Below, piece by piece: positions 1-64,000 of a stretch of DNA of 64,000 nt; the first letter of the stretch is position 1; each line of letters begins with the position of its first letter. The stretch covers positions 62,001-126,000 of the forward strand of contig JACAEF010000007.1 of NCBI GenBank assembly GCA_013388985.1. The letters are read 5' to 3'. Under the pieces are notes generated by a model that saw only the letters and a list, made by a program, of their open reading frames with translations, had not been told where the DNA came from and searched no databases. Source of the DNA: Rhodocyclaceae bacterium. GTDB lineage: Bacteria > Pseudomonadota > Gammaproteobacteria > Burkholderiales > Rhodocyclaceae. A program made the translations under genes and the position numbers.

Positions 1-220
1 GCTCGTCGATCCAGTACCAGCGCTTGCGCTTGATCTGCACCTCGAAGCGGAAGTTGAGCGGCACGCCCTTACTGACGGCCTCCTCGAAGCGCGCACCCAG
101 ATGGACGTCGAATTCCGCGTTCACCGCCCAGCCGCGTTCGTCGGGCACCACGGCGGCGCTCTTCGGCTGGATGCCGGCACCCCAGGCCCAGCCGGCGAGC
201 AGCAGCCCAAGGCACAGCAA
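1..220 (-). CDS. DUF4390 domain protein (partial, C-terminus outside window)
   Basis: The minus-strand frame directly downstream of rsmB begins with a hydrophobic, signal-peptide-like stretch (LCLGLLLAGWAWGAG) and continues into ...VNAEFDVHLGARFEEAV... and KRKRWYWIDE, which resembles DUF4390 proteins. In betaproteobacteria that family usually sits between rsmB and the ntrY/ntrX kinase-regulator pair. No ATG or GTG precedes it in frame; the TTG at 220 is my best start, and the frame may open up to about 20 bases earlier and overlap the rsmB stop. The function is not established; an exported protein tied to the NtrYX locus is inferred from gene order only. Confidence 0.6.
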   Translation of the reverse strand, partial: MLCLGLLLAGWAWGAGIQPKSAAVVPDERGWAVNAEFDVHLGARFEEAVSKGVPLNFRFEVQIKRKRWYWIDE

Positions 221-230
221 GAGCAGCCGC

Positions 231-1511
231 TCAGGGGCATTTCTCCAGCAGGGCGTAATAGAAACCGTCATGCAAGGCGGTGGGCAATAGTTGCAGTTCC
301 GGAAGCTCCCCACCCGTCGGCAGGCGGCGCGCATCCGGATGGCGCGCCACGAAAGCGCGCACCTGCTCGCCATTTTCGGCGGGAAATACCGAGCAGGTGC
401 AATAAAGCATTTTGCCACCGGGGACCAGCAGCGGCCACAAGGCATCGAGGATCGCGGCCTGGGTCTGTGCGAAAGCCGCCACATCGGCCGCCCGGCGCAG
501 CCATTTGATGTCGGGGTGACGGCGCGCGACCCCCGAGGCCGAGCAGGGCACGTCGGCGAGGATGCGCGCGAAAGGCCGGCCATCCCACCAGTTTGCCGGG
601 CGGCGCGCATCGCCGGTGATCACCTGCGCAGCGAGCCCCAGCCGCACGAGGTTCTCGTCGATGCGCCGGGCGCGCCGCTCATCCGCTTCCAGCGCGGTCA
701 GCTCGAGGTCATGCCGCTCGAGCAGATGGGCGGCCTTGCCGCCGGGCGCCGCGCAGGCATCGAGCACGCGCATGCCGTCCTGTGCAGCGAGGAGCCGCAC
801 CGCCTGCTGGGCGCCCCAGTCCTGCACCGAGACGCAGCCCTCACGAAAACCCGGGATGCGCTCGACCGGCATGGGGCAATCGAGCAGGATCGCCGTCTCG
901 TCGAGCGCCCGCCCCGCAGCCCCGGTTTCGGCCAGGCGGGCGAGAAAATCGGCGCTGGCGAGACGGCACCGGGCGTTCAGGCGCAGGGTCATCGGCGGAT
1001 GGCCGTTGCCGGCGGCGGCGATCTCCTGCCAGTGATCAGGGTAGGCAACGCGCAGCAGATCCAGCCACCAGCGCGGATGGCGGAACGAGGCCACCTCGTC
1101 GGCATCGGCAGCGGCGACGAGTTCAGCCCGCCGGCGCTGGAAGTTGCGCAGCACGGCGTTCGTCAGTCCCTTGAACGGCCTGGCGGCGGCCTCGACGGCC
1201 TGATCGACCAGGGTGTGCGCCTCCTCCGGCCGGCGCTCGAGCCGCGAGAGCGCCGTGAGCAGCAGTGCGCGCGCCTTCTGGTCCTTGAGCGGTCGTGAAA
1301 GCAGCCGCGCCAGCAGGAAATCGCCGCGCCCGAAGTCGCGCAGCGCGTTGAAGGCGAGGTCGCGCGCGGCCGGCCGCACTTCGTCAGCCGCCGCGGCGAG
1401 CGCGGCCTCCGGCGTGCGTCCCGCGAGCACCTCCGCCACCGCCCGCGCGGCGGCGGCGAGCGCGCGGGAGAGCGGCGGATGGCGGATGGGGAGGGAAGCG
1501 GCGGCAGTCAT
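231..1511 (-). CDS. rsmB: 16S rRNA (cytosine(967)-C(5))-methyltransferase RsmB
   Basis: RsmB uses SAM to methylate C967 of 16S rRNA during 30S assembly. The 426-residue product starts at the ATG at 1511; the frame stays open upstream but that stretch has no family resemblance, and the E. coli enzyme is 429 residues. It has an N-terminal NusB-like RNA-binding region and then a NOL1/NOP2/sun fold: SAM-binding DACAAPGGK, the PC motif in ADVPCSASG (Cys323) and the TC motif in YCTCS (Cys373), which are the two catalytic cysteines. It is followed by the DUF4390 gene and diverges from hss over about 58 bp. A copy of the 26-bp dispersed motif (945-970) is read here in a frame giving CRLASADF. Confidence 0.95.
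   Translation of the reverse strand: MTAAASLPIRHPPLSRALAAAARAVAEVLAGRTPEAALAAAADEVRPAARDLAFNALRDFGRGDFLLARLLSRPLKDQKARALLLTALSRLERRPEEAHTLVDQAVEAAARPFKGLTNAVLRNFQRRRAELVAAADADEVASFRHPRWWLDLLRVAYPDHWQEIAAAGNGHPPMTLRLNARCRLASADFLARLAETGAAGRALDETAILLDCPMPVERIPGFREGCVSVQDWGAQQAVRLLAAQDGMRVLDACAAPGGKAAHLLERHDLELTALEADERRARRIDENLVRLGLAAQVITGDARRPANWWDGRPFARILADVPCSASGVARRHPDIKWLRRAADVAAFAQTQAAILDALWPLLVPGGKMLYCTCSVFPAENGEQVRAFVARHPDARRLPTGGELPELQLLPTALHDGFYYALLEKCP
945..970 (+). repeat. 26-bp dispersed bipartite motif, copy 1 (inside rsmB)
   Basis: It reads AAAATCGGCGCTGG, then CGAG, then ACGGCACC. It lies antisense to rsmB, in the only reading frame of this kind in the set. Family members do not seem to have extra residues here, so the motif looks written into the coding sequence rather than inserted. 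Confidence 0.8.
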
Positions 1512-1569
1512 ATGAGCGGCAGACGAATGGTAAGCCAACGAACCGGCATTTCCGTGTTTAATGGGGCCC

Positions 1570-2979
1570 ATGAGCCATTCCACCCCTCTCCCCTTCCCGG
1601 GCCGCCTGACGATCGTCGGCTGGGGCGCGATCGCCCAGGGCGTCCTCCCGCTGCTGCTCCGTCATTTCGCGCTGCGCCCGGAACGGATCGCGATCGTCAC
1701 CGCCGATGCCGAAGGTCTGCAGGAAGCGCTGGATCATGGCATTTCGCATACGATCCTGCCGCTCACGCGTGAGAATTACCGTCAGGTGCTCGCGCCCCTG
1801 GTCGGGCCCGGCGATTTCCTGCTGAACCTTTCGATCAATGTCTCGAGCGTGGCGCTGATCGAGTTCTGCCAGGAGCGCGGCGCGCTCTACCTCGACGCCT
1901 GCGTCGAGCCCTGGGCCGGTGGCTATACGGACCCGGCGCTCACACCCTCGCAGCGCTCGAACTACGCGCTGCGCGAGGCGGCGAAGGCGCTCTCCCGTCC
2001 CGGCGCGCCGACCGCGGTGCTCACCCACGGCGCCAATCCCGGTTGGGTGTCGCATTTCGTCAAGCAGGCGCTCTTGGACATCGCGCGCGACTGCGGCCGG
2101 GAAGTCGCCGTTCCCGCCGACCGGCAGGGCTGGGCACGGCTCGCGCAATCGCTCGGCGTCAAGGTCATCCACATCGCCGAGCGCGACTGGCAGACCGCCT
2201 CGCCGCGGAAACGCCCCGGCGAATTCGTGAATACCTGGTCGGTCGAAGGCTTCGTCGGCGAAGGCTGCCAGCCCGCCGAGCTGGGCTGGGGCAGCCACGA
2301 GCGGCATTTCCCCGCGGACGGCCACCGTCACGGCTTCGGCTGCGAGGCGGCGATCTGGCTCGAACGGCCCGGCGCGGCCACGCGCGTGCGCACCTGGACG
2401 CCGCTCGCCGGCCCGATCCACGGCTTTTTGATCACCCACGGCGAGGCGATCTCGATCGCCGACTACCTGACCCTCGGCGCCGGCACGACGCCCGAATATC
2501 GACCGACCGTGCATTACGCCTACCATCCCTGCGACGACGCGGTGCTCTCGCTCTTCGAGCTCGCCGGCCGCGAGTGGCGGCTGCAGGAAGCGAAGCGCAT
2601 CGTGCGCGACGAGATCGTCGGCGGTGTCGATGAACTGGGCGTCTTGCTGATGGGGCATCCGAAAGGCGCTTACTGGCTCGGCTCAAGGCTTTCGCACGCG
2701 GAGGCGAAGCGGCTCGCGCCCTACAACTCGGCGACGGTGCTGCAGGTCACCGCCGGCGTGCTGGCCGGTGTCGCTTGGGCGATCCAGCATCCGGCAATGG
2801 GCGTCGTCGATCCGGACGAGCTGCCCTTCGACGAGATGATCGCATGGTGCCGGCCTTATCTGGGCGAGGTGGTGGGCGTCTATTCCGACTGGACGCCGCT
2901 CAAAGACCGCGCCGACTTCTTCCCGCAGGACATCGACGTCCGCGACCCCTGGCAATTCAAAAATTTCAGAGTGGGCTGA
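1570..2979 (+). CDS. hss: Homospermidine synthase
   Basis: This makes homospermidine from putrescine (or spermidine plus putrescine) with NAD+ as a transient redox carrier. The product of about 469 residues has an N-terminal Rossmann fold ([16 protein letters not shown]), the [14 protein letters not shown] segment and the C-terminal [16 protein letters not shown] stretch of the Blastochloris-type bacterial enzyme, which has nearly the same length. The ATG at 1570 is preferred; an in-frame ATG at 1561 is possible. It is transcribed against both neighbours, sits in the usually continuous fmt-rsmB stretch, and its last 14 bp overlap the 3' end of fmt. A general saccharopine-dehydrogenase-family role is the alternative, but the C-terminal motifs favour Hss. 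Confidence 0.85.
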
Positions 2980-3889
2980 AGCACTGCCCGGCTGTCATTG
3001 GAAAGCCGCGTAGAAAATCAGCGACGGGGAGCCGGCGGCCGCCCGGCTTTTGCAGCTCGGTGAGCCTGAGCGCGCCCTCCCCACAGGCGACGACGATGCC
3101 CTCGGGCGCGACGGAAAGAATCTCGCCTGGCGTACTGCGGCCTTCGGCCAGCGCCGCATGCCATAGCTTCAACGTCGTCTCCCCCAGCCGCGCGGTGCAG
3201 CCCGGGAACGGATCGAAGGCGCGCAGGCGCCGTTCGATGATCTCGGCGGGCTGCGTCCAGTCGATTGCGCTTTCCGCCTTGTCGATCTTCGCGGCATAGG
3301 TGACCCCCGCTTCGGGCTGGGCCTGTGGCGTGAGCGTGGGAAGCCGCTGCAAGGCTTCGACGATCAATCGCCCGCCTAAGCCGGCGAGCTTGTCGTGCAG
3401 GCTGCCTGCCGTCTCGCCAGCGCCGATTTTCACGGCTTCCTGCAGCAGCATCGGCCCGGTGTCGAGCCCGGCATCCATCTGCATGATCGTGATGCCGGTC
3501 TCGGCATCACCCGCCTCGATCGCGCGCTGGATCGGCGCTGCGCCGCGCCAGCGCGGCAACAGCGAAGCATGGATGTTCAGGCAACCGCGCCGCGGGATGT
3601 CGAGCACCGCCTGCGGCAGGATCAGGCCATAGGCGGCGACCACCAGCACGTCGGGCGCGGCAGCGATGAGTGGCGCATGGGTGGCCGGATCGCGCAGCCT
3701 TTCGGGCTGATGCACGGGGATGCCGTGGTCGAGCGCGACTTCCTTGACCGGGCTCATCGCGCACTTCTGGCCGCGGCCGGCTGGCCGGTCGGGCTGGGTG
3801 AGGACGAGCGGAATCTCGAAGCCGGCGACAATCAACGCCCGCAGCGCGACGGCAGCGAATTCCGGCGTGCCGGCAAACGCGACTTTCAT
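2966..3889 (-). CDS. fmt: Methionyl-tRNA formyltransferase
   Basis: Fmt formylates Met-tRNA(fMet) using 10-formyl-THF before translation initiation. The 307-residue product has the formyltransferase core: start [12 protein letters not shown], the [17 protein letters not shown] loop with the catalytic Asn-His pair, and the aspartate in [13 protein letters not shown]. The C-terminal tRNA-binding domain ends the protein. It lies downstream of def in the same direction, separated by 70 bp holding a repeat hairpin. The segment [15 protein letters not shown] contains a dispersed 26-bp motif at a position where other Fmt proteins have a similar-length sequence. Confidence 0.95.
3406..3430 (-). repeat. 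26-bp dispersed motif, copy 2 (inside fmt)
   Basis: On the minus strand it reads AAAATCGGCGCTGG, CGAG, ACGGCAG. It is identical to copy 1 until the last base or two. It is read as KIGAGETA in Fmt. Confidence 0.75.
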
Positions 3890-3899
3890 GGGCCTGACC

Positions 3900-3955
3900 T
3901 TCCCCAGCCCCTCCCTCGCGGGAGGGGAGACTGCGTGCTCGCTGCGCTCGAAATG
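3900..3955 (-). repeat. GC-rich hairpin repeat, 3' half of the composite element
   Basis: The fmt-def spacer holds an 8-bp perfect stem (CCCCTCCC / GGGAGGGG, 3908-3927, loop TCGC) followed 9 nt later by GCTCGCTGCGCTCGAAAT. The same order and the same CGCTGCGCTCGAA block occur at 30017-30075 inside pabBC. On the minus strand the hairpin lies between def and fmt in one transcript, so it could shape relative expression, but there is no T-run. Confidence 0.7.
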
Positions 3956-3959
3956 ATTT

Positions 3960-4463
3960 TCAAGCAGTTATTCTCGCCTGCTTGGCGAGCTTGGCCTTGA
4001 TGCGCGAAAGTTTCAGCCGCGACAGGTATTCGACGAACACCTTGCCGTCGAGATGGTCGATCTCGTGTTGCAGGCAGACCGCCAGCAGGCCGTCGGCTTC
4101 GAGTTCGAAGGGCTCGCCTTCGAGATTCAGCGCGCGCACGCGGATGCGCTCGCTCCTCTTGACCGTCTCGTAGATGCCGGGCACCGACAGGCAGCCTTCC
4201 TCACCGACGTGCTCGCCTTCGCGGGCGAGGATCTCCGGGTTGATGAAGGCCATGGGCTGCGATTTGTCCTCGGAGACGTCGAGCACCAGCACGCGCTTAT
4301 GCACGTTCACCTGTGTCGCCGCGAGGCCGATGCCGGGCGCTTCGTACATCGTCTCGAACATGTCGGCGACGAGCTTCTTGATGCCGGCATCGACGGCTTC
4401 GACCGGTTTTGCGACCGTGTGCAGCCGGGGATCGGGATAACGCAGTATCGGCAATAAGGCCAT
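3960..4463 (-). CDS. def: Peptide deformylase
   Basis: The enzyme removes the N-formyl group from new proteins. The 167-residue product shows all three family motifs: [16 protein letters not shown] (metal-binding Cys) and QHEIDHLDG (two metal-binding His and the catalytic Glu). It is the first gene of a def-fmt pair that acts at both ends of the formylation cycle. It diverges from the LysM gene over about 93 bp. Confidence 0.97.
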
Positions 4464-4556
4464 GTTTCAATCCTTGCCCGGGTCGCCGGGCGTAAAAACT
4501 GTTGATGCTTGCGGAATTTACGGGCAGAATCGCTGCATAGCCCGGAGGTTCAATTC

Positions 4557-5582
4557 ATGCGATTCATTATATTCGCGCTGTTACTGGGTATTTCAACCGC
4601 TACCTTCGCCCAGGGTACTGCCAAGCCGATCGAGCTCGCGCCCGACGCGCCGGAACGGCACATCGTCGTGCCGGGCGACACGCTGTGGGGCATTGCGGCG
4701 AAATTCCTCAAGGACCCGTTCCGCTGGCCGGAGCTGTGGAAGATGAACGCCGAACAGGTGAGGAACCCCCATCGCATTTATCCCGGCCAGGTGCTGATCC
4801 TCGATCGGAGCGGTAGCAGCCCGACCCTCAGGATCGGCACCCTGAAGCTCGGCCCAGAAGTGCGCGTCGAGACCCCGCCACAGGAAATCCCGGCAATCCC
4901 CGCCAGCGCGATCGAGCCTTTCCTTTCCCAGCCACTGGTGATCAACCCGGGGGATTTCGACACCGCGCCGCGCATCGTCGCCACGCAGGAAAACCGCGTC
5001 TTCACCGGCCCCGGCGACATGATCTACGCCACCAACAATGCCGACCCGGCCATCAAGCGCTGGCACGTCTTCCGTCCCGGCCGGCCGCTGGTGGATCCGG
5101 ACAGCAAGGAAGTGCTGGGCATCGAAGCCGTCTATCTCGGCAGCGCCCGTCCCGCGGGCGAACCCGGCGATGTGCTGCCGCTCGAGCTGACCAGCGTCAA
5201 GCAAGAGATCGGCCGCGGCGATTACCTCGTTCCGGCCGAGCGTCCCGACGTGATGAATTATGTGCCGCATGCTCCCACCCAGGACATCAACGGCCGCGTG
5301 ATGCTGATCTACGGCGGCGTCGGCGAAGCCGCCGTGAATTCCATCGTATCGCTGTCGCGCGGCAAGCAGGATGGACTGGAGGTCGGCCATGTCGTGGCCC
5401 TCTACCGCGCCGGTCCGATGGTCACCAACCGTTTCGAGGACGACCGGCCGCAGGCCAATCAGCTGCCCGACGAACGCATCGGCCTGGCCTTCGTATTCCG
5501 CGTCTTCGACCGCGTCTCCTACGCGCTGATCACCGCCGCGAACCGCCCGGTGCTGGAAGGCGACCGCTTCAGAAAACCGTAA
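4557..5582 (+). CDS. LysM peptidoglycan-binding exported protein
   Basis: The ATG at 4557 is chosen because GGAGG lies 9-13 bases upstream and a signal peptide follows (MRFIIFALLLGISTATFAQG). Residues about 38-85 form one LysM module (HIVVPGDTLWGIAAKFLKDP ... RIYPGQVLIL). The remaining 250 residues are a conserved region without a domain I can name; it includes a GRVMLIYGGVGEA segment. Total length is 341 residues. Genes of this kind commonly precede dprA in betaproteobacteria and are annotated as LysM-domain envelope proteins; no enzyme motif is visible. The spacing to dprA is 19 bp, so they are probably co-transcribed. Confidence 0.88.
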   Translation: MRFIIFALLLGISTATFAQGTAKPIELAPDAPERHIVVPGDTLWGIAAKFLKDPFRWPELWKMNAEQVRNPHRIYPGQVLILDRSGSSPTLRIGTLKLGPEVRVETPPQEIPAIPASAIEPFLSQPLVINPGDFDTAPRIVATQENRVFTGPGDMIYATNNADPAIKRWHVFRPGRPLVDPDSKEVLGIEAVYLGSARPAGEPGDVLPLELTSVKQEIGRGDYLVPAERPDVMNYVPHAPTQDINGRVMLIYGGVGEAAVNSIVSLSRGKQDGLEVGHVVALYRAGPMVTNRFEDDRPQANQLPDERIGLAFVFRVFDRVSYALITAANRPVLEGDRFRKP

Positions 5583-5601
5583 CCCGGTTTTCCGCATCGC
5601 C

Positions 5602-6684
5602 ATGGATGCGCCGGACGAGCTGGCCGACTGGCTGCGCCTGACGCTGATCCCGGGCCTCGGCGGCGAAGGCCAGCGCCGCCTGCTACAGACCTTCGGCGAC
5701 CCGGCCGCGGTCTTTTCCGCCTCGCTCGGCACGCTCGCCAAACTGCTCGGCGACACGCTCGCCGAGCGCGTGCTTCGTCATGACACCACAGCCGAGGTGG
5801 CGACGGCGCTGGCCTGGTGTGACCTGCCCGGCAACCACATCCTGACGCTGGCCGATGCCGACTATCCGCAGGCGCTGCTCACCGCGGCCGATCCCCCGGT
5901 GCTGCTCTATGTGAAGGGACGCGTCGAGCTCCTGAACCGGCCGGCCTTCGCGATCGTCGGCAGTCGCAGCGCGACGAAACAGGGCGAGGCCAACGCCACG
6001 GCTTTCGCCCAGACGCTCGCCGCGGCGGGGCTGACGATCGTCAGCGGGCTGGCGGCGGGCTGTGATGCCGCCGCCCATCGCGGCGCGCTGCAGGAAGATG
6101 CTTCGACGATCGCGGTGATCGGCACGGGCTGCGACCGTATCTATCCGGCCCGCAACGAACCGCTCGCGCGCGCGATCGCCGAGCAAGGCGTGATCGTGAG
6201 CGAATTCCCGCTCGGCACGCCACCGATCGCCGCCAACTTTCCGCGCCGCAACCGCTTGATCGCCGGCCTCGCGCGCGGCTGCCTGGTCGTCGAGGCGGCG
6301 AAACAGAGCGGCTCGCTGATCACTGCGCGGCTCGCGGCCGAAGCCGGCCGCGAGGTGTTCGCGATCCCCGGCTCGATCCACTCGCCGCAGTCGAAGGGTT
6401 GCCATGCGCTGATCAAGCAGGGCGCGAAGCTCGTCGAATCGGCACAGGACATCCTCGAGGAACTGCGCTGGGAGAAGGTCGTCGATCCCGCCGGGCTGCC
6501 GCCAGTGAAGGAGGCCGAGACCGATCCGATCCTCGTCGCGCTGGGCGGTGACCCTTGCGATCTCGACACGCTCGCGGCGCGTACCGGGCTTGCCGCCGAC
6601 ACACTGCTCTCAAGCTTATTCACCCTCGAAATGGAGGGCCGCATCGCCCAGTTGCCGGGCGGTCGCTATCAGCGTCTGAACTGA
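5602..6684 (+). CDS. dprA: DNA-processing protein DprA
   Basis: DprA binds incoming single-stranded DNA and loads RecA during natural transformation. The 360-residue product has a SAM-like N-terminal part, then the Rossmann-like DprA core (VGSRSATKQG, SGLAAGCDAAAHRGAL, GTGCDRIYPARN, AKQSGSLITARLAAEAGREVF truncated here to its first part) and a C-terminal winged helix (about residues 300-360). The gene is near-universal, so its presence alone does not prove competence, but it matters for judging whether the dispersed 26-bp motif could be an uptake signal. Confidence 0.95.
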   Translation: MDAPDELADWLRLTLIPGLGGEGQRRLLQTFGDPAAVFSASLGTLAKLLGDTLAERVLRHDTTAEVATALAWCDLPGNHILTLADADYPQALLTAADPPVLLYVKGRVELLNRPAFAIVGSRSATKQGEANATAFAQTLAAAGLTIVSGLAAGCDAAAHRGALQEDASTIAVIGTGCDRIYPARNEPLARAIAEQGVIVSEFPLGTPPIAANFPRRNRLIAGLARGCLVVEAAKQSGSLITARLAAEAGREVFAIPGSIHSPQSKGCHALIKQGAKLVESAQDILEELRWEKVVDPAGLPPVKEAETDPILVALGGDPCDLDTLAARTGLAADTLLSSLFTLEMEGRIAQLPGGRYQRLN

Positions 6685-6730
6685 GCCAAACTTGCCAGCG
6701 GGCATGAAGCCCGCTTAACATCCCGGCCCC

Positions 6731-9262
6731 ATGAGCAAACAATTGATCATCGCCGAAAAGCCTTCCGTCGCCCAGGACATCGCCCGGGCGCTGGGCGGCT
6801 TTACCCGCGAGGGCGACTATTTCGAGAGCGAGTATTACGTGCTCTCCTCGGCCATCGGCCATCTGCTCGAACTCGCGGTGCCCGAGGAATACGAAGTGAA
6901 GCGCGGCAAGTGGAGCTTCGCCCACCTGCCGGTGATCCCGCCGCGTTTCACGCTCAATCCGATTGAGAAGACCGCCGACCGGCTTAAGCTGCTCACCCGG
7001 CTCGCCAAGCGCAAGGACGTCGTCGCGCTGATCAACGCCTGCGACGCGGGACGCGAGGGCGAGCTGATCTTCCGCTACATCGTCCAGCACGCGAAGGTCG
7101 ACAAGCCGATCCGCCGGTTGTGGCTGCAGTCGATGACGCCGCAGGCGATCAAGGACGGTTTCGCCCATCTGCGCACCGACGCCGAGATGCTGCCCTTGGC
7201 CGACGCGGCGCGCTGCCGCTCCGAAGCCGACTGGCTGATCGGCATCAACGGCACGCGCGCGATGACGGCGTTCAACTCGCAGGAAGGCGGCTTCTACAAG
7301 ACCACCGTCGGCCGCGTGCAGACGCCGACCCTGGCGATCCTCGTCGAGCGCGAGAAGGCGATCCGCGCCTTTTCGCCCCGCGATTACTGGGAGGTCGAGG
7401 CCGAATTCCAGGCGGTGGCCGGCACTTATCGCGGCAAGTGGTTCGACGAGAAGTTCAAGAAGTCCGACGACGAGCACGCCAAGGCCGAACGCCTGTGGGA
7501 TGTCAAAGAGGCCGAGGCGCTGCGCAGGAAGTGTCTGGGCAAGCCTGGCGAGGTCACCGAAGAGGCCACACCGAAGACCGAGTCCTGCCCGCTGCTCTAC
7601 GACCTGACCAGCCTGCAGCGCGACGCCAACGGCCGCTTCGGCTTTTCGGCAAGGAATACCTTGGCATTGGCGCAGGCACTTTATGAAAAGCACAAGGTGC
7701 TCACCTATCCGCGTACCGACAGCCGATATCTTCCCGAGGACATGCTGGGCGCGGTCAAGGACACCCTGCGCGCGCTGACCGACTCCCCGCTCGGCAAGCA
7801 TGCCGAGGCGGCGCTCGCGAACGGCTGGGTGCTGCCGACCAAGCGCATCTTCAACAACGCCAAGGTCTCCGACCACTTCGCGATCATCCCGACCGGGACC
7901 TTGCCGAAGCATCTCACCGAGCCCGAACAGAAGCTCTACGATCTCGTCGTCAAGCGCTTCATCGCCATCTTCTATCCCGCCGCCGAATACCTCGTCACGA
8001 CACGCATCACGCGCGTCGAGGGGGAGCCGTTCAAGACCGTCGGCAAGGTGCTCGTCACGCCGGGCTGGCTGGCCGTCTATGGCAAGGAAGCCCAGCATGA
8101 CGAGGAGAACCCGAACCTGCCGCCGCTGGCGAAGAACGAGCGGGTGTGGACCAACGACGTCGAGGTGAAGCCCAACCAGACGAAACCCCCGCCGCGTTTC
8201 ACCGAAGCGACGCTGCTCTCGGCGATGGAGGGCGCGGGCAAGCTCGTCGACGACGAGGAACTCCGCGAGGCGATGGCCGAGCGGGGACTCGGCACGCCGG
8301 CCACGCGCGCCGCGATCATCGAGGGCCTGATCCAGGAAGAATACGTGCATCGCAACGGCCGCGAATTGCAGCCGACCGCCAAGGCCTTCAACCTGCTGTT
8401 CGCGCTCGAACAGCTGAAGGTCGATGAAATCCGCTCGCCGGAGCTGACCGGCCTGTGGGAGTGGAAGCTCCGGGAAATGGAGCACGGTCGGCTCAAACGC
8501 GAAGCCTTCATGTCGCACATCGTCGAGCAGACGCGCGAGATGGTCGAGCGCATCAAGACAGGCGAGCTGCACGATGCCGACTTCGGCGCCCTGAAGACAC
8601 CGTGCCCGAAGTGCGGTGGCAAGATCCACGAGACCTACCGCTATTTCAAGTGCGACAAGTGCGACTACAAGCTGTGGAAGGTGCTCGCCGGCCGCCAGTG
8701 GGAGCCGGAGGAGATGGACGAGCTGCTCGCGAAAGGGCAGATCGGGCCGCTCTCCGGTTTCCGCAGCAAGATGGGGCGCGCCTTCTCCGCGGTCATCCGC
8801 CTCGACGACGATTTCGCGCCGAAGTTCGATTTCGGCAATGAAGAAGATGCGGCAGAAGAGGTGGACTTCAGCGGCCAGGAGCCCTTGGGCGCCTGCCCGA
8901 AATGCGGCGCGCGGGTGTTCGAGCAGCCGATGGCCTATGTCTGCGAAAAGGCCGTCGGCGCGGCGAAAACCTGCGACTTCCGTTCCGGCAAGGTGATCCT
9001 GCAGCAGGAAATCTCCCGCGCCGAGATGCAGAAGCTCCTGGAGACCGGCCGCACCTCGCTGCTCAAGGGCTTCGTCTCGAACCGCACGAAGAAGAAGTTT
9101 TCCGCCTACCTGGTGCGTGGCGCGGATGGCAAGATCGGCTTCGAGTTCGAGCAGCGCGCGGCGAAACCGGCGGAAGCTGCAACGGAGAGTAAAGAAACGA
9201 AAGTCGGCGCTGGTGGGACGGCACCCGCGGCGAAAAAGCCGGCGACGAGGAAGGCCCGATGA
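6731..9262 (+). CDS. topB: DNA topoisomerase III
   Basis: This is a type IA topoisomerase that relaxes or decatenates DNA through a 5'-phosphotyrosine. The 843-residue product starts with the Toprim motif IIAEKPSVAQDIA, has the acidic DAGREGELI motif (about 105-113) and the catalytic tyrosine Tyr326 in LTYPRTDSRYL. Two C-terminal zinc-ribbon-like modules follow (CPKCGGKI...CDKC, CPKCGARVF...C). The last about 25 residues are a basic Ala/Lys tail containing KVGAGGTAP, written by a 26-bp dispersed motif. Its stop overlaps the next gene by 4 bp. Confidence 0.93.
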   Translation: MSKQLIIAEKPSVAQDIARALGGFTREGDYFESEYYVLSSAIGHLLELAVPEEYEVKRGKWSFAHLPVIPPRFTLNPIEKTADRLKLLTRLAKRKDVVALINACDAGREGELIFRYIVQHAKVDKPIRRLWLQSMTPQAIKDGFAHLRTDAEMLPLADAARCRSEADWLIGINGTRAMTAFNSQEGGFYKTTVGRVQTPTLAILVEREKAIRAFSPRDYWEVEAEFQAVAGTYRGKWFDEKFKKSDDEHAKAERLWDVKEAEALRRKCLGKPGEVTEEATPKTESCPLLYDLTSLQRDANGRFGFSARNTLALAQALYEKHKVLTYPRTDSRYLPEDMLGAVKDTLRALTDSPLGKHAEAALANGWVLPTKRIFNNAKVSDHFAIIPTGTLPKHLTEPEQKLYDLVVKRFIAIFYPAAEYLVTTRITRVEGEPFKTVGKVLVTPGWLAVYGKEAQHDEENPNLPPLAKNERVWTNDVEVKPNQTKPPPRFTEATLLSAMEGAGKLVDDEELREAMAERGLGTPATRAAIIEGLIQEEYVHRNGRELQPTAKAFNLLFALEQLKVDEIRSPELTGLWEWKLREMEHGRLKREAFMSHIVEQTREMVERIKTGELHDADFGALKTPCPKCGGKIHETYRYFKCDKCDYKLWKVLAGRQWEPEEMDELLAKGQIGPLSGFRSKMGRAFSAVIRLDDDFAPKFDFGNEEDAAEEVDFSGQEPLGACPKCGARVFEQPMAYVCEKAVGAAKTCDFRSGKVILQQEISRAEMQKLLETGRTSLLKGFVSNRTKKKFSAYLVRGADGKIGFEFEQRAAKPAEAATESKETKVGAGGTAPAAKKPATRKAR
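9200..9225 (+). repeat. 26-bp dispersed motif, copy 3 (3' end of topB)
   Basis: It reads AAAGTCGGCGCTGG, TGGG, ACGGCACC. It is translated as KVGAGGTAP in the disordered C-terminal tail of TopB. Confidence 0.85.
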
Positions 9263-9591
9263 CCTCCGGCTTTGCCGAGGCCGTGCTGGCGGAGATTCTG
9301 CGGCTCGACGTCTTTCCGCGGCTGATCGGAATCGAGCCGACACGCGCCGACCGCAACGAGGCGCTGGCGCTGGCGACCGAGCTGGTAGCCAGCGGCTACG
9401 ACAAGAACCTGGCGCCGATCCTGCGCGCCTGTGCCTTCCTGCCCTTCCTGCATGGTGAGACGGCGCTCGATCTGGAACGCGCCGCCGCGCTGTTCGCCGG
9501 GCTGCGGCGCGAGAGCGGCGACGACATCTACGCCATCGCGCATGATCACGCGCGGCGCATGGGCGATGCCCTTGCCGTCAGGAAAAGCTGA
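9259..9591 (+). CDS. Hypothetical protein, coupled to topB
   Basis: A 110-residue product starts at the ATG that overlaps the topB stop (ATGA), which suggests translational coupling. It looks mostly alpha-helical with no transmembrane segment or signal peptide; it contains FPRLIGIEPTRADRNEALAL and ends in DHARRMGDALAVRKS. I do not recognise the family. Its 3' end overlaps the convergent HD-GYP gene by 14 bp. A role linked to TopB is possible only from position. Confidence 0.7.
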   Translation: MTSGFAEAVLAEILRLDVFPRLIGIEPTRADRNEALALATELVASGYDKNLAPILRACAFLPFLHGETALDLERAAALFAGLRRESGDDIYAIAHDHARRMGDALAVRKS

Positions 9592-10993
9592 AGCCCTCCT
9601 CGCGGAACACGGCAAGACAGGCATCGACCACCGCCGCATCGTAGCGCGTGCCGCGATGCTTCTCGATCTCGGTGAGCGCGGTCTCGACGCCCAGCGCGGG
9701 CCGGTACGGCCGATGCAGCGCGATCGCCTCGACGACGTCGGCGACGGTGATGATGCGCGCGCCGAACAGGATCTGCGCGCCGCGCAGCCCGCGCGGATAG
9801 CCCGAGCCGTCGAGATGCTCATGGTGCTGATAGACCATCTCGGCCACTGGCCAGGGGAAATCGACGTTCTTGAGAATCTCGTAACCGATGCGCGGATGCT
9901 GGCGGATCAGCGCGAATTCGACTTCCGGCAGCTTGCCGGGAAAGCTGAGCAGCTCCGCCGGCACGTGGATCTTGCCGATGTCGTGGATCGAGGCCGTCAG
10001 GCGGATGCCATGCACCATGTCTGCCGGTAGGTCGAGACGAACCGCCAAGCGGGTCGCCAGTTCGGCGACGCGGCGCTGGTGGCCGGCGGTGTAGGGGTCG
10101 CGTTGTTCGATGGTGGCCGCCACCGCCTGGATCGCATCCTCCATGCTCTTGTTGAGGCGCTCGAGGTTGCGCCGGCTTTCTTCCTGCAGGCGCACCTGTT
10201 CGCTGATATCCTGGATCGCGCCATCCCAGACGCGTTCGCCGGCTTCGCCGGTGGAGGCCATCGCGTTCGCCAGCAGATGGCGCAGGCTGCCGTCGGGAGC
10301 GCGCCAGCGCATCGTCACGCGCAGATGCGCGCCGGCTTGCCAACCGGCCAGGGCCGACTCCAGCGCGGCGCGATCCGCTGCGTCGAGGCCGCCGAACAGC
10401 ACGCTGCTGTCGGCCAGCAGCACCTCGGGGGCAATGCCGAGCACCCTGCGCGCGCCGCCGCTGACATAGGTGAAACGCCAGGCTCCCTCGTTGGCCACCA
10501 GCTGGCCGAGCAGTTCGGGCACATTGTTCGCCATGCTGACGAAGCGCTGCTGCGAGGCGATGCGATCGAGCGTCGATTCGATCAGGCCGGCGAGCGCGAG
10601 GTAGAGATCGAGGCGTTCGCGCGGCAAGGGCGCCGGGGAGCGGTGGGCGGCGAGCAGCACATAGCCGGTGCGCTGCCGCTCACGGCCGAGCGGCAGCAGC
10701 ACCGCCGCGTGCGGCGCGGGTAGTTCGAGCACCTCGGTGGCGAGAAAGCCGCTGTCGAACACCGCCGCGAGGGTGGCTGCGGCGGCATCGAGCGCCACCC
10801 CGGGCGGCTCGACGTGCAGAAACCGCACGCGACCGTCGGCCTCGCGTGCCGCGAAGGCCGCGACGTCGGCGCCGAAGAAGCGGCAGACCAGCTTGGCGAG
10901 CTGCGGCCAGAGATCGTCGTAGCGGACGATGCCGGCGAGATACTGCGCCGAGCGCACGATGGCAGCGACCGGATCGGAATGAGGCAAAGCCAT
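9578..10993 (-). CDS. GAF/PAS sensor with HD-GYP domain (c-di-GMP phosphodiesterase)
   Basis: The 471-residue product starts at the ATG at 10993. An N-terminal GAF-like region (about 1-170) and a PAS-like region (about 180-300, ending ...WDGAIQDISEQVRLQEE, a PAC-type exit helix) lead into an HD-GYP domain. The HD motif is SIHDIGKIHVPAELL and the GYP motif is HHEHLDGSGYPRGLRG; both are intact, so c-di-GMP hydrolysis is expected. It is the last gene of the corrinoid methyltransferase run, 2 bp after the activator gene, so it may be transcribed with it. What the sensor domains detect cannot be read. Confidence 0.9.
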   Translation of the reverse strand: MALPHSDPVAAIVRSAQYLAGIVRYDDLWPQLAKLVCRFFGADVAAFAAREADGRVRFLHVEPPGVALDAAAATLAAVFDSGFLATEVLELPAPHAAVLLPLGRERQRTGYVLLAAHRSPAPLPRERLDLYLALAGLIESTLDRIASQQRFVSMANNVPELLGQLVANEGAWRFTYVSGGARRVLGIAPEVLLADSSVLFGGLDAADRAALESALAGWQAGAHLRVTMRWRAPDGSLRHLLANAMASTGEAGERVWDGAIQDISEQVRLQEESRRNLERLNKSMEDAIQAVAATIEQRDPYTAGHQRRVAELATRLAVRLDLPADMVHGIRLTASIHDIGKIHVPAELLSFPGKLPEVEFALIRQHPRIGYEILKNVDFPWPVAEMVYQHHEHLDGSGYPRGLRGAQILFGARIITVADVVEAIALHRPYRPALGVETALTEIEKHRGTRYDAAVVDACLAVFREEGFSFS

Positions 10994-10995
10994 GT

Positions 10996-12591
10996 TCAGA
11001 CGCTCATCGGCCGCAGATAGAGATGTTCGAGGAAGGCCGTGTCGAAATCCGCCTGCTTGGCGAGATTGACACAATGCGCCGCAGCCCGGGCATGAAGGAG
11101 CGCGGCGCGGGTGGATTCCGACATGAGCAGCGCGACGGCGCCGGCCAGCGCGGTATTGCCGGCCAGCTCGATGCGTTCGCCCGGCACGTCCGGTAGCAGA
11201 CCGATCTGCTTGGCATTGTCGACATCGAGATAACGGCCGAACAGTCCTGCCGCCACCGTGCGCCGCAACGCCGGCAGCGAGAGGCCTGCCTGCCCGCAGA
11301 GCACGGCGATGCCGGCACCGATCGCGCCCTTGGCGCGCTGCAACGCATCCACATCGCGCCAGTCGAGTGCCAATGTCCGCCCGCCGACGACGAATGGGTA
11401 AGCCGTCCGGCCATCGGCGAACCGTCCGATGAGCGTGAGCACGCCCTGCCGGCGCAGCCCGGCGACGAGATCGACGAGACCCGAGCCGCACAGCCCACGC
11501 GCTTCGTCGTTGCCGAGAACGGTGCCGAGCGGGCGTCCCGCCGCGTCGAAAACGACACGATACACAGCGCCGCTCTCGGCCGGCATGCCGCAGCGGCCCG
11601 GTCCGGCCTCAAAGGCCGGCCCACCGGCGGCCGCGGTGACCCACAGTTCGGCGCCCGTCCACAACGCGATCTCGGAGTTGGTGCCGAAATCGACGAACAA
11701 GGCCGGTGCCGGACCGGCCAGCAAATCGCTGGCAACCAGGCCGGCGAGCAGATCGGAGCCGACGAACCCCGACAAGGGCGGCACCACCTCCACCTCGGCG
11801 CCGGGAGCGACGCCCCAGTCGCGCGCCCAGTCGGCGGTATCCGTTGGTGTGCAATCGAGTTGCGCGGTCCAAAACGCGGGTTGCAGCAGCAATTGATGAT
11901 GACGGTTGGCCAGCAGCGCGAGCATCGCGGTATTGCCGACGATGACGACGCGCGCGATGCGGGCGGTATCGAAGCCCTCGCGTTGCGCCGCGTCGGCGAT
12001 CGCCGCGCCGATCGCCATCCGCGCTTCGCCAGCGAGCTGTCGCGCGGTGGCCGGATTCCCCGCAGCAACGAGGCGCGTGACGACATCGGCACCATGATGC
12101 CCTTGTGGATTGCGGCCGAAACGCAGGCCCAGGCGCCGTCCCGTGGCGAGTTCATGGACCGCCAGCGTCAGATGGCTGGTGCCGAGATCGACCGCGACGC
12201 CGAGCGGATGGGCGATGCCGGGCGGCGGCGGACGATCGAAACTCGGCGCTGGCGACACGGCACCCACCAGGCCGGGCGGCGGCGTGCGCCAGTCGGAAGG
12301 CGGGGCCGGATCGAGCAGTTCCACCGTCATGTCGCCGATCGGATGGATCTGGCAGGCCAGCCGCACGCCGGCGGCGCGGGCGCTGGGATCGATTTGCAGG
12401 AGTTCCGCCGGCGTGGGCGCCCCGATCGCGGCGTCGAGTGGCCGGACGCGGCACAAGCCGCAGGCGCCCAGCCCATGACAGGCCGAGCGGACGCGGAAAT
12501 CGGTGGTATCGAGCAGATCGCGCAGCGATGGTCCCGGCTCGTAGTCGATCACGTGCCGCTCGCCGCGAATGAGCAACGTCAGCTGCGGCAT
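10996..12591 (-). CDS. Reductive activator of corrinoid proteins (2Fe-2S + ASKHA, RACE/DUF4445)
   Basis: Enzymes of this family use ATP to re-reduce accidentally oxidised Co(II) corrinoid to Co(I) in corrinoid methyltransferases. The 531-residue product starts with a 2Fe-2S ferredoxin-like domain: Cys-x5-Cys-x2-Cys in ACHGLGACGLCRV plus a fourth Cys in RLACQI, the spacing typical of these activators. After a Pro-rich linker comes the ASKHA ATPase region (LGVAVDLGTSHLTLAV, VIVGNTAML, LFVDFGTNSEIAL, GLCGSGLVDLVAGL). The linker SPAPSFDRPPPPG is written by a 26-bp dispersed motif. It overlaps the UroD-family gene by 13 bp, which fits one operon. Confidence 0.9.
   Translation of the reverse strand: MPQLTLLIRGERHVIDYEPGPSLRDLLDTTDFRVRSACHGLGACGLCRVRPLDAAIGAPTPAELLQIDPSARAAGVRLACQIHPIGDMTVELLDPAPPSDWRTPPPGLVGAVSPAPSFDRPPPPGIAHPLGVAVDLGTSHLTLAVHELATGRRLGLRFGRNPQGHHGADVVTRLVAAGNPATARQLAGEARMAIGAAIADAAQREGFDTARIARVVIVGNTAMLALLANRHHQLLLQPAFWTAQLDCTPTDTADWARDWGVAPGAEVEVVPPLSGFVGSDLLAGLVASDLLAGPAPALFVDFGTNSEIALWTGAELWVTAAAGGPAFEAGPGRCGMPAESGAVYRVVFDAAGRPLGTVLGNDEARGLCGSGLVDLVAGLRRQGVLTLIGRFADGRTAYPFVVGGRTLALDWRDVDALQRAKGAIGAGIAVLCGQAGLSLPALRRTVAAGLFGRYLDVDNAKQIGLLPDVPGERIELAGNTALAGAVALLMSESTRAALLHARAAAHCVNLAKQADFDTAFLEHLYLRPMSV
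12239..12264 (+). repeat. 26-bp dispersed motif, copy 4 (inside the corrinoid activator gene)
   Basis: It reads AAACTCGGCGCTGG, CGAC, ACGGCACC. It is antisense to the gene and read as GAVSPAPSF in the linker between the ferredoxin and ASKHA domains. Confidence 0.82.
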
Positions 12592-13610
12592 GTTCCTGCC
12601 TTCGCGCCGGCGGCGTGCGCCAAGGCGCTTACGGCGGCGGCGGCGGATTCCGGCGGAATCTCGCAGCCGGAAGAAAGGATGAAGCCGCCGCGTGTTGAAA
12701 ATGCCTGGATCAGCGCGCTCGCCTGTGCGCCGATCCGCGGCGCGGCTTCGGGCAGGAGGAAATCGAGCGACTTGAGGTTGCCGGCCAGACAGGTGCGCGG
12801 CAGCAACCGTTGCGCCGCCGCCGCATCGACGTAATAGTCGAAAGTGGCGATATCGACGCCGATTTCCGCATAGAGAGAGAGGATCGGCGCCGTCGGCCCG
12901 GCGACGTTGAGCCAGACGATTTGCGCGCCGGCGGCCCGCAAGCCGGCGACGAGGCGTGCCAGCCGCGGCTGCAGACGCGTGCGGAAGAAATCCGCTGGCG
13001 CCACCGCCGGCGAGGCTGCCGGATCGAAGACGACCATCGCATGGGCGCCGGCCGCGAGCTGGGCGGCGCCGAACGAGAGCGCCGTCGCGGTGGCGAGATC
13101 GAGCGCGCGTTCGAAACGTTCGGGGTCATCGACGGCGATAAACAGCGCCGTTTCGGTGCCGTACAGCTGGGTGGCCAGCGTCATCGGCCCGGTGATCGCA
13201 CCGGCCACGCAGCAACTCTCACCGACTGCCGCACGCATCAGGCCGACGGCGTGCAGCACCTGCGGCAGACGGCCCGCCGATGCCGGGTCGGGAGGCGCTA
13301 GGCGACCGGCATCTTCCTGCGGTTGCAGGACGGGAACGACGATGTCGGGATACTGCGCGTCGTAATACTCGAGCCGCGCGCCCAGGGCCTCGGCCTCGAT
13401 GCTGAAATCGGTGAAAGCGAACACCGCATCGCTACCGAGCGTTTCCCGGCTGCGCAACTGGCATTCGGCCAGCAGTTGCCCATCATGCAGATAGTCGGCG
13501 AGACGGAAGCCGGCGGCAATGGCGGCGTACCCGAACAGCTGCGGGACGAAAGGGACGCGATCGGTCGGCTGGAAGCGGACGGCTGCGAGGATGCGTTCGA
13601 GGCCGTTCAT
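12579..13610 (-). CDS. UroD-family (MtaA/CmuA-like) corrinoid methyltransferase lacking two zinc ligands
   Basis: The 343-residue product is a uroporphyrinogen-decarboxylase-fold protein of the type that moves methyl groups between a corrinoid protein and an acceptor. It lies between the corrinoid-protein gene (4-bp overlap) and the activator gene (13-bp overlap), which supports methyl transfer rather than haem synthesis. MtaA/MtbA enzymes bind Zn through His-x-Cys and a distal Cys. Here the first site reads WLNVAGPT, so the positions are Asn235 and Ala237, while the distal Cys316 in SSGCEIPP is kept. Either the metal is bound differently or the acceptor is not a zinc-activated thiol. The substrate cannot be assigned. 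Confidence 0.82.
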   Translation of the reverse strand: MNGLERILAAVRFQPTDRVPFVPQLFGYAAIAAGFRLADYLHDGQLLAECQLRSRETLGSDAVFAFTDFSIEAEALGARLEYYDAQYPDIVVPVLQPQEDAGRLAPPDPASAGRLPQVLHAVGLMRAAVGESCCVAGAITGPMTLATQLYGTETALFIAVDDPERFERALDLATATALSFGAAQLAAGAHAMVVFDPAASPAVAPADFFRTRLQPRLARLVAGLRAAGAQIVWLNVAGPTAPILSLYAEIGVDIATFDYYVDAAAAQRLLPRTCLAGNLKSLDFLLPEAAPRIGAQASALIQAFSTRGGFILSSGCEIPPESAAAAVSALAHAAGAKAGTCRS

Positions 13611-14287
13611 GCCGCGGCTTCCTCCGCCGCCAGCAGATTTTCGAGATAGCGGGCGCCGTCGAAGGCGGTTTCGGCGACGTAATCGACATCGAGATCGGCC
13701 GGAGCGAGCTGCTTGAGCGCGGCGCCGCCGGCGACCACCGCGACATGGTCGAGACCGCGTGCGCGCAAGGCTGCACGCACGCGGCGCACCTGCGGCACGA
13801 CCGTGCTGATCAGGCCGCTGACCAGCACGGCGCGCGCCTGCTCACGCTCTGCCGCGGCGGCGAGGGCGTCGACCGGGCAGTCGCGGCCGAGATCGACGAC
13901 GCGAAAGCCCTTGCCGAGCAGCACGGTGCGGACGATGTTCTTGCCCAGATCATGCACGTCGCCTTCCAACGTGGCGATCACGAAGGTCGCCCGGCCCTTT
14001 TCGGGCTGAATGCCTTCCGGATAAAGCTCATGCACCACCACCGAGACGGCGCGCCCGACCAGCATGATCTCCAGCAGATTGAACTGTTCGACGGTGCATT
14101 TTTCGTCGAGCCGTCCCATCGCGACCTCGAGACCGGCGGTGACGATCTGCTCGGGAGGCACGCCCAGCGCGCGCAGCTGCCGCGTCTCGGCCAATGCGGC
14201 CGCGTGGTCGCCGGCCAGCAAGGCGGCGATCAGCAAAGAGAAACCGTTGGCAGGAGAGGCTGGCGGCACAGGGCCGGCATTGACCAT
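13607..14287 (-). CDS. Corrinoid (B12-binding) protein of a methyltransferase system
   Basis: The 226-residue product starts at the ATG at 14287; upstream open frame shows no resemblance. It has the helical cap domain (GLEVAMGRLDEKCTVEQFNL) and then a B12-binding Rossmann domain with the signature GDVHDLGKNIV, whose His coordinates cobalt base-off, plus SGLISTVV and VAGGAAL lower-ligand segments. This is the MtaC/MtbC-like carrier that the UroD-family enzyme and the RACE activator act on. The three genes overlap in order carrier, methyltransferase, activator. No partner substrate-specific methyltransferase of the MtaB or MttB kind is seen next to them. Confidence 0.92.
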   Translation of the reverse strand: MVNAGPVPPASPANGFSLLIAALLAGDHAAALAETRQLRALGVPPEQIVTAGLEVAMGRLDEKCTVEQFNLLEIMLVGRAVSVVVHELYPEGIQPEKGRATFVIATLEGDVHDLGKNIVRTVLLGKGFRVVDLGRDCPVDALAAAAEREQARAVLVSGLISTVVPQVRRVRAALRARGLDHVAVVAGGAALKQLAPADLDVDYVAETAFDGARYLENLLAAEEAAA

Positions 14288-14331
14288 GAGCCGACTATAG
14301 CAGCGCGCCCCAGCGGAGGAAATGCCGCCGA

Positions 14332-15543
14332 TCAACCTTCTGCCCAGAAGCGGTCGACGTCCCGGATGCCCCAGGCGGCCGCCTCCTCGCGGCCGACGAT
14401 CTTTTCCGCCGGCTGCCCGGCGAGATCGACGATCTCCGGCGGCAGATAGGTTTTCGATTTCGTCGAGAAGAACACCTTGACGCGCGGCGTCAGCAGCGAG
14501 TGCGGCGATTGCTCGACGACCACGCCGAGCCGGCCGGAAGACAGCCGCACCAATGATCCGACCGGGTAGATGCCGACGCTCTTCACGAAGGCGTGGAAGA
14601 CGCGCTCGTCGAAATGCCCCTTCCATTCGGTCATTCTGCGGATCGACTCGGCCGGGTCCCAGCCGGCCTTGTAGGGACGGTTCGAGGTGATCGCGTCATA
14701 GACGTCGCAGACCGCGCCCATCTTCGCGAACAGGCTGATCGCCTCGCCCCGCAGTCCTTCCGGATAGCCGCTGCCGTCGATCTTTTCGTGATGGTGCAGG
14801 CAGACGTCACGCGGGATCTCGCCCGCCGCGCCGCCTTCGACGAGCAGGCGATGGCCCTCGACCGGATGCGCCTTCATGATCGCGAATTCCGCGTCGGTGA
14901 GTTTGCCCGGCTTGTTGAGCACCTCCAGCGGCATCAGGGCCTTGCCGAGATCGTGCAGGAGGCCGGCCATGCCCAGCTCGCGCGTGGTGTCGTCATCCAT
15001 GCCAAGCTGACGGGCGAGCGCCACCATCAGCGCACAGACGGCCACCGAATGCATGTAAGTGTAGTCGTCGGCGGTTTTCAGTCGCGCCAGGCTGATCAGC
15101 GCGCCGGGATTGCGCGCCACCGAGGCGGTGATTTCCTCCACCAGCGCTCCGGCGGCGGCGTGATCGATGGCCTTGCCCATGCGCGCTTCCTGGAACATCG
15201 AGACGACCCGTTCCTTGCCCTTGGCGCAGATCTTCGCGGCGCGCCGCACCTCCTCGGCCAGCGCGACGCGCGGCGGCGGCTCCGGCGTCGCCGCGATCCG
15301 CTCCAGTTCGGCATCGACCTGCCGGGCCGCCTCCTCGCGCGTCGGACCGCTCAGCTCGACATCGCGGCCCTTCCTCACGTCGATCCAGACTTCCTTGATG
15401 CCGCAGCTTCTGATCTGGCGCAGGTCTTCTGGATCGGTGAGGACGAATTTCTCGCGCCAGAACGGATGCTCCATCCACGAGCCGCAGAATTCGTGGATGT
15501 GCATGCCCAGCCGGAGCTGATCGACGGTGATCTTTTTCAACAT
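14332..15543 (-). CDS. HD-GYP domain protein with N-terminal DUF3391
   Basis: The 403-residue product begins with a DUF3391-like region (MLKKITVDQLRLGMHIHEF) and carries an HD-GYP domain with GLLHDLGKALMPLEVLNKPG and HHHEKIDGSGYPEGLRG, both complete, so c-di-GMP hydrolysis is expected. A C-terminal tail of about 80 residues contains GSLVRLSSGRLGVVVEQSP, seen in this subfamily. It lies 44 bp upstream of the corrinoid-protein gene in the same direction, so the methyl-transfer module is bracketed by two HD-GYP proteins. It diverges from uppP over 35 bp. Confidence 0.92.
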   Translation of the reverse strand: MLKKITVDQLRLGMHIHEFCGSWMEHPFWREKFVLTDPEDLRQIRSCGIKEVWIDVRKGRDVELSGPTREEAARQVDAELERIAATPEPPPRVALAEEVRRAAKICAKGKERVVSMFQEARMGKAIDHAAAGALVEEITASVARNPGALISLARLKTADDYTYMHSVAVCALMVALARQLGMDDDTTRELGMAGLLHDLGKALMPLEVLNKPGKLTDAEFAIMKAHPVEGHRLLVEGGAAGEIPRDVCLHHHEKIDGSGYPEGLRGEAISLFAKMGAVCDVYDAITSNRPYKAGWDPAESIRRMTEWKGHFDERVFHAFVKSVGIYPVGSLVRLSSGRLGVVVEQSPHSLLTPRVKVFFSTKSKTYLPPEIVDLAGQPAEKIVGREEAAAWGIRDVDRFWAEG

Positions 15544-15578
15544 GTTAGACTCGCCGACCCTTTTTCCGTTTGCTCGTC

Positions 15579-16403
15579 ATGGACCTCTATCCCCTCTTCC
15601 AGGCGCTCGTGCTCGGCATCGTGGAGGGTCTCACCGAATTCCTGCCGATCTCCAGCACCGGCCATCTGATCCTCGCCGGCGATTTGCTCGATTTTAACGA
15701 CGAACGCGGCAAGCTGTTTGAAATCGTCATACAGTCCGGCGCCATCCTCGCCGTGGTCTGGGAATACCGGCACCGCTTCGGCAAGGTGCTCGCCGGTCTG
15801 CCCGGCGACCCGCTCGCGCGCCGTTTCGTCGCCAATCTGGCCATCGCCTTTCTGCCGCTCGCCATCCTCGGCCTCCTCTTCGGCAAGGCGATCAAGGCGA
15901 CGCTGTTCGCCCCGATCCCGGTCGCCATCGCCTTCATCGCCGGCGCCCTCGTCATCCTCTGGGCCGAGCGGCGCACCCACACCATCACGATCCAGTCGGT
16001 CGACGAGATCGGCCCGTGGGATGCCTTGAAGCTCGGCTTCGCCCAGGCCTGCGCGCTGATCCCAGGCACCTCACGCTCGGGGGCGACGATCATCGGCGGC
16101 CTTTTCTTCGGACTTTCGCGCCAGGCCGCCACCGAGTTCTCGTTCTTCCTCGCCGTGCCCACACTCGGCGCCGCGACCCTCTATCAGCTCTACAAGGAGC
16201 GGCAGCTCCTGGTCTGGGACGATCTCGGCCTGTGGATCGTCGGTTTCGTCTCCGCCTTCGTTTCCGCTTTCCTGTGCGTGCGCTGGCTGCTGCGTTACAT
16301 CAGCCATCACGATTTCACGATCTTCGCCTGGTACCGGATCGCCTTCGGCCTCGTCGTGATCATGACCTGGCAATGGGGGATCGTCGATTGGACCAGCCCC
16401 TGA
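15579..16403 (+). CDS. uppP: Undecaprenyl-diphosphatase UppP (BacA)
   Basis: This membrane enzyme removes a phosphate from undecaprenyl diphosphate to recycle the lipid carrier for peptidoglycan. The ATG at 15579 gives 274 residues. Signature motifs are [17 protein letters not shown] near the N-terminus and [10 protein letters not shown] in the second half; several hydrophobic helices lie between. The esterase gene begins inside its 3' end, so the two are likely co-transcribed. Confidence 0.95.
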
Positions 16404-16990
16404 TCCTCTATCTGCACGGCTTCACCAGCGGACCGCAGTCGAAAAAGGCACAGGCGCTCGCCCGTCGCATGGCGCAGCGCGGCCTCGCCGACCGCTTCTT
16501 CTGCCCGCAGCTGCCTGCCTCGCCCGCCGCCGCGATCAGGCTGGCCGAGGAAATCATTACAAAACTCGGCGCTGGCGGAACGGCACGGATCACGCTCGTC
16601 GGCTCTTCGCTAGGCGGCTTCTACGCGACTTATCTCGCCGAAGTGCACGGCTCGAAAGCGGTGCTGGTCAATCCCGCCGTGGTCGCGGCGCTCGAGCTCG
16701 AACCTTACCTCGGCCCGCATACCTGGCTCCATAGCGGCGAACCCTTCGAATTCACGCGCGCACACATTGCCGAGCTCTCCGCGCTCGAAGTACCGCGGAT
16801 CAAAGATCCCTCACGCTACTGGCTGCTGGTCGAGGAAGGCGACGAGACGCTCGACTACCGCGTCGCGGTCGCCCGCTACGCCGGCGCGCGGCAGACCGTG
16901 CTGCCCGGCGGCGACCACTCCTTCACGCGCTGGGAAGATTATCTCGAAGAAATTATTGTCTTCGCCGGCTTTGCAGAATGCGAAACATAG
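16373..16990 (+). CDS. yqiA: YqiA/YcfP-type alpha/beta-fold esterase
   Basis: The 205-residue product has the fold features of E. coli Yqi[17 protein letters not shown], nucleophile elbow [14 protein letters not shown] and the catalytic His in [12 protein letters not shown]. The ATG at 16373 overlaps uppP by 31 bp; a TTG at 16388 would shorten it by five residues. Just before the nucleophile elbow is KLGAGGTAR, written by a 26-bp dispersed motif. The family hydrolyses short acyl esters; the physiological substrate is unknown. Confidence 0.88.
16562..16587 (+). repeat. 26-bp dispersed motif, copy 5 (inside yqiA)
   Basis: It reads AAACTCGGCGCTGG, CGGA, ACGGCACG. It is translated KLGAGGTAR, immediately before the conserved [10 protein letters not shown] segment. 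Confidence 0.82.
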
Positions 16991-17048
16991 CCTGCAGCGA
17001 CACTCGCAACCACATGAAAAATAGTCAGAAAATCTCCATTTGCAATTT

Positions 17049-17068
17049 AAGATCACAAGACTGATCTT
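17049..17068 (+). promoter_or_regulatory. Inverted repeat in AT-rich leader of the AAA ATPase gene
   Basis: AAGATCA and TGATCTT form a perfect 7-bp inverted repeat with a 6-nt centre, 45 bp before the start codon. The surrounding 120 bp are clearly richer in A and T than neighbouring DNA. It could be an operator or a weak terminator followed by TATTTG; sequence alone does not decide. Confidence 0.35.
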
Positions 17069-17112
17069 ATTTGCTATATGCTAACCTACAGTATTGAGTT
17101 TCTTGATCACCT

Positions 17113-18543
17113 ATGCTGCAACTTTCTGAAAAAGAAGTAGAAGCACGACTGCGACTCGACAATCCGTGGTGGCAGTCTGGCGGCGGCATCGAGCAAGAAT
17201 TCGCCGCTTTTCCCCGACGCGCCTATCTGAACGATTTCCTCCGTTTGATCTACGAAACCGATGTGCGCCGCGCGGTGGTGTTATTGGGGCCGCGCCGGGT
17301 CGGCAAGACGATCCTCGTCTATCACGCAATCCAGGCGCTGATCGATAAGGAAAACATCAGCGGTCGCGACATCCTCTATGTCTCGTTGGAAACCCCGATC
17401 TACACCGGCTTGTCATTGGAAGTCCTGATCGATCGTTTCCTGCGTCTGTTCCAGCGGCCTGAAGGCGAGCGCCTATTCGTGTTCTTCGATGAAATCCAGT
17501 ACCTGAAACAATGGGAAGTGCATCTGAAGTCGCTGGTGGATACTTACCGGAGCATCCGTTTCGTGGCGACGGGTTCGGCGGCGGCCGCGCTGAAGACCAA
17601 GAGTGCGGAATCAGGGGCGGGGCGTTTCACCGAATTCGTGTTGCCGCCATTGACTTTCGCCGAGTACCTGCGTTTCGTCGGGCGGGAGACCGACCTGATC
17701 GAAACCATGGCCGAAACACCGACGCAGCGCTACACAACGCGCGACATCCATGGACTCAACAACGCCTTCATCGACTACCTGAATTTCGGCGGCTATCCGG
17801 AAGCAGTGTTTTCCGATACCGTACGCCAGAACCCGCGTCGTTTCATCAAGAGCGACATCATCGACAAGGTGCTGCTGCGCGATCTGCCGATCCTCTACGG
17901 GATCACCGACATCCAGGAACTGAACAGCTTGTTCAACACGCTGGCCTACAACACCGGGCAAGAACTCGGTATCGAGGCCCTTTCCCAGACGTCACATGTC
18001 GCCAAGAATACTTTGGTCAAGTATCTGGATTATCTCGAAGCGGCTTTCTTGATCCGCCGCATGCGGCGGGTCGATGCGGATGCCGCGCATTTCAAGCGGG
18101 TAACGACCTTCAAGGTCTATTTGACCAACCCGACCATGCGCGCCGCGCTCTTCGGTCCGGTCGACACGAACCATGAGGCGATGGGGCATCTGGTCGAGTC
18201 GGCGGTTTTCAGCCAGTGGCTGCACAATGCGGCGTTCGTCGATTCGTTGTATTACTCGCGCTGGCGCAGCGGCGAGGTTGACTTGGTCAGCCTCGATTTG
18301 CAGCAGCACCCACGTTTTGCCATCGAGGTGAAATGGTCGGATCAACCGTTCGACGATCCCAAGTCGATCAAGGGCATCCTGGAATTCGCCAAGAAACATC
18401 GTCTGACCCGTCAGCCGCTGGTCACGACGCTTACCAAGAGCGGCGTGAAAGAAATGCAGGGCATTATGGTTGAGTTCATGCCGTCCAGTCTGCATTGCTA
18501 CACCGTGGCGCGCAACACACTCGAACGCCGGCAGAACAGGTAG
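17113..18543 (+). CDS. AAA+ ATPase with C-terminal DUF4143
   Basis: The 476-residue product has Walker A GPRRVGKTIL (about residues 59-68), Walker B LFVFFDEIQYL, a sensor FVATGSAAAAL and a C-terminal DUF4143-like, nuclease-fold region (SGEVDLVSLDLQQHPRFAIE). Such proteins are common, often horizontally acquired, and without a settled function. It is alone between housekeeping genes, has an AT-rich upstream region and contains no copy of the dispersed motif. These points are compatible with recent acquisition but do not prove it. Confidence 0.85.
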   Translation: MLQLSEKEVEARLRLDNPWWQSGGGIEQEFAAFPRRAYLNDFLRLIYETDVRRAVVLLGPRRVGKTILVYHAIQALIDKENISGRDILYVSLETPIYTGLSLEVLIDRFLRLFQRPEGERLFVFFDEIQYLKQWEVHLKSLVDTYRSIRFVATGSAAAALKTKSAESGAGRFTEFVLPPLTFAEYLRFVGRETDLIETMAETPTQRYTTRDIHGLNNAFIDYLNFGGYPEAVFSDTVRQNPRRFIKSDIIDKVLLRDLPILYGITDIQELNSLFNTLAYNTGQELGIEALSQTSHVAKNTLVKYLDYLEAAFLIRRMRRVDADAAHFKRVTTFKVYLTNPTMRAALFGPVDTNHEAMGHLVESAVFSQWLHNAAFVDSLYYSRWRSGEVDLVSLDLQQHPRFAIEVKWSDQPFDDPKSIKGILEFAKKHRLTRQPLVTTLTKSGVKEMQGIMVEFMPSSLHCYTVARNTLERRQNR

Positions 18544-18602
18544 GCTCCCGGTCTCGTCGCTTCTCAAAAAGACGCTGTGAATGCCCGCGCAGGGCCGACG
18601 GT

Positions 18603-18608
18603 TATAAT
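18603..18608 (+). promoter_or_regulatory. Possible -10 element upstream of the RNase II-family gene
   Basis: TATAAT lies 28 bp before the ATG at 18636 in otherwise GC-rich DNA. No good -35 hexamer is visible at 16-18 bp upstream, so this is a weak call. Confidence 0.35.
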
Positions 18609-18635
18609 TTACACTCCATCTGATTGTTTCTCCTC

Positions 18636-20537
18636 ATGAACGTCCTCTTCGAAGAGGATGGCGCCTTCAAGACCGGCACCATCGTCGCCGACCACGACAG
18701 CTCGCTGCAGGTCGACACCGCTGCCGGCCGCCGCGTAAAGCTCAAGGCCGCCAACGTGCTGCTGCGTTTTACGAGCCCAGCACCCGCCGAATTGCTCGCG
18801 CAGGCGGAGCGCCAGATGGCGGACATCGACACCGAATTCCTCTGGGAGGTCGCGCCCGAGGGCGAATTCGGCTTCGCCGAGATGGCGGCCGAATATGTCG
18901 GCCATCCGCCGAGCGCCGTCGAGGCTGCCGCGGTGCTGCTGCGCCTGCACTCGGCGCCGATCTATTTCCACCGCAAGGGAAAAGGCAGATTCCGCAAAGC
19001 GCCGCCGGAGATCCTGCAGGCCGCGCTCGCTGGGCTGGAGAAGAAGCGCCAGCAGGCGCTGGCCATCGAGCGCATGGCCGAGGAACTGAAGGCCGGGCAG
19101 CTGCCCGCCGAATTCAAGCCGTGGCTGCCCGAACTCCTCTACAAGCCCGACCGCAACAAGCCCGAGACCAAGGCTTTGGAAGCCGCCTGCGCGGCGAGTG
19201 GAGAGAGCGCCGAACGCCTGCTTTTCCGCTGTGGCGCGATCGAGGACACGCACGACTATCACCTGGGCCGCTTCCTCTTCGAGCACTTCCGTGCCGGCAC
19301 CGGTTTCCCGCCGTTCGCGCCGGCCGAGGATCCCGCCGATCTGCCTTCTGCCGCCGTGCGTGCCTTCTCCATCGATGATGCGCACACCACCGAGATCGAC
19401 GACGCTTTCTCGGTCGACTTCCGGGACGATGGCGGCATGCGGGTCGGCATCCACATTGCGGCGCCGGGCCTGGGCTTCGGCCCGGAGAGCGATCTGGGCA
19501 GGATCGCGCGCCAGCGGCTTTCCACCGTCTATATGCCGGGCAGGAAAATCACGATGCTGCCCGAGGACGTCATCGACGCCCATACGCTCGCCGCCGGGCA
19601 GATTGTTCCGGCGCTCTCGCTCTATCTCGTCGTCGCGCCCGATTTGCGCGTGCTTTCCCACGAGACGAAGATCGAGCACGTGCCGGTCGCGGCCAACCTG
19701 CGTCATCACGACATCGAGCCGCTGTTCAATGCCGCGACGCTCGCCGCCGGCCAAGTGCCCGATTTTCCGTTCCGCGCCGAGCTGATCCGCCTCTGGGAGC
19801 TGGCGACGGTGCTGGAGGCCGGCCGCGGCAAGGCGGGGCAGCAAAACCGCAAGGACTACACCTTTCGCATCGATTGGGACGCCGAAACGCCCCAGGGACG
19901 CGGTCGCGTCACGATCGAGGAGCGGCCGCGCGGCAGTCCACTCGATACCCTGGTGGCCGAGTTGATGATCCTCGCCAACCGCACCTGGGGCGCTTTTCTG
20001 CGCGACGCAAAAATCCCCGGCATGTATCGCGCCCAAACAGCCGGCAAGGCGCGCATGACGACGGTGGCGACACCGCACGAGGGGCTGGGCGTCGACTGCT
20101 ACGCCTGGTCGACCTCGCCGCTGCGGCGCTTCGCCGATCTCGCCAACCAGTGGCAGCTCATCGCGCTATTGCGCCATGAAAAGCCGCCCTACCCGCCGAA
20201 ATCGGCGGAGCTGATGGCGGCGCTCAGGGACTTCGAGCTCACCTACGCAAGCTACGCCGAATTCCAGCGGCAGATGGAGCATTACTGGTGCCTGCGCTGG
20301 CTGCTGCAGGAAGGCGTGACGGAGGTGACGGCCCAGGTGCTGAAGGAGAACATCGTCCGCTGCGAGACGCTGCCGCTGGTCTTCAAGGCCAGCGGCATGC
20401 CGACGCTCGAGCGCGGCGCGCGCGTGCGGCTGGCGATCGCGGACGTCGATCTACTCGCCGCCGAAGTCCAGGCGAGCTTCGTCGAACTGTTGGGCGCGGC
20501 TTATGATGCCGTCGAGGAGGAAGAGGGGGAAGGTTAA
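18636..20537 (+). CDS. RNB-domain ribonuclease (RNase II/R family)
   Basis: The family degrades RNA 3' to 5'. The ATG at 18636 (MNVLFEEDGAFKTG) gives 633 residues. The catalytic RNB region contains AFSIDDAHTTEIDDAFSV with the metal-binding aspartates, followed by VGIHIAAPGLG, YMPGRKITMLPE and the C-terminal TSPLRRFADLANQWQL. The N-terminal cold-shock-like domains are reduced, as in the shorter betaproteobacterial relatives rather than classical RNase R. It precedes tonB by 9 bp. Confidence 0.9.
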   Translation: MNVLFEEDGAFKTGTIVADHDSSLQVDTAAGRRVKLKAANVLLRFTSPAPAELLAQAERQMADIDTEFLWEVAPEGEFGFAEMAAEYVGHPPSAVEAAAVLLRLHSAPIYFHRKGKGRFRKAPPEILQAALAGLEKKRQQALAIERMAEELKAGQLPAEFKPWLPELLYKPDRNKPETKALEAACAASGESAERLLFRCGAIEDTHDYHLGRFLFEHFRAGTGFPPFAPAEDPADLPSAAVRAFSIDDAHTTEIDDAFSVDFRDDGGMRVGIHIAAPGLGFGPESDLGRIARQRLSTVYMPGRKITMLPEDVIDAHTLAAGQIVPALSLYLVVAPDLRVLSHETKIEHVPVAANLRHHDIEPLFNAATLAAGQVPDFPFRAELIRLWELATVLEAGRGKAGQQNRKDYTFRIDWDAETPQGRGRVTIEERPRGSPLDTLVAELMILANRTWGAFLRDAKIPGMYRAQTAGKARMTTVATPHEGLGVDCYAWSTSPLRRFADLANQWQLIALLRHEKPPYPPKSAELMAALRDFELTYASYAEFQRQMEHYWCLRWLLQEGVTEVTAQVLKENIVRCETLPLVFKASGMPTLERGARVRLAIADVDLLAAEVQASFVELLGAAYDAVEEEEGEG

Positions 20538-20546
20538 AATCCCCTC

Positions 20547-21431
20547 ATGCCGTTCGCCCACTCTTTGCCCACAGCGTTCGCACGCCTCGACCCGCCCCGC
20601 CGCCATCTCACCGTGGCGCTGGCGATTTCCGTCCTGCTGCATGCGGTCCTGCTGTCGATCCACTTCAGGCTGCCCGAGGCGCTCGACCGCGCGCGCGAGC
20701 AGGCGCTCGACGTCATCCTCGTCCAAGCCAAACACGCCGCGAAGCCCGTCCAGGCACAGGCCAAGGCGCAGGCCAACCTCGATGCCGGCGGCAACATCGA
20801 GGCGCCGCGGCGCGCCAAGACGCCTTTGCCGCCCAGCCGCGAGAGCCGCAGCGGCGACGATCTCGTCGCCGCGCGGCAGCGCGTCGCCCAGCTCGAACAG
20901 CAGCAGCGCGAAATCCTCACCCGACGCGGCGCGCCGCGCGCCACGCAGGCGCAGCCCGAACCCACGCCGGAAGCGCGGCCCGCCGAGCTCTCCGGCCGCG
21001 ACCTGGCGGACTCGGCGCGCGCGTATGCGCGCCTGGAGGCGGAAATCCACCGCTCGCTCGACGAATACAACCAGCGGCCGAAGCGCAAGTTCATCGGCGC
21101 GCGCGTCGAGGAATACCGCTTCGCCCAATACGTCGAGGACTGGCGCCAGAAGGTCGAGCGCGTCGGCAACCTCAACTATCCCGAGGCCGCCCGCGGCAAG
21201 CTCTACGGCAACCTGGTGCTGACGGTGGCGATCAAGAGCGACGGCAGCCTGGAGCGCGTCGAGCTCAACCGCTCCTCCGGCCACAAGGTGCTCGACGAAG
21301 CCGCGCAGCGCATCGTGCGGCTGGCCGCGCCCTTTGCGGCGTTTCCGGAGTCGATCCGCCGCGATACCGATATCATCGAAATCACCCGCACCTGGACCTT
21401 CACCGGCGCGGATCAACTCTCCACCCAATAA
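20547..21431 (+). CDS. TonB-family energy-transducing protein
   Basis: The 294-residue product has one N-terminal membrane anchor (HLTVALAISVLLHAVLLSIHF), a long Ala/Gln/Arg-rich periplasmic linker with coiled-coil character (about 80-190) and a TonB C-terminal domain (NLNYPEAARGKLYGNLVLTV ... SSGHKVLDEAAQRIV). It could power TonB-dependent receptors such as BtuB at 45.9 kb, but no exbB/exbD lie nearby. It is linked to the RNB gene by 9 bp and to the NYN gene by 9 bp. Confidence 0.88.
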   Translation: MPFAHSLPTAFARLDPPRRHLTVALAISVLLHAVLLSIHFRLPEALDRAREQALDVILVQAKHAAKPVQAQAKAQANLDAGGNIEAPRRAKTPLPPSRESRSGDDLVAARQRVAQLEQQQREILTRRGAPRATQAQPEPTPEARPAELSGRDLADSARAYARLEAEIHRSLDEYNQRPKRKFIGARVEEYRFAQYVEDWRQKVERVGNLNYPEAARGKLYGNLVLTVAIKSDGSLERVELNRSSGHKVLDEAAQRIVRLAAPFAAFPESIRRDTDIIEITRTWTFTGADQLSTQ

Positions 21432-21440
21432 GGAACCGAC

Positions 21441-22559
21441 ATGGCCCTTTCCGCCGACGACGTCAGCATGGCGCTGTTCTGCGACTTCGAAAACATCGCA
21501 CTCGGCGTGCGCGACGCGCAATACGAGAAATTCGACATCAAGCCGGTGCTCGAACGCCTGCTGCTCAAGGGCAGCATCGTCGTCAAGAAGGCGTATTGCG
21601 ACTGGGAGCGCTACAAGAGCTTCAAGGCGGCGATGCACGAGGCGAACTTCGAGCTGATCGAAATCCCGCACGTGCGCCAGTCCGGCAAGAATTCCGCCGA
21701 CATCCGCATGGTCGTCGACGCGCTCGATTTGTGCTACACGAAGAGCCACGTCAATACCTTCGTCATCATCTCGGGCGATTCCGACTTCTCGCCGCTGGTC
21801 TCGAAGCTGCGGGAGAACGCCAAGCGCGTGATCGGCGTCGGCGTCAAGCAATCGACCTCGGACCTGTTGATCGCCAACTGCGACGAGTTCATCTACATCG
21901 ACGACCTGATGAGGAAGCGAAGCCGCGAGGACAAGCAGGCCAAGAAGCCCGTCGATCCACAGGAAATGGAGGCGCGCCGCACCAAGGGGCTGGAAATGGC
22001 GGCCGCCACGTTGGAGGCGCTGCTCGAAGACCGTTCGGATGACGAGAAGGTCTGGGCCTCGGTGCTCAAGGAGGCGATCAAGCGCCGCCATCCCGGCTTC
22101 AACGAGGCCTACCACGGCTTCAAGACCTTCGGCGCGCTGATCGAGGAAGCGGCGCGGCGCGGCCTGATGGAAGTCGGCCGCGAGGCCAACAGCACCTACG
22201 TGAAGCGGCGCACGGGCGGCGCCCCGGCCGCGGAACCGGCGGCCGCCGCATCGCCCGAAGCCCTCACCGAGGTCAGCCCGCCGACGAACGCAACGGAGGG
22301 TGCCGCTCCACCAGCGCCGACTTTGGAACCCGCGCCGGCAGAGCCCGCCACGCCCGCGCCGCGCCGCCGTGGCCGTGGCCGCAAATCCGCCGCGCCAGCC
22401 GAGACGCCCGCCGCCGAATCCGTCGCCGTCGAGCCTTCCGTCCCTGCCGAGCCCCCGACGTCCATGCCGGACGAAGTCAAAGCCGAGGCGCCGGCAAAAC
22501 CCGCCCGCAAGCCGCGCGCTCCACGGCGCCGGAAGGATCAGGCCCCCGCCGCCTCGTGA
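21441..22559 (+). CDS. NYN (PIN-like) nuclease-fold protein with OST-HTH/LOTUS domain
   Basis: The 372-residue product has an N-terminal NYN domain with the acidic residues expected for metal binding (LFCDFENIAL, NSADIRMVVDAL, IISGDSDFSPLVSKLR), then an OST-HTH/LOTUS-like domain (about 170-255, KRRHPGFNEAYHGFKTFGAL). The last 110 residues are a disordered Ala/Pro tail ending in basic KPARKPRAPRRRK. The pairing of an NYN nuclease with LOTUS suggests an RNA-acting protein (family knowledge). The tail includes GAAPPAPTL, written by a dispersed motif. The 3' end overlaps the convergent Na/Pi gene by 22 bp. Confidence 0.88.
   Translation: MALSADDVSMALFCDFENIALGVRDAQYEKFDIKPVLERLLLKGSIVVKKAYCDWERYKSFKAAMHEANFELIEIPHVRQSGKNSADIRMVVDALDLCYTKSHVNTFVIISGDSDFSPLVSKLRENAKRVIGVGVKQSTSDLLIANCDEFIYIDDLMRKRSREDKQAKKPVDPQEMEARRTKGLEMAAATLEALLEDRSDDEKVWASVLKEAIKRRHPGFNEAYHGFKTFGALIEEAARRGLMEVGREANSTYVKRRTGGAPAAEPAAAASPEALTEVSPPTNATEGAAPPAPTLEPAPAEPATPAPRRRGRGRKSAAPAETPAAESVAVEPSVPAEPPTSMPDEVKAEAPAKPARKPRAPRRRKDQAPAAS
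22299..22324 (-). repeat. 26-bp dispersed motif, copy 6 (inside the NYN gene)
   Basis: On the minus strand it reads AAAGTCGGCGCTGG, TGGA, GCGGCACC (one mismatch, G for A). It is translated as GAAPPAPTL in the disordered tail. Confidence 0.8.
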
Positions 22560-24133
22560 TTGCTGGCGAGCAGCCGCGCCGCCTTGACCACCTGCTCGAC
22601 CGCACGGCGCAGCGCGCTGGCCGCGCGCAGGCGCGCATCCATCGCCGTGACCTCGAGCGCGCCGCGGGCGCCCAGCTCTAGGAGCTCCGCCTTGAGCCGC
22701 TGATAGGCGGCCTCGAACGCCTGCAGATCGCCTTCGAGCGCTGCCGGGTCGCCGGCGCCGGGCGCGGGATCGGCAGCGGCGATCACGCGCTCGCCCAAGG
22801 CCCGGAACGCGCCGATGCCCGCGACCTCCGGCTGCGCGGAGGTCTCGCTGGCCGCCGCATTCGCCTCGGCGGCCAGCTCGGCGGCCATCTCGTAATAACG
22901 CGCGATGCGCAGCAGCGACGGCAGCCGGCGCGCGCTCTCGGCCGGAATGCGGGTGCGGGAGAGCTCGGCGATGAACAGCGCGATCGCATGCGACAGGCTG
23001 GCCGCGCTGCGCTCGTGGCCGGTGAGATTCGTCTGCCCCGCCAGCGCCGCGCGCACGATGCGCAGCGTGATGCCGCCGAGATTGCGCAACTCGCGATCGA
23101 GGGCGTCGAAGGCCAGCGTCGGCACCGCCAGCACGTTCTTGTCCAGATAACGCGGCCGTGCCTCGTCCTCCTCGGCGCTGCGGAAGCGGCCTTCGAGGAA
23201 GACGACCAGCAGATCGGCCAGCGGCCAGACGAGCAGGACGCCGAGCACGTTGAACGCGGTATGGAAGAGCGCGAGCTGCGCGGCGGGTGCGCCGTCGAGG
23301 CCGAGCAGCTCGCGCAGCATCCCCAGCAGCGCCAGCAGCCAGGGCAAGAGCAGCAAGGCGACGATACCGGTCAGCACGTTGAACAGCACATGGGCCATCG
23401 CGGCGCGCTTGGCATTCGGCGTCGCGCCGATCGAGGCGAGCACCGCCGTGACGGTGGTGCCGACGTTGGCGCCGATCACCACCGCGGCGGCGGCTTCGAG
23501 CGTGACGAGCCCGCTTTGCGCGGCCGAGAAGGCGATCACCAGCGCGGCGGCCGAGGCCTGCATCAACACGGTCATCAGGATGCCGACCCCCACCATCGCG
23601 GCGATGCCGGCATAACCTTGCCACTGCGGCAAGGTGAAATCCGCGGCGACACCGGCAAAGCCGCTGCGCAACAACTCGATGCCAAGGAACAGCACGCCGA
23701 AGCCGGCCAGCGCCGTGCCCAGCGCTCCCCGCCGCCCGACCTCGTCGCCGAGCCTGAGCAGCATGCCGATGCCGATCAGCGGCAAGGCCAGGGCGTCGAT
23801 CTTGAGCTTCAGGCCGACGAGCGCGACCAGCCAGCCGGTCACCGTCGTGCCGACGTTGGCGCCGAACAGCACCCACAGCGCGCCACCGAGCGTGAGCAGG
23901 CCGGCATTGACGAAGCCGATCGTCGCCACCGTCACGGCGCTCGACGACTGCACCAGCGCCGTGACCGCGACGCCGGTGGCGAGCCCGCGCAGGCGCGTCT
24001 TCGTCGAGCCGGTGAGGATGCGTTCGAGCGCCCGGCCGGCGGCGAGCTTCAGGCCATCGGTCATCAGCCACATGCCGAGCAGGAACAGACCGACGCCGCC
24101 GGCCAGCCCACCGAGCGCATCGAGAGGGTTCAT
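22538..24133 (-). CDS. Na+/phosphate cotransporter family protein (NptA/YjbB-like)
   Basis: The 531-residue product has two inverted PNaS repeats, each with a QSS/QAS signature: LVQSSSAVTVATIGFVNAG and LMQASAAALVIAFSAAQSG, plus two GANVGTTVT segments. It has about eight to ten membrane helices and a C-terminal cytoplasmic PhoU-like helical region (from about 330). This subfamily is usually linked to phosphate efflux or balance. Its start is 96 bp from the divergent mtgA start. Confidence 0.9.
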   Translation of the reverse strand: MNPLDALGGLAGGVGLFLLGMWLMTDGLKLAAGRALERILTGSTKTRLRGLATGVAVTALVQSSSAVTVATIGFVNAGLLTLGGALWVLFGANVGTTVTGWLVALVGLKLKIDALALPLIGIGMLLRLGDEVGRRGALGTALAGFGVLFLGIELLRSGFAGVAADFTLPQWQGYAGIAAMVGVGILMTVLMQASAAALVIAFSAAQSGLVTLEAAAAVVIGANVGTTVTAVLASIGATPNAKRAAMAHVLFNVLTGIVALLLLPWLLALLGMLRELLGLDGAPAAQLALFHTAFNVLGVLLVWPLADLLVVFLEGRFRSAEEDEARPRYLDKNVLAVPTLAFDALDRELRNLGGITLRIVRAALAGQTNLTGHERSAASLSHAIALFIAELSRTRIPAESARRLPSLLRIARYYEMAAELAAEANAAASETSAQPEVAGIGAFRALGERVIAAADPAPGAGDPAALEGDLQAFEAAYQRLKAELLELGARGALEVTAMDARLRAASALRRAVEQVVKAARLLASNHEAAGA

Positions 24134-24229
24134 CTCCTGCCGCCTTCCTCGTCCATGGCGGGATTGTGCCTGAATGCGCCCCGCTGCAGCACGAAAGCGG
24201 CATCATGGCCAGCGGCTAAAATCCATCCG

Positions 24230-24931
24230 ATGTCCGCCGCCAAAGCCTCCCGCTGGTTCGTCCGCATGCTCGCCCTCGTCGTGCTGGGCGTCTGTCTCTG
24301 GCAGGGCTGGTATCTCGGCTGGGTGCTCTGGTGGCGTGACCATGATCCCGGCCAGACACGCTTCATGGCCCAGCGCCTGGCCGAGCTGCGCGAGAAAAAC
24401 CCGCGGGCAGAGCTGCGCCAGATCTGGGTGCCCTACGCCAGGATCTCGATCCACCTGAAACGCGCGGTGGTCGCCGCCGAGGACGACAAGTTCATCGATC
24501 ACGAGGGCTTCGACTGGGAAGGCATCCAGAAAGCCATCGAAAAGAACGAGAAGAAAGGCCGCATCGTCGCCGGCGGCTCGACGATCAGCCAGCAGCTGGC
24601 GAAAAACCTGTTCCTCTCGGGCGCCAAGACGCCCTGGCGCAAGGCGCAGGAGGCGCTGATCACCGTCTGGCTGGAAACCTTCTGGGACAAGCGCCGCATC
24701 CTCGAGGTGTATCTGAACGTCGTCGAATGGGGCGAGGGCGTGTTCGGCGCCGAGGCCGCCGCCCGCCGCTACTTCGGCATCGGTGCTGGCCAGCTGTCGC
24801 CCGAGCAGGCGGCGCGGCTGGCGGTGATGCTGCCCGCCCCCCGCCGGTTCGAGAAAAACCCGTATTCGGACTACCTGAACCGACGCACGCAGCAAATTGT
24901 CGGGAGGATGCACCTCTCCTCCGTGCCTTGA
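24230..24931 (+). CDS. mtgA: Monofunctional biosynthetic peptidoglycan transglycosylase
   Basis: MtgA polymerises lipid II into glycan strands. The 234-residue product has one N-terminal membrane anchor (WFVRMLALVVLGVCLWQGWY) and a GT51 domain: catalytic Glu in VVAAEDDKFIDHEGFDW, then GGSTISQQLAKNLFLS, and RRILEVYLNVVEWGEGVFGAE truncated here. The ATG at 24230 follows the end of an intergenic stretch, and GT51 length matches the family. In related genomes it often follows aroE; no aroE is seen here. Confidence 0.95.
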   Translation: MSAAKASRWFVRMLALVVLGVCLWQGWYLGWVLWWRDHDPGQTRFMAQRLAELREKNPRAELRQIWVPYARISIHLKRAVVAAEDDKFIDHEGFDWEGIQKAIEKNEKKGRIVAGGSTISQQLAKNLFLSGAKTPWRKAQEALITVWLETFWDKRRILEVYLNVVEWGEGVFGAEAAARRYFGIGAGQLSPEQAARLAVMLPAPRRFEKNPYSDYLNRRTQQIVGRMHLSSVP

Positions 24932-24959
24932 GGAGACCGCCGCGGCGTAGAATCCCGTC

Positions 24960-26342
24960 ATGCCTGCCCAGCCCGACCCGCGCGAGGCGCGCCCGCGCGC
25001 GCAAAGCCTCTTCGAACAGCACCTCACCGATGTGCAGTTGCTGCTCGCGCGGCAGCGGCGCGTCGAGGCGCTGGTCGAAAAGCAGGAGATGCCGCGCCAC
25101 GGCGTGGTCGAGGACATGGTGCACCGCCAGCATCTGGTCGAGCTGCACAACCTGCTGCGGCGCCTGTCGGCGGCGGAAATCGCGCGGCTGATCGAGGTCC
25201 TGCCCGAGGAAGACCGCCTCACCACCTGGCAGGAAGTCGAGGAAAGCCGCGGCGAGCTGGTGCTCGAATTCCTCCCCGACGAGTTGCGCGCCGAGCTATT
25301 GGCCGCGCGCCCGCTGCATGGCGCGCCCAGCAGCGCGGTCTCCGCCTTCGAGCTGAAGAACGGCCGCCTCTCACAGGCGCGCATCAGTCGGCGCGAGGAT
25401 CTCGCCACGGTGACGCCGATCTGGATCGATCTCGTCGCGCCCGCGGCCAACGTGCGCGCCTGGGTTGGCGAATTCTTCGATCTCTACCTGCCCGACCCCG
25501 AGGATGTCAATGACATCGAGGAGTCGGCACGCTTCTACATCGACGACAACGGCGCGGTGCATCTTTCCTCCAACTTCCTGCTCACCCGGCAGGGCGTGAC
25601 GCGCAACGTCCCGGTCGCCTTCATCCTGCACCGGAACATCCTGTTCTCGGTGCGAAACGAAGAGCTGCCGGTGTTCCGTCTGCAGCGGCTGCGCGCGCGT
25701 ACCCAGCCCGGCTACGTCTCGGACGGCAAGGACGTGCTGCTCGACCTGTTCGGCGCCGACGTCGAATATTCGGCGGACACGCTCGAAGAAACCTATGCCG
25801 AACTCGAGCGCGTCGGCCGGCAGGTGCTCTCGCCGCAGGTCACCGACGACGAGGCCGCCGAGATCCTCGCCGAGATCGCCAAGAGCGAGGACCTGAACGG
25901 CCTGATCCGCAAAAACGTGCTCGACACGCGCCGCGCGCTTTCCTTCCTGATGCGCGGGCGGATGCTCACGCCGGAGCAGCACGAGGATGCGCGCCAGATC
26001 CTGCGCGACATCGAGTCGCTCGACGGCCACACCTCGTTCCTGTTCAACAAGATCAACTTCCTGATGGACGCCGCGGTCGGCTTCATCAACATCAACCAGA
26101 ACAAGCGCGTGTCGAAGCTCACCGCGATCACCGTCGTCTTCGTGCCGATCAACATCATCGCCGGCATCGGCGGCATGTCCGAGTTCTCGATGATGACCCA
26201 GGGCATCCCCTGGCCGATCTCCTACGGCGCGTTCACCGTGGCGATGGCGCTGCTGGGCTTTGGCACCTATCACGCGCTGCGCTACTTCGAGCGTCGCGAG
26301 GCGGCCAGACGGCTCGCCGCGCGCCGTTCTCGAGCAGCGTGA
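24960..26342 (+). CDS. CorA-type divalent cation transporter with MgtE-N-like domain
   Basis: The 460-residue product has an N-terminal helical domain resembling the MgtE intracellular N domain (about 40-125, LRRLSAAEIARLIEVLPEED) fused to a CorA body. The C-terminus has two membrane helices around 400 and 430. CorA proteins carry GMN in the loop after TM1; here the segment reads NIIAGIGGMSEFSMM, so Asn is replaced by Ser. That makes transport specificity uncertain; magnesium or another divalent ion is likely. Its last 110 bp overlap the convergent cobC gene. Confidence 0.85.
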   Translation: MPAQPDPREARPRAQSLFEQHLTDVQLLLARQRRVEALVEKQEMPRHGVVEDMVHRQHLVELHNLLRRLSAAEIARLIEVLPEEDRLTTWQEVEESRGELVLEFLPDELRAELLAARPLHGAPSSAVSAFELKNGRLSQARISRREDLATVTPIWIDLVAPAANVRAWVGEFFDLYLPDPEDVNDIEESARFYIDDNGAVHLSSNFLLTRQGVTRNVPVAFILHRNILFSVRNEELPVFRLQRLRARTQPGYVSDGKDVLLDLFGADVEYSADTLEETYAELERVGRQVLSPQVTDDEAAEILAEIAKSEDLNGLIRKNVLDTRRALSFLMRGRMLTPEQHEDARQILRDIESLDGHTSFLFNKINFLMDAAVGFININQNKRVSKLTAITVVFVPINIIAGIGGMSEFSMMTQGIPWPISYGAFTVAMALLGFGTYHALRYFERREAARRLAARRSRAA

Positions 26343-26823
26343 GGCTGCCGTAGCCGAAGGCGAGGCCGAACCAGTCTTCCTCGCCTGCCAGGAGCGCCGC
26401 GCACACCTTGATGACGCCCGCATGGGCGACGAGCACCGCCGCCTGCGGCAGCCCGGCGAGGAAATCCGCGACCCGCGCGCGCAAGGCGGCTACGCTCTCG
26501 CCGCCGGGCGGGCGGAAATGCAACGGATCGGCGGCCCAGGCATCGAGCAGCGTGCGGTCGAGACTCTCCCACGGGCGCATTTCCCAGTCGCCGAAATCGA
26601 GCTCGGCGAGCCGCGCATCGACGATCGGCGCCGGATGCAGCCGTTCGGCCAGCCGCAGGCAGCGTTGCAAGGGGCTTGAATACAGCGGCGCATCCGCCGG
26701 CAGCAAGGGGGCGAGCACGGCCGCATGCCCGGCCGGGTCCTCGGCGAGCGGCAAGTCGGTCGCGCCGTAACAAATGCCCGGCGGCACCGCCGGTTGCGGA
26801 TGGCGAATCAGAAACAGGCGCAT
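26233..26823 (-). CDS. cobC: Alpha-ribazole phosphatase (histidine phosphatase family)
   Basis: CobC removes phosphate from alpha-ribazole-5'-phosphate (or adenosylcobalamin phosphate) in nucleotide-loop assembly. The 196-residue product starts at the ATG at 26823 with the phosphohistidine motif [11 protein letters not shown]; the second catalytic His is in VLVAHAGVIKV. The start overlaps the end of cobS by 16 bp, so it is the third gene of cobT-cobS-cobC. The Arg/Pro-rich last about 36 residues run into the corA region and look non-homologous, a tail created by loss of an earlier stop codon. Confidence 0.87.
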   Translation of the reverse strand: MRLFLIRHPQPAVPPGICYGATDLPLAEDPAGHAAVLAPLLPADAPLYSSPLQRCLRLAERLHPAPIVDARLAELDFGDWEMRPWESLDRTLLDAWAADPLHFRPPGGESVAALRARVADFLAGLPQAAVLVAHAGVIKVCAALLAGEEDWFGLAFGYGSLTLLENGARRAVWPPRDARSSAARDRCQSPAAPSPR

Positions 26824-27584
26824 GTGAGGCCGAGATAGAACGCGATCTCGGCGAGCTGCTGCGTGGCGCCGAGGCAGTCGCCGGTATAGCCGCCCAGCCG
26901 GCGCCGGAACCCGCGCGCCAGCAGCAGCGTGACGAGCGCGACGAGCGCCACGGCGACCGCCGCCTGCGCGGGCGGCAGCCACAGGCAGGGGGTCAGCCCC
27001 AAGAGCGCCGCGAAGGCGAGCTCGCCCTTCGCGAGCCGCGTCGCCAGCGGCTTCGCCTTGCCCGCTTCACGCGCGTAATCGAGCGCGAAGATCAGCGCCG
27101 TCGACGCCAGCCGCGACACCGCATGCCCAGCGATCAGCGCGGCGAGGAAAGTCGGCGCTGGTGACACGGCACCTCCGCCCGTCAGCAGTTCGAACAGCGC
27201 CACGAACTTGAGCAGCAGCACCAGCGCGATGCCGATCGCGCCGTAGCTGCCGATGCGCGAATCCTTCATGATCGCGAGCGCCTGCTCACGGGTCCAGCCG
27301 CCGCCCAGGCCGTCGAGCGTGTCGGTGAGGCCATCCTCGTGGAAGGCGCCGGTGACGAGCACGGTCGCCGCCATGCCGAGCAGCACCGCGATCGCCGGCG
27401 GCCACAGCTCTGCCGCCGCCAGCGTCACCGCGCCGCCCAACGCGCCGACCAGCCAGCCGATACCCGGAAACCAGCGCGCCGCGTGGTTCAACTGCGCCTC
27501 GGAATGGCCGACCCAGGCAGGCACCGGAATGCGCGTGAAAAAGCGCAACGCGGCGAAGAAATACCCGGCTTCGCGGCGGATCAC
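26808..27584 (-). CDS. cobS: Adenosylcobinamide-GDP ribazoletransferase (cobalamin synthase)
   Basis: This membrane enzyme joins adenosylcobinamide-GDP to alpha-ribazole (phosphate). The 258-residue product has the conserved start [13 protein letters not shown], the acidic [19 protein letters not shown] motif and [15 protein letters not shown], with several membrane helices. The loop [19 protein letters not shown] contains residues written by a 26-bp dispersed motif, likely about eight more than in other CobS proteins (from memory of the family). It overlaps cobT by 4 bp and cobC by 16 bp. Confidence 0.95.
27148..27173 (+). repeat. 26-bp dispersed motif, copy 7 (inside cobS)
   Basis: It reads AAAGTCGGCGCTGG, TGAC, ACGGCACC. 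It is antisense to the gene and read as GAVSPAPTF between two membrane helices. Confidence 0.85.
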
Positions 27585-28621
27585 AGCTTTTCGCTCACCC
27601 CGGCCTCGGCGAAGCTCGCCATCTCATTGAGCATCGCGCCGGCCGCTTTCACCAGCGGCCAGGCGAGCGCCGCGCCGGTGCCTTCGCCCAGGCGCAAGTC
27701 CATATCGAGCAAGGGACGCACGCCCAGATGCGCCAGCTGCGCCTGATGGCCTCGCTCCTGCGACAGATGCGAGAACACCGCATAGTCGAGGAAGGCCGGC
27801 GCGAGCTTCGCGGCGACCAGCGCCGCCGCGCCGGAGATGAAGCCATCGACCATCACGAGCATCCTGCGTTGCGCCGCCCCGATCATGCCGCCGGCCATCG
27901 TCGCGATCTCGAAGCCGCCGAAGCGCGCGAGCACCGCGAGGGGATCGTCCGTGCGCGCCGGCCAGGCATCGAGCGCCTGTTGCAGCAACGCGCGTTTCCT
28001 CGCCAGGCCGGCGTCGTCGAGTCCCGTGCCGCGGCCGACGCAGTCGGAAAGCGGCGCGCCGGTCAGGCAGTGCGTGATCAGCGATGCGGACGCCGTATTG
28101 CCGATGCCCATCTCGCCGAAGCCGACGACGTTGCAGCCCCGATCGGCCAGCGCCGCGACGATCCGCTCGCCATGATTCATCGCCGTTTCGCACTGCGCCG
28201 CCGTCATCGCCAGCCCTTCGAGATACGATGCCGTCCCGGAAGCCGAGACTTTCGCATCGATCAGGCCCGGCCGGGCGCCGAAATCGTGGGCGACGCCACA
28301 ATCGACGATGGTCAGAGCAAGGCCGTTGGCCCGCGCGAAGACGTTGATCGCCGCGCCGCCTTTGAGGAAGTTCTCGACCATCTGCCAGGTCACCTCCTGC
28401 GGATAGGCGGAGATGCCGGCCTTCGCCGCGCCATGGTCGCCGGCGCAGACGACGATGTGCGGTTTTTCCAGCGTGGGCTGAAGCGATTGCCGCACGCGAC
28501 CGATCTGGAAGGCAAGCGCCTCCAGCCGCCCGAGCGCGCCGAGCGGCTTGGTCTTCTGGTCGATCGCCTGCTTGAGCGCGGCATCAAGCGCCGGGCTCAC
28601 CGGCTCGATATGCAAATTCAT
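27581..28621 (-). CDS. cobT: Nicotinate-nucleotide--dimethylbenzimidazole phosphoribosyltransferase
   Basis: CobT makes alpha-ribazole-5'-phosphate, the lower ligand precursor of cobalamin. The 346-residue product has [45 protein letters not shown] and the catalytic Glu in [11 protein letters not shown]. It is the first gene of cobT-cobS-cobC and has a 184-bp divergent spacer to cobU that is nearly filled by a palindromic repeat element. No cobalamin riboswitch is visible upstream. Confidence 0.97.
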
Positions 28622-28641
28622 CCTGTCTCCTCAGAGTTGCA

Positions 28642-28790
28642 ATCAAAACCCCTGCTTGGCGCCGCGAGCGGGATGGGATGCCAGGCGCACGCAGCGCAGG
28701 ATGCGAGACATATCAAAACGATAGGCGAGCATCCGAGCAGCGCGCAACGCAGCAGACCGCCCGCGCAGCCAGCCGGGCAGGGGTTTTGCA
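28642..28790 (+). repeat. Palindromic repeat element, copy 1 (cobT-cobU spacer)
   Basis: Ends form a perfect 12-bp inverted repeat: CAAAACCCCTGC (28644-28655) and GCAGGGGTTTTG (28777-28788). The interior (28685-28765) is about 85 percent identical to 50270-50340 in the other orientation, with blocks GCGCAGGATGCGAGACATA and GGCGAGCATCCGAGCA. Inside it GGATGC/GCATCC and TATC/GATA can pair. In the other copy the second pair is TACC/GGTA, a compensatory change. The element fills most of the promoter space of both genes. Confidence 0.85.
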
Positions 28791-28805
28791 TTGTAAGCTT
28801 CGCTC

Positions 28806-29315
28806 ATGATTGAGCTCGTCTTGGGAGGCGCCCGATCGGGCAAGAGCGGCTACGCGGCGCAACGCGCCGAAGCGACGCGCCTTCCCGTCGTCTATCTCGC
28901 CACCGCGCAGGCGCTCGACGAGGAGATGCGCGAACGCATCGCCCATCATCGCGCCGAGCGGCCGGATGCCTGGCGCACCGTCGAGGAGCCCCTGGCGCTC
29001 GCGGCCGCGCTCGCCCGCGAAGCGGCGCCCGGGCGCTGCCTGCTGGTCGATTGCCTGACGCTGTGGCTCTCCAACCTGCTGCTCGCCGGCCGCGAAGAGG
29101 AAATCGAGGCGCTCATCGCCGCGCTGCCGGCGCTCCCCGGCGCTCTGATCCTGGTCAGCAACGAGGTGGGCTGGGGCATCGTGCCGGAAAACGCGCTGGC
29201 GCGGCGTTTCCGCGACGAACAAGGGCGGCTCAACCAGCGCATCGCCCAGCTCGCCGACCGGGTGACGCTGATCGCCGCCGGCTTGCCGCTCGTGCTCAAG
29301 GGCGCGCCGCGCTGA
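28806..29315 (+). CDS. cobU: Adenosylcobinamide kinase / adenosylcobinamide-phosphate guanylyltransferase
   Basis: CobU phosphorylates adenosylcobinamide and then attaches GMP. The 169-residue product has the P-loop LGGARSGKSGYA at its start, the active-site His in HHRAERPDAWRTVEEP, LVDCLTLWLSNLL and LVSNEVGWGIVPENALARRF. It is divergent to cobT-cobS-cobC, and its last 20 bp overlap the convergent pabBC gene. Confidence 0.96.
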   Translation: MIELVLGGARSGKSGYAAQRAEATRLPVVYLATAQALDEEMRERIAHHRAERPDAWRTVEEPLALAAALAREAAPGRCLLVDCLTLWLSNLLLAGREEEIEALIAALPALPGALILVSNEVGWGIVPENALARRFRDEQGRLNQRIAQLADRVTLIAAGLPLVLKGAPR

Positions 29316-31191
29316 TCAGCCTCACCCTGATCCAGCCGCGCACGCTGTTGATGAACCACAGCGCTTGGGCGCGCGAGAGGTCTTCGATGCGCACGCGCCG
29401 CTCGACGATTTCACCCCGCGCCAGCAGCTCGGCGCGCAGCACGCCCGGCAGCAGCCCGGCATCGAGCGATGGCGTGACGCGCTCGCCGTCGAGCTCGAGC
29501 ACGACGTTGCCGCGCGTGAATTCGGTGATCTCGCCCTGCGCATTCCACAGCAGCGTGTCGAACACGCCCGGCGGCGGACCGAAGGGCGCATAGGCGGTGC
29601 GTTCCGTGGTCTTGTGGAGGAGGAATTCCGCCTCGCCCTCGATCGGCTGGCTGGCGAGCACGACCGGAGCAGGTTCATGCGTCGGCGCCAGCGGATGGGC
29701 CTCGGCGCGCGCTTCGCCCTGCCGGTCGAGCAAGAGCCGCACCCGCCAGTCGCCGCTTCGGTGAGCCGCGGCGACTTCTCCAAGCACGGCCTCGACGCGC
29801 TCTCGCTCGCAGGGAAAGCCAAAATGCTCGGCGCTCGCGCCAAGCCGTTCGAGATGACGGTCGAGCAAAACGTAATCGCCGTGCCTGAGCGCGAGCGTTT
29901 CAAGTAGCTCGAAGCCCGCCGTCGCGCGCAGCAGGAAGCGGCGCTTGACCAGCCATTCGGCATATTCCGCCGCCGGCTCGGAATCAAAGACGATGCCGCT
30001 GCCGATACCGCAAATGGCCCGCCCCCCTTCGCCCCCCTCGCGGGGGGTTGCAGATGGCTCGCTGCGCTCGAATATGAGGGCGTCACCGAAGGCACTCGTC
30101 CCGGTTTGCGCCGTAGGCCACAGCCGCGTTTGCTTGGGGCGGCCCGGCGCAAACGCTGCCGTATTTTTTCTCTGCCCGGCGCTTCGGTCGATGGTCACGG
30201 TGCGGATGCCGACATTGAAGGTGGCGTGGCCGCCGGGGCGGATCAGGCCGATCGCGCCGCAATAGGCGCCGCGCGGCGCATCCTCCAGCGCCGCGATCGC
30301 GGCCATCGCCGCGACCTTCGGCGCGCCGGTGACCGAGCCGCAGGGAAACAGCGCGCCGAACACCCCGGCCAGGCCGACTTCCGGCCGCGTCACGCACTGC
30401 ACGGTCGAGCTCATCTGCCAGGCGGTGGGCAGCGCATCGAGCGCGAACGATTCCGGCACGCAGACCGTGCCGAGCCGCGCGATGCGGGCCAGATCGTTGC
30501 GCATCAGATCGACGATCATCAGGTTTTCGGCGCGATCCTTTTCCGACCGCCGCAGCCTTTCGGCGGCGGCCGCATCGGCACGCGGATCGGCGTGGCGCGG
30601 CGCGGTGCCCTTCATCGGCCGCGTGGTGAGCACGCCGTCCGGCCGCCAGTCGAAGAACAGCTCGGGCGACACCGAGAGGATCTCCCATGCGTCATCCTGT
30701 AGATGCAGGCAGTAGCCGGCAGGCTGGGCGGCGACAAGCGCCGCGAACAGCCGCTCACCGCGGCCGGAGAAATTGCTGACTACCCGCGTGGTCAGATTCA
30801 CCTGATAAAAGTCGCCGTCGGCGATGCGCCGGCGCAGACTCTCGATTGCGCCGCAGGCAGCGGCTTCCCCCGTCGCGATGTGCCAGAGGCCGCAATGAAA
30901 GTCTTCGTCTGTTGCCGGTTCCGCCCCGTCCTCGGGCGCGGCATGGACCGCAAAGGCTGCCAGTGGCAGGAAGCCTGCCGGCGGCCGCACCTCGAGCGCG
31001 GCATCGAAGGCCGGCGCGGCCTCATAGGCGACGAAGCCGACCACCCAGCGGCCGGCTTGGGCCGCCTGCATCGCCGCGTCGAGCACCGCCGCCACCTCGT
31101 CGAGCGAATACGCGACGAGCCGCGCCAGCGGCGTGGCGAAGCGCAGCCGCAGACGCGCATCGCCCTGCGGAAAATCGACCCAGGCTTTCAC
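29296..31191 (-). CDS. Aminodeoxychorismate synthase component I fused to aminodeoxychorismate lyase
   Basis: The 631-residue PabB-PabC fusion makes p-aminobenzoate for folate from chorismate. The PabB part (about 1-350) has [48 protein letters not shown] and [11 protein letters not shown]; the PabC part (about 400-631) is a fold-type IV PLP enzyme with [20 protein letters not shown] and [12 protein letters not shown]. The start is GTG at 31191, overlapping the cobQ stop by 4 bp. Between RTVTIDRS and [11 protein letters not shown] about 53 extra residues are encoded by a repeat element. The protein remains in frame; whether activity is affected cannot be seen. Confidence 0.92.
30017..30154 (-). 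repeat. Composite palindromic element, copy 1 (in frame inside pabBC)
   Basis: Read on the minus strand: a stem-loop with arms GTTTGC/GCAAAC and 15-nt loop GCCGGGCCGCCCCAA (30154-30128), a 78-nt spacer ending in CGAGCGCAGCGAG, then AACCCCCCGCGAGGGGGG and CGAAGGGGGGCGGGC (30049-30017). The 33-bp end differs by one base from 45900-45932 and the order of parts is the same there. GTTTGCGCCG and CGGCGCAAAC (30104-30113, 30145-30154) form a wider inverted repeat. It contributes most of a roughly 53-residue insertion in PabB. Confidence 0.85.
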
Positions 31192-32630
31192 GGCAGATGG
31201 GGCCCGAGCGCCGCCTCGACCGCATCGGCCAGCCGCTCCAGATCGGCCTCGCGCCGCGCGGCGAGATCGACCGGCGCGAGGCCCCGCGCGCCGGCCCAAT
31301 CGAGCAGCGCGGCCAACGCCTCGGGATGGTCGAACAGCCCGTGGCAATAGCTGCCGAGAATCTGCCCGTCGTCCGATACCGCGCCATCGAGCCGGCCATC
31401 GTCGAGCGCCACGGCCGGCCGCGCGAGCGCCGCGCCGGTGGTGACGCCCATGTGGATCTCGTAACCCATCATCCGTGCCGTCTCGCCAGCGCCGACTTTC
31501 AGGTTCCCCGTCACGTTGCGCAATTGTTTTTCCGCTTCGAGCGTCGTCTCGCAGTCGAGGAGCCCCAGCCCCGCGACGCTGCCGGGCCGGCCTTCCACGC
31601 CCAGCGGATCGTGGATCGCGCGGCCGAGCATCTGGAAGCCGCCGCAAATCCCGATCAGCTTGCCGCCATAGCGCAGGTGACGACGGATGCCAGCTTCATG
31701 CCCCTGCGCGCGCAGCCAGGCGAGGTCGGCCTGCACCGACTTCGAGCCGGGCAGCACGATCAGATCGCAGGGCGGCAACGCCTGCCCCGGCCCGACCCAG
31801 CGGAAGTCGATCCCGGGATGAAGGCGCAGCGGATCGAGATCGTTGGCGTTCGAGATGCGCGGAAACACCGGCGCCGCGACGCTGAGCTTCGCTTCTCCGC
31901 CACGCTCGGAATGGTGCGCAAGCGCATCCTCGGCATCGAGGAACAGGCCATGCAGATACGGAATCACGCCCAGCACCGGCTTGCCGGTCTTCCCGGCGAG
32001 CCAGTCGAGGCCGGGCTGCAAGAGGCCGATGTCGCCGCGGAACTTGTTGATCACCAGCCCCGTAACGCGCCGCCGCTCGGCTTGCGAAAGGCATTCGAGC
32101 GTGCCGACCATGTGCGCGAGCACGCCGCCGCGGTCGATGTCGCCGACCAGCCAAACCGGAATGTCGACGGCCTCGGCGAAACCCATGTTGGCGATGTCGC
32201 GGTCCCTGAGATTCACCTCGGCCGGGCTGCCGGCGCCCTCGACGATCACGCAGTCGAATTCGCGGGTCAGCCGCCGCCACGATTCGAGCACCGCCGCCAT
32301 CGCCACGCGCTTGTAGTCGTGGTAAGCGCGGGCATCGAGGTCGGCCGCCACCTTGCCCTGCACGATCACCTGCGCGCGGCGATCCGTGTTGGGCTTCAAC
32401 AGCACGGGGTTGAAGTCGATGCGCGGCGCGAGCCCCGCCGCCTGCGCCTGCAGCGCCTGGGCGCGGCCGATCTCGCCGCCGTCGACGGTCACCGCGGAAT
32501 TGAGCGCCATGTTCTGCGGCTTGAACGGCGCGACGCGCACGCCACGCCGATGCAGGATGCGGCACAGCGCCGCCACCAGCACGCTCTTGCCGGCATCCGA
32601 GGTGCAGCCTTGTATCATCAACGCCTTCAT
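31188..32630 (-). CDS. cobQ: Cobyric acid synthase
   Basis: CobQ amidates four side chains of adenosylcobyrinic acid a,c-diamide using glutamine and ATP. The 480-residue product has an ATPase-like N-terminal domain ([25 protein letters not shown]) and a class I glutamine amidotransferase domain with the nucleophile Cys in [14 protein letters not shown] and the His in [14 protein letters not shown]. The ATG at 32630 abuts the divergent cbiB ATG at 32631; a second Met five residues in (32618) is possible. [20 protein letters not shown] contains a 26-bp dispersed motif. It overlaps pabBC by 4 bp. Confidence 0.95.
31474..31499 (-). repeat. 26-bp dispersed motif, copy 8 (inside cobQ)
   Basis: On the minus strand it reads AAAGTCGGCGCTGG, CGAG, ACGGCACG. 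It is in the same sense as cobQ and translated KVGAGETA just before the conserved GYEIHMG segment. Confidence 0.83.
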
Positions 32631-33548
32631 ATGCCGGATTTTCTCACGCCGCCAACGATCGCCCTCGCCGCCGTCCTGCTCGACCGGCTCTTCGGCGAGC
32701 CGCAGCGCTTTCATCCGCTGGTCGGCTTCGGGCGTTTGGCCGATTTTGTCGAGCAGCGCTTGCGTCGTGGCGCGCCGGGCCATCCCGTCGGCAACCGGCT
32801 GCGCGGCCTTTTCGGTTGGACGCTGCTCGTCGCGCCGCCGGTGGCGCTGGCGGTGTGGCTTGCGCATCCGCTCGTCGATCTCGTCCTGCTTGCTTTCGCC
32901 TTGGGCGGCAAAAGCCTCGGCGAGCATGCCAAGGCGGTCGAAGTGCCGCTGGCCGCCGGCGATCTCGTCACGGCACGCGAGGCGGTCTCCCGCATCGTCA
33001 GCCGCGATGCCGCGCATCTGGATGAGGCGGGCGTGGCCACCGCGGCGGTCGAGTCGGTGCTGGAAAACGGCCATGATGCCGTGTTCGGCGCGCTGTTCTG
33101 GTTCTTCGTCGCCGGCGGCGCCGGGGCGCTTCTCTTTCGGCTCGCCAACACGCTCGATGCGATGTGGGGCTACCGCGACGACCGTCGCCGTTACTTCGGC
33201 TGGGCGGCGGCGCGCCTCGACGATCTCTTGGGCTTCATTCCCGCGCGACTGACGGCCTCGACCTATGCGCTGCTGGGCAGCACGCGCACGGCGATTGCCT
33301 GCTGGCGCGCGCAGGCGCCCGTCTGGGCGAGCCCCAACGCCGGACCGGTGATGGCGGCGGGCTGCGGGGCGCTGAAAGTCGGCGCTGGCGGCACGGCACG
33401 CTATCACGGCATCGACGAAGCGCGCCCCCTGCTGGGCTGTGGGCCGGCGCCACGGGTGGCCGACATCCGCCGCGCGCTGCGCCTCGTCGAACACGGCCTG
33501 TGGCTGTGGCTGGCGGTCTTCTTCGTCTGGAGCCTCGCCCGTGCTTGA
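32631..33548 (+). CDS. cbiB: Adenosylcobinamide-phosphate synthase
   Basis: CbiB attaches (R)-1-amino-2-propanol phosphate to adenosylcobyric acid. The 305-residue membrane protein has the family start [57 protein letters not shown] and [15 protein letters not shown]. Its next segment [12 protein letters not shown] falls where relatives have a GxxLGG-type motif, so the dispersed 26-bp motif here replaces rather than adds residues (family memory). The start abuts that of cobQ with no spacer, and the 3' end overlaps cobD by 8 bp. Confidence 0.95.
33375..33400 (+). repeat. 26-bp dispersed motif, copy 9 (inside cbiB)
   Basis: It reads AAAGTCGGCGCTGG, CGGC, ACGGCACG. It is in the same sense as cbiB and translated KVGAGGTAR. 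Confidence 0.85.
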
Positions 33549-34473
33549 ACATGGCGGGTGCCTGATCGAAGCCGCGCGGCGCTTCGGCATCCCGGTCGCC
33601 GACTGGCTCGATCTGTCGACCGGCATCGCGCCCTGGCCCTACCCGCTGCCCTTGCCGCCGCCGGAAGTCTGGCAGCGGCTGCCGGAGGAGAACGACGGTC
33701 TCGAAGAAGCAGCACGCGCCTTCTATGGCGCCGAGGTGCTGCCCGTGCCCGGCAGCCAGTGGGCGATCGAGACGATCCCGCGCCTGTTGCCGCCGGGGCG
33801 GGTCATGATGCCGCAGCCGATCTACGCCGAGCATCCGCACGCCTGGGCCGCGGCCGGCCACACGCGGGTCGGCTGGGACGCGCCGGCCGATTACGCCGTC
33901 GTCTGCAATCCGAACAACCCGAGCGGAGAACGCTATAGCCGCAGCGAGTTGCTCTCGCTCGCCGCGAGAGTGCGGCTGCTCGTCGTCGATGAGGCCTTCA
34001 TCGACGCGGAACCCCGCGAATCGCTCGCTGGCAGCGGCGCAGACAATACCCTCGTGCTGCGCTCGCTGGGCAAGTTCTTTGGCCTCGCCGGCGTGCGCTT
34101 GGGCTTCGTGCTCGGCCCGGCGGCGTGGCGGCAACGGCTGCGGGGCCACCTCTCGCCCTGGGCGGTGGCGCATCCGGCGCGCTGGGCGGCGAGGCTCGCG
34201 CTGGCCGATCGCGGCTGGCAGGCGGCGCAGCGCGAACGCCTGTTGGCAGCCGCGCGGCGTCTCGACGCGACGCTGCGCAGCTTGGGCACGCCGGCCGGCT
34301 GTGCGCTGTTTTGCTACATCGCCACGCCACGGGCGGAAGCGCTCTTCGAGCGCCTCGCCCGCTGCGGCATCCTCGTGCGCCGATTCGACGATCCGCCCGC
34401 GCTGCGTTTCGGCCTGCCCGGCGATGAGGCACAATGGCGCCGACTGGAAGACGCCCTGAAAGACATCGGATGA
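33541..34473 (+). CDS. cobD: L-threonine-O-3-phosphate decarboxylase
   Basis: This PLP enzyme supplies aminopropanol phosphate for CbiB. The 310-residue product, read from GTG at 33541, has [54 protein letters not shown] and the PLP lysine in [17 protein letters not shown]. It overlaps cbiB by 8 bp and btuF by 4 bp, so cbiB-cobD-btuF are translationally coupled. Some databases name this family CobC; the decarboxylase name fits the Salmonella convention. Confidence 0.93.
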
Positions 34474-35360
34474 AAACGCTGCTCTGGTTGTTCGCCCTCT
34501 TCGCCTGCGCCGCGCGCGCCGAGATCGCGCTCACCGACGACACGGGTGCGCCCGTGCGCCTGCCCGCGCCGGCTGCACGCATCGTCAGCCTCGCGCCGCA
34601 CGTCACCGAGACGCTGTTCGCCGCCGGCGCGGGCGAGAAGATCGTCGGCGCGGTCGATTACAGCGACTTTCCCGAGGCGGCGAAGAAGATCCCGCGCATC
34701 GGCGGCTACTCGCGGCTCGATCTCGAGGCGATCGCGGCGATGAAGCCCGACCTCGCGATCGGCTGGGCCTCCGGCAACAGCCCGGCGCACATCGACAAAC
34801 TGCGCGCGCTGGGCATTCCGGTCTTCCTCGTCCAGCCGCATGGACTCGACGATGTCGCGGTGAATCTCGAACGCTTCGGCGCGCTCGCCGGCACGGCGGA
34901 GCTTGCGCGCCCCGCTGCGGCGGCATTCCGCGCCCGGCTCGACAAGCTGCGCAGCCGCTACGCCGGCCGCCCGCCGGTGCGCATCTTCTACCAGGTCTGG
35001 AACCAGCCCTTGATGACCGTCGGCGGCGGCCAGATCATTTCCGACGTCATCAAGCTGTGCGGCGGAGAAAACGTCTTCTCCGATCTCAAGCCGCTCGCGC
35101 CGAAAGTCACGGTGGAGGCCGTGCTCGCCGCCGATCCCGAGGTCATCGTCGCCTCGGGCATGGGCGAGGCGCGACCGGAATGGGTGGAGCACTGGCGCAA
35201 ATGGCCGACGCTGACTGCGGTCCGCCAGGACAATCTGTTCTTCATCCCGCCCGACCTGATCCAGCGCCCGACGCCGCGGCTGCTCGAAGGCGCGGCGCGG
35301 CTGTGCGAGCAGCTGGAGACGGCGCGCGGGAAACGCATGCAGCAGAGAGGAAACCGATGA
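34470..35360 (+). CDS. btuF: Cobalamin-binding periplasmic protein BtuF
   Basis: The 296-residue product has a signal peptide ([17 protein letters not shown]) and the two-lobed cobalamin-binding fold: VSLAPHVTETLFAAGAGEKIVG, AMKPDLAIGWASGNSPAHIDKL, IFYQVWNQPLMTVGGGQIIS and ADPEVIVASGMG. It would hand cobalamin to BtuCD, which is encoded 9 kb away beside another BtuF-like gene. It lies in the cbiB-cobD operon with 4-bp overlaps on both sides. Confidence 0.92.
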   Translation: MKTLLWLFALFACAARAEIALTDDTGAPVRLPAPAARIVSLAPHVTETLFAAGAGEKIVGAVDYSDFPEAAKKIPRIGGYSRLDLEAIAAMKPDLAIGWASGNSPAHIDKLRALGIPVFLVQPHGLDDVAVNLERFGALAGTAELARPAAAAFRARLDKLRSRYAGRPPVRIFYQVWNQPLMTVGGGQIISDVIKLCGGENVFSDLKPLAPKVTVEAVLAADPEVIVASGMGEARPEWVEHWRKWPTLTAVRQDNLFFIPPDLIQRPTPRLLEGAARLCEQLETARGKRMQQRGNR

Positions 35361-35824
35361 ATCACCCTCTTCGCACCGTCGTCACCGCGCTGGCCCTCTC
35401 GCTTCCCTGCCTGCCGGCACTGGGGGAGGCCAGCGGGCCGCTGAAAACTTTCCAGCCGCCGCTCACGCCCGAGCTGAAGGCGCGCCTCAAGCAGGCCGAT
35501 CCCGCCGCCGGAGCGCGCTTTTTCGAGCGCAAGTGCTCGCAATGCCACGATGGCGAGAAGACCGGCGCGCATGCGAAAGGGCCGCTCTTGTGGAACGTGT
35601 TCGGCCGGCGCGCCGGCACCATCGCCGGGTTTGCATTCTCGCCGGCGATGCAGGCGGCCGGCGTCGTCTGGGATTTCGCCACGCTGGACTATTACCTCGC
35701 CGACACCGAGCGCGCCGTGCCGGGACGGGCGATGGATTTCGCCGGCATCACCGATCCGGCATTGCGCGCCGCCGTGGTCCTTTACTTGAGCCGGCTCAAC
35801 GATTCCCCGCCGCCGCTGCCTTGA
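35357..35824 (+). CDS. Class I c-type cytochrome
   Basis: The 155-residue product has a signal peptide, one haem c motif CSQCH (about residues 59-63) and a distal Met candidate in FSPAMQ or GRAMDF, a pattern like cytochrome c2/c550. It is the last gene of the cbiB-cobD-btuF run, starting inside the btuF stop (ATGA). No cobalamin role is known for such cytochromes; the coupling may only reflect gene packing. The electron donor and acceptor cannot be named. Confidence 0.88.
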   Translation: MNHPLRTVVTALALSLPCLPALGEASGPLKTFQPPLTPELKARLKQADPAAGARFFERKCSQCHDGEKTGAHAKGPLLWNVFGRRAGTIAGFAFSPAMQAAGVVWDFATLDYYLADTERAVPGRAMDFAGITDPALRAAVVLYLSRLNDSPPPLP

Positions 35825-35887
35825 GGGTTCGCAAGGCATTGTTGTGCTGCTAGAATTCGCGCCTTTTTGGCGCAAGCCGCCTTGGGG

Positions 35888-35947
35888 CCGCAGCGGGGTT
35901 CCGCGCTGCGGTTTTTAAGTGACGCGGGGCAGGATCGCCCCGCAGCG
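35888..35947 (+). promoter_or_regulatory. Candidate transcription attenuator upstream of speD-speE
   Basis: CCGCAGCG (35888-35895) and CGCTGCGG (35904-35911) form an 8-bp stem followed by TTTTT (35912-35916), a standard intrinsic terminator between a TAGAAT-like -10 (35851-35856) and the ATG at 35963. CCGCAGCG occurs again at 35940-35947 and could pair with the same CGCTGCGG instead, breaking the terminator. A further hairpin GCGGGGC/GCCCCGC (35924-35930, 35937-35943) overlaps the second copy. Mutually exclusive pairing is read from sequence; the signal is unknown. Confidence 0.55.
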
Positions 35948-35962
35948 ATTGGGGGAACCGCC

Positions 35963-37198
35963 ATGCAAGGCCTTCACCTGACCGCCGATCTCTATCAGTG
36001 CGGTTGCAATCTTTCGTTGCTCGTCGAGGCCGACGCCCTCGCCGAATTGTGCCGTCGCCACACGCGTGAATCCGGACTGACGCTGGTGGACGAAAAATGG
36101 TTCACCTTTCCCGACCACGACGGCCAGCCCGGCGGCGTGACCGGCATGCTGCTCCTGGCCGAGTCGCATCTGGCCGTGCACACCTGGCCGGAGCGGCGCG
36201 GCGTGACGCTCGATGTCTATGTCTGCAACTTCTGCCAGGACAACTCGGCCAAGGCCGAGCGGCTGGCCACTGCACTGATCGCCGCTTTCGCGCCGGCGCG
36301 CGCGCAGACCAACCGCATCCTGCGCGGCGATGCCGACACCGCCGGCGCCTGCGACGAACTGGTCCTCGAAGCGCTCAACGAGCAGAGCGCCTATGGCTAC
36401 CGCATCCGCGAGCGGCTGCTCACGCAGCAGACCGGCTGCGGCCAGCTGCTGGAAATCTTCGACACGCCGCAGTTCGGCCGCGTGATGCGCCTCGATGGGC
36501 ATTTCATGACCTCGGAGCGCGAGGAGTTCTTCTACCACGAGGCCCTCGTCCATCCGGCCGCGATCGCCCACCCCGCGCCGCGCCGGGCGCTGATCATCGG
36601 CGGCGGTGACGGCGGTGCGGCCGAGGAGCTGCTCAAACACCCGAGCATCGAGCGCGTCGTCATCGCCGAGCTCGACGCCGACGTGCTCGCAGCTTCGAAA
36701 CGCCATCTCGAAGCCGTGCATCGCAACGTCTTCGCCGACCCGCGGCTCGAAGTGAATATCGGCGACGGCTTCGCCTGGCTAGAAGCGGCCACGGAACGCT
36801 TCGATCTGGTGCTCTTCGACCTCACCGATCCGGACACGCCGGCCGCCTCGCTCTACACGGCGGCCTCGTTCGCCAAGGCACGCCGGGCCCTGGCGCCCGG
36901 CGGCGCGCTGGTGCTGCACATCGGCTCGCCCATCTTCCATCCGGAGCGCGTGCGGCAGATCGTCGCCGAGCTGCGCCAGGTCTTCCCCGCCGTGCATTGC
37001 CATGGGCTCTACATCCCGCTCTACGGCGCCTACTGGGGGCTGGCCGTGGCATCGGACAGCCTCGACCCGACCGGGCTCGATGCCACGGCGGTCGCGCAAC
37101 GGCTCGAGGAGCGCGGCATCCGCGACCTGCGCTACTACAACGCCGAGGTGCATGGCGCGCTGTTCGCGCTGCCGAATTTCTATCGCGAGCTGGTGTAA
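35963..37198 (+). CDS. Fused S-adenosylmethionine decarboxylase - spermidine synthase
   Basis: The 411-residue product joins SpeD and SpeE. The first about 120 residues are an AdoMet decarboxylase proenzyme: the pyruvoyl group would form at Ser68 in LLLAESHLAVHTWPE, with Cys in YVCNFCQDNS. From about residue 135 it is an aminopropyltransferase: SAYGYRIRERLL, EEFFYHEALVHPA, ALIIGGGDGGAAEELLKH and VLFDLTDPD. The fusion would pass decarboxylated SAM directly to the step that makes spermidine from putrescine. GGGGGA lies 8-12 bases before the ATG. Upstream is the attenuator-like leader. Confidence 0.93.
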   Translation: MQGLHLTADLYQCGCNLSLLVEADALAELCRRHTRESGLTLVDEKWFTFPDHDGQPGGVTGMLLLAESHLAVHTWPERRGVTLDVYVCNFCQDNSAKAERLATALIAAFAPARAQTNRILRGDADTAGACDELVLEALNEQSAYGYRIRERLLTQQTGCGQLLEIFDTPQFGRVMRLDGHFMTSEREEFFYHEALVHPAAIAHPAPRRALIIGGGDGGAAEELLKHPSIERVVIAELDADVLAASKRHLEAVHRNVFADPRLEVNIGDGFAWLEAATERFDLVLFDLTDPDTPAASLYTAASFAKARRALAPGGALVLHIGSPIFHPERVRQIVAELRQVFPAVHCHGLYIPLYGAYWGLAVASDSLDPTGLDATAVAQRLEERGIRDLRYYNAEVHGALFALPNFYRELV

Positions 37199-37276
37199 GC
37201 GGCCTGCGCCGACCCCTCCTTCAGCTGCACCGTGAGACATGGCTGCGCGTCCATCGCGGACGCGCCTCGCCATCTC

Positions 37277-37301
37277 AAAAAAAAGCCCGGCTGGACCGGG
37301 C
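37277..37301 (-). terminator. Intrinsic terminator of the cyd operon
   Basis: On the minus strand GCCCGG and CCGGGC form a 6-bp stem around TCCAG, followed by eight T (plus-strand A-run 37277-37284). It lies 26 bp past the cydX stop. It could also help end speD-speE transcripts from the other side, but the A-run is weak in that direction. Confidence 0.85.
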
Positions 37302-37326
37302 ATGAGGAGTCATGCAAGCAAGCGTT

Positions 37327-37437
37327 TCAATTCGTATGACCAGTGTCGGCATTCTCGTGCGCGTCGTGCCAGAGCGTATTGACGACCGCCAGCAAGACGG
37401 CGAAGCCGAGGCCGAGAATCCAGGTGAAATACCACAT
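37327..37437 (-). CDS. cydX: Cytochrome bd-type oxidase small subunit CydX
   Basis: A 36-residue product beginning MWYFTWILGLGFAVLLAVVN contains one membrane helix and matches the CydX/YbgT family start, in which Trp and Tyr/Phe open the helix. It begins 12 bp after cydB. CydX stabilises the haems of the CydAB oxidase. The intact frame, position and helix make this a firm call despite its size. Confidence 0.93.
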   Translation of the reverse strand: MWYFTWILGLGFAVLLAVVNTLWHDAHENADTGHTN

Positions 37438-37448
37438 GGCGCGTCTCC

Positions 37449-38585
37449 TCAATAAAGCATCTTGTCATTGGCTTCGATGTAGCGGCGCGTGAGCACGCCG
37501 CGCATCTTCCAGTAGCTCCAGGCCGTATAGGCGAGCACGATGGGCACGAAGATCAGGGCGACGATGAACATCACCTTGAGCGTGTAAGCGCTCGAGGTCA
37601 CGTCGAAGGCGGTCAGGCTGTGCGCCGGATGGCTCGAAGAGGGCATCACGAAAGGAAACATGGCGATGCCGGCGGTCAGGATGATGCCGGCCATCGAAAG
37701 TGAAGTGGCGGCAAAAGCAACGAGGGTCTTGCCTGCACGTGCCAAGACCATGGCGCCCAGGGCTGCGACGATTCCCACGAGCGGGAAGAGCCAAAGGATC
37801 GGCGCCGACTTGAAGTTTGACAACCATGCGCCATCTCCGATCGTCACTTCCTTGTCCAGAGGCGTGAGCACCGCGTTGCCATCGATCGGCGTAGCCAGAC
37901 GATAACCCTTCATCCCGGCAACGAAGACGCCGGCGAGCGCGAAAGCTGCGGCCGTCAGCAACGCCATCACCGTCAGCGCCCTCACCGCGCGCGTCCTGAG
38001 CTCGCCCTCGGTGCGGTGAGCGAGGAAGGCCGCGCCATGCATCGTCAGCATGCCAAGACTCACCACACCGGCGAGCAAGGCGAAGGGATTCAACACCAGC
38101 GCCCAGAAGCTACCCGTGTAATAGGCCCGCAGAGCCTCGTCGAAATGGAAGGGCACGCCCTGGAGCAAGTTGCCGAAGGCGACGCCGAAAACCAGGGCAG
38201 GCACGGCACTGCCGGCGAACAGGCCCCAATCCCAAGCATTGCGCCAAGCCGGATCGGGCAGCTTCGAGCGGTAGTCGAAGCCGACCGGACGGAAAAAGAG
38301 GGCGAAGAGCACGAGGAGCAACGCCCAGTAAAGGCCGGAGAAAGCCGTGGCATAGACCACTGGCCAGGCAGCGAAAATCGCGCCGCCGGCCGTGATGAAC
38401 CACACCTGATTGCCATCCCAGTGCGGTGCGACGCTGTTGATCATGATGCGCCGTTCGGCGTCATCCTTGCCGAGAAAGGGCAACAGGATGCCAACGCCCA
38501 TGTCATGGCCATCCATGATCGCGAAACCGATGAACAGCACGCCGACCAGCAGCCACCAGATGATTTTCAGAGTCAGGTAATCCAT
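37449..38585 (-). CDS. cydB: Cytochrome bd ubiquinol oxidase subunit II
   Basis: The 378-residue membrane protein starts at the ATG at 38585 with MDYLTLKIIWWLLVGVLFIG and has the subunit II segments IMDGHDMGVGILLPFLG, APHWDGNQVWFITAGGAIF and FPFVMPSSSHPAHSLTAFD. It pairs with CydA to reduce oxygen with quinol at low oxygen without pumping protons. It follows cydA by 13 bp and precedes cydX by 11 bp. Confidence 0.96.
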   Translation of the reverse strand: MDYLTLKIIWWLLVGVLFIGFAIMDGHDMGVGILLPFLGKDDAERRIMINSVAPHWDGNQVWFITAGGAIFAAWPVVYATAFSGLYWALLLVLFALFFRPVGFDYRSKLPDPAWRNAWDWGLFAGSAVPALVFGVAFGNLLQGVPFHFDEALRAYYTGSFWALVLNPFALLAGVVSLGMLTMHGAAFLAHRTEGELRTRAVRALTVMALLTAAAFALAGVFVAGMKGYRLATPIDGNAVLTPLDKEVTIGDGAWLSNFKSAPILWLFPLVGIVAALGAMVLARAGKTLVAFAATSLSMAGIILTAGIAMFPFVMPSSSHPAHSLTAFDVTSSAYTLKVMFIVALIFVPIVLAYTAWSYWKMRGVLTRRYIEANDKMLY

Positions 38586-38598
38586 TCTCGCCTCCCAT

Positions 38599-40158
38599 TC
38601 AAGCCGTCGCGGGTTGCGCCATCGAGGCCGCCGAGGGCAATGCCGCCTGTGGCCCGAGGCGGGCATACTTGAACATCAGATACAGCTCGACGACGAGCAG
38701 CAGCGTATAAAAACCGATGAAGGCTGCCAGCGAGCCCCAGACGTCACTTGTCGCAAGTGTCGACGCGGAAAGATGTGTGGGCAGCAAGCCATGCACGGTC
38801 CACGGCTGCCGGCCATATTCGGCGACGAACCAGCCGGCATGGGCCGCAAGCCACGGCAAGGGCAACGACCAGAACGCCCATTTGAGCAGCCAGGGACGCT
38901 CGGCAAAGGTGCCTTTCGCCGCATGCCAGAAGGCGGCGATGAACAGCGCCAGCATCAGGAAAGCCGCGAGCACCATGAAACGGAAGGTCCAGAACAAGGG
39001 CCACACTTTCGGTACCGACTCACGCGCGGCAAGCTTGATCGTCGCCTCGTCGGCCTGTGCGACATCCGTCACGTACTTCTTGAGCAAAAGCCCATAACCA
39101 AGATCACCCTGATATTGGGCGAGCCTCTCGCGGGCAGCCGCATCGTTGGGGTCCTTGCGTATCGCCTCGAGGGCCAGCACCGCTTCGCGGCCGTCGCGGA
39201 TGCGCCGCTCGTTCTCGGCGACGATGTCTTTGATGCCTGGCAGGATCTTGTCCGTCGAGCGCGTAGCGAGCAATCCGAGCACCCATGGAATCCGCACCTC
39301 CCAGTCGTTCCTCATCTCGCGTTCGTTGGCCGAGGCGATCACGGTGAAGCCGGCCGGCGCGGGTTCGGCCTCCCACATGCCTTCCATCGCAGCGAGCTTG
39401 CTTTGCTGGGCGTGCGTCACCGTGTAGCCCGATTCGTCGCCGAGCACGATCACCGACGCCGCCGAAGCAAGGCCAAAGGCGGCCGCGATGCGGAACGAGC
39501 GCTTGGCGAAATCGACATGGCGGTTTCTGAGCAGATACCACGACGAGATCGCGAGCACGAAGATGGAACCGGTGACATAGCCGGCCGAGACGGTATGCAC
39601 GAATTTGGACTGCGCGGCGGGATTGAAGACGATCGCCCAGAAATCGATGAGTTCCATGCGCAGCGTGTGGGGATTGAAGACGGCGCCGACCGGCTCTTGC
39701 ATCCAGCCGTTGGCGATCAGGATCAGCACTGCCGACAGATTCGTGCCAAGCGCCATCAACGTGGTGACGACGAGGTGCTGCGCCTTCGACAACCGCTGCC
39801 AGCCGAAGAAAAAGAGACCGACCATCGTCGATTCGAGGAAAAAGGCCATCAACCCTTCGATCGCCAGCGGCGCACCGAAGATGTCGCCGACATAATGCGA
39901 GTAATAGGCCCAGTTGGTGCCGAACTGGAATTCCATCGTGAGCCCGGTGGTCACCCCGAGCGCGAAGTTGATGCCGAACAGCTTTCCCCAAAACTGCGTC
40001 ATGTCGCGATAGATCGTCCTGCCGGACAATACATAGGCTGATTCCATGATGACGAGCAGCCAGGAGAGGCCCAGCGTCAGGGGCACGAAAAGAAAGTGAT
40101 AAAGCGCCGTCGCGGCGAACTGCACGCGCGCTAGATCAACGGCCTGCGGATCGATCAT
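38599..40158 (-). CDS. cydA: Cytochrome bd ubiquinol oxidase subunit I
   Basis: The 519-residue product starts at the ATG at 40158. It shows RVQFAATALYHFLFVPLTLG with the haem-ligand His21, WGKLFGINFALGVTTGLTME, and GRQPWTVHGLLPTHLS near the C-terminus. A long quinol loop (about 250-390) makes it the CydA long-loop type, with length close to E. coli CydA. Its start overlaps the cydP 3' end by 23 bp. Confidence 0.96.
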   Translation of the reverse strand: MIDPQAVDLARVQFAATALYHFLFVPLTLGLSWLLVIMESAYVLSGRTIYRDMTQFWGKLFGINFALGVTTGLTMEFQFGTNWAYYSHYVGDIFGAPLAIEGLMAFFLESTMVGLFFFGWQRLSKAQHLVVTTLMALGTNLSAVLILIANGWMQEPVGAVFNPHTLRMELIDFWAIVFNPAAQSKFVHTVSAGYVTGSIFVLAISSWYLLRNRHVDFAKRSFRIAAAFGLASAASVIVLGDESGYTVTHAQQSKLAAMEGMWEAEPAPAGFTVIASANEREMRNDWEVRIPWVLGLLATRSTDKILPGIKDIVAENERRIRDGREAVLALEAIRKDPNDAAARERLAQYQGDLGYGLLLKKYVTDVAQADEATIKLAARESVPKVWPLFWTFRFMVLAAFLMLALFIAAFWHAAKGTFAERPWLLKWAFWSLPLPWLAAHAGWFVAEYGRQPWTVHGLLPTHLSASTLATSDVWGSLAAFIGFYTLLLVVELYLMFKYARLGPQAALPSAASMAQPATA

Positions 40159-40387
40159 TGCTTTCCTCCTTGGTTGGGTAACCGGATTCCGTCCTCGCCA
40201 GCGCACCGAGCCAATGTGCCTGCGCAGCCTGGGTATCGACCGTGACGCGAACCGGCACGACGCAGACCCACCAGAGCGCCATCAGCAGCACTGCCTTCAG
40301 CAACAGCACGAGTGCGAGCTCGCATCCGAAAAACGAACGCAACACTTTTCGGAACACGGCCGGGAGATAAGCCTCTCGCACTGTCAT
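40136..40387 (-). CDS. cydP: Cytochrome oxidase-associated small protein CydP
   Basis: The 83-residue product has one membrane helix (ELALVLLLKAVLLMALWWVCVV) after a short basic N-terminus, as in the CydP family found before cydA in betaproteobacteria. It overlaps cydA by 23 bp, which indicates coupled translation. The biochemical role is not settled; an accessory or assembly part is assumed from its constant association with cydAB. Confidence 0.82.
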   Translation of the reverse strand: MTVREAYLPAVFRKVLRSFFGCELALVLLLKAVLLMALWWVCVVPVRVTVDTQAAQAHWLGALARTESGYPTKEESNDRSAGR

Positions 40388-40473
40388 GACTCATGCAAAA
40401 CGAAACCGCGGCGATGTTATCGAGAGGAAAAGCGGAACGGAATGCGGTTTGTTGACGCGCGCCCGTCTGCCGC

Positions 40474-40488
40474 GCGTCAGCCTGACGC
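40474..40488. promoter_or_regulatory. Putative RegA/PrrA binding site upstream of cydPABX
   Basis: The 15-bp palindrome GCGTCAGCCTGACGC has the half-sites GCGTC and GACGC separated by 5 bp, which fits the inverted GCGNC/GNCGC pattern reported for RegA/PrrA-type regulators. It lies 87-101 bp before the cydP start and just after the stop of the RegA-like gene itself. Further GACGC and CGCGTC half-sites lie within 30 bp. Confidence 0.5.
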
Positions 40489-40496
40489 AGGATGCT

Positions 40497-41045
40497 TCAG
40501 CTCTTGGGGGCGTGCTTCTTGAGCTTGCGCTGGAGCGTGCGGCGCTCCATTCCCATGCGGCGTGCGGCGGCCGAGACGTTCCAGTTGCAACCGAGCAACG
40601 TCCGTTGCAATGTTTCCCATTCCAGCTGCCGGAGCGTCATCGGCTCGCTGGGTGGCTCGTTGCTTGCAGTGCAGTGGCCAGCGAAAGCGTCGATGATCTG
40701 GTCGACGTCGACGGGCTTGGCAAAGTAATGCGTTGCGCCGAGGCGAAGCGCTTCGACGGCGGTGGCGACACTGGCATAACCGGTCAGCAGCACGATACGC
40801 ATCTCGGGTTCGATCCCGCGCAAGTCCTTGAGCACGTGCAGGCCGTTCTTCGCCAGTGGGCCGAGCATGAGATCGATGACTGCATGACTCGGATGCGCTG
40901 CAGCGGCCAGCCGCAAAGCCGCATCGGCATCCGCGGCAGCGAGCACCTTCCAGCCCCGCTTTTCGAAGCTGCGACCGAGAACCTTCCGGAAAGTGTCATT
41001 GTCGTCGACGATCAGGCAAGTCGACACATGCGATGCATTTTTCAT
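40497..41045 (-). CDS. regA: RegA/PrrA/ActR-type redox response regulator
   Basis: The 182-residue product starts at the ATG at 41045. The receiver domain has the acidic pair in CLIVDDNDTF, phosphoacceptor Asp58 in HAVIDLML and Lys in HYFAKPVDVD. The C-terminus has the Fis-type helix-turn-helix NVSAAARRMGMERRTLQRKL typical of RegA. Such regulators control oxidases and redox pathways with a RegB-type kinase; no kinase is found next to it. It is 109 bp upstream of cydP on the same strand. The 213 bp between it and cbiA hold no gene I can support. Confidence 0.9.
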   Translation of the reverse strand: MKNASHVSTCLIVDDNDTFRKVLGRSFEKRGWKVLAAADADAALRLAAAAHPSHAVIDLMLGPLAKNGLHVLKDLRGIEPEMRIVLLTGYASVATAVEALRLGATHYFAKPVDVDQIIDAFAGHCTASNEPPSEPMTLRQLEWETLQRTLLGCNWNVSAAARRMGMERRTLQRKLKKHAPKS

Positions 41046-41258
41046 CGCGGAAAATCTTAGCCGAAGATCGCTTTGCCGATTCGGCATGCGGCGATATGCC
41101 ACACTGATACCGTCGGGCCATCGAGGTCGATCATGGAAGCAACCCCCAGCGCTGCACGAAGCGCAAGCGAAAAAGCCGGGCAGGAAGTGGCGCGTGTCGC
41201 GCCGCTCGCGAAGCGCGCGAGAGCGCGGCGATTTCGGCAGCGGATGGGCCGTGCTCGT

Positions 41259-42545
41259 TCACGGCAGGAACAGTCGGGCCGTCGCCTCGGCATTCGACGG
41301 GAAGTAGGCGTGCATGTAACTCGCCGTGAGCCGCCCGTGCCGGAAGACCGCTTCGCCGCCCTGGCCGGAGAGCTTCTTCGCCTGCACGCTCGGCGCGAGC
41401 GACGTCTCGACGGTCGAGTAATGGAAGGTATGGCCGCGCAAGTTCCCTTCGGGCAGCGCCGCTTCGAGCAAGCCAAGCCCGGCAAGCCGCTTCTGCATGC
41501 GCGTGCGCCCCGGCAAGAGACCGAACATCGGATGTTCGCGCCCATCGAGATCGACGAGCGTCTCGAAGCAGGCCATCATGCCGCCACATTCGGCAAGGAG
41601 GGGCAGGCCCCGCGCGACATGCGCTTGCAAGGATGCACGCAGGGTATCGTTGGCGGCGATCTTCTCCGCATGCAGCTCGGGATAGCCGCCCGGCAGCCAG
41701 ACCGCGTCGCAATCCGGCAGGCGCTCATCGGCGAGCGGCGAGAAGAAGACGAGCCGCGCCCCCAACGTTTCCAGGCATTCGAGGTTGGCCGGGTAGAGGA
41801 AGCAGAAGGCTTCATCGCGCGCCACCGCGATCGTCTTGCCGGCGAGCAGCGGTTGAAAAGTCGGCGCTGGCGGGACGGCACCCAAATCGACCGTCGGCGG
41901 CAATTCGGCCGCCGGCGTAGCAGCCAGAAGTTCCACGAGCCGGTCGAGCCGCGCTGCGAGTCCGGCAATCTCGGCGGCGGGCAAGAGGCCGAGATGGCGC
42001 TCGGGCAGCGCGGCTTCTACGTCACGCGGCAGATGCCCGGCCCAGCGAATATCGTCGGGCAGGCTGTCACGGCACAGCCGCGCGTGAAACTCGCTGCCGA
42101 CACGGTTGGCGAGCGCATGGGTGATGGGCGCGCCATCGCGGTAATGCTTGAGACCCCAGGCCACGGCGCCGAAGCTGCCGCCCATCGCCGATGCATCGAT
42201 GACGAGCAGGATCGGCAGATTCAGCCTCCGCGCAAGCGCCGCGCCGGTGGGCTGCGAGTCGTAGAGCCCCATCACGCCCTCGACGAGGATCAGGTCGGCC
42301 TCCTGCGCCGCACGCGCGAGACGCCAGCGCGCATCCTCCTCGCCACACATCACGAGATCGACGTTCTCGCAAGGCGCGCCGGAGGCGATCGCATGGATCT
42401 GCGGATCGAGGAAATCCGGTCCGCACTTGAACACCCGCACGCGCCGGCCCAGGCGAGTGTGCAAACGGGCGAGCGCCGCGACCAGCGTGGTCTTGCCGTG
42501 GCCGGAGGCCGGTGCGGCGACGAGGAGCGCGGGGCAGACGGTCAT
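41259..42545 (-). CDS. cbiA: Cobyrinic acid a,c-diamide synthase
   Basis: The enzyme amidates the a and c side chains of cobyrinic acid (or hydrogenobyrinic acid) using glutamine. The 428-residue product has P-loop VAAPASGHGKTTLVAAL, FKCGPDFLDPQIH and a class I amidotransferase region with the nucleophile Cys in PLLAECGGMMACFE. The linker between the two domains contains [10 protein letters not shown], written by a 26-bp dispersed motif. It is the last gene of the riboswitch-led btu operon and overlaps btuR by one base (TGATG). Confidence 0.95.
   Translation of the reverse strand: MTVCPALLVAAPASGHGKTTLVAALARLHTRLGRRVRVFKCGPDFLDPQIHAIASGAPCENVDLVMCGEEDARWRLARAAQEADLILVEGVMGLYDSQPTGAALARRLNLPILLVIDASAMGGSFGAVAWGLKHYRDGAPITHALANRVGSEFHARLCRDSLPDDIRWAGHLPRDVEAALPERHLGLLPAAEIAGLAARLDRLVELLAATPAAELPPTVDLGAVPPAPTFQPLLAGKTIAVARDEAFCFLYPANLECLETLGARLVFFSPLADERLPDCDAVWLPGGYPELHAEKIAANDTLRASLQAHVARGLPLLAECGGMMACFETLVDLDGREHPMFGLLPGRTRMQKRLAGLGLLEAALPEGNLRGHTFHYSTVETSLAPSVQAKKLSGQGGEAVFRHGRLTASYMHAYFPSNAEATARLFLP
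41857..41882 (+). repeat. 26-bp dispersed motif, copy 10 (inside cbiA)
   Basis: It reads AAAGTCGGCGCTGG, CGGG, ACGGCACC. It is antisense to cbiA and read as GAVPPAPTF in the interdomain linker. Confidence 0.85.
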
Positions 42546-43138
42546 CAGAACTCCACTCCCGGCATCGCCGGGATGCCGGAACCAAACGCATGCTTGACGA
42601 GCCGCATCTCGGTCACCGTGTCGGCCGCCGCGATCAGCGCTTCCGGCGCGGCGCGGCCGGTGACGACGAGGTGCTGCATCGCGGGCCGCGCGCGGATCGC
42701 GGCGAGGATTTCGTCGAGATCGAGCCAGCGGTATTTGAACGCATAGGTGAATTCGTCGAGGATCACCAAATCGACCTCGGGATCGGCGAGCGCCTGCCGC
42801 GCCACGGCCCATGCGGCGCGCGCCGCGGCGGCATCCTTTTCCGCATCCTGCGTCTCCCAGGTGAAGCCGGCGCCCAGCACATGCCAGCGCACCTTCGGCT
42901 GGGCGCGGAAGAAGGCCTCTTCGCCCGTGTCGCTCCGGCTCTTGACGAACTGCACGACGACCGCGCGCATCCCATGCCCGAGCGCGCGAGCGAGCAGCCC
43001 GAAGGCTGCTGTCGATTTTCCCTTGCCGTTGCCGGTGAACAGCAGGAAGACGCCGCGTGCCACTGTCGCCGCGGCGATCTTGGCGTCGATCACGGCTTTC
43101 TTTCGCCGCATTCGACTGGAATGGCCAGCGGTACTCAT
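42545..43138 (-). CDS. btuR: Cob(I)yrinic acid a,c-diamide adenosyltransferase
   Basis: The enzyme adds the 5'-deoxyadenosyl group to reduced corrinoids. The 197-residue product has the P-loop FTGNGKGKSTAAFGLLARAL, VVVQFVKS, VDLVILDEFTYAFKYRWLD and HLVVTGRAAPEALI, the CobA/CobO/BtuR pattern. It is translationally coupled on both sides (4-bp overlap with the btuF-like gene, 1-bp with cbiA). Confidence 0.95.
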   Translation of the reverse strand: MSTAGHSSRMRRKKAVIDAKIAAATVARGVFLLFTGNGKGKSTAAFGLLARALGHGMRAVVVQFVKSRSDTGEEAFFRAQPKVRWHVLGAGFTWETQDAEKDAAAARAAWAVARQALADPEVDLVILDEFTYAFKYRWLDLDEILAAIRARPAMQHLVVTGRAAPEALIAAADTVTEMRLVKHAFGSGIPAMPGVEF

Positions 43139-43929
43139 CGCCGCAGCTCCTCCATCGCCCGACGCAGCTCGTCGAGCCCTTCGAGCAGCACCGGCGCCGG
43201 GTGCAGAAACTTGTCGCCATCGAGCGCGACGAGCCGCGCGCCCCGAGGCTCGGGAATCGCCGCGCAACTTTCCGCAATCTGGCGGGTAAAGATGAAGACC
43301 AGATCAGGTTTTAGTTCCTCGATGCGCGCCGCGATTTGCTCGGCGGTGTCCTCGCGCGCGAGATGCCGAACGCCCGCAGTGGTTTCGGCAAGGCGGAAAC
43401 CGGCCATTTCGAACAGTTCCGCCAGCCACGTTTCGCGACCGAACGAGTAGGGCTGCCCCGTACAGGAGGAAAGCAACAACACTCGCTCGCCTTTCCCGAT
43501 ACCTGCGGCCTTCTGGCGCCATCGATACGCAAACGCCGCAACCCGGGCTTCATGGTCGGGGACGGCGGCAGCACGGCCGATTTCGCGCAGGTTGTCCTCG
43601 ATCTCGCTCATGGCACGAAAGCTGGACAAGCGCAAGGAACGGGCGCCCGGAGGGGTGATGGCAGCGAGGACCTCTGCCTTGGTCCAGTTCGATGTGATCA
43701 CCAGGTCGGGCTTGAGCGCGGCGATCGCCCGGCCGTCGGGGTCCATCACGCCACCGGTATCGGGCGCTTTGATCCTGCGCTCATAGCGGCTGGCGCCGAC
43801 GATGCACTCCATCAGTCCCAGCCATTCGAGCTGTAACGTGATGTAGGGCGATTGACTGACGATGCGCGGACATTGGGCAGCATGAACCACGCCGGACAAC
43901 AGAAAAAAAGCCATAAGCCAATGACGCAT
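43135..43929 (-). CDS. Second BtuF-like periplasmic corrinoid-binding protein
   Basis: The 264-residue product has a signal peptide (MRHWLMAFFLLSGVVHA) and the periplasmic-binding fold IVSQSPYITLQLEWLGLMEC, ALKPDLVITSNW and ELKPDLVFIFTRQIAE. It sits between btuD and btuR, so it should be the binding protein of this BtuCD. It differs strongly from the BtuF at 34.5 kb, so the two may prefer different corrinoids or deliver to the same transporter. Its substrate is inferred from position. Confidence 0.85.
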   Translation of the reverse strand: MRHWLMAFFLLSGVVHAAQCPRIVSQSPYITLQLEWLGLMECIVGASRYERRIKAPDTGGVMDPDGRAIAALKPDLVITSNWTKAEVLAAITPPGARSLRLSSFRAMSEIEDNLREIGRAAAVPDHEARVAAFAYRWRQKAAGIGKGERVLLLSSCTGQPYSFGRETWLAELFEMAGFRLAETTAGVRHLAREDTAEQIAARIEELKPDLVFIFTRQIAESCAAIPEPRGARLVALDGDKFLHPAPVLLEGLDELRRAMEELRR

Positions 43930-43932
43930 GAT

Positions 43933-44775
43933 TCACTCCGGTACGAAATGCGGATGAGGCCGCTCGACCCATCGCAGCCGGCAGCCGTAGAGTTCTGACA
44001 GAACATCCTCGCGCAGCACTTCTTCGCTCGAGCCGATGCGATGGCGCGAGTCGCCGTAAAGCAAAAGCGCCTGATCGCAGAAGCGCAGCGCGAGGTTCGG
44101 ATCGTGCAGCACCATGACGACGGCCGCGCCCTCCTCGCGTGCGAGCCTCGAAAACAGCGCGAGGACGGCGAGCTGGTGGTTGAGATCGAGATGGGCGAGC
44201 GGTTCGTCGAGCAGATAGAGCCTGGGCCGCTGCGCGAGCAGCATGGCAATCCTCACGCGCTGGTATTCGCCGCCCGAAAGCGTATGAATCTCGCGCTCCT
44301 CGAAACCGGCGAGGCCCACGTCGGCGAGCGCGGCGCGCGCGATGCCAATGTCCTCGTCCGCTTCCCACGCCCAGCGGGGCAGGTGCGGATGGCGGCCGAT
44401 CAACACCGTCTCGAGCACGGTGCTGGCAAAGGGATCGCCGCCGTCCTGGCCCAGCCAGCCGCGCCGCTGCGCCGCTTCGCGCGGCCCATGCTCGGCGTAA
44501 GTTCTGCCATCGAGATGCAGCGTGCCGGCATCTTGCGCGCGTAGACCGGCGAGGGTGGAAAGCAGCGTGCTCTTGCCTGCGCCGTTCCTGCCCAGGATGG
44601 CGAGTCGGCCGCCCGCCGGCAGCGCGAGGTCGAGCGAGAGGCAGACCTTGTGCAGTCCCACGCTGACGGCGAGACTCTCCGCGCGCAGGATCGGCGCTTC
44701 CGCCGGGCCGTCCCAAGGAAGCGCGCGCCCCCCAGTGGGGGGCAGCGAGCCGCTTTTGCGAGCGTGGGGGGGCAT
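43933..44775 (-). CDS. btuD: Cobalamin ABC transporter ATP-binding protein
   Basis: The 280-residue product has Walker A LGRNGAGKSTLL, Q-loop GWLGQDGGDPF, signature LSGGEYQRVRIAML and Walker B RLYLLDEPLAHLD. The start is the ATG at 44775, overlapping the btuC stop. The first about 27 residues (MPPHARKSGSLPPTGGRALP...) are encoded by a GC-rich repeat element and have no counterpart in the family, so the repeat appears to supply the start codon. No better start lies between there and residue 35. Confidence 0.9.
   Translation of the reverse strand: MPPHARKSGSLPPTGGRALPWDGPAEAPILRAESLAVSVGLHKVCLSLDLALPAGGRLAILGRNGAGKSTLLSTLAGLRAQDAGTLHLDGRTYAEHGPREAAQRRGWLGQDGGDPFASTVLETVLIGRHPHLPRWAWEADEDIGIARAALADVGLAGFEEREIHTLSGGEYQRVRIAMLLAQRPRLYLLDEPLAHLDLNHQLAVLALFSRLAREEGAAVVMVLHDPNLALRFCDQALLLYGDSRHRIGSSEEVLREDVLSELYGCRLRWVERPHPHFVPE
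44694..44742 (+). repeat. Stem-loop repeat with conserved loop, copy 2 (5' end of btuD)
   Basis: Arms GCGCTTCC (44694-44701) and GGAAGCGC (44717-44724) flank the loop GCCGGGCCGTCCCAA, which differs by one base from the loop at 30128-30154 although the arms share no sequence with it. It is followed by CCCCCCAGTGGGGGG (44728-44742) and GCAGCGAGC. It lies wholly within the btuD coding region. Confidence 0.8.
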
Positions 44776-45764
44776 TATTTTTGCCCCCGCGAGAGGAGAT
44801 AAAGGAACACCGGCACGCCGATCAGGGCGGTGAGCACGCCCACCGGCAGTTGGATCGGGGCGACGACGGTGCGCGCCGCGGTGTCGGCGAGCACGAGGAG
44901 ACTGCCGCCGGCGAGCATCGCCGCGGGCAGCAGGAGGCGCTGGTCGTTGCCCATCCGTGGCCCGATCGCGAGCCGCACGAGATGCGGCACGATGAGCCCC
45001 ACGAAACCGATCGAGCCGGCCGTGGTCACCGCGCCGGCGGTGGCGAGCGAGGCGACGAAATAGACGAGACGCCGCAGCCTCGACACGGCCACTCCGAGCG
45101 CGGCGGCGGTTTCGGCGCCGCGGGCGAGCAGGTTCAGCTCGCGCGCGAAGGGCAGCGCGATGAGAAACGCCGCCGCCAGCAAAGCAAGCGCCAGGCCCGG
45201 TGTGCTGGTCTGCGACAGATCGCCCATCAGCCAGAACAGCATGCCGTGGATCTTCTGCTCGGGCGCGAGGGTGAGGATCAACGCGACCACCGCGCCGCAG
45301 CCGGCGGCGACCACGACGCCGGTGAGCAGGAGCCTTGTTTGCGTCCAGCCGCCCACACCATGCGCGAGGCCGAAGACCAGCAGCATCGCGGCGAGCGCGC
45401 CGGCGAAGGAAAAGCCGGCGACGCTCAAACCGGCCAGCCCGAGCAGCATGGCGGACAAGGCGCCGACACCGGCACCGCCGGAGATGCCGAGCACATACGG
45501 ATCGGCGAGCGGGTTTCTGAGCAGCACCTGCATCAGCGCGCCGGCCAAGGCCAGCAGGCCGCCGACGGCGAAGCCCGCCAATGCGCGCGGCAGGCGCAAA
45601 TCGAGAACGATCGCCGCCTGCGGTGCATCGCCGCCTGAAAGCGCCGCGAAGACGTCTGTCAGCGGCACCGCAACGCTCCCCGCCGCGAGCGCGATGACGA
45701 GGCTTCCCACGCTCAAGACGGCGAGCAGCACGAGCACCCACAGAGCGCGGCGGCGGGCGGGCAT
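44775..45764 (-). CDS. btuC: Cobalamin ABC transporter permease
   Basis: The 329-residue FecCD-type permease starts at the ATG at 45764. It has about ten hydrophobic helices and the family segments RLPRALAGFAVGGLLALAGA, NPLADPYVLGISGGAGVGAL and GSIGFVGLIVPHLVRLAIGP, where the GLIVPH turn contacts the ATPase. It is separated from btuB by a 168-bp spacer holding a composite repeat element, and its stop overlaps the btuD start. Confidence 0.94.
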   Translation of the reverse strand: MPARRRALWVLVLLAVLSVGSLVIALAAGSVAVPLTDVFAALSGGDAPQAAIVLDLRLPRALAGFAVGGLLALAGALMQVLLRNPLADPYVLGISGGAGVGALSAMLLGLAGLSVAGFSFAGALAAMLLVFGLAHGVGGWTQTRLLLTGVVVAAGCGAVVALILTLAPEQKIHGMLFWLMGDLSQTSTPGLALALLAAAFLIALPFARELNLLARGAETAAALGVAVSRLRRLVYFVASLATAGAVTTAGSIGFVGLIVPHLVRLAIGPRMGNDQRLLLPAAMLAGGSLLVLADTAARTVVAPIQLPVGVLTALIGVPVFLYLLSRGQK

Positions 45765-45780
45765 ATCACATCGGCGCAGT

Positions 45781-45932
45781 ATTGGCGAAGGGCCGCCCCG
45801 AGCCAATGCGGCACGCGCCGAAGGCGCACACCGCACCGTACCCTCTACGACAGACGCCCGTGATATCGAGCGCCGCGAAAAGCGGCACGAGCTGTTCAGA
45901 ACCCCCCGCGAGGGGGGTGAAGGGGGGCGGGC
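45781..45932 (+). repeat. Composite palindromic element, copy 2 (btuB-btuC spacer)
   Basis: The stem-loop ATTGGC / GCCAAT around loop GAAGGGCCGCCCCGA (45781-45807) is followed by about 92 nt with ACGCCCGTGATATCGAGCGCC and then AACCCCCCGCGAGGGGGG plus TGAAGGGGGGCGGGC (45900-45932). Order, orientation and most of the spacer match the element inside pabBC (30154 to 30017). The element ends at the btuB stop codon and fills nearly the whole spacer within this operon, so it may alter the btuB/btuC mRNA ratio. Confidence 0.85.
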
Positions 45933-47756
45933 TCATTGGTAACGGAGGCCGACGAAGAGAGTCCGGCCCGGATTGCGATAGCCCCAGGCGGTCTCGTAAT
46001 CCTTGTCGAACAGGTTGTCGAGTCGGGCTTCGAGGCGCACGTCGTGGGTTAGTCGGTAGTGGCCGCTGAGATTGACGAGCTCGTAGCGCGGCATTTCCTT
46101 CGTCTGCGTCGCGGTGTCAAAACGCCTGCCGACAGCGAGGAGCTCGGCGCCCACGCCCCAGGCGCCGATGTCGTAACCGACGCGCGCCTTGGCTTGGCTA
46201 GCGGCGCGGCGCGGCAGCCGCTTGCCGGTGTCCTCGTCATACGGGCTCATCAGATCGAGGGATACCTGCGCAACCCAAGCGCCCCACTGGTGGCTGCCGA
46301 CGAAGCTGTCGCCCTTGATACGGGCGCGGCCGACGTTGAACGGCACATAGACCCAGCCGCCAGTATTTTGCCAAGAAATCAGGTTCTTGATGCGATTGTC
46401 GTAATGCGTGTAGCCGAGGCGTGCACCGGTTGCGCCGAACCAGTCGAGACCGATCTCGCGGTTCCTGGCCGTCTCGGGTTGCAGATTCGGATTTCCGTGG
46501 CTGCCATAGGGCGAGGTGTAGTAGAGATCGTTGAACGACGGCGCCTTGAAGGCCGTGCCGACCGCGGCGCGGGCAGTCAGCTGCGGCGTGAGCGCATAGC
46601 CGTAGGCAAGGCTGCCCGTGGTCTTGGCACCGAACTGCGAGTTGTCGTCGCGCCGTTGCGAGAGCTGCCAGGAATGGTTGCCGAGCCGCGCCTGCCAGCC
46701 GAAGATCAAGGAATCGACCGTGCGTTCCTTGACGGCATAAGGCGTCGTCGAGTCGACCTCCTGCTTGAGATCTTCATAGGCGAGCAGCAGTGTGCCAAGC
46801 GGCAATTTCACATCGTTCTGCCAGGTCCATTGGGACTGGCGGGTGGCGAAGCGACTCTTGGTCGGGGCGTAATCATCACTGTAGTCGTGCGACTGCCCAT
46901 AGCGCAGTGTCGAAGTCCAGATGTCCGCGAAGCGGTTTTTCGCATAGAGCGACCACACGCCGGTTTTGCCGTCGCTATAAGCATCGACGGTCGGGCCGCC
47001 GCCATCGTAATGGTTGCGCGAGTCGATCTGCAGGAAAGTCGCACCGAATTCGTGGCCGGTGACGGGCGTCACCGCAAGCCTTCCCCGCCAGGACGTATTT
47101 TTATAGCCATCAGCGTCGCGGTTGGTATTGGCGATCTTGGTCGTCGTCGCATCCCAGCCGTTCGTCTCGAAGTGGCTCGCGGCAAGGCTGTAGGAAACAG
47201 TGTCCGTGCCACCCGAGACGCCCGCCATCGCCTCACGCGTGCCGTAGCTGCCATAACCTACGAAGGCTTCGGGCTTCATCGGCCCCTCGCCCTTCTTGGT
47301 GAAGATCTGCACCACGCCACCGATCGCATCCGAGCCGTAGAGGCTGGAGGCCGGTCCGCGCAGAATCTCGATACGCTCGATCTGCGACAAAGGCAGGTTG
47401 TGGAAAGACGGTTGGCCAAGGGTGGCCGAACCCAGCGGCACGCCGTCGACCAAGAGCAGTGTGTGGCCGGCATTCGTGCCGCGCGTAAACAAGCTCGTCG
47501 TTTTGCCGAGGCCGCCGTTGGTGACGATCTGCAACCCCGGCTGCTGCGCCAGGAGCGCGGGCAGCGTCGTCGCGCCGGCGCGTTCGATGTCTTCGCGCGT
47601 GAGAACGGTGACGTCGGCGAGCTGTTCATCGACGCGCGTCGGGATGCGCGTCGCGGTGACGACGACCGTCGCCTCGTCTTCGATGGCGAACGCCGGCCGT
47701 AAGGCAAATGCGAGCGCGACGGTCAAGGCCGTGCGCGAAGGACGAAAGATGGACAT
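45933..47756 (-). CDS. btuB: TonB-dependent vitamin B12 outer-membrane receptor
   Basis: The 607-residue product has a signal peptide, a TonB box within EATVVVTATRIPTRV, and a plug domain with LLVDGVPLGSATLGQP and IEILRGPASSLYGSDAIGGV. The remainder is a 22-strand-type barrel ending in YRNPGRTLFVGLRYQ with the expected aromatic C-terminus. It is the first gene after the cobalamin riboswitch; GGGAGA lies 9-14 bases before the ATG at 47756. Assignment to B12 rests on the riboswitch and the downstream btuCD genes. Confidence 0.95.
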   Translation of the reverse strand: MSIFRPSRTALTVALAFALRPAFAIEDEATVVVTATRIPTRVDEQLADVTVLTREDIERAGATTLPALLAQQPGLQIVTNGGLGKTTSLFTRGTNAGHTLLLVDGVPLGSATLGQPSFHNLPLSQIERIEILRGPASSLYGSDAIGGVVQIFTKKGEGPMKPEAFVGYGSYGTREAMAGVSGGTDTVSYSLAASHFETNGWDATTTKIANTNRDADGYKNTSWRGRLAVTPVTGHEFGATFLQIDSRNHYDGGGPTVDAYSDGKTGVWSLYAKNRFADIWTSTLRYGQSHDYSDDYAPTKSRFATRQSQWTWQNDVKLPLGTLLLAYEDLKQEVDSTTPYAVKERTVDSLIFGWQARLGNHSWQLSQRRDDNSQFGAKTTGSLAYGYALTPQLTARAAVGTAFKAPSFNDLYYTSPYGSHGNPNLQPETARNREIGLDWFGATGARLGYTHYDNRIKNLISWQNTGGWVYVPFNVGRARIKGDSFVGSHQWGAWVAQVSLDLMSPYDEDTGKRLPRRAASQAKARVGYDIGAWGVGAELLAVGRRFDTATQTKEMPRYELVNLSGHYRLTHDVRLEARLDNLFDKDYETAWGYRNPGRTLFVGLRYQ

Positions 47757-47884
47757 GCAAGATTCTCCCTGTGCGGCCAGCGTCCCCGCAGGCCGAAACC
47801 AGACTCCGAAGCGGACGGGGGAGACGATGGGAGAAAACGGCAAGAGGGCGCCCGCTCTCCGCGCCGCACCCCGCAACGCTTCGA

Positions 47885-48060
47885 CCCATTCGTCCGTGGC
47901 CGGTCTCCGGGCTCGCGATCCCGATTCCGCCGCCTTCCCAGGACAATCGCCCAGTGGCATCGTGGCGGAACCATACTCGCTTACCGTTGCGGGGGCAGCA
48001 CAGGCCTCGTCTCGCGGACTCACCTGTTTCCCGTTTCACCCTACGCTTAGGGCACCTCGA
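47885..48060 (-). promoter_or_regulatory. Cobalamin riboswitch controlling the btuB operon
   Basis: Read on the minus strand, GGTGCC (48056-48051) opens the aptamer, followed by GGTGAGTCC, CTGCCCCCGCAACGGTAAGCG, the GCCACTG segment, CTGGGAAGG and the B12 box AGCCCGGAGACCGGCC ending near 47898. All conserved blocks are in the expected order. The 130 nt between the aptamer and the btuB start presumably hold the expression platform; I could not define a clear terminator there. High B12 should reduce expression of btuB-btuC-btuD-btuF-btuR-cbiA. Confidence 0.95.
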
Positions 48061-48081
48061 ACGAAGCAGGCGAATTATAGG

Positions 48082-48107
48082 CGTGCCGTATCGCCAGCGC
48101 CGAATTT
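48082..48107 (-). repeat. 26-bp dispersed motif, copy 11 (intergenic, upstream of the riboswitch)
   Basis: On the minus strand it reads AAATTCGGCGCTGG, CGAT, ACGGCACG. It is one of the few non-coding copies and sits 22 bp upstream of the riboswitch aptamer, in the likely promoter region of the btuB operon. Confidence 0.8.
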
Positions 48108-48189
48108 TTGCCCTCCTGTTGCAGCAGCACCTTCAATAGCGGCGCGAACTGCTTGACCGAAAAACTTTTTTCCAACAAACTGCGCGCCC

Positions 48190-48384
48190 ATGGACGCCCC
48201 GCTCGCCAGCCTCGAACGAAAAGTCGAGCAGATCATTGCCTTGTGCGAAACCTTGCGCGCCGAAAATCGCCGCCTCCGCGAGCAGATCGGTGCGCTGGAA
48301 GAAGAGAAGCGCGGGCTCATGGAACGCATGACGACCGCGCGCACGCGGCTCGAAGGGCTGATCGACAAGCTGCCCGCCGAATGA
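48190..48384 (+). CDS. ZapB-like coiled-coil cell-division protein (TIGR02449 family)
   Basis: The 64-residue product is a single heptad-patterned coiled coil (SLERKVEQIIALCETLRAEN, then RRLREQIGALEEEKRGLMER). It lies 10 bp before zapA, the usual place for this family in beta- and gammaproteobacteria. It probably supports Z-ring assembly with ZapA. Confidence 0.85.
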   Translation: MDAPLASLERKVEQIIALCETLRAENRRLREQIGALEEEKRGLMERMTTARTRLEGLIDKLPAE

Positions 48385-48394
48385 CGGACATCGC

Positions 48395-48715
48395 ATGACC
48401 ACGACACTGGACATCAGGATTCAAGGACGCGAATACCGCGTCGCCTGCGCGCCTGGGGAGATCGACTCGCTGCAGGCCGCCGCCGCGCTGCTCGACGCGC
48501 GGATGAGCGAAATCGCCAAGGCCACCCGGAGCACCGGGGAGCGGCTCGCCGTGATGACTGCGCTGAACCTCGCGCACGAGCTGAATACAGCCCGGCAGCA
48601 TGCCACGCCGCATTCTGCAGATCAAGCCATTGACGCTGAGGAGTCGCTGCGTAGAATCCAGGCCATCGAAGCACGGTTGGACGAAGCGCTCGCGCCGCAG
48701 GAAAAATTGTTCTGA
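48395..48715 (+). CDS. zapA: Cell division protein ZapA
   Basis: The 106-residue product has the ZapA core: DIRIQGREYRVACAPGE, LQAAAALLDARMSEI and a C-terminal coiled coil (AVMTALNLAHELNTARQ). ZapA binds and bundles FtsZ filaments. The gene is followed by the 6S RNA, an arrangement kept across proteobacteria. Confidence 0.93.
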   Translation: MTTTLDIRIQGREYRVACAPGEIDSLQAAAALLDARMSEIAKATRSTGERLAVMTALNLAHELNTARQHATPHSADQAIDAEESLRRIQAIEARLDEALAPQEKLF

Positions 48716-48748
48716 CGGCTGCGCGCGAGCCAGCTGCGCTTCCCCGGT

Positions 48749-48928
48749 TTTTCCCTGCGGTGTTCGCCAAGGCCATACATTCCTTGAACCTATGCGCATT
48801 GGCATCGGTCGCCGCCCAAAGACGCCGCCGTTGTGAGCGCTCCCCGTCGAGCGCACCTGAAGCGGCAGGAACGCGACCACTCTGAACCTCGGTTCAGGAT
48901 GCCGGCCAAACGGCACTCGCGGGGAACC
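48749..48928 (+). ncRNA. ssrS: 6S RNA
   Basis: The roughly 180-nt stretch after zapA has the closing stem TTCCCTGCGGTG pairing with CACTCGCGGGGAA (about 48751-48762 and 48914-48926), the TGTTCGCCAAGGCC segment after the 5' arm and a CCTTGAACC element near 48780. A CTGAACCTCGGTTCAG hairpin lies in the 3' half. This is the long, mostly double-stranded mimic of an open promoter that binds sigma70-RNA polymerase. The ends are approximate. Confidence 0.85.
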
Positions 48929-48933
48929 CACAC

Positions 48934-48965
48934 AACGCGGTCATGGCATCATGACCGCGTTTTCT
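48934..48965 (+). terminator. Strong intrinsic terminator after 6S RNA
   Basis: AACGCGGTCATG and CATGACCGCGTT form a perfect 12-bp stem with loop GCAT, followed by TTCTTT. It lies 6 bp past the 6S RNA and 15 bp before the next gene. Confidence 0.85.
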
Positions 48966-48979
48966 TTCGGAGCTGAGGC

Positions 48980-49441
48980 ATGCGCTACTGGCTGATGAAA
49001 ACCGAGCCCTCCGTCGTCGGCGTCGATGACGTGCTGGCGATGCCGAACCAGACCGTGGACTGGTGGGGCGTGCGCAACTATCAGGCGCGCAATTTCATGC
49101 GCGATCAGATGAAGGTCGGCGATGGGGTGCTGTTCTATCACTCCTCCTGCCCGCAGCCGGGCATCGCCGGGCTCGCCGAGGTGGCGAAGCTCGCCTATCC
49201 CGACCGCACGCAGTTCGATCCCGCGAGCCCCTACTACGACCCGAAATCGACGCCGGAGAATCCGCGCTGGGTGAATGTCGATGTGCGCGTGATCCGCAAG
49301 ATTCCGCTGATCCCGCTCGACGAGTTGCGGCGGCATCCGGAGCTGGCGAACATGCGCGTCCTGCAGCGCGGCAACCGCCTCTCGATCACGCCGGTCGATC
49401 CGGCGGAGTGGGAGTTCATTCTGCGGAACCTCGTCAAGTGA
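48980..49441 (+). CDS. EVE domain-containing protein
   Basis: The 153-residue product is a single EVE domain: MRYWLMKTEPSVVGVDDV, VDWWGVRNYQARNFMRDQMK, FYHSSCPQPGIAGLAEVA and RWVNVDVRVIRKIPLIPL. EVE proteins bind modified bases, mostly in DNA or tRNA; the ligand here is unknown. Its stop overlaps the next start (GTGA), so it is coupled to the exporter gene. Confidence 0.92.
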   Translation: MRYWLMKTEPSVVGVDDVLAMPNQTVDWWGVRNYQARNFMRDQMKVGDGVLFYHSSCPQPGIAGLAEVAKLAYPDRTQFDPASPYYDPKSTPENPRWVNVDVRVIRKIPLIPLDELRRHPELANMRVLQRGNRLSITPVDPAEWEFILRNLVK

Positions 49442-50232
49442 TCTGGCTCGCGGGTTATCTACTGCTCGGCGCCGTGGCGGGGTTCTTCGCCGGCCTCTTG
49501 GGCGTCGGCGGCGGCGCGATCATGGTGCCGGTGCTGGCCTTGATGTTCACGGCGCAAGGCTTTCCCGAAGGCCATCTGATGCATCTGGCGCTCGGCACCT
49601 CGATGGCCGCAATCGTATTCACCTCGATTTCGAGCTTGCGGGCGCATCACGCGCACGGCGCAGTGCGCTGGCCGATCGTGAAGACCATCACGCCGGGCAT
49701 CCTCCTCGGCACCTTCGCCGGCGCGCAGCTCGCCAGCCTGATCCCGACCCGTCCGCTGGCGATCTTCTTCACCGCGTTCATGAGCTACGTCGCCTTCCAG
49801 ATGCTGGCGAACATCAAGCCGAAGCCTTCGCGGCAACTGCCCGGGTCGTTTGGCATGTTCCTGGTCGGTGGCGGCATCGGCGCGATCTCGGCGCTGGTCG
49901 CGATCGGTGGCGGCTCTCTCTCCGTGCCATTCATGACCTGGTGCAATGTGAAGATGCACGAGGCGATCGGCACCTCGGCGGCGATCGGCTTTCCGATCGC
50001 GCTGGCGGGCACGGCAGGGTATCTGGTCGGTGGCTGGAGCGCCAGCGGGCTGCCCGCCTGGAGTTTCGGCTACGTCTATTTGCCGGCGCTCGCCACCTGC
50101 GTCGCGGCGAGCTGGCTTACCGCGCCGTTTGGCGCAAAGGCCGCACATCGTTTGCCGGTCGCGACGCTGAAGAAGATCTTCGCCGGCGTGATCCTGCTGT
50201 TACTAGCGAAGATGTTGCACGGCCTGTTCTGA
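49438..50232 (+). CDS. TauE/SafE-family sulfite/anion exporter
   Basis: The 264-residue membrane protein, read from GTG at 49438, has two repeats with GLLGVGGGAIMVPVLAL and ALVAIGGGSLSVPFMTW and about eight helices. The family exports sulfite, sulfoacetate or related anions; the substrate is not visible. It is coupled to the EVE gene by a 4-bp overlap and ends next to the second palindromic repeat element. Confidence 0.9.
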   Translation: MIWLAGYLLLGAVAGFFAGLLGVGGGAIMVPVLALMFTAQGFPEGHLMHLALGTSMAAIVFTSISSLRAHHAHGAVRWPIVKTITPGILLGTFAGAQLASLIPTRPLAIFFTAFMSYVAFQMLANIKPKPSRQLPGSFGMFLVGGGIGAISALVAIGGGSLSVPFMTWCNVKMHEAIGTSAAIGFPIALAGTAGYLVGGWSASGLPAWSFGYVYLPALATCVAASWLTAPFGAKAAHRLPVATLKKIFAGVILLLLAKMLHGLF

Positions 50233-50234
50233 TC

Positions 50235-50374
50235 GCTTGTGAAAATTTCTGCTGCGCGTCCCGATGGCTGCGTTGCGCGGTGCTCGGATGCTCGCCTACC
50301 AGAGCGGTATGTCTCGCATCCTGCGCTCCGTGCGCCTTGCCCTCAAGCCGCTCGCGACGAAATTTTTTACAAGC
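50235..50374 (-). repeat. Palindromic repeat element, copy 2 (exporter - K+ channel spacer)
   Basis: Ends GCTTGTGAAAATTTC (50235-50249) and GAAATTTTTTACAAGC (50359-50374) are inverted repeats with one mismatch and one extra base, but share no sequence with the ends of copy 1. The interior on the minus strand matches copy 1 (GCGCAGGATGCGAGACATA, GGCGAGCATCCGAGCA). It fills the spacer between two convergent genes and touches the K+ channel stop codon. Confidence 0.85.
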
Positions 50375-52071
50375 TATGCGCCTTGCCGCGTCAGGAGCCG
50401 CCACAGCCAGCCGGCCTCCTCACGGCCGGTCATCAGATAGTGCAGCACGTTGCGGTTGCGGGCGATGAGCTCCTGCTCGGCGCGCGCCTTGGCCGTGCCG
50501 ACGAACAGGATCTGATCGCCGACCGCGAGCGGCGTACTCGCATCGGGCAACAGCGTATCGACCTCATCGCGACGCAAGGCCAGCGCGACGCAGGAAAGTC
50601 GCTGCTCACGGTCGGATGGATCGCGCAGCAGGGGCGCCAGGCTCACTTCCCGGCCTTCGGTGATCAACGCGATGAGGGCGGTAGCGACATTGGCGTCGAT
50701 CGACAATTGCCAGCACAAGGGCACGGCCGAGCCGAGCTCGATCCGTAGCCGCGACTGCAGCGCCCAGGCCCAGTCGTCGCCACGCTCCTCGGCGGCCCGC
50801 AGAAAATCCGGCAGCAAGGGCGTCGTCAGCCGCGCCAGCGCCGCATGGGCGATGATCTCGGCTGGCGCCATGATCATCTCCGGCTTCAGAGCGGTGAACA
50901 GCTCGGCGCGGCTTTGCTGGTTCTGGCGCATGACGATGAACAGATCGGGATTTTGTTCGCGCGCGGATACGGCAATCGAGAGGTTGGTCAGATCGTCATC
51001 GGTCGCCGCGACGAGACCGTCGGCGTGGGCCACGCCGGCCGCGGCGAGCACCTCCGGCTCGACGCCGCTGCCGACGATCGCGGTGAAGCCCGGCGCCTGC
51101 AGCGGATGCTGGTCGATCAGCGTGATTTCCATGCCCTCGCGCAGCAGCTCCGTTACCAGCGCATGGCCGAACCGTCCGTAGCCACAGACGATCCAGCGGC
51201 CGCGGGGTGGGTCGCGCGTGGCAACCAGGAGGGTGCCCGGTGTGCCGGTCAGCCAGTCGTGCAGGCGATACAGCGCGGGGGCATGGACGGCGAGGGCCAG
51301 CAGGCGCGCGAACATGGCGAACGGGTTGATCGTCTGCGATGCGCCGAAGGCGATCATGCGCTGGGCGATCGCGTCGTGCTCGACGCGCAGAATGACCGGC
51401 AGTTGCGGGCGCAACAGGCGCACGTGGGCGGCGATCGCCAGATTCGCCGGATCGTCGTTGGTCAGCGCCAGGATGCCGCGGCAGAAACGGTGCTGCAGGC
51501 CGGCGGCGAGCAGATTCTGGGTCTGCGCCGCATCGCCGGCGAACGCCGGCGTCTCCGAGCGGAAATCCTCGAGCTCGAGCTCGGCCAGGCGGTTTTCGTC
51601 GAGGTCGATCGCCACGGCGCGCGCGTCCATCCGGTCCAGCGCCGCGAGCACCCGGCCGCCCGACTCGCCGCAGCCGCAAACGATGTAGAACGGCTCGGCG
51701 AGATGCTGCACGCGGCGCTTGAAACGGCTGGCGGAAAGCGCCTGCTGGAAGGCGCGATCGGAGAACAGCGCCAGGATGGTGAGGATCGCGTAGGTCCAGA
51801 CGATCACCGTGGCATAGATGATCGCCGTCACCCACATCCGCTGCGCTTCCGAGAAGGCCTGGGGAATCTCGCCGAAGCCGATCGTCGTCGCCGTGTAGCT
51901 GACGAAGTAGAACGCGTGCAGGAAGGACATCGGCGGCGCCGGCCTGCCCTCGGCATCGACACCCGGGATCAGCGTCAGGCCGAGGATCGAGACGGCATAA
52001 ATGGCGATCAGCAGGATCAGCGGCGCGCGCATGCGCCGCAACACGATGAAGAAGGCGCTGCCCGGATGCAT
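50374..52071 (-). CDS. Potassium channel protein with two RCK/TrkA-N domains
   Basis: The 565-residue product has two membrane helices (about 14-34 and 80-104) around a pore loop whose filter reads TATTIGFGE, a TxGFG variant of TVGYG. Two RCK NAD-binding domains follow (FYIVCGCGESGGRVLAALD and WIVCGYGRFGHALVTELL), then a TrkA-C-like region. This layout resembles GsuK/Kch-type ligand-gated channels. It lies 6 bp after the DUF6394 gene and probably forms a unit with it. Confidence 0.88.
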   Translation of the reverse strand: MHPGSAFFIVLRRMRAPLILLIAIYAVSILGLTLIPGVDAEGRPAPPMSFLHAFYFVSYTATTIGFGEIPQAFSEAQRMWVTAIIYATVIVWTYAILTILALFSDRAFQQALSASRFKRRVQHLAEPFYIVCGCGESGGRVLAALDRMDARAVAIDLDENRLAELELEDFRSETPAFAGDAAQTQNLLAAGLQHRFCRGILALTNDDPANLAIAAHVRLLRPQLPVILRVEHDAIAQRMIAFGASQTINPFAMFARLLALAVHAPALYRLHDWLTGTPGTLLVATRDPPRGRWIVCGYGRFGHALVTELLREGMEITLIDQHPLQAPGFTAIVGSGVEPEVLAAAGVAHADGLVAATDDDLTNLSIAVSAREQNPDLFIVMRQNQQSRAELFTALKPEMIMAPAEIIAHAALARLTTPLLPDFLRAAEERGDDWAWALQSRLRIELGSAVPLCWQLSIDANVATALIALITEGREVSLAPLLRDPSDREQRLSCVALALRRDEVDTLLPDASTPLAVGDQILFVGTAKARAEQELIARNRNVLHYLMTGREEAGWLWRLLTRQGA

Positions 52072-52077
52072 GGCCGG

Positions 52078-52461
52078 CTAGCGCCGCATCATCACCGTTT
52101 CGGCCACCAGGATCGCCAGCGAGACGATGTTGGCGAGCAGCGCCCCGCCGGACAGCGATACCACGCTGGCGGTGATCGCCGGCGTCATGCCCTCGCCGCT
52201 GACATGCACCGCCACGGCCCAGACGCTCGCCGCGGCGATCAGCTGCAGGTCGGCGACCAGGCTGGTGGCGAGATGGATCGCGCCGATCTGCGTCCGGTCG
52301 CCGAACTTGAGCACCGTGGCGATCAGGTTGACGATGATCGCCGCGAACAGCTCATAGACGTGGTGCAGCTCGGGCCGGTCGATGTCGCCGATGAAAAAGC
52401 CGAAGTTCAGCGTCGCGGCCAGAACGATGAAGAAGCCGAAGACGACCTTTTCGAAATTCAT
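52078..52461 (-). CDS. DUF6394 four-helix membrane protein
   Basis: The 127-residue product has about four membrane helices (starting MNFEKVVFGFFIVLAATLNF) and no polar active site. I recognise it as a DUF6394-type protein, which usually accompanies an RCK-domain K+ channel gene. Its function is unknown; a channel-associated part is inferred from the constant neighbour. Confidence 0.75.
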   Translation of the reverse strand: MNFEKVVFGFFIVLAATLNFGFFIGDIDRPELHHVYELFAAIIVNLIATVLKFGDRTQIGAIHLATSLVADLQLIAAASVWAVAVHVSGEGMTPAITASVVSLSGGALLANIVSLAILVAETVMMRR

Positions 52462-52482
52462 TTTCGCTCCTCAAGAGAATAT

Positions 52483-53109
52483 TCACGCGCCCTCCGCCCA
52501 ATCGAGGATCGGCACCCACTGCTCCCAATCCTGCGCCGCGCGCGAGGCTGGCAGCTCGAAGATCGTCAGTCCGTGCGCCGCCGCCTGCACGTAGTTCTGC
52601 GTATCGCGCAGATGACTGATCACCGGCAGGCCGGTGTCCTGCAGGAAGCGTTCGAGTTCGGCGGCGGCGCGGGTGCGGGCATCGACGCGCATGCCGACGA
52701 CGGCGATCTCGACCGGGTGCTTGCGCAGCGCCTTCTCTTCGAGCAGCTCGTCGAGGAAACGGCGCGTGGCGAGAATGTCGAACAATGAGGGCGCGAGCGG
52801 AATGATCACCCGATCGACCCGCTTGATGAGATGCGTGAGCTTCTTGCCATGCAGCCCGGCGGGCGTATCGAGCACCGCGTGGGTGGTGCCGGCAGGCGGA
52901 CGGGCCGGTTCGTCGGGTCGCACCTCCCAGGTCGTGATCTTCGGCAGCAGCGGCGAGCGCAGCCGCAGCCAGGCCGCCGTCGATTGCTGCCGGTCTACGT
53001 CACCGAGCATCACGCGATGGCCGCGCCGCGCCAGCCCCCCGGCCAGATTGGTCGCCAGTGTGCTCTTGCCGACGCCGCCTTTCGGGTTCGCGATCAAATA
53101 GGTGCGCAT
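52483..53109 (-). CDS. ParA/MinD-like ATPase
   Basis: The 208-residue product starts at the ATG at 53109 with the deviant Walker A NPKGGVGKSTLATNLAGGLA, then VMLGDVDRQQSTAAWL and a switch II region VLDTPAGLHGKKL. It is an orphan: no parB or chromosome-partition gene is next to it, and it is shorter than chromosomal ParA. Positioning of some other cargo is likely; the cargo cannot be read from this window. Confidence 0.88.
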   Translation of the reverse strand: MRTYLIANPKGGVGKSTLATNLAGGLARRGHRVMLGDVDRQQSTAAWLRLRSPLLPKITTWEVRPDEPARPPAGTTHAVLDTPAGLHGKKLTHLIKRVDRVIIPLAPSLFDILATRRFLDELLEEKALRKHPVEIAVVGMRVDARTRAAAELERFLQDTGLPVISHLRDTQNYVQAAAHGLTIFELPASRAAQDWEQWVPILDWAEGA

Positions 53110-53136
53110 GGCCGGCAATGGTAGCAGGCGCTTTGC

Positions 53137-55443
53137 CTACATACGCAAGTGGTTGGCATCGACCACCGCCAGAGCCGTCATATTGACGAGGCGGCGCACC
53201 GTCGCCGTGGGCGTCAGGATATGCACGGGTTTGGCGGCGCCGAGCAGGATCGGCCCGACGGTGATGCCTTCGCCGTTGGTTTCCTTGAGCAGGTTGAAGG
53301 CGATGTTGGCGGCATCGACGTTGGGCATGATCAAGAGGTTCGCCTCACCCTTCAGGCGACTGGCCGGATAGGCGCGCTTGCGGAGCTTCTCGTTCAGCGC
53401 CGCGTCGCCGTGCATCTCGCCATCGACTTCCAGCTCCGGCGCGCGCGCGGCGATGATCTCGAGGGCACGCGCCATCTTGCGCGTCGCATCGGTCGGCACA
53501 CTGCCGAAGTTCGAATGCGACAGGAGCGCCACCTTCGGCGTCAGGCCAAAGCGGCGCACTTCCTCGGCGGCCATCAGCGTGATGTCGGCAACCTGTCCGG
53601 CATCCGGATCTTCGTTGACATAGGTGTCGCAAACGAACAGCGTATGACGCGGCAACAGCAGAAGGTTCATCGCCGCGAAGCAGTGGGCACGGGGCTTCAG
53701 ACCGATGACGTCCTCGATGTGCCGGAGATGCTGGGCATGGCGGCCGACGGTGCCGCACAGCATCGCATCGACATCGCCGCGCGCAAGCAGCATCGCGCCG
53801 ATCAGCGTGGTGTCGGAACGCAGCATCTGCTTGGCCATCTCGGGCGTCACGCCGTGGCGCCCCATCAGCGCGTGGTACTCGTTGCACAGCTCGCGGTAGC
53901 GCGGATCGGAGAGCGGATTGACGATTTCGAAATCGGTCCCGGCGCGGATGCGCAGGCCGGCGCGGGCGATGCGCATCTCGATCACCTCCGGCCGGCCGAT
54001 CAGTACCGGCTGGGCCAGCCCCTCGTCCTTCACCGCCTGCACCGCATGCAGCACGCGCTCGTCCTCGCCTTCGCAGTAGATGACGCGGCGGGGTGCCTGC
54101 TTGGCGGCGGCGAACACCGGCTTCATGACGAAGCCGGAGTGATAGACGAAATTGTTGAGCTGCTCGCGATACGCGGCGAGATCGGCGATCGGGCGCGTCG
54201 CGACGCCGGATTGCGCCGCCGCCTGCGCGACCGCCGGCGCGATCTTGACGATCAGGCGCGGATCGAAGGGCTTGGGGATCAGGTATTCCGGGCCAAACTG
54301 GACCGATTCGCCGCCATAGGCCATCGCCACCACGTCGGACGCCTCGGCCTGCGCCAGCTCGGCGAGCGCGCGCACGGCGGCGAGCTTCATCGACTCGGTG
54401 ATCGTCGTCGCGCCCGCGTCGAGCGCACCGCGGAAGATGAACGGGAAGCACAGCACGTTGTTGACCTGATTCGGATAGTCCGAGCGGCCGGTGGCGATGA
54501 TCGCATCATCACGCACCTCGCGCACTTCCTCGGGCAGGATTTCCGGCGTCGGATTGGCGAGCGCGAGGATCAGCGGCTTGGCCGCCATCTTCGCCACCAT
54601 CTCTTTTTTGAGCACCCCGCCGGCCGACAGGCCGAGGAACACGTCGGCATCCGCGATCGCCTCGCCGAGCGTGCGCATCTCGGTTGGCTTGGCGTAGCGC
54701 TCTTTGAGCGGGTCCATCTCCTCTCGACGGCCTTCATACACCAGCCCGTGGATGTCGGTGACCCAGATGTTCTCGATCCGCACGCCGAGCTGGACGAGCA
54801 GATCCAGACAAGCGAGCGCCGCCGCGCCCGCCCCGGAGGTGACGAGCTTGATTTCGTCGATCCTCTTGCCGACGAGCTTCAGGCCGTTGAGCACGAAGGC
54901 GCCGACGACGATCGCGGTGCCATGCTGGTCGTCGTGGAAGACCGGGATCCTCATGCGCTCGCGCAGCTTCGCCTCGATGTGGAAGCATTCGGGCGCCTTG
55001 ATGTCTTCGAGGTTGATACCGCCGAAGGTCGGCTCCAGCGCGGCGATCATCTCGATGAGCCTAGACGGGTCTTTCTCGGCGAGCTCGATGTCGAAGACGT
55101 CGATGCCGGCGAACTTCTTGAACAGCACCGCCTTGCCTTCCATCACCGGCTTGGCGGCCAGCGGGCCGATGTCGCCCAAGCCCAGCACCGCCGTGCCGTT
55201 GGTGACCACGCCGACCAGATTGGCGCGCGCGGTCAGGCGGCTGGCGGCGCCCGGATCGGCGACGATCGCATGGCAGGCGGCGGCCACACCCGGCGAATAG
55301 GCGAGCGCGAGGTCGCGCTGGTTGGTCAGTCCCTTGGTCGGAATGACCGAAATCTTGCCCGGGGTCGGACTGGCGTGATAGTCGAGGGCGGCGGCGGACA
55401 GATCCGCGCCATCCTCACCGAAGTTTTCATGTTCTCCACTCAT
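53137..55443 (-). CDS. maeB: NADP-dependent malic enzyme with phosphotransacetylase-like domain
   Basis: The 768-residue product oxidatively decarboxylates malate to pyruvate. The malic-enzyme half (about 1-430) has [53 protein letters not shown] and [12 protein letters not shown]; the C-terminal half is a phosphotransacetylase-like domain ([37 protein letters not shown]) thought to be regulatory. Its upstream spacer contains a cluster of dispersed motifs. Confidence 0.95.
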
Positions 55444-55507
55444 CGTCGCGGCTTCTCTTTATTGGAATCGCGCGATATTACTCCGTGACGGGCGCGCTGC
55501 CCGTCGC

Positions 55508-55587
55508 GGTGCCGTCCCACCAGCGCCGACTTTTCGGGGCGAGTCGGCGCCCGGCGGGACGCTCTTTCTTCCACCAGCGCCGACTTT
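55508..55587 (-). repeat. Cluster of dispersed 26-bp motifs in inverted arrangement
   Basis: A full copy (55508-55533, minus) reads AAAGTCGGCGCTGG, TGGG, ACGGCACC. A 17-bp copy (55571-55587, minus) begins inside the stop codon of the hydrolase gene. Between them GTCGGCGCCCGGCGGGACG (55543-55561, plus) is a weaker match in the opposite sense. The last two can fold with an 8-bp stem GTCGGCGC/GCGCCGAC just after the hydrolase stop, but no T-run follows. Confidence 0.75.
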
Positions 55588-56363
55588 CAGCCGAGAAAAT
55601 CGATCAGCAGGTGCCGGAAAGCCTCCGCCCGCTCGATCGCCAGCTGGTGCGAAGCGTTCGGCAGCAGCTCGAAGCGCGCGCCGGGAATCGCATCGGCGAT
55701 CGCCCGGTTCGCCGCCGGCGGCGTGCCGGGGTCGTCCGCCCCGCAGACCACCAGCGTCGGCGCCTGGATCGCGCCGAGCTTCCCCGCGAGATCGAGCGTC
55801 CGGATCGCCGCCCCCCAACCGGCGTAGCCGGCCACCGGCGTGGCGGCGACCATCGCGCCGATCCGCGCCATCAGCTCGGGATGCGCGGCGCGGTAGGGCG
55901 CGGTGAACCACCGCTCCAGCGTGCCGGCGACATGCGCCTGCATGCCCTTCTCCCGCGCGACGGCGATGCGCTCGTCCCACAGCGCGCGGCCTTCCGGCGG
56001 CGTGCGGCTCGTCGTGCTCGCCAGCACCAGGCGGTCGACGCGCCCGGGATGCGCGAGCGCGAAATGCTGGCCCAGCATGCCGCCCATCGACAGGCCGACG
56101 AAATGCGTGCGCTCGATCTTCAATGCATCGAGCAGGCCGACGAGGTCATCGACCAGCATCGGCCAGGTGTAAGGCCCTTCCGGGGCGCTCGTCTTACCGT
56201 GACCGCGCGCGTCATAGCGCAGCACGGTGAAGCGCCCGGCGAGCGCGGCGGCGAGCTCGTCCCAGAGCGACAAATTGGTGGCCAGCGAATGGACGAAGGT
56301 GACGACCGGGCCGCGGCCCGCGATTTCGTAGTGGATGTCGATGCCGTTGATGGTGAGCTTCAT
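55587..56363 (-). CDS. Alpha/beta hydrolase (3-oxoadipate enol-lactonase-like)
   Basis: The 258-residue product starts at the ATG at 56363. It has VVTFVHSLATNLSLWDELA, YDARGHGKTSAPEGPYTW, the nucleophile elbow VGLSMGGMLGQHFA, the acid in VVCGADDPGTPP and His in PNASHQLAIERAE. It most resembles PcaD-type lactonases, but no other protocatechuate-pathway gene is nearby. It is the last gene of a run coupled by 4-bp overlaps that starts with the type IIG enzyme. Confidence 0.87.
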   Translation of the reverse strand: MKLTINGIDIHYEIAGRGPVVTFVHSLATNLSLWDELAAALAGRFTVLRYDARGHGKTSAPEGPYTWPMLVDDLVGLLDALKIERTHFVGLSMGGMLGQHFALAHPGRVDRLVLASTTSRTPPEGRALWDERIAVAREKGMQAHVAGTLERWFTAPYRAAHPELMARIGAMVAATPVAGYAGWGAAIRTLDLAGKLGAIQAPTLVVCGADDPGTPPAANRAIADAIPGARFELLPNASHQLAIERAEAFRHLLIDFLG

Positions 56364-56557
56364 GCGGCGATCTGCTCGAAAGAAAGATTGGCGACGTCGG
56401 CGCGGTTTTTCGCATGCTCGACGGTGATGGCGCAAATATTGCCCTCGGCGTCGAGGTCGAGCAGCGTGTTCTCGTCGAGATCGCGCGTCTCAGCCACCTC
56501 GGCAGCGCGAAACTCGATGTAGAGCGTGTCGGTATCCTGGAAGTAGCGGATTTTCAT
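56360..56557 (-). CDS. DUF2283 small protein (possible antitoxin-like partner)
   Basis: The 65-residue product MKIRYFQDTDTLYIEFRAAE... with DENTLLDLDAEGNICAITVE is a typical DUF2283 beta-rich domain. DUF2283 genes often sit beside DUF4258-type genes, as here, with a 4-bp overlap on each side. A toxin-antitoxin relationship has been suggested for such pairs but is not shown by this sequence. Confidence 0.85.
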   Translation of the reverse strand: MKIRYFQDTDTLYIEFRAAEVAETRDLDENTLLDLDAEGNICAITVEHAKNRADVANLSFEQIAA

Positions 56558-56790
56558 GGCAGGAACCCTCGGTCGAAGAACGCATTGTGCACGGTTTCGC
56601 CGTCCGGCAACAAGACGACGCGTAAATAGCGGCCCTCCGCCTCGGGAATGGCCGCCCAGCGCCGGATGCGGCCATCTTGCTGGACGACCTCCTTGACCGG
56701 CTGGCGCACGGCCCGTTCGATCCAACTCACCTCGATGCCGGCACGATCCGGACGCTGGCGCATCGCGAGGAAATATTGCGTAAATTTCAT
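56554..56790 (-). CDS. DUF4258-like small protein
   Basis: The 78-residue product opens MKFTQYFLAMRQRPDRAGIE and ends LRVVLLPDGETVHNAFFDRG, a pattern close to DUF4258 proteins (short N-terminal helix, then a strand-rich DGR...LRVV...DRGF end). It is coupled by 4-bp overlaps to the type IIG gene upstream and to the DUF2283 gene downstream. It may be the toxin-like partner; family assignment is from memory and moderately sure. Confidence 0.65.
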   Translation of the reverse strand: MKFTQYFLAMRQRPDRAGIEVSWIERAVRQPVKEVVQQDGRIRRWAAIPEAEGRYLRVVLLPDGETVHNAFFDRGFLP

Positions 56791-59700
56791 GCCGCGCCTG
56801 ACCCTCCCACGATCGCGATCTCTTCTTCGTTCAGGCCATACAGTTCATAGACCAGCGTGTCGATCCGCCGGTCGGTCGCGGCGATCTCGCGCTCGATGCG
56901 CGCCTTCTCATGCGGCGTCTTCGCGGCGGCCCGCTCCTCATGCAGCCGAAGCATCCTTGTGACCAGCGCGACCATTTCCTCGTGGCGGGCGCGATCGGCA
57001 GGGTCGGAGAAATCGATCAGACGGATGGGAAGTTGCGCGATGAAGCGCTTGGCATAGGACCAATAGCCGCCGCGGAAGGGCGTGCTGATGCCGTGCAGCA
57101 GCCAGTCGAGCAGGCGCGAATTGAGCAGCCCCTGCAGATAGTGCAACGAATGTCGATCCGAAGCGTCGTGCCAGCGCACGCCGTAGTAACCGGCATTGCC
57201 GCCCCCCGTGAAATAGCAGGCGGCCTCGTCGAAGGCGTAGCGCCCGTTTTGCGAAAGCACTTGCACGATCAGTTTGGGCGGGGCCATTTCCACGAGGTTC
57301 TGATTACGGCCAAAGGCATGCCATTGCGCGTGGTTCCATTTGCCGCCCTCGCGTTTCCTGAGCATGGGAGCGCAAGCCACTAGATAAGCCCAGGTCTTGG
57401 GATATTGCAGGGCGATCTCGTCCGCCGACAGCAGCCGTGCGCGGCCCCCCTGCAAGTCATACGGGAAAATCAGCCAGTGCGCGGGCTTCGGCCGCTCGTA
57501 ACGTCCGAGAGACACATGAGAAAGGAAGGGCTTGAGCAGGCCGCGCTCCAACGTCCATTCGGCGCCGTCGGCGGCGCGCACGACGACTTCTCGCCTGCCG
57601 GCGTCGCGCAGGTGCTCGAGCACATAGACTTTGTCGGCACCAGTCACGAGCCCTTGAAAGATTCTTGCTAAATCGCCCAGCCGGCTGGGCGCGGCCATCA
57701 GTCGCTCGCGCAGCCCGCCGCCTGCCGCCGCCGAGAAATTCCATTCGGCGGCAGAAAGCGATTTCAGCGGCAGATCGGTCGAGGGCGGCGCCTCGCCCTG
57801 CCGCCAGGCTTCGATATCCGTCACACCGTCGAAACGGCAACTTTTACCCGGCGCGGCGTCGAGGAACATCAGGCAGGTATAGGTCGTCGCGCCGGCGAAG
57901 ACCTGCTGATGGCCGAAATGCACGATGTGCGAGAGATGCCGGCCTTCGGCGATCAGGCGGCGCAGCGGCTCGCCGTATTGCGCGTTGAAGAATTTGTGCG
58001 GCAGGATGAAGCCGAGCCTGCCGCGGGGATTGAGTAGTTCGAGGCCGCGCTCGACGAATACGGCATAAAGGTCGTAGTTGCCCTTGCCGGCCGCGCGGTA
58101 GCGCTCCTTGTAGAACTCGACTTCCAGCGGCGCCCATTCCTTCAGGGTCTGGATGCGGATGTAGGGCGGGTTGCCGATCACCGCGTCGAAGCCCCCGGCC
58201 TTGAAGACTGCCGGGAACTCGGCGCGCCAGTCGAAGGCGTTGATGCGGCGGCGCTCGGCTTCGTCGAGATCGAGCCGGCCGGCGAAGAAATCCGGGCCGA
58301 TCAGCGAGTTGCCGCATTTGATGTTGCCGTCGAGGTCGGGCAGCGCGCGTTCATGAAAGAGCTTCATCTGCTGGCTGAGCGTCTCGTCGGTCTCGCCTTC
58401 GAGCACCTTGAGCAGCAACGATAGCTTGGTCACCTCGACCGCCTGCGCGTCGATGTCGACGCCGTGGATGTTGTTCGTCAGGATGCGTTTGCGCTCGGCC
58501 GCCGTGAGCCGCCAGCCGTCCCCGGCGCGATAGACCTTCGGTTCCTTGCCTTTGGCGTGCTTTTCCGGTTCGTGGGCGGCATACCAGGCCAGATGCCAGT
58601 CGAGCAGATACTGATAGGCGCCGATCAGGAACGAGCCCGAACCGCAGGCCGGATCGAGGATGCGCAGTTTCGCCACGTCCTTCGGCGTCTTGCCCTCGCA
58701 CAAGCACCCGACCGTCTGTCCGACGATGTAATCGACGATATAGGTCGGCGTGTAATAGACGCCGCCGGCCTTCTTGACCTCGGGCTTTTCCTCGACCTTG
58801 GCTTGGCCACTGGCCGTCAGGCGGATGACCTTGCCGAGGAAGCGCTCATAGACCTGGCCGAGGATGTCGGCCGGCAGCACCGAGAATTCGTAAGGGCTTT
58901 CCGGATAGTAGAGGCCGAGGATCAGGCTCTTGAGCACCTTGTCGTCGATGGTCAGGCGCGGCGTGAATTCGTCTGGGCTGCCAGGGCGTCCTTTCTCGGC
59001 GCGGAAATGAAACAGGCCGGAGTTGTAGCGGTCGTCCGCCTCGCGGAAGACCTGGATGAGCCGCCCATAGATGCCGGGGCCGTTGACGAGCCCCATCAGC
59101 CGGTTCAACGGCTCGATGCCGCGATCCTCGCAGATGCGCAGGAAGATGATGCGGTCGAGGGTGGCCTGCACGGCGAAGTTGAGATCGCGCACCTCGATGC
59201 CCGGATTGCGCAGCGCGATGTTCCTCGCCAGTGTTTCCCGCCAGCCTTCGATCTGCGCCAGGAAATCGCCATCCACGCCGGTCGTGCCGCGCTTGCCCTT
59301 GCTGGCGCCGGCATAGCGGTCGAAGCTGCCCTTGAGCACGGCCTCGCGCGAGAAGATGCCGGCGATCTCGTCCCAGCGGTCGAGATATTCGCGGAAAGTG
59401 AGATAGAGAAGTCGCCCCTTGGCCGGCTTGTCGCCGGGCGCCGGCTTGATGCGGCAATCGTAGACGGCGAATTCCTCGAAATCCGAGAGGATGGACAAGG
59501 CGAGGTTCGCCGACCAGGCGTAACGGCGCAGCTGGTAGGCGGGGCCGGGATCGTCCTTGATGACGACCGAGGGTTTCTTCGCTTCGAGGAAGAAGATGCG
59601 CCGCCCGCCGATGCGGAAGCAGTAGTCCGGCGCCTTGGTCGAGCCGCCAACCTTGATCGCATCCTCATGCACGACTTCGCGGAAGGCTTCCGCATAGCCT

Positions 59701-59852
59701 TGGGAATTGTCGACGTCCCAGCCGAGCAGGCGGAACAGCGGGTCGAGGAAATCCCGGCGCAGCAGGGTTTCGTTGTAGGCGCCGGAACGGTAACTGTCGA
59801 GATTGGCCTCGAAGCGTTCGACGAGAGCGCGGAGTTCTGCGGGTGCGGGCAT
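56787..59852 (-). CDS. Type IIG restriction-modification enzyme (fused nuclease-methyltransferase)
   Basis: The 1021-residue single-chain enzyme has an N-terminal PD-(D/E)xK nuclease domain (Pro75-Asp76 in KAPDYCF, Glu90-Ala-Lys92 in FFLEAKK), a helical connector, a gamma-type adenine methyltransferase with motif I LDPACGSGSFLIGAYQYL and motif IV NPPYIRIQ, and a TaqI-like target-recognition region (PSRLGDLARIFQGLVTGADK). All catalytic motifs are complete. It has no separate specificity or restriction subunit. The recognition site cannot be predicted. It starts a four-gene coupled run. Confidence 0.92.
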   Translation of the reverse strand: MPAPAELRALVERFEANLDSYRSGAYNETLLRRDFLDPLFRLLGWDVDNSQGYAEAFREVVHEDAIKVGGSTKAPDYCFRIGGRRIFFLEAKKPSVVIKDDPGPAYQLRRYAWSANLALSILSDFEEFAVYDCRIKPAPGDKPAKGRLLYLTFREYLDRWDEIAGIFSREAVLKGSFDRYAGASKGKRGTTGVDGDFLAQIEGWRETLARNIALRNPGIEVRDLNFAVQATLDRIIFLRICEDRGIEPLNRLMGLVNGPGIYGRLIQVFREADDRYNSGLFHFRAEKGRPGSPDEFTPRLTIDDKVLKSLILGLYYPESPYEFSVLPADILGQVYERFLGKVIRLTASGQAKVEEKPEVKKAGGVYYTPTYIVDYIVGQTVGCLCEGKTPKDVAKLRILDPACGSGSFLIGAYQYLLDWHLAWYAAHEPEKHAKGKEPKVYRAGDGWRLTAAERKRILTNNIHGVDIDAQAVEVTKLSLLLKVLEGETDETLSQQMKLFHERALPDLDGNIKCGNSLIGPDFFAGRLDLDEAERRRINAFDWRAEFPAVFKAGGFDAVIGNPPYIRIQTLKEWAPLEVEFYKERYRAAGKGNYDLYAVFVERGLELLNPRGRLGFILPHKFFNAQYGEPLRRLIAEGRHLSHIVHFGHQQVFAGATTYTCLMFLDAAPGKSCRFDGVTDIEAWRQGEAPPSTDLPLKSLSAAEWNFSAAAGGGLRERLMAAPSRLGDLARIFQGLVTGADKVYVLEHLRDAGRREVVVRAADGAEWTLERGLLKPFLSHVSLGRYERPKPAHWLIFPYDLQGGRARLLSADEIALQYPKTWAYLVACAPMLRKREGGKWNHAQWHAFGRNQNLVEMAPPKLIVQVLSQNGRYAFDEAACYFTGGGNAGYYGVRWHDASDRHSLHYLQGLLNSRLLDWLLHGISTPFRGGYWSYAKRFIAQLPIRLIDFSDPADRARHEEMVALVTRMLRLHEERAAAKTPHEKARIEREIAATDRRIDTLVYELYGLNEEEIAIVGGSGAA

Positions 59853-59883
59853 GATCGATGATGATATCCGAATGTTCCGTTCG

Positions 59884-60738
59884 TCAGAGCGTCCGCGCCA
59901 GAAACGCCAGCACCGCCTCGATGCCGGCGTCCATCTCGGCGTATTCGTCGTGGCTGCCGGCGATGAGCAGCAACTCTACCGCGTCGTGGGCACGGTTTTC
60001 AAAGATCTGCCGGGCCTCGACCACCGGAACGGTCGTGTCTTCGGTGCCGTGGGCGAGCAGCACCGGGCAGTGGACCTTGCGGATCGTGTTCGTCGGCGCG
60101 ATCGCGTCGAAGCGGTGGCCGATCGCGTGCTGGACATAGGCGAGGATCGCCCAGCCGAGCGGCCGATAGGGGATGCGCTTCCAGGCGAGCCAGCGGCGCA
60201 TCATCGCCGCCGGGTGCGCGAAGGCGGCGATGCTCACCACCGCGGCGAGCGGCGCGCCGCGCGAGGCGGCGAGCAGGCAAGCGCCGGCGCCGACCGAATG
60301 GCCGATCGCGGCGATCCGCTGCGCATCGATGCCGGGCTGCCCTCGCAGCCAGGCGAGCGCGTGTTCGAGGTCTTCGGCGAAGCGCGGCAGCGAGGCGAAG
60401 GTGTCGTCGTCGCTGCCGCCATGGCAGCGCGCATCGAAGAGCAGCACGGCGTAGCCCGCCTCCTTGAGCGGGCCGGCCAAGGGCAGCATCGTCTCGGCAT
60501 TGCCGCCCCAGCCGTGCAGCAGGATGACCGCGGGTGCTGCCGCCTGCGGGCCCCGGATGAACCAGCCGCGCAGGCTGCGGCCGTTCGCGGTCGGGAATTC
60601 GACGGCGCGGAAAGGCAGGCCGAGATCAGCGGGCGTGCGCTGCTCGATCATGCGCGGCGCGGCCAAGCCCCGGCGGATCGCCCAGCGCGCGAGCCCTAAC
60701 AAAGCGAGCAGGCCCAGCAGCAGGGCAAACCAGGCCAT
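59884..60738 (-). CDS. Membrane-anchored alpha/beta hydrolase
   Basis: The 284-residue product has an N-terminal membrane anchor (MAWFALLLGLLALLGLARWA), then VILLHGWGGNAETMLPLAGP, DARCHGGSDDDTFASL, nucleophile elbow AAIGHSVGAGACLLAASRG, the acid in LAHGTEDTTVP and His in AGSHDEYAEMDAG. It lies 4 bp after the helicase stop on the same strand. Substrate unknown; this group includes dipeptidyl-peptidase-like and lipase-like esterases. Confidence 0.85.
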   Translation of the reverse strand: MAWFALLLGLLALLGLARWAIRRGLAAPRMIEQRTPADLGLPFRAVEFPTANGRSLRGWFIRGPQAAAPAVILLHGWGGNAETMLPLAGPLKEAGYAVLLFDARCHGGSDDDTFASLPRFAEDLEHALAWLRGQPGIDAQRIAAIGHSVGAGACLLAASRGAPLAAVVSIAAFAHPAAMMRRWLAWKRIPYRPLGWAILAYVQHAIGHRFDAIAPTNTIRKVHCPVLLAHGTEDTTVPVVEARQIFENRAHDAVELLLIAGSHDEYAEMDAGIEAVLAFLARTL

Positions 60739-60742
60739 CGGA

Positions 60743-62947
60743 TCAGATAGGTTCGAGCTTTGCCACCGACAGCGCCAGCCACTTCATGCCGGCGTGGCCG
60801 AAATTGACCTGCACGCGCGCATCCGAGCCCGTCCCCTCGGCATTGACGATGACGCCGAGGCCGAACTTCGCGTGCATCACCGTCTGGCCGATGCGCAGGC
60901 CAGTATCCGGTCGTGACCGTGCAAAAGTCGGCGCTGGTGGAACGGCACCATGGGGCGTGGTCTTGGCCGGCCGGGCGTTGAGGAATTTGAGCAGCCCCGC
61001 CGGGATTTCGTCGATGAAGCGCGAAGGCAGCGCGTAACGCGTCTGGCCATGCAGCAGGCGCGTCTGGGCGTGAGTGAGGTAGAGCCGCTGGCGCGCGCGC
61101 GTGACGGCGACATACATCAGCCGGCGTTCTTCTTCGAGGCCCTTGTCTTCGAGCAGGCTGTTTTGGCTACCACTAACCTGCTGCGCAGGTAAGTGTCCGC
61201 CGAAACGCGGTGAAACCGCGTTTTCGTGTGGGAACAGCCCCTCCTCCAAACCGCAGATGAAGACGACGTCGAATTCGAGCCCCTTGGCCGAATGAACGGT
61301 CATCAGCTGCAGCGCGTCCTCACCCTCGCCGGCCTGGTGCTCGCCGGCTTCGAGCGCGGCGTGAGCGAGGAACGCGATCAGGTCGGCGGAGAGCTCGCCA
61401 TCACGATTCGCCGTGCCCTCCTCGGCGACGAAGCCCGCCGCCGCATTGACGAGCTCGTCGAGGTTGGCGAGTCGTTCCTGGCCTTCCTTCTCGTTGCGGT
61501 AATGCTCGCGCAGGCCGGAGAGGTCGAGCACGTGCTCGACGAGCTCGGGCAGCGGCAGGCTCGCCGCCTCGCGCATTCGGGCAATCAACTGGGCAAAGGC
61601 GGCCAGCTTCGCCCCCCCCGCGCCGCCGACCTGCGGGATCGCCGCAGAGAGACTCGTCCCCTGCGCCTTCGCCGCATCGGCGAGCTGTTCGAGCGTTCGG
61701 GCGCCAATCCCGCGCGCCGGGAAATTGACGACGCGGGCAAAGGCGGTGTCGTCATCCGGGTTGGCGATCAGCCGCAGATAAGCGAGCGCGTGCTTGATCT
61801 CGGCGCGTTCGAAGAAGCGCAAGCCGCCATAGACGCGATAGGGAATGCCGGCGTTGAAGAGGGCGTGTTCGAGCGCGCGGCTTTGCGCATTGCTGCGATA
61901 GAGCAGCGCGATCTGGCGGCGTGCGAAGCCCTCGGCGGCCAGTGCCATGACCTCCTCGACGATGAAGCGCGCCTCGTCGCCGTCGGAATACGCCTCGAAG
62001 ACGCGGATCGGCTCGCCGGCGCCCGCCTCGGTCCAGAGATTCTTGCCGAGCCGCGAGGGGTTGTTGCGAATGATCGCATTGGCGGCATCGAGGATGTTGC
62101 CGTGTGAGCGGTAGTTCTGTTCGAGGCGGATCAGGTTTTTCACCTCGAATTCGCGCTCGAAGTCGCGCATGTTGCCGACATCGGCCCCGCGGAAGGCATA
62201 GATCGACTGGTCGTCGTCGCCGACGCAGAACAGACACCCGCCCTCGCCGGCCAGCAGTTTCAGCCAACGGTATTGCAGCTTGTTGGTGTCCTGAAACTCG
62301 TCGACGAGGATGTGGCGGAAGCGTTCCTGGTAATGTCGCCGGATCGGCTCGTTGCGCTCGAGCAATTCGTAGCAGCGCAGCAGGAGTTCGGCGAAATCGA
62401 CCACGCCTTCCTTCTGGCATTGCGCCTCATACGCTTCATAGAGCTCGACGCGCTTTTTCGTCCACTCGTCCCAGGCCTCGACCGCCGCCGGGCGCAGACC
62501 GGCCTCCTTCTGCGCGTTGATGAACCAGACGAGTTCGCGCGGCGGGAATTTCTCGTCATCGACATTCAAGGACTTCAGCAGCCGCTTGACCGCGGCGAGC
62601 TGGTCGGCGGCATCGAGGATCTGGAAGAGCTGCGGCAGCCCGGCATCGCGGTAATGCGCCCGCAGCATGCGGTTGCACAGCCCGTGGAAGGTGCCGATCC
62701 ACATGCCCTTGACGTTGATCGGCAGCATCGCCGCAAGGCGCGCGAGCATCTCCTTGGCCGCCTTGTTCGTGAAGGTGACGGCGAGGATCTGTTGGGGGTT
62801 TGCCTGCCCGGTCGAGATCAGCCAGGCGATCCGCGTGGTGAGCACCCGCGTCTTGCCGGAACCTGCGCCGGCGAGGATCAAGGCGTGCTGCGGGGGGAGC
62901 GTGACGGCCGCGCGTTGCGGCGGATTGAGTCTTTCCAGTAGATTCAA
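60743..62947 (-). CDS. UvrD/PcrA/Rep-family ATP-dependent DNA helicase
   Basis: The product of about 734 residues unwinds DNA 3' to 5'. No ATG lies in a fitting place; TTG at 62947 gives the family start NLLERLNPPQRAAV. Motifs: AGAGSGKTRVLTTRIAWL (I), FTNKAAKEM (Ia), VDEFQDTNKLQYRWL (II), VGDDDQSIYAFRGA (III), YRSHGNIL (IV), MTVHSAKGLEFDVVFICG (V) and MYVAVTRARQRL (VI). Between FPHEN and NSLLEDKGLEEERR is a 20-residue insertion from a palindromic element, and the C-terminal linker GAVPPAPTF comes from a dispersed motif. Confidence 0.92.
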   Translation of the reverse strand: MNLLERLNPPQRAAVTLPPQHALILAGAGSGKTRVLTTRIAWLISTGQANPQQILAVTFTNKAAKEMLARLAAMLPINVKGMWIGTFHGLCNRMLRAHYRDAGLPQLFQILDAADQLAAVKRLLKSLNVDDEKFPPRELVWFINAQKEAGLRPAAVEAWDEWTKKRVELYEAYEAQCQKEGVVDFAELLLRCYELLERNEPIRRHYQERFRHILVDEFQDTNKLQYRWLKLLAGEGGCLFCVGDDDQSIYAFRGADVGNMRDFEREFEVKNLIRLEQNYRSHGNILDAANAIIRNNPSRLGKNLWTEAGAGEPIRVFEAYSDGDEARFIVEEVMALAAEGFARRQIALLYRSNAQSRALEHALFNAGIPYRVYGGLRFFERAEIKHALAYLRLIANPDDDTAFARVVNFPARGIGARTLEQLADAAKAQGTSLSAAIPQVGGAGGAKLAAFAQLIARMREAASLPLPELVEHVLDLSGLREHYRNEKEGQERLANLDELVNAAAGFVAEEGTANRDGELSADLIAFLAHAALEAGEHQAGEGEDALQLMTVHSAKGLEFDVVFICGLEEGLFPHENAVSPRFGGHLPAQQVSGSQNSLLEDKGLEEERRLMYVAVTRARQRLYLTHAQTRLLHGQTRYALPSRFIDEIPAGLLKFLNARPAKTTPHGAVPPAPTFARSRPDTGLRIGQTVMHAKFGLGVIVNAEGTGSDARVQVNFGHAGMKWLALSVAKLEPI
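60924..60949 (+). repeat. 26-bp dispersed motif, copy 13 (inside the helicase gene)
   Basis: It reads AAAGTCGGCGCTGG, TGGA, ACGGCACC. It is antisense to the gene and read as GAVPPAPTF in the linker before the C-terminal domain. Confidence 0.85.
61160..61219 (-). mobile_element. 60-bp palindromic insertion in frame within the helicase gene
   Basis: Read on the minus strand the insert starts GCGGTTTCACCGCG and ends GTAGCCAAAAC, and the same AAAAC occurs on both flanks (GAAAAC before, CCAAAAC at the end), as a target duplication would. It contains GCAGGT/ACCTGC around GCA and a hairpin AACGCGG/CCGCGTT at one edge. It adds 20 residues (AVSPRFGGHLPAQQVSGSQN) between FPHEN and SLLEDKG, sites that are contiguous in homologues (family memory). 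No transposase is present. Confidence 0.65.
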
Positions 62948-63033
62948 AGGCTTGGCTTTCTTCGAAAGCAGGGAGTCTACTCCATGCCCATTGAACTTTT
63001 TGCCAATGAACCCATTTTCGTGGTGTAATGTTG

Positions 63034-63054
63034 CAGTGCAACAAAATTGCACTG
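63034..63054. promoter_or_regulatory. Palindrome in the divergent helicase / hypothetical-gene spacer
   Basis: CAGTGCAA and TTGCACTG are perfect 8-bp arms around CAAAA, ending 7 bp before an AAAGGA ribosome-binding site and 14 bp before the ATG at 63068. The position fits an operator. TGCA-rich palindromes of this kind resemble PhaR-type operators before phasin genes, but the downstream protein is not a recognisable phasin. Confidence 0.45.
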
Positions 63055-63067
63055 AAAGGAAATGACG

Positions 63068-63400
63068 ATGAAACCCGCCTATCCAAAAATCCTGCCCTGG
63101 CTGGCCCACAAGGCCGGCATTTCACAGCGCCGCGCTGAAATCCTCTGGCACGCGGCCTGCCGCCACGCCGCCCACGCGACGAATGAAACCGACACGCCCG
63201 CCTATTGGGCCGCTGCGATGGATCGCCTGCTCGAGCTCGTCGTCGCCGAACGCCTGCGCGAGGACGCCGCCTCCTTCGGTTTCCGCCGCTGGGCGCGTTT
63301 GAATGCCCGCCTCTGGCAGGCGCCTCTCGCGGTGCTCGATGCGCTGATGATAGGCAGCCAGCGCGGTTGGCGCCGCTTCAAGTCGCTGTCCTTCAGCTGA
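63068..63400 (+). CDS. Hypothetical helical protein
   Basis: The 110-residue product opens MKPAYPKILPWLAHKAGISQ and is mostly helical with a basic C-terminus (GSQRGWRRFKSLSFS); no signal peptide is visible. AAAGGA at 63055-63060 lies 7 bp before the ATG at 63068, which favours it over the ATG at 63062. I do not recognise the family. The upstream palindrome suggests specific regulation. Confidence 0.7.
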   Translation: MKPAYPKILPWLAHKAGISQRRAEILWHAACRHAAHATNETDTPAYWAAAMDRLLELVVAERLREDAASFGFRRWARLNARLWQAPLAVLDALMIGSQRGWRRFKSLSFS

Positions 63401-63452
63401 CGACGGGAAACGACGTCTGTTCGCCGGACAGTGACGGTGCCATAATGATTTC

Positions 63453-64000
63453 ATGAACTTGGGCACCGTCCATTACCGGCTGCGCAACGACTTCCAGCTG
63501 GCGATTCTGACCCTCCTGGGATCGCTGACGGTGCTGAGCATCACGCCTTTCGCCGTCTATCGGGCGATCGCGGAAGAATGGCTGGCGTTCGCGATGGACA
63601 TCGGTGCCATCACCGGCATCAGCGGCGGTGTGCTTCATGCATGGCGCACGGGCGACACCGCGCGTCCGAGCACGTTTCTTTGTTATTTCGTCGGCGTCAT
63701 GGCCGTGATCGCCTCTCATGTGCTGGGGGTCGTTGGCACCTACTGGATCTACCCGGCGCTGATCGCCAATTTCTTCCTCGCACCGCGCAAGCACGCTTTC
63801 ATCACCGCGATGCTGGTGCTGACGCTGATCATGCTGACGGGCGGCTGGCATCGCGAAACCCTCGAGGCGGCATCATTCGCGGTGACGCTCGTCCTCTCCG
63901 TGCTGCTGACCTACGTATTCGCCTATCGGGTGGCGGAACAGCGCGAGGAGCTCCGGCGTCTGGCTTCGCTGGACGCATTGACCGGCATCTACAATCGGCG
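63453..64000 (+). CDS. Membrane-bound diguanylate cyclase (partial, GGDEF cut by window end)
   Basis: The frame from the ATG at 63453 stays open to the window edge. About five or six hydrophobic helices (DFQLAILTLLGSLTVLSITP to TLVLSVLLTYVFAYRVAEQ) are followed by a short linker and LASLDALTGIYNRR, the standard entry of a GGDEF domain. The catalytic part lies outside the window, so activity cannot be judged. Confidence 0.85.
   Translation, partial: MNLGTVHYRLRNDFQLAILTLLGSLTVLSITPFAVYRAIAEEWLAFAMDIGAITGISGGVLHAWRTGDTARPSTFLCYFVGVMAVIASHVLGVVGTYWIYPALIANFFLAPRKHAFITAMLVLTLIMLTGGWHRETLEAASFAVTLVLSVLLTYVFAYRVAEQREELRRLASLDALTGIYNR

Follow-up and report, generated by a model that had tools for sequence, protein, structure and literature searches.

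The window studied here is a stretch of 64,000 nucleotides from a Rhodocyclaceae bacterium. It raises the question of why three stem-loops should share a nearly fixed loop of 15 nt, which we call the tip, and have completely different arms which are still complementary. The initial annotation took this as a sign of selection on the folded strand, as in RNA elements or in REP/IS200-like systems. All three stem-loops are present at the positions given there. Copy 1 is found at 30126–30156 on the plus strand (arm 30126–30133, tip 30134–30148, arm 30149–30156). Copies 2 and 3 are on the minus strand, at 44694–44724 (arm 44717–44724, tip 44702–44716, arm 44694–44701) and at 45779–45809 (arm 45802–45809, tip TCGGGGCGGCCCTTC at 45787–45801, arm 45779–45786). 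The arm lengths have to be revised: they had been given as 6 bp in copies 1 and 3 and 8 bp in copy 2, and we find 8 perfect pairs in copies 1 and 2. In copy 3 there are six pairs, then a C-A mismatch and one further pair. Its tip is a variant, with TC...TTC where the other copies have TT...GGC. By itself the tip pattern GGGCCGYCCC is within chance in the window: it has 3 matches where 1.14 would be expected, and three or more turn up in 11 of 100 shuffles.

Genes around the three window copies

Two repeats have this hairpin as their 3' end: type B, with a length of about 75–90 bp, and a longer type A. Copy 1 belongs to a type A repeat (30021–30173, plus strand; the ends depend on the alignment), a 153-bp insertion. 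The minus-strand frame of a pabB-pabC fusion gene (ORF bounds 29296–31647) runs through this insertion, which four sister genomes (L472, L473, L474 and L476) lack in the pabB alignment; a fifth one, L475, gave the same two-piece pabB match and was kept out of the pabB alignment. The Chorismate_bind match ends just ahead of copy 1 (residues 267–489, profile positions 8–231 of 257). Rickettsia palindromic elements also insert in frame in protein genes, and copy 1 is like them by description, in a different class of bacteria. Two of these elements, RPE-4 and RPE-6, are named in the available part of PMC3733652.

Copy 2 ends a type B repeat (44694–44773, minus strand) with a FecCD permease gene on one side and a gene for a BtuD-like ABC ATPase on the other. 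It brings a possible start, an ATG (44775–44773) which overlaps the permease stop codon as TAATG, and about 27 codons in frame which would encode an N-terminal stretch of the ATPase. Judging from the open frame, copy 2 is apparently the source of the N-terminus of this protein. Copy 3 ends a type A repeat (approximately 45770–45932, minus strand) between the stop codon of a TonB-dependent receptor gene (ORF 45933–48023) and the start of the FecCD permease, which is likely the ATG at about 45764.

Pairing of the arms in the source genome and beyond

The source genome, a draft assembly of 156 contigs, has 10 exact matches of the tip TTGGGRCGGCCCGGC, and all 10 have complementary arms. Another eight matches have one mismatch in the tip. 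Seven of these also have complementary arms, with one G-T pair in L013 and one mismatch in L016. The exception, L011, also lacks the surrounding repeat; it was left out of the covariance model and of alignment A1. When two mismatches are allowed the pattern is uninformative, since it has 57 matches in total and a reversed control pattern has 71. The covariance model proposed in the initial annotation was built and finds 27 copies in the genome. The covarying pairs were counted in 18 genomic copies (16 distinct): there are 32 doubly changed cells vs 8.2 after shuffling, and the covariation score is 0.571 vs 0.178. None of 500 shuffles is as high by either measure. Of the 8 arm pairs 7 are doubly changed, a number reached by 24 of the 500 shuffles.

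Copies with the same loop and unpaired flanks would have removed the structural argument. We scanned public genomes and viral contigs without regard to the arms, and the argument was not refuted: in 148 of the 183 copies found no more than one of the first 6 positions is unpaired, when about 23 such copies are found after shuffling. Of 125 bacterial copies, 98 have five or more Watson-Crick pairs in this part of the stem (11.4 shuffled), as have 50 of 58 viral copies (11.3 shuffled). In 142 unique arm pairs 81% of the cells are paired, vs 41% when columns are shuffled and 29–48% when the arms are slid by 1–3 positions.

A set of 146 copies, which pass a pairing filter, have a C-run at the left and are silent on the unpaired remainder, was used for the counts of direction, arms, context, ATGA and frame, and direct repeats. 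These structured copies have 80 different 7-nt left arms. Within this set, already filtered for pairing, gene contexts and orientations are alike, with 90–93% of the cells paired. Non-standard pairs were counted after 27 of 162 unique arm pairs had been dropped as not simply paired: there are 9 G-T and 19 A-C, with no wobble excess on the plus strand. By eye, 14 of the 27 dropped arm pairs would pair beyond a 2x3 internal loop.

At two loci shared with sister species the hairpin has changed at 1 of 31 positions, while the body of the repeat differs by 17% and 39%. At two further shared loci the hairpin has 4 and 7 changes in its 31 positions. In L045/L433 the hairpin is present without the body and has three compensated changes in the arms. 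Since the arms change together around a nearly fixed tip, it seems to be the fold, and not the letters, which is maintained. The proposed constraint on the folded strand is supported both by the strong covariation and by the small change of the hairpin at the first two shared loci. A chance resemblance of GC-rich inverted repeats would explain the tip matches in the window by themselves, but it is refuted by the statistics across the genome and across the order, and we consider its probability practically negligible. In a sample of 185 genomes of the class only two genomes outside Burkholderiales have a match, once each and weak. The early observation is stronger than could be seen from the window alone.

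Repeat types, insertions and known families

The longer type A is found in the source genus and family. The matches of type B include Bordetella, Polaromonas, Rhodoferax, Acidovorax and Achromobacter. Some copies are in tandem: the spacing of type B is 75–77 bp in a Bordetella genome and up to 117 bp in Achromobacter. In 19 genomes of the source genus the number of copies varies from 0 to at least 150. Copies are also present in virus-like contigs of IMG/VR. A blastn search with one viral-contig copy gave no match in GenBank phage records, so that the viral contigs may in part be bacterial or prophage DNA; the same single query matches the sequence of 8 plasmid records.

The repeats are insertions, as is shown by the empty sites found in sister species. 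The carA|carB junction has a copy in 1 of 17 genomes read; for the regions upstream of glmS, aroE and acyP the counts are 3 of 11, 3 of 14 and 1 of 15. The names carA, carB, mreC, mreD, glmU, glmS, aroE, metG and acyP are those which we take to be correct from recognition of the proteins. Direct repeats of at least 7 nt flank 13 of 126 copies, vs 5.6 expected (20 of 146 rows were dropped as tandem). Others have none, and target duplications are not clean. In some copies the word of the right arm, or its continuation, recurs just to the left of the element, such as GCGCATCAG in L113, GGGCGCTGAG in L143, TGAAAAA in L399 and GGTCATGA in L319. As a rule for all copies, copying of the arms from the target is rejected, since the empty glmS, acyP and aroE sites which were read do not contain the right arm GGAGGCA; a weak excess of direct repeats remains. 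A guide model, in which the left arm pairs with the target and chooses the site, is also rejected on the glmS, acyP and aroE copies.

Type B can very probably be identified with the Beta-proteobacterial Repeat Element (BRE) of Hot et al. 2011 (PMC3110155), compared by description and not letter by letter. In the available text of that paper BRE has 75–91 bp in Bordetella, is GC-rich, mostly intergenic, tandem and variable among strains. It is listed for Bordetella, Azoarcus, Rhodoferax, Polaromonas, Acidovorax, Verminephrobacter and Delftia. The length of type B, its tandem spacing from 75 bp and its hosts agree with this description. The same text calls for further study of the function of BRE; a hairpin, covariation, a rule of insertion and copies in phages are not among the features which it describes. 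It reports 2–4 copies at the lexA junction of B. pertussis, B. bronchiseptica and B. parapertussis (PMC3110155). We find the tip near lexA in none of 9 genomes of the genus of L362, a set with two short stretches which may lack the species with BRE at lexA. A literature search under the name BRE gave only the paper of Hot et al., and sequence strings gave only unrelated papers. Stem-loop families of Bordetella are named, without details, in the available part of PMC2267715.

Other families share some of these features. In its position type B is like the mycobacterial MIRU (PMC12548453, available part): both are found at start/stop junctions and have an internal ORF, with an ATGA overlap in 22 of 46 co-directional copies of type B. 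In MIRU this ORF is coupled to the neighbouring genes. However MIRU belongs to another phylum and the available text mentions no covarying terminal hairpin; unlike MIRU, type A occurs in all orientations, and also within a gene. REP elements, according to the available part of PMC3733652, are also short dispersed hairpins with a high copy number, which form families with differing stems; a class of CGTC-tagged palindromes without a transposase partner is reported as well. Our hairpin differs from them: no tag was seen on it, it has a fixed 15-nt tip and free arms, and it is usually the end of a longer repeat.

Role of the fold

The REP/IS200 part of the original proposal has not been upheld. 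REP elements moved by a RAYT/TnpA-REP transposase (Y1 HUH) would account for the small size, the hairpin, the high copy number and the insertion polymorphism. Furthermore G007 and G009, two of the four genomes with most copies in the genus, carry Y1 genes. However the draft source genome has no match to Y1_Tnp (PF01797), and this family does not follow the copy number in the 19 genomes of the genus, source included: genomes with 148, 102 and 58 copies lack it and one with 0 copies has one, all of them drafts. In 12 Y1 loci which were read, L097 holds a copy with paired arms and L095 an unpaired tip; no locus has hairpins at both flanks. No GTAG or CGTC tag was seen by eye at the stem base of the 146 listed copies. 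We consider movement by RAYT very improbable. An IS200/IS605 element with its own TnpA does not fit either, because the repeats are too short for a gene and the genome has no Y1_Tnp. The only other family compared with copy number was reverse transcriptase (PF00078), which does not follow it: it is present in 7 of the 19 genomes, three of them with many copies (G007, G009, G015), is missing in G008 (102 copies) and G004 (58 copies), and has two members in G003, which has no copy.

The hairpin might instead act in mRNA. It would stabilise the transcript between cistrons, serve as a site of processing, or cover the next ribosome-binding site until a mini-cistron is translated (translational coupling); selection would then act on the RNA fold copy by copy. 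Gene direction was estimated from GC3, which is wrong for at least L073, and the counts leave out copies with too little flank. Bacterial copies of type B favour the direction of the genes (38 vs 10). In co-directional gene pairs they often form a predicted mini-cistron with overlapping start and stop: ATGA at the left edge is absent from all 19 anti-directional copies (p about 1e-4 against the co-directional fraction given above), TRATG is found there in 3 of the 46 co-directional copies, and 28 of the 46 have a left-edge start with a frame which reads past the tip. GGAG, GAGG or AGGA is found in the first 14 nt past the tip in 12 of 44 co-directional copies and in 0 of 16 anti-directional ones. 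As RNA, copies 1 and 2 fold with –18.7 and –20.4 kcal/mol (z near –3), copy 3 less well (–12.3 kcal/mol, z –1.5). The conserved hairpin at two shared loci and the compensated changes of the bodiless L045/L433 also fit a role in mRNA. On the other hand, type A has no direction preference (8 ++, 8 +-, 5 -+ and 7 -- in 46 distinct copies, with rough gene calls) and viral copies are 8 ++ and 9 --. Anti-directional, convergent and divergent copies pair like the rest, there is no excess of wobble pairs, and as DNA the hairpin folds about as well on one strand as on the other. Rfam gives no match over the window hairpins at gathering scores; at E<=1 five viral loci gave a single match, unrelated and far below the gathering score. 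A conserved peptide from the hairpin is ruled out, because all three frames of the tip are in use. A role in mRNA may be entertained tentatively.

It could also be that no selection is involved, and that template switching in a quasi-palindrome rewrites one arm from the other while the arms drift. Many arms differ at several positions with no mismatch left and pairing is independent of context, as would be expected. Yet the arms GCCCGCC/GGCGGGC, GCCCGCC/GACGGGC and GCCTGTC/GACGGGC (L126, L135 and L132, apparently one viral locus) differ by single steps, and L446 has the intermediate arms GTTGGC/GCAAAC. Such intermediates are weak counter-evidence, since template switching also passes through them. 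Template switching does not account for the fixed tip, nor for the two shared loci where the body has changed more than the hairpin. We judge template switching improbable.

The reading which we favour, with slightly better than even confidence, is that of a small mobile repeat of Burkholderiales which is non-autonomous and ends on the right in the hairpin, and that the fold of this hairpin is recognised for mobility. An enzyme supplied in trans would recognise the fold together with the fixed tip, probably in the form of single-stranded or extruded DNA; copies with broken arms would then not be propagated. The GC-rich, stop-poor body and a right arm able to carry a ribosome-binding site would allow survival in operons and even in genes. 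Similar pairing in all gene contexts and the lack of a G-U excess favour recognition for mobility over a role in mRNA. Some observations go against mobility: no transposase is tied to the repeat among the families tried (PF01797 and PF00078), target duplications are not clean, mobility alone needs less conservation than the hairpin has at two shared loci, and the co-directional bias in bacteria fits a role in mRNA, a bias also predicted by neutral survival in operons. A more specific version, which we find doubtful, is that the end is read purely as a folded single strand by machinery other than Y1/RAYT, with arms that can be rewritten at insertion. When the right-arm word is also found to the left of the element, the order target, inverted arm, target would be a three-copy signature of such templated copying.

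The family of repeats, very probably the one noted in 2011 without a function, now has a precise anatomy: a fixed tip, a stem whose sequence is free, a tendency to sit at gene overlaps, and hosts in a single bacterial order. The fold is cleanly separated from the letters, so that the family is a natural compensation experiment. It is also a warning for annotation: copies can fuse in frame to proteins, as in PabB and apparently in the BtuD-like ATPase, and can create spurious small ORFs.

Two repeats with a common folded end

The three stem-loops described in the initial annotation exist at their places in the window. Judged by eye, two types of repeat, A and B, have the hairpin as their right end. 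Copy 1 (30021–30173, plus strand) and copy 3 (about 45770–45932, minus strand) belong to type A, copy 2 (44694–44773, minus strand) to type B. Type B repeats are about 75–90 bp long and have a CCCCC(C)ACGCTC start, a C5/G5 hairpin, a variable arm, the tip and the other arm. Type A repeats, about 150–170 bp long, have a different body and are found in the genus and family of the window; their tip can vary, with TC...TTC and related forms. Loci L063 and L066 are short versions, hardly more than the hairpin. Tandem copies have a spacing of 75–117 bp. In one copy upstream of acyP (L266, genome G004) the tip is seemingly split by another short GC-rich insertion. Five copies (L339, L362, L391, L396, L399) lie at A-tracts: their left arms are rich in T, and an A-tract stands on either side; some of them adjoin what looks like a reverse terminator.

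The tip motif on its own is nothing unusual within 64 kb. In the whole genome TTGGGRCGGCCCGGC has 10 exact matches and 8 with one mismatch. Complementary arms surround all the exact ones and 7 of the other 8; in two of these seven the arms contain a single wobble or mismatch. The remaining match (L011) lacks both paired arms and the surrounding repeat. When two mismatches are allowed there is no excess in the genome, 57 matches in all against 71 for the reversed-pattern control, so that the case for a hairpin rests on the exact and one-mismatch copies. An alignment of 18 genomic copies (16 distinct) has 32 cells changed on both sides against 8.2 when shuffled, and a covariation score of 0.571 against 0.178; none of 500 shuffles was as high in either measure. 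Doubly changed arm pairs are 7 of 8, a value equalled by 24 of 500 shuffles. A covariance model built from these copies finds 27 copies in the genome at E < 0.001.

Arm pairing and distribution

Copies with the same loop and unpaired flanks had been named beforehand as the observation that would speak against a fold. We looked for them in GTDB genome contigs and IMG/VR contigs with the pattern GGGGGN{4,16}TTGGGRCGGCCCKGC, which leaves the arms unconstrained, so that copies are not picked by their arms. Pairing held: among the matches listed (183 distinct copies), at least five of the six positions nearest the tip pair in 98 of 125 copies from bacteria and in 50 of 58 from viral contigs, against 11.4 and 11.3 with shuffled right arms. 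In the 142 unique arm pairs, 81% of the cells are Watson-Crick, compared with 41% when columns are shuffled and 29–48% when the arms are slid. The 146 structured copies have 80 distinct left arms of 7 nt.

At least 119 stretches matched in the GTDB genomes, and every match listed (80 titles) comes from an assembly titled as Burkholderiales, Betaproteobacteria or unplaced Proteobacteria. Even sampling of the order gave matches in at least 48 of 399 genomes and at least 30 of 158 genera; both are minimum values, because no more than 18 candidates were scored per genome. Among 185 genomes sampled from the class, four have a match, namely the window's own genome, another from its order, and two further genomes with a single weak match each. 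By covariance model, the 19 genomes of the genus (its own included) have from 0 to at least 150 copies; G003 and G005 have none, G017, a single contig, has 13 and G009 has 149. Copies are also present on IMG/VR contigs; one of these has blastn matches to 8 plasmid records and none to GenBank phages. At loci L103, L123, L136 and L178 a copy stands at what is apparently one gene junction shared by several viral contigs; its arms, CGCCATGATC/GATCATGGCG, do not differ between them.

Insertion sites and gene junctions

Copy 1 is an in-frame insertion of 153 bp (51 codons) in a pabB-pabC fusion gene, within the part of PabB-PabC that binds chorismate. In five sister genomes the matching parts of the query, residues 1–~72 and ~121–235, adjoin each other; the domain match stops at the insertion, and DNA alignment has a gap there with four of the five. 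Copy 2, which together with its ATG spans 44694–44775, overlaps the stop of a permease gene with that ATG and makes an in-frame MPPHARKSGSLPPTGGRALPWDGPAEA available to a BtuD-like ATPase, which apparently owes its start and some 27 codons of its N-terminus to the repeat. Copy 3 sits between a TonB receptor and the same permease. A cobalamin riboswitch is found upstream of the receptor gene (47881–48074, minus strand) and a 6S RNA gene at 48749–48929 (plus strand).

A type B copy splits carA/carB only in the window's genome, among 17 read. Of the genomes read, 3 of 11 have a copy upstream of glmS (G016, G004, G014), 3 of 14 have one upstream of aroE (G014, G015, G008) and 1 of 15 upstream of acyP (G006), where two other such elements were seen by eye in G009 and G004. 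The type B copies at glmS, aroE and acyP have the right arm GGAGGCA, plausibly a ribosome-binding site. The element brought this arm along, as it is missing from the empty sites that were read, which rules out target-derived arms for these copies. A right-end word is directly repeated left of the element, over at least 7 nt, in 13 of 126 copies against 5.6 expected (2 of 1000 shuffles have as many), so some insertions may have arms derived from their target.

Bacterial type B copies run with both neighbouring genes in 38 cases and against both in 10, viral copies in 8 and 9, with gene direction estimated from third-position GC, which has known errors. Type A, by crude typing, has no direction preference (8 ++, 8 +-, 5 -+, 7 --). 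The left edge has ATGA, a -4 overlap, in 22 of 46 co-directional and none of 19 anti-directional copies. A left-edge start is present in 31 of the 46, and in 28 its frame extends beyond the tip. Twenty of these 28 frames end no more than 33 nt past the tip, 19 of them with ATG or GTG near the stop by a loose test; four of the 28 are open for 80 codons, counted from their start. A conserved peptide is ruled out, as the tip is used in all three frames. This placement at start/stop overlaps agrees with the description of MIRUs in the available part of PMC12548453.

Proposed recognition of the fold

The observations agree with a mobile repeat, non-autonomous, that is recognised by the folded form of its end. 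The main rival is a hairpin acting in mRNA, which would best explain its conservation at loci shared with sister species. In L043/L440 one of 31 hairpin positions has changed, against 39% in the body and 16–30% in the flanks, although G002 holds two matches to L043 (L436, L440) and either may be the true counterpart. In L031/L442 it is also one of 31, against 17% and 12–14%. L053/L438 has 4 of 31 changed against 20%: one compensated pair, one change leaving an A-C mismatch and one in the tip. In L045/L433, where G002 has the hairpin without the body, 7 of 31 differ, six of them forming three compensated pairs; this may be one old insertion or two separate ones. Arm intermediates with one mismatch exist. 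Three viral loci (L126, L132, L135), apparently a single insertion, have the arm series C-G, C-A, T-A, a natural record of compensation. Folded as RNA, copies 1 and 2 exceed their shuffles in stability, with z near -3, and copy 3 does so to a lesser degree (-1.5); as DNA, both hairpin strands are about equal (-10.2 to -11.1 kcal/mol).

Arm pairing is 90–93% in co-directional (n = 44), anti-directional (n = 16), convergent (n = 13) and divergent (n = 6) copies, within a set pre-filtered for pairing. The wobble excess expected of compensation in plus-strand RNA is absent from internal arm pairs, with 9 G-T against 19 A-C (p 0.09; small numbers). Because pairing is independent of gene context and wobble is lacking, machinery acting on DNA would recognise the folded end. 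The Y1 (RAYT) transposase first suggested as partner is not supported, as Y1 genes do not track copy number in the genomes of the genus, mostly drafts; neither do reverse transcriptase genes. As far as the available text of PMC3733652 describes them, REP/RAYT and tagged palindromes carry a tag and the GTAG class has a transposase partner, unlike the present repeat.

Type B and BRE, a tandem repeat of ~90 bp with no function assigned in the accessible part of PMC3110155, very probably form one family; the two were compared by description, not by letters, and their hosts overlap. BRE is described with 2–4 copies at the lexA junction in B. pertussis, B. bronchiseptica and B. parapertussis; the tip is absent around lexA in all 9 genomes of the genus of L362 that were read there, two of them over a short stretch, a set that may lack those species. 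Among the papers searched, the name BRE led to no other description. The hairpin, its covariation and the insertion at overlaps seen here, and likewise phage copies, are absent from that description in the part available. For this hairpin, recognition at the DNA level and a role in mRNA may both be true.
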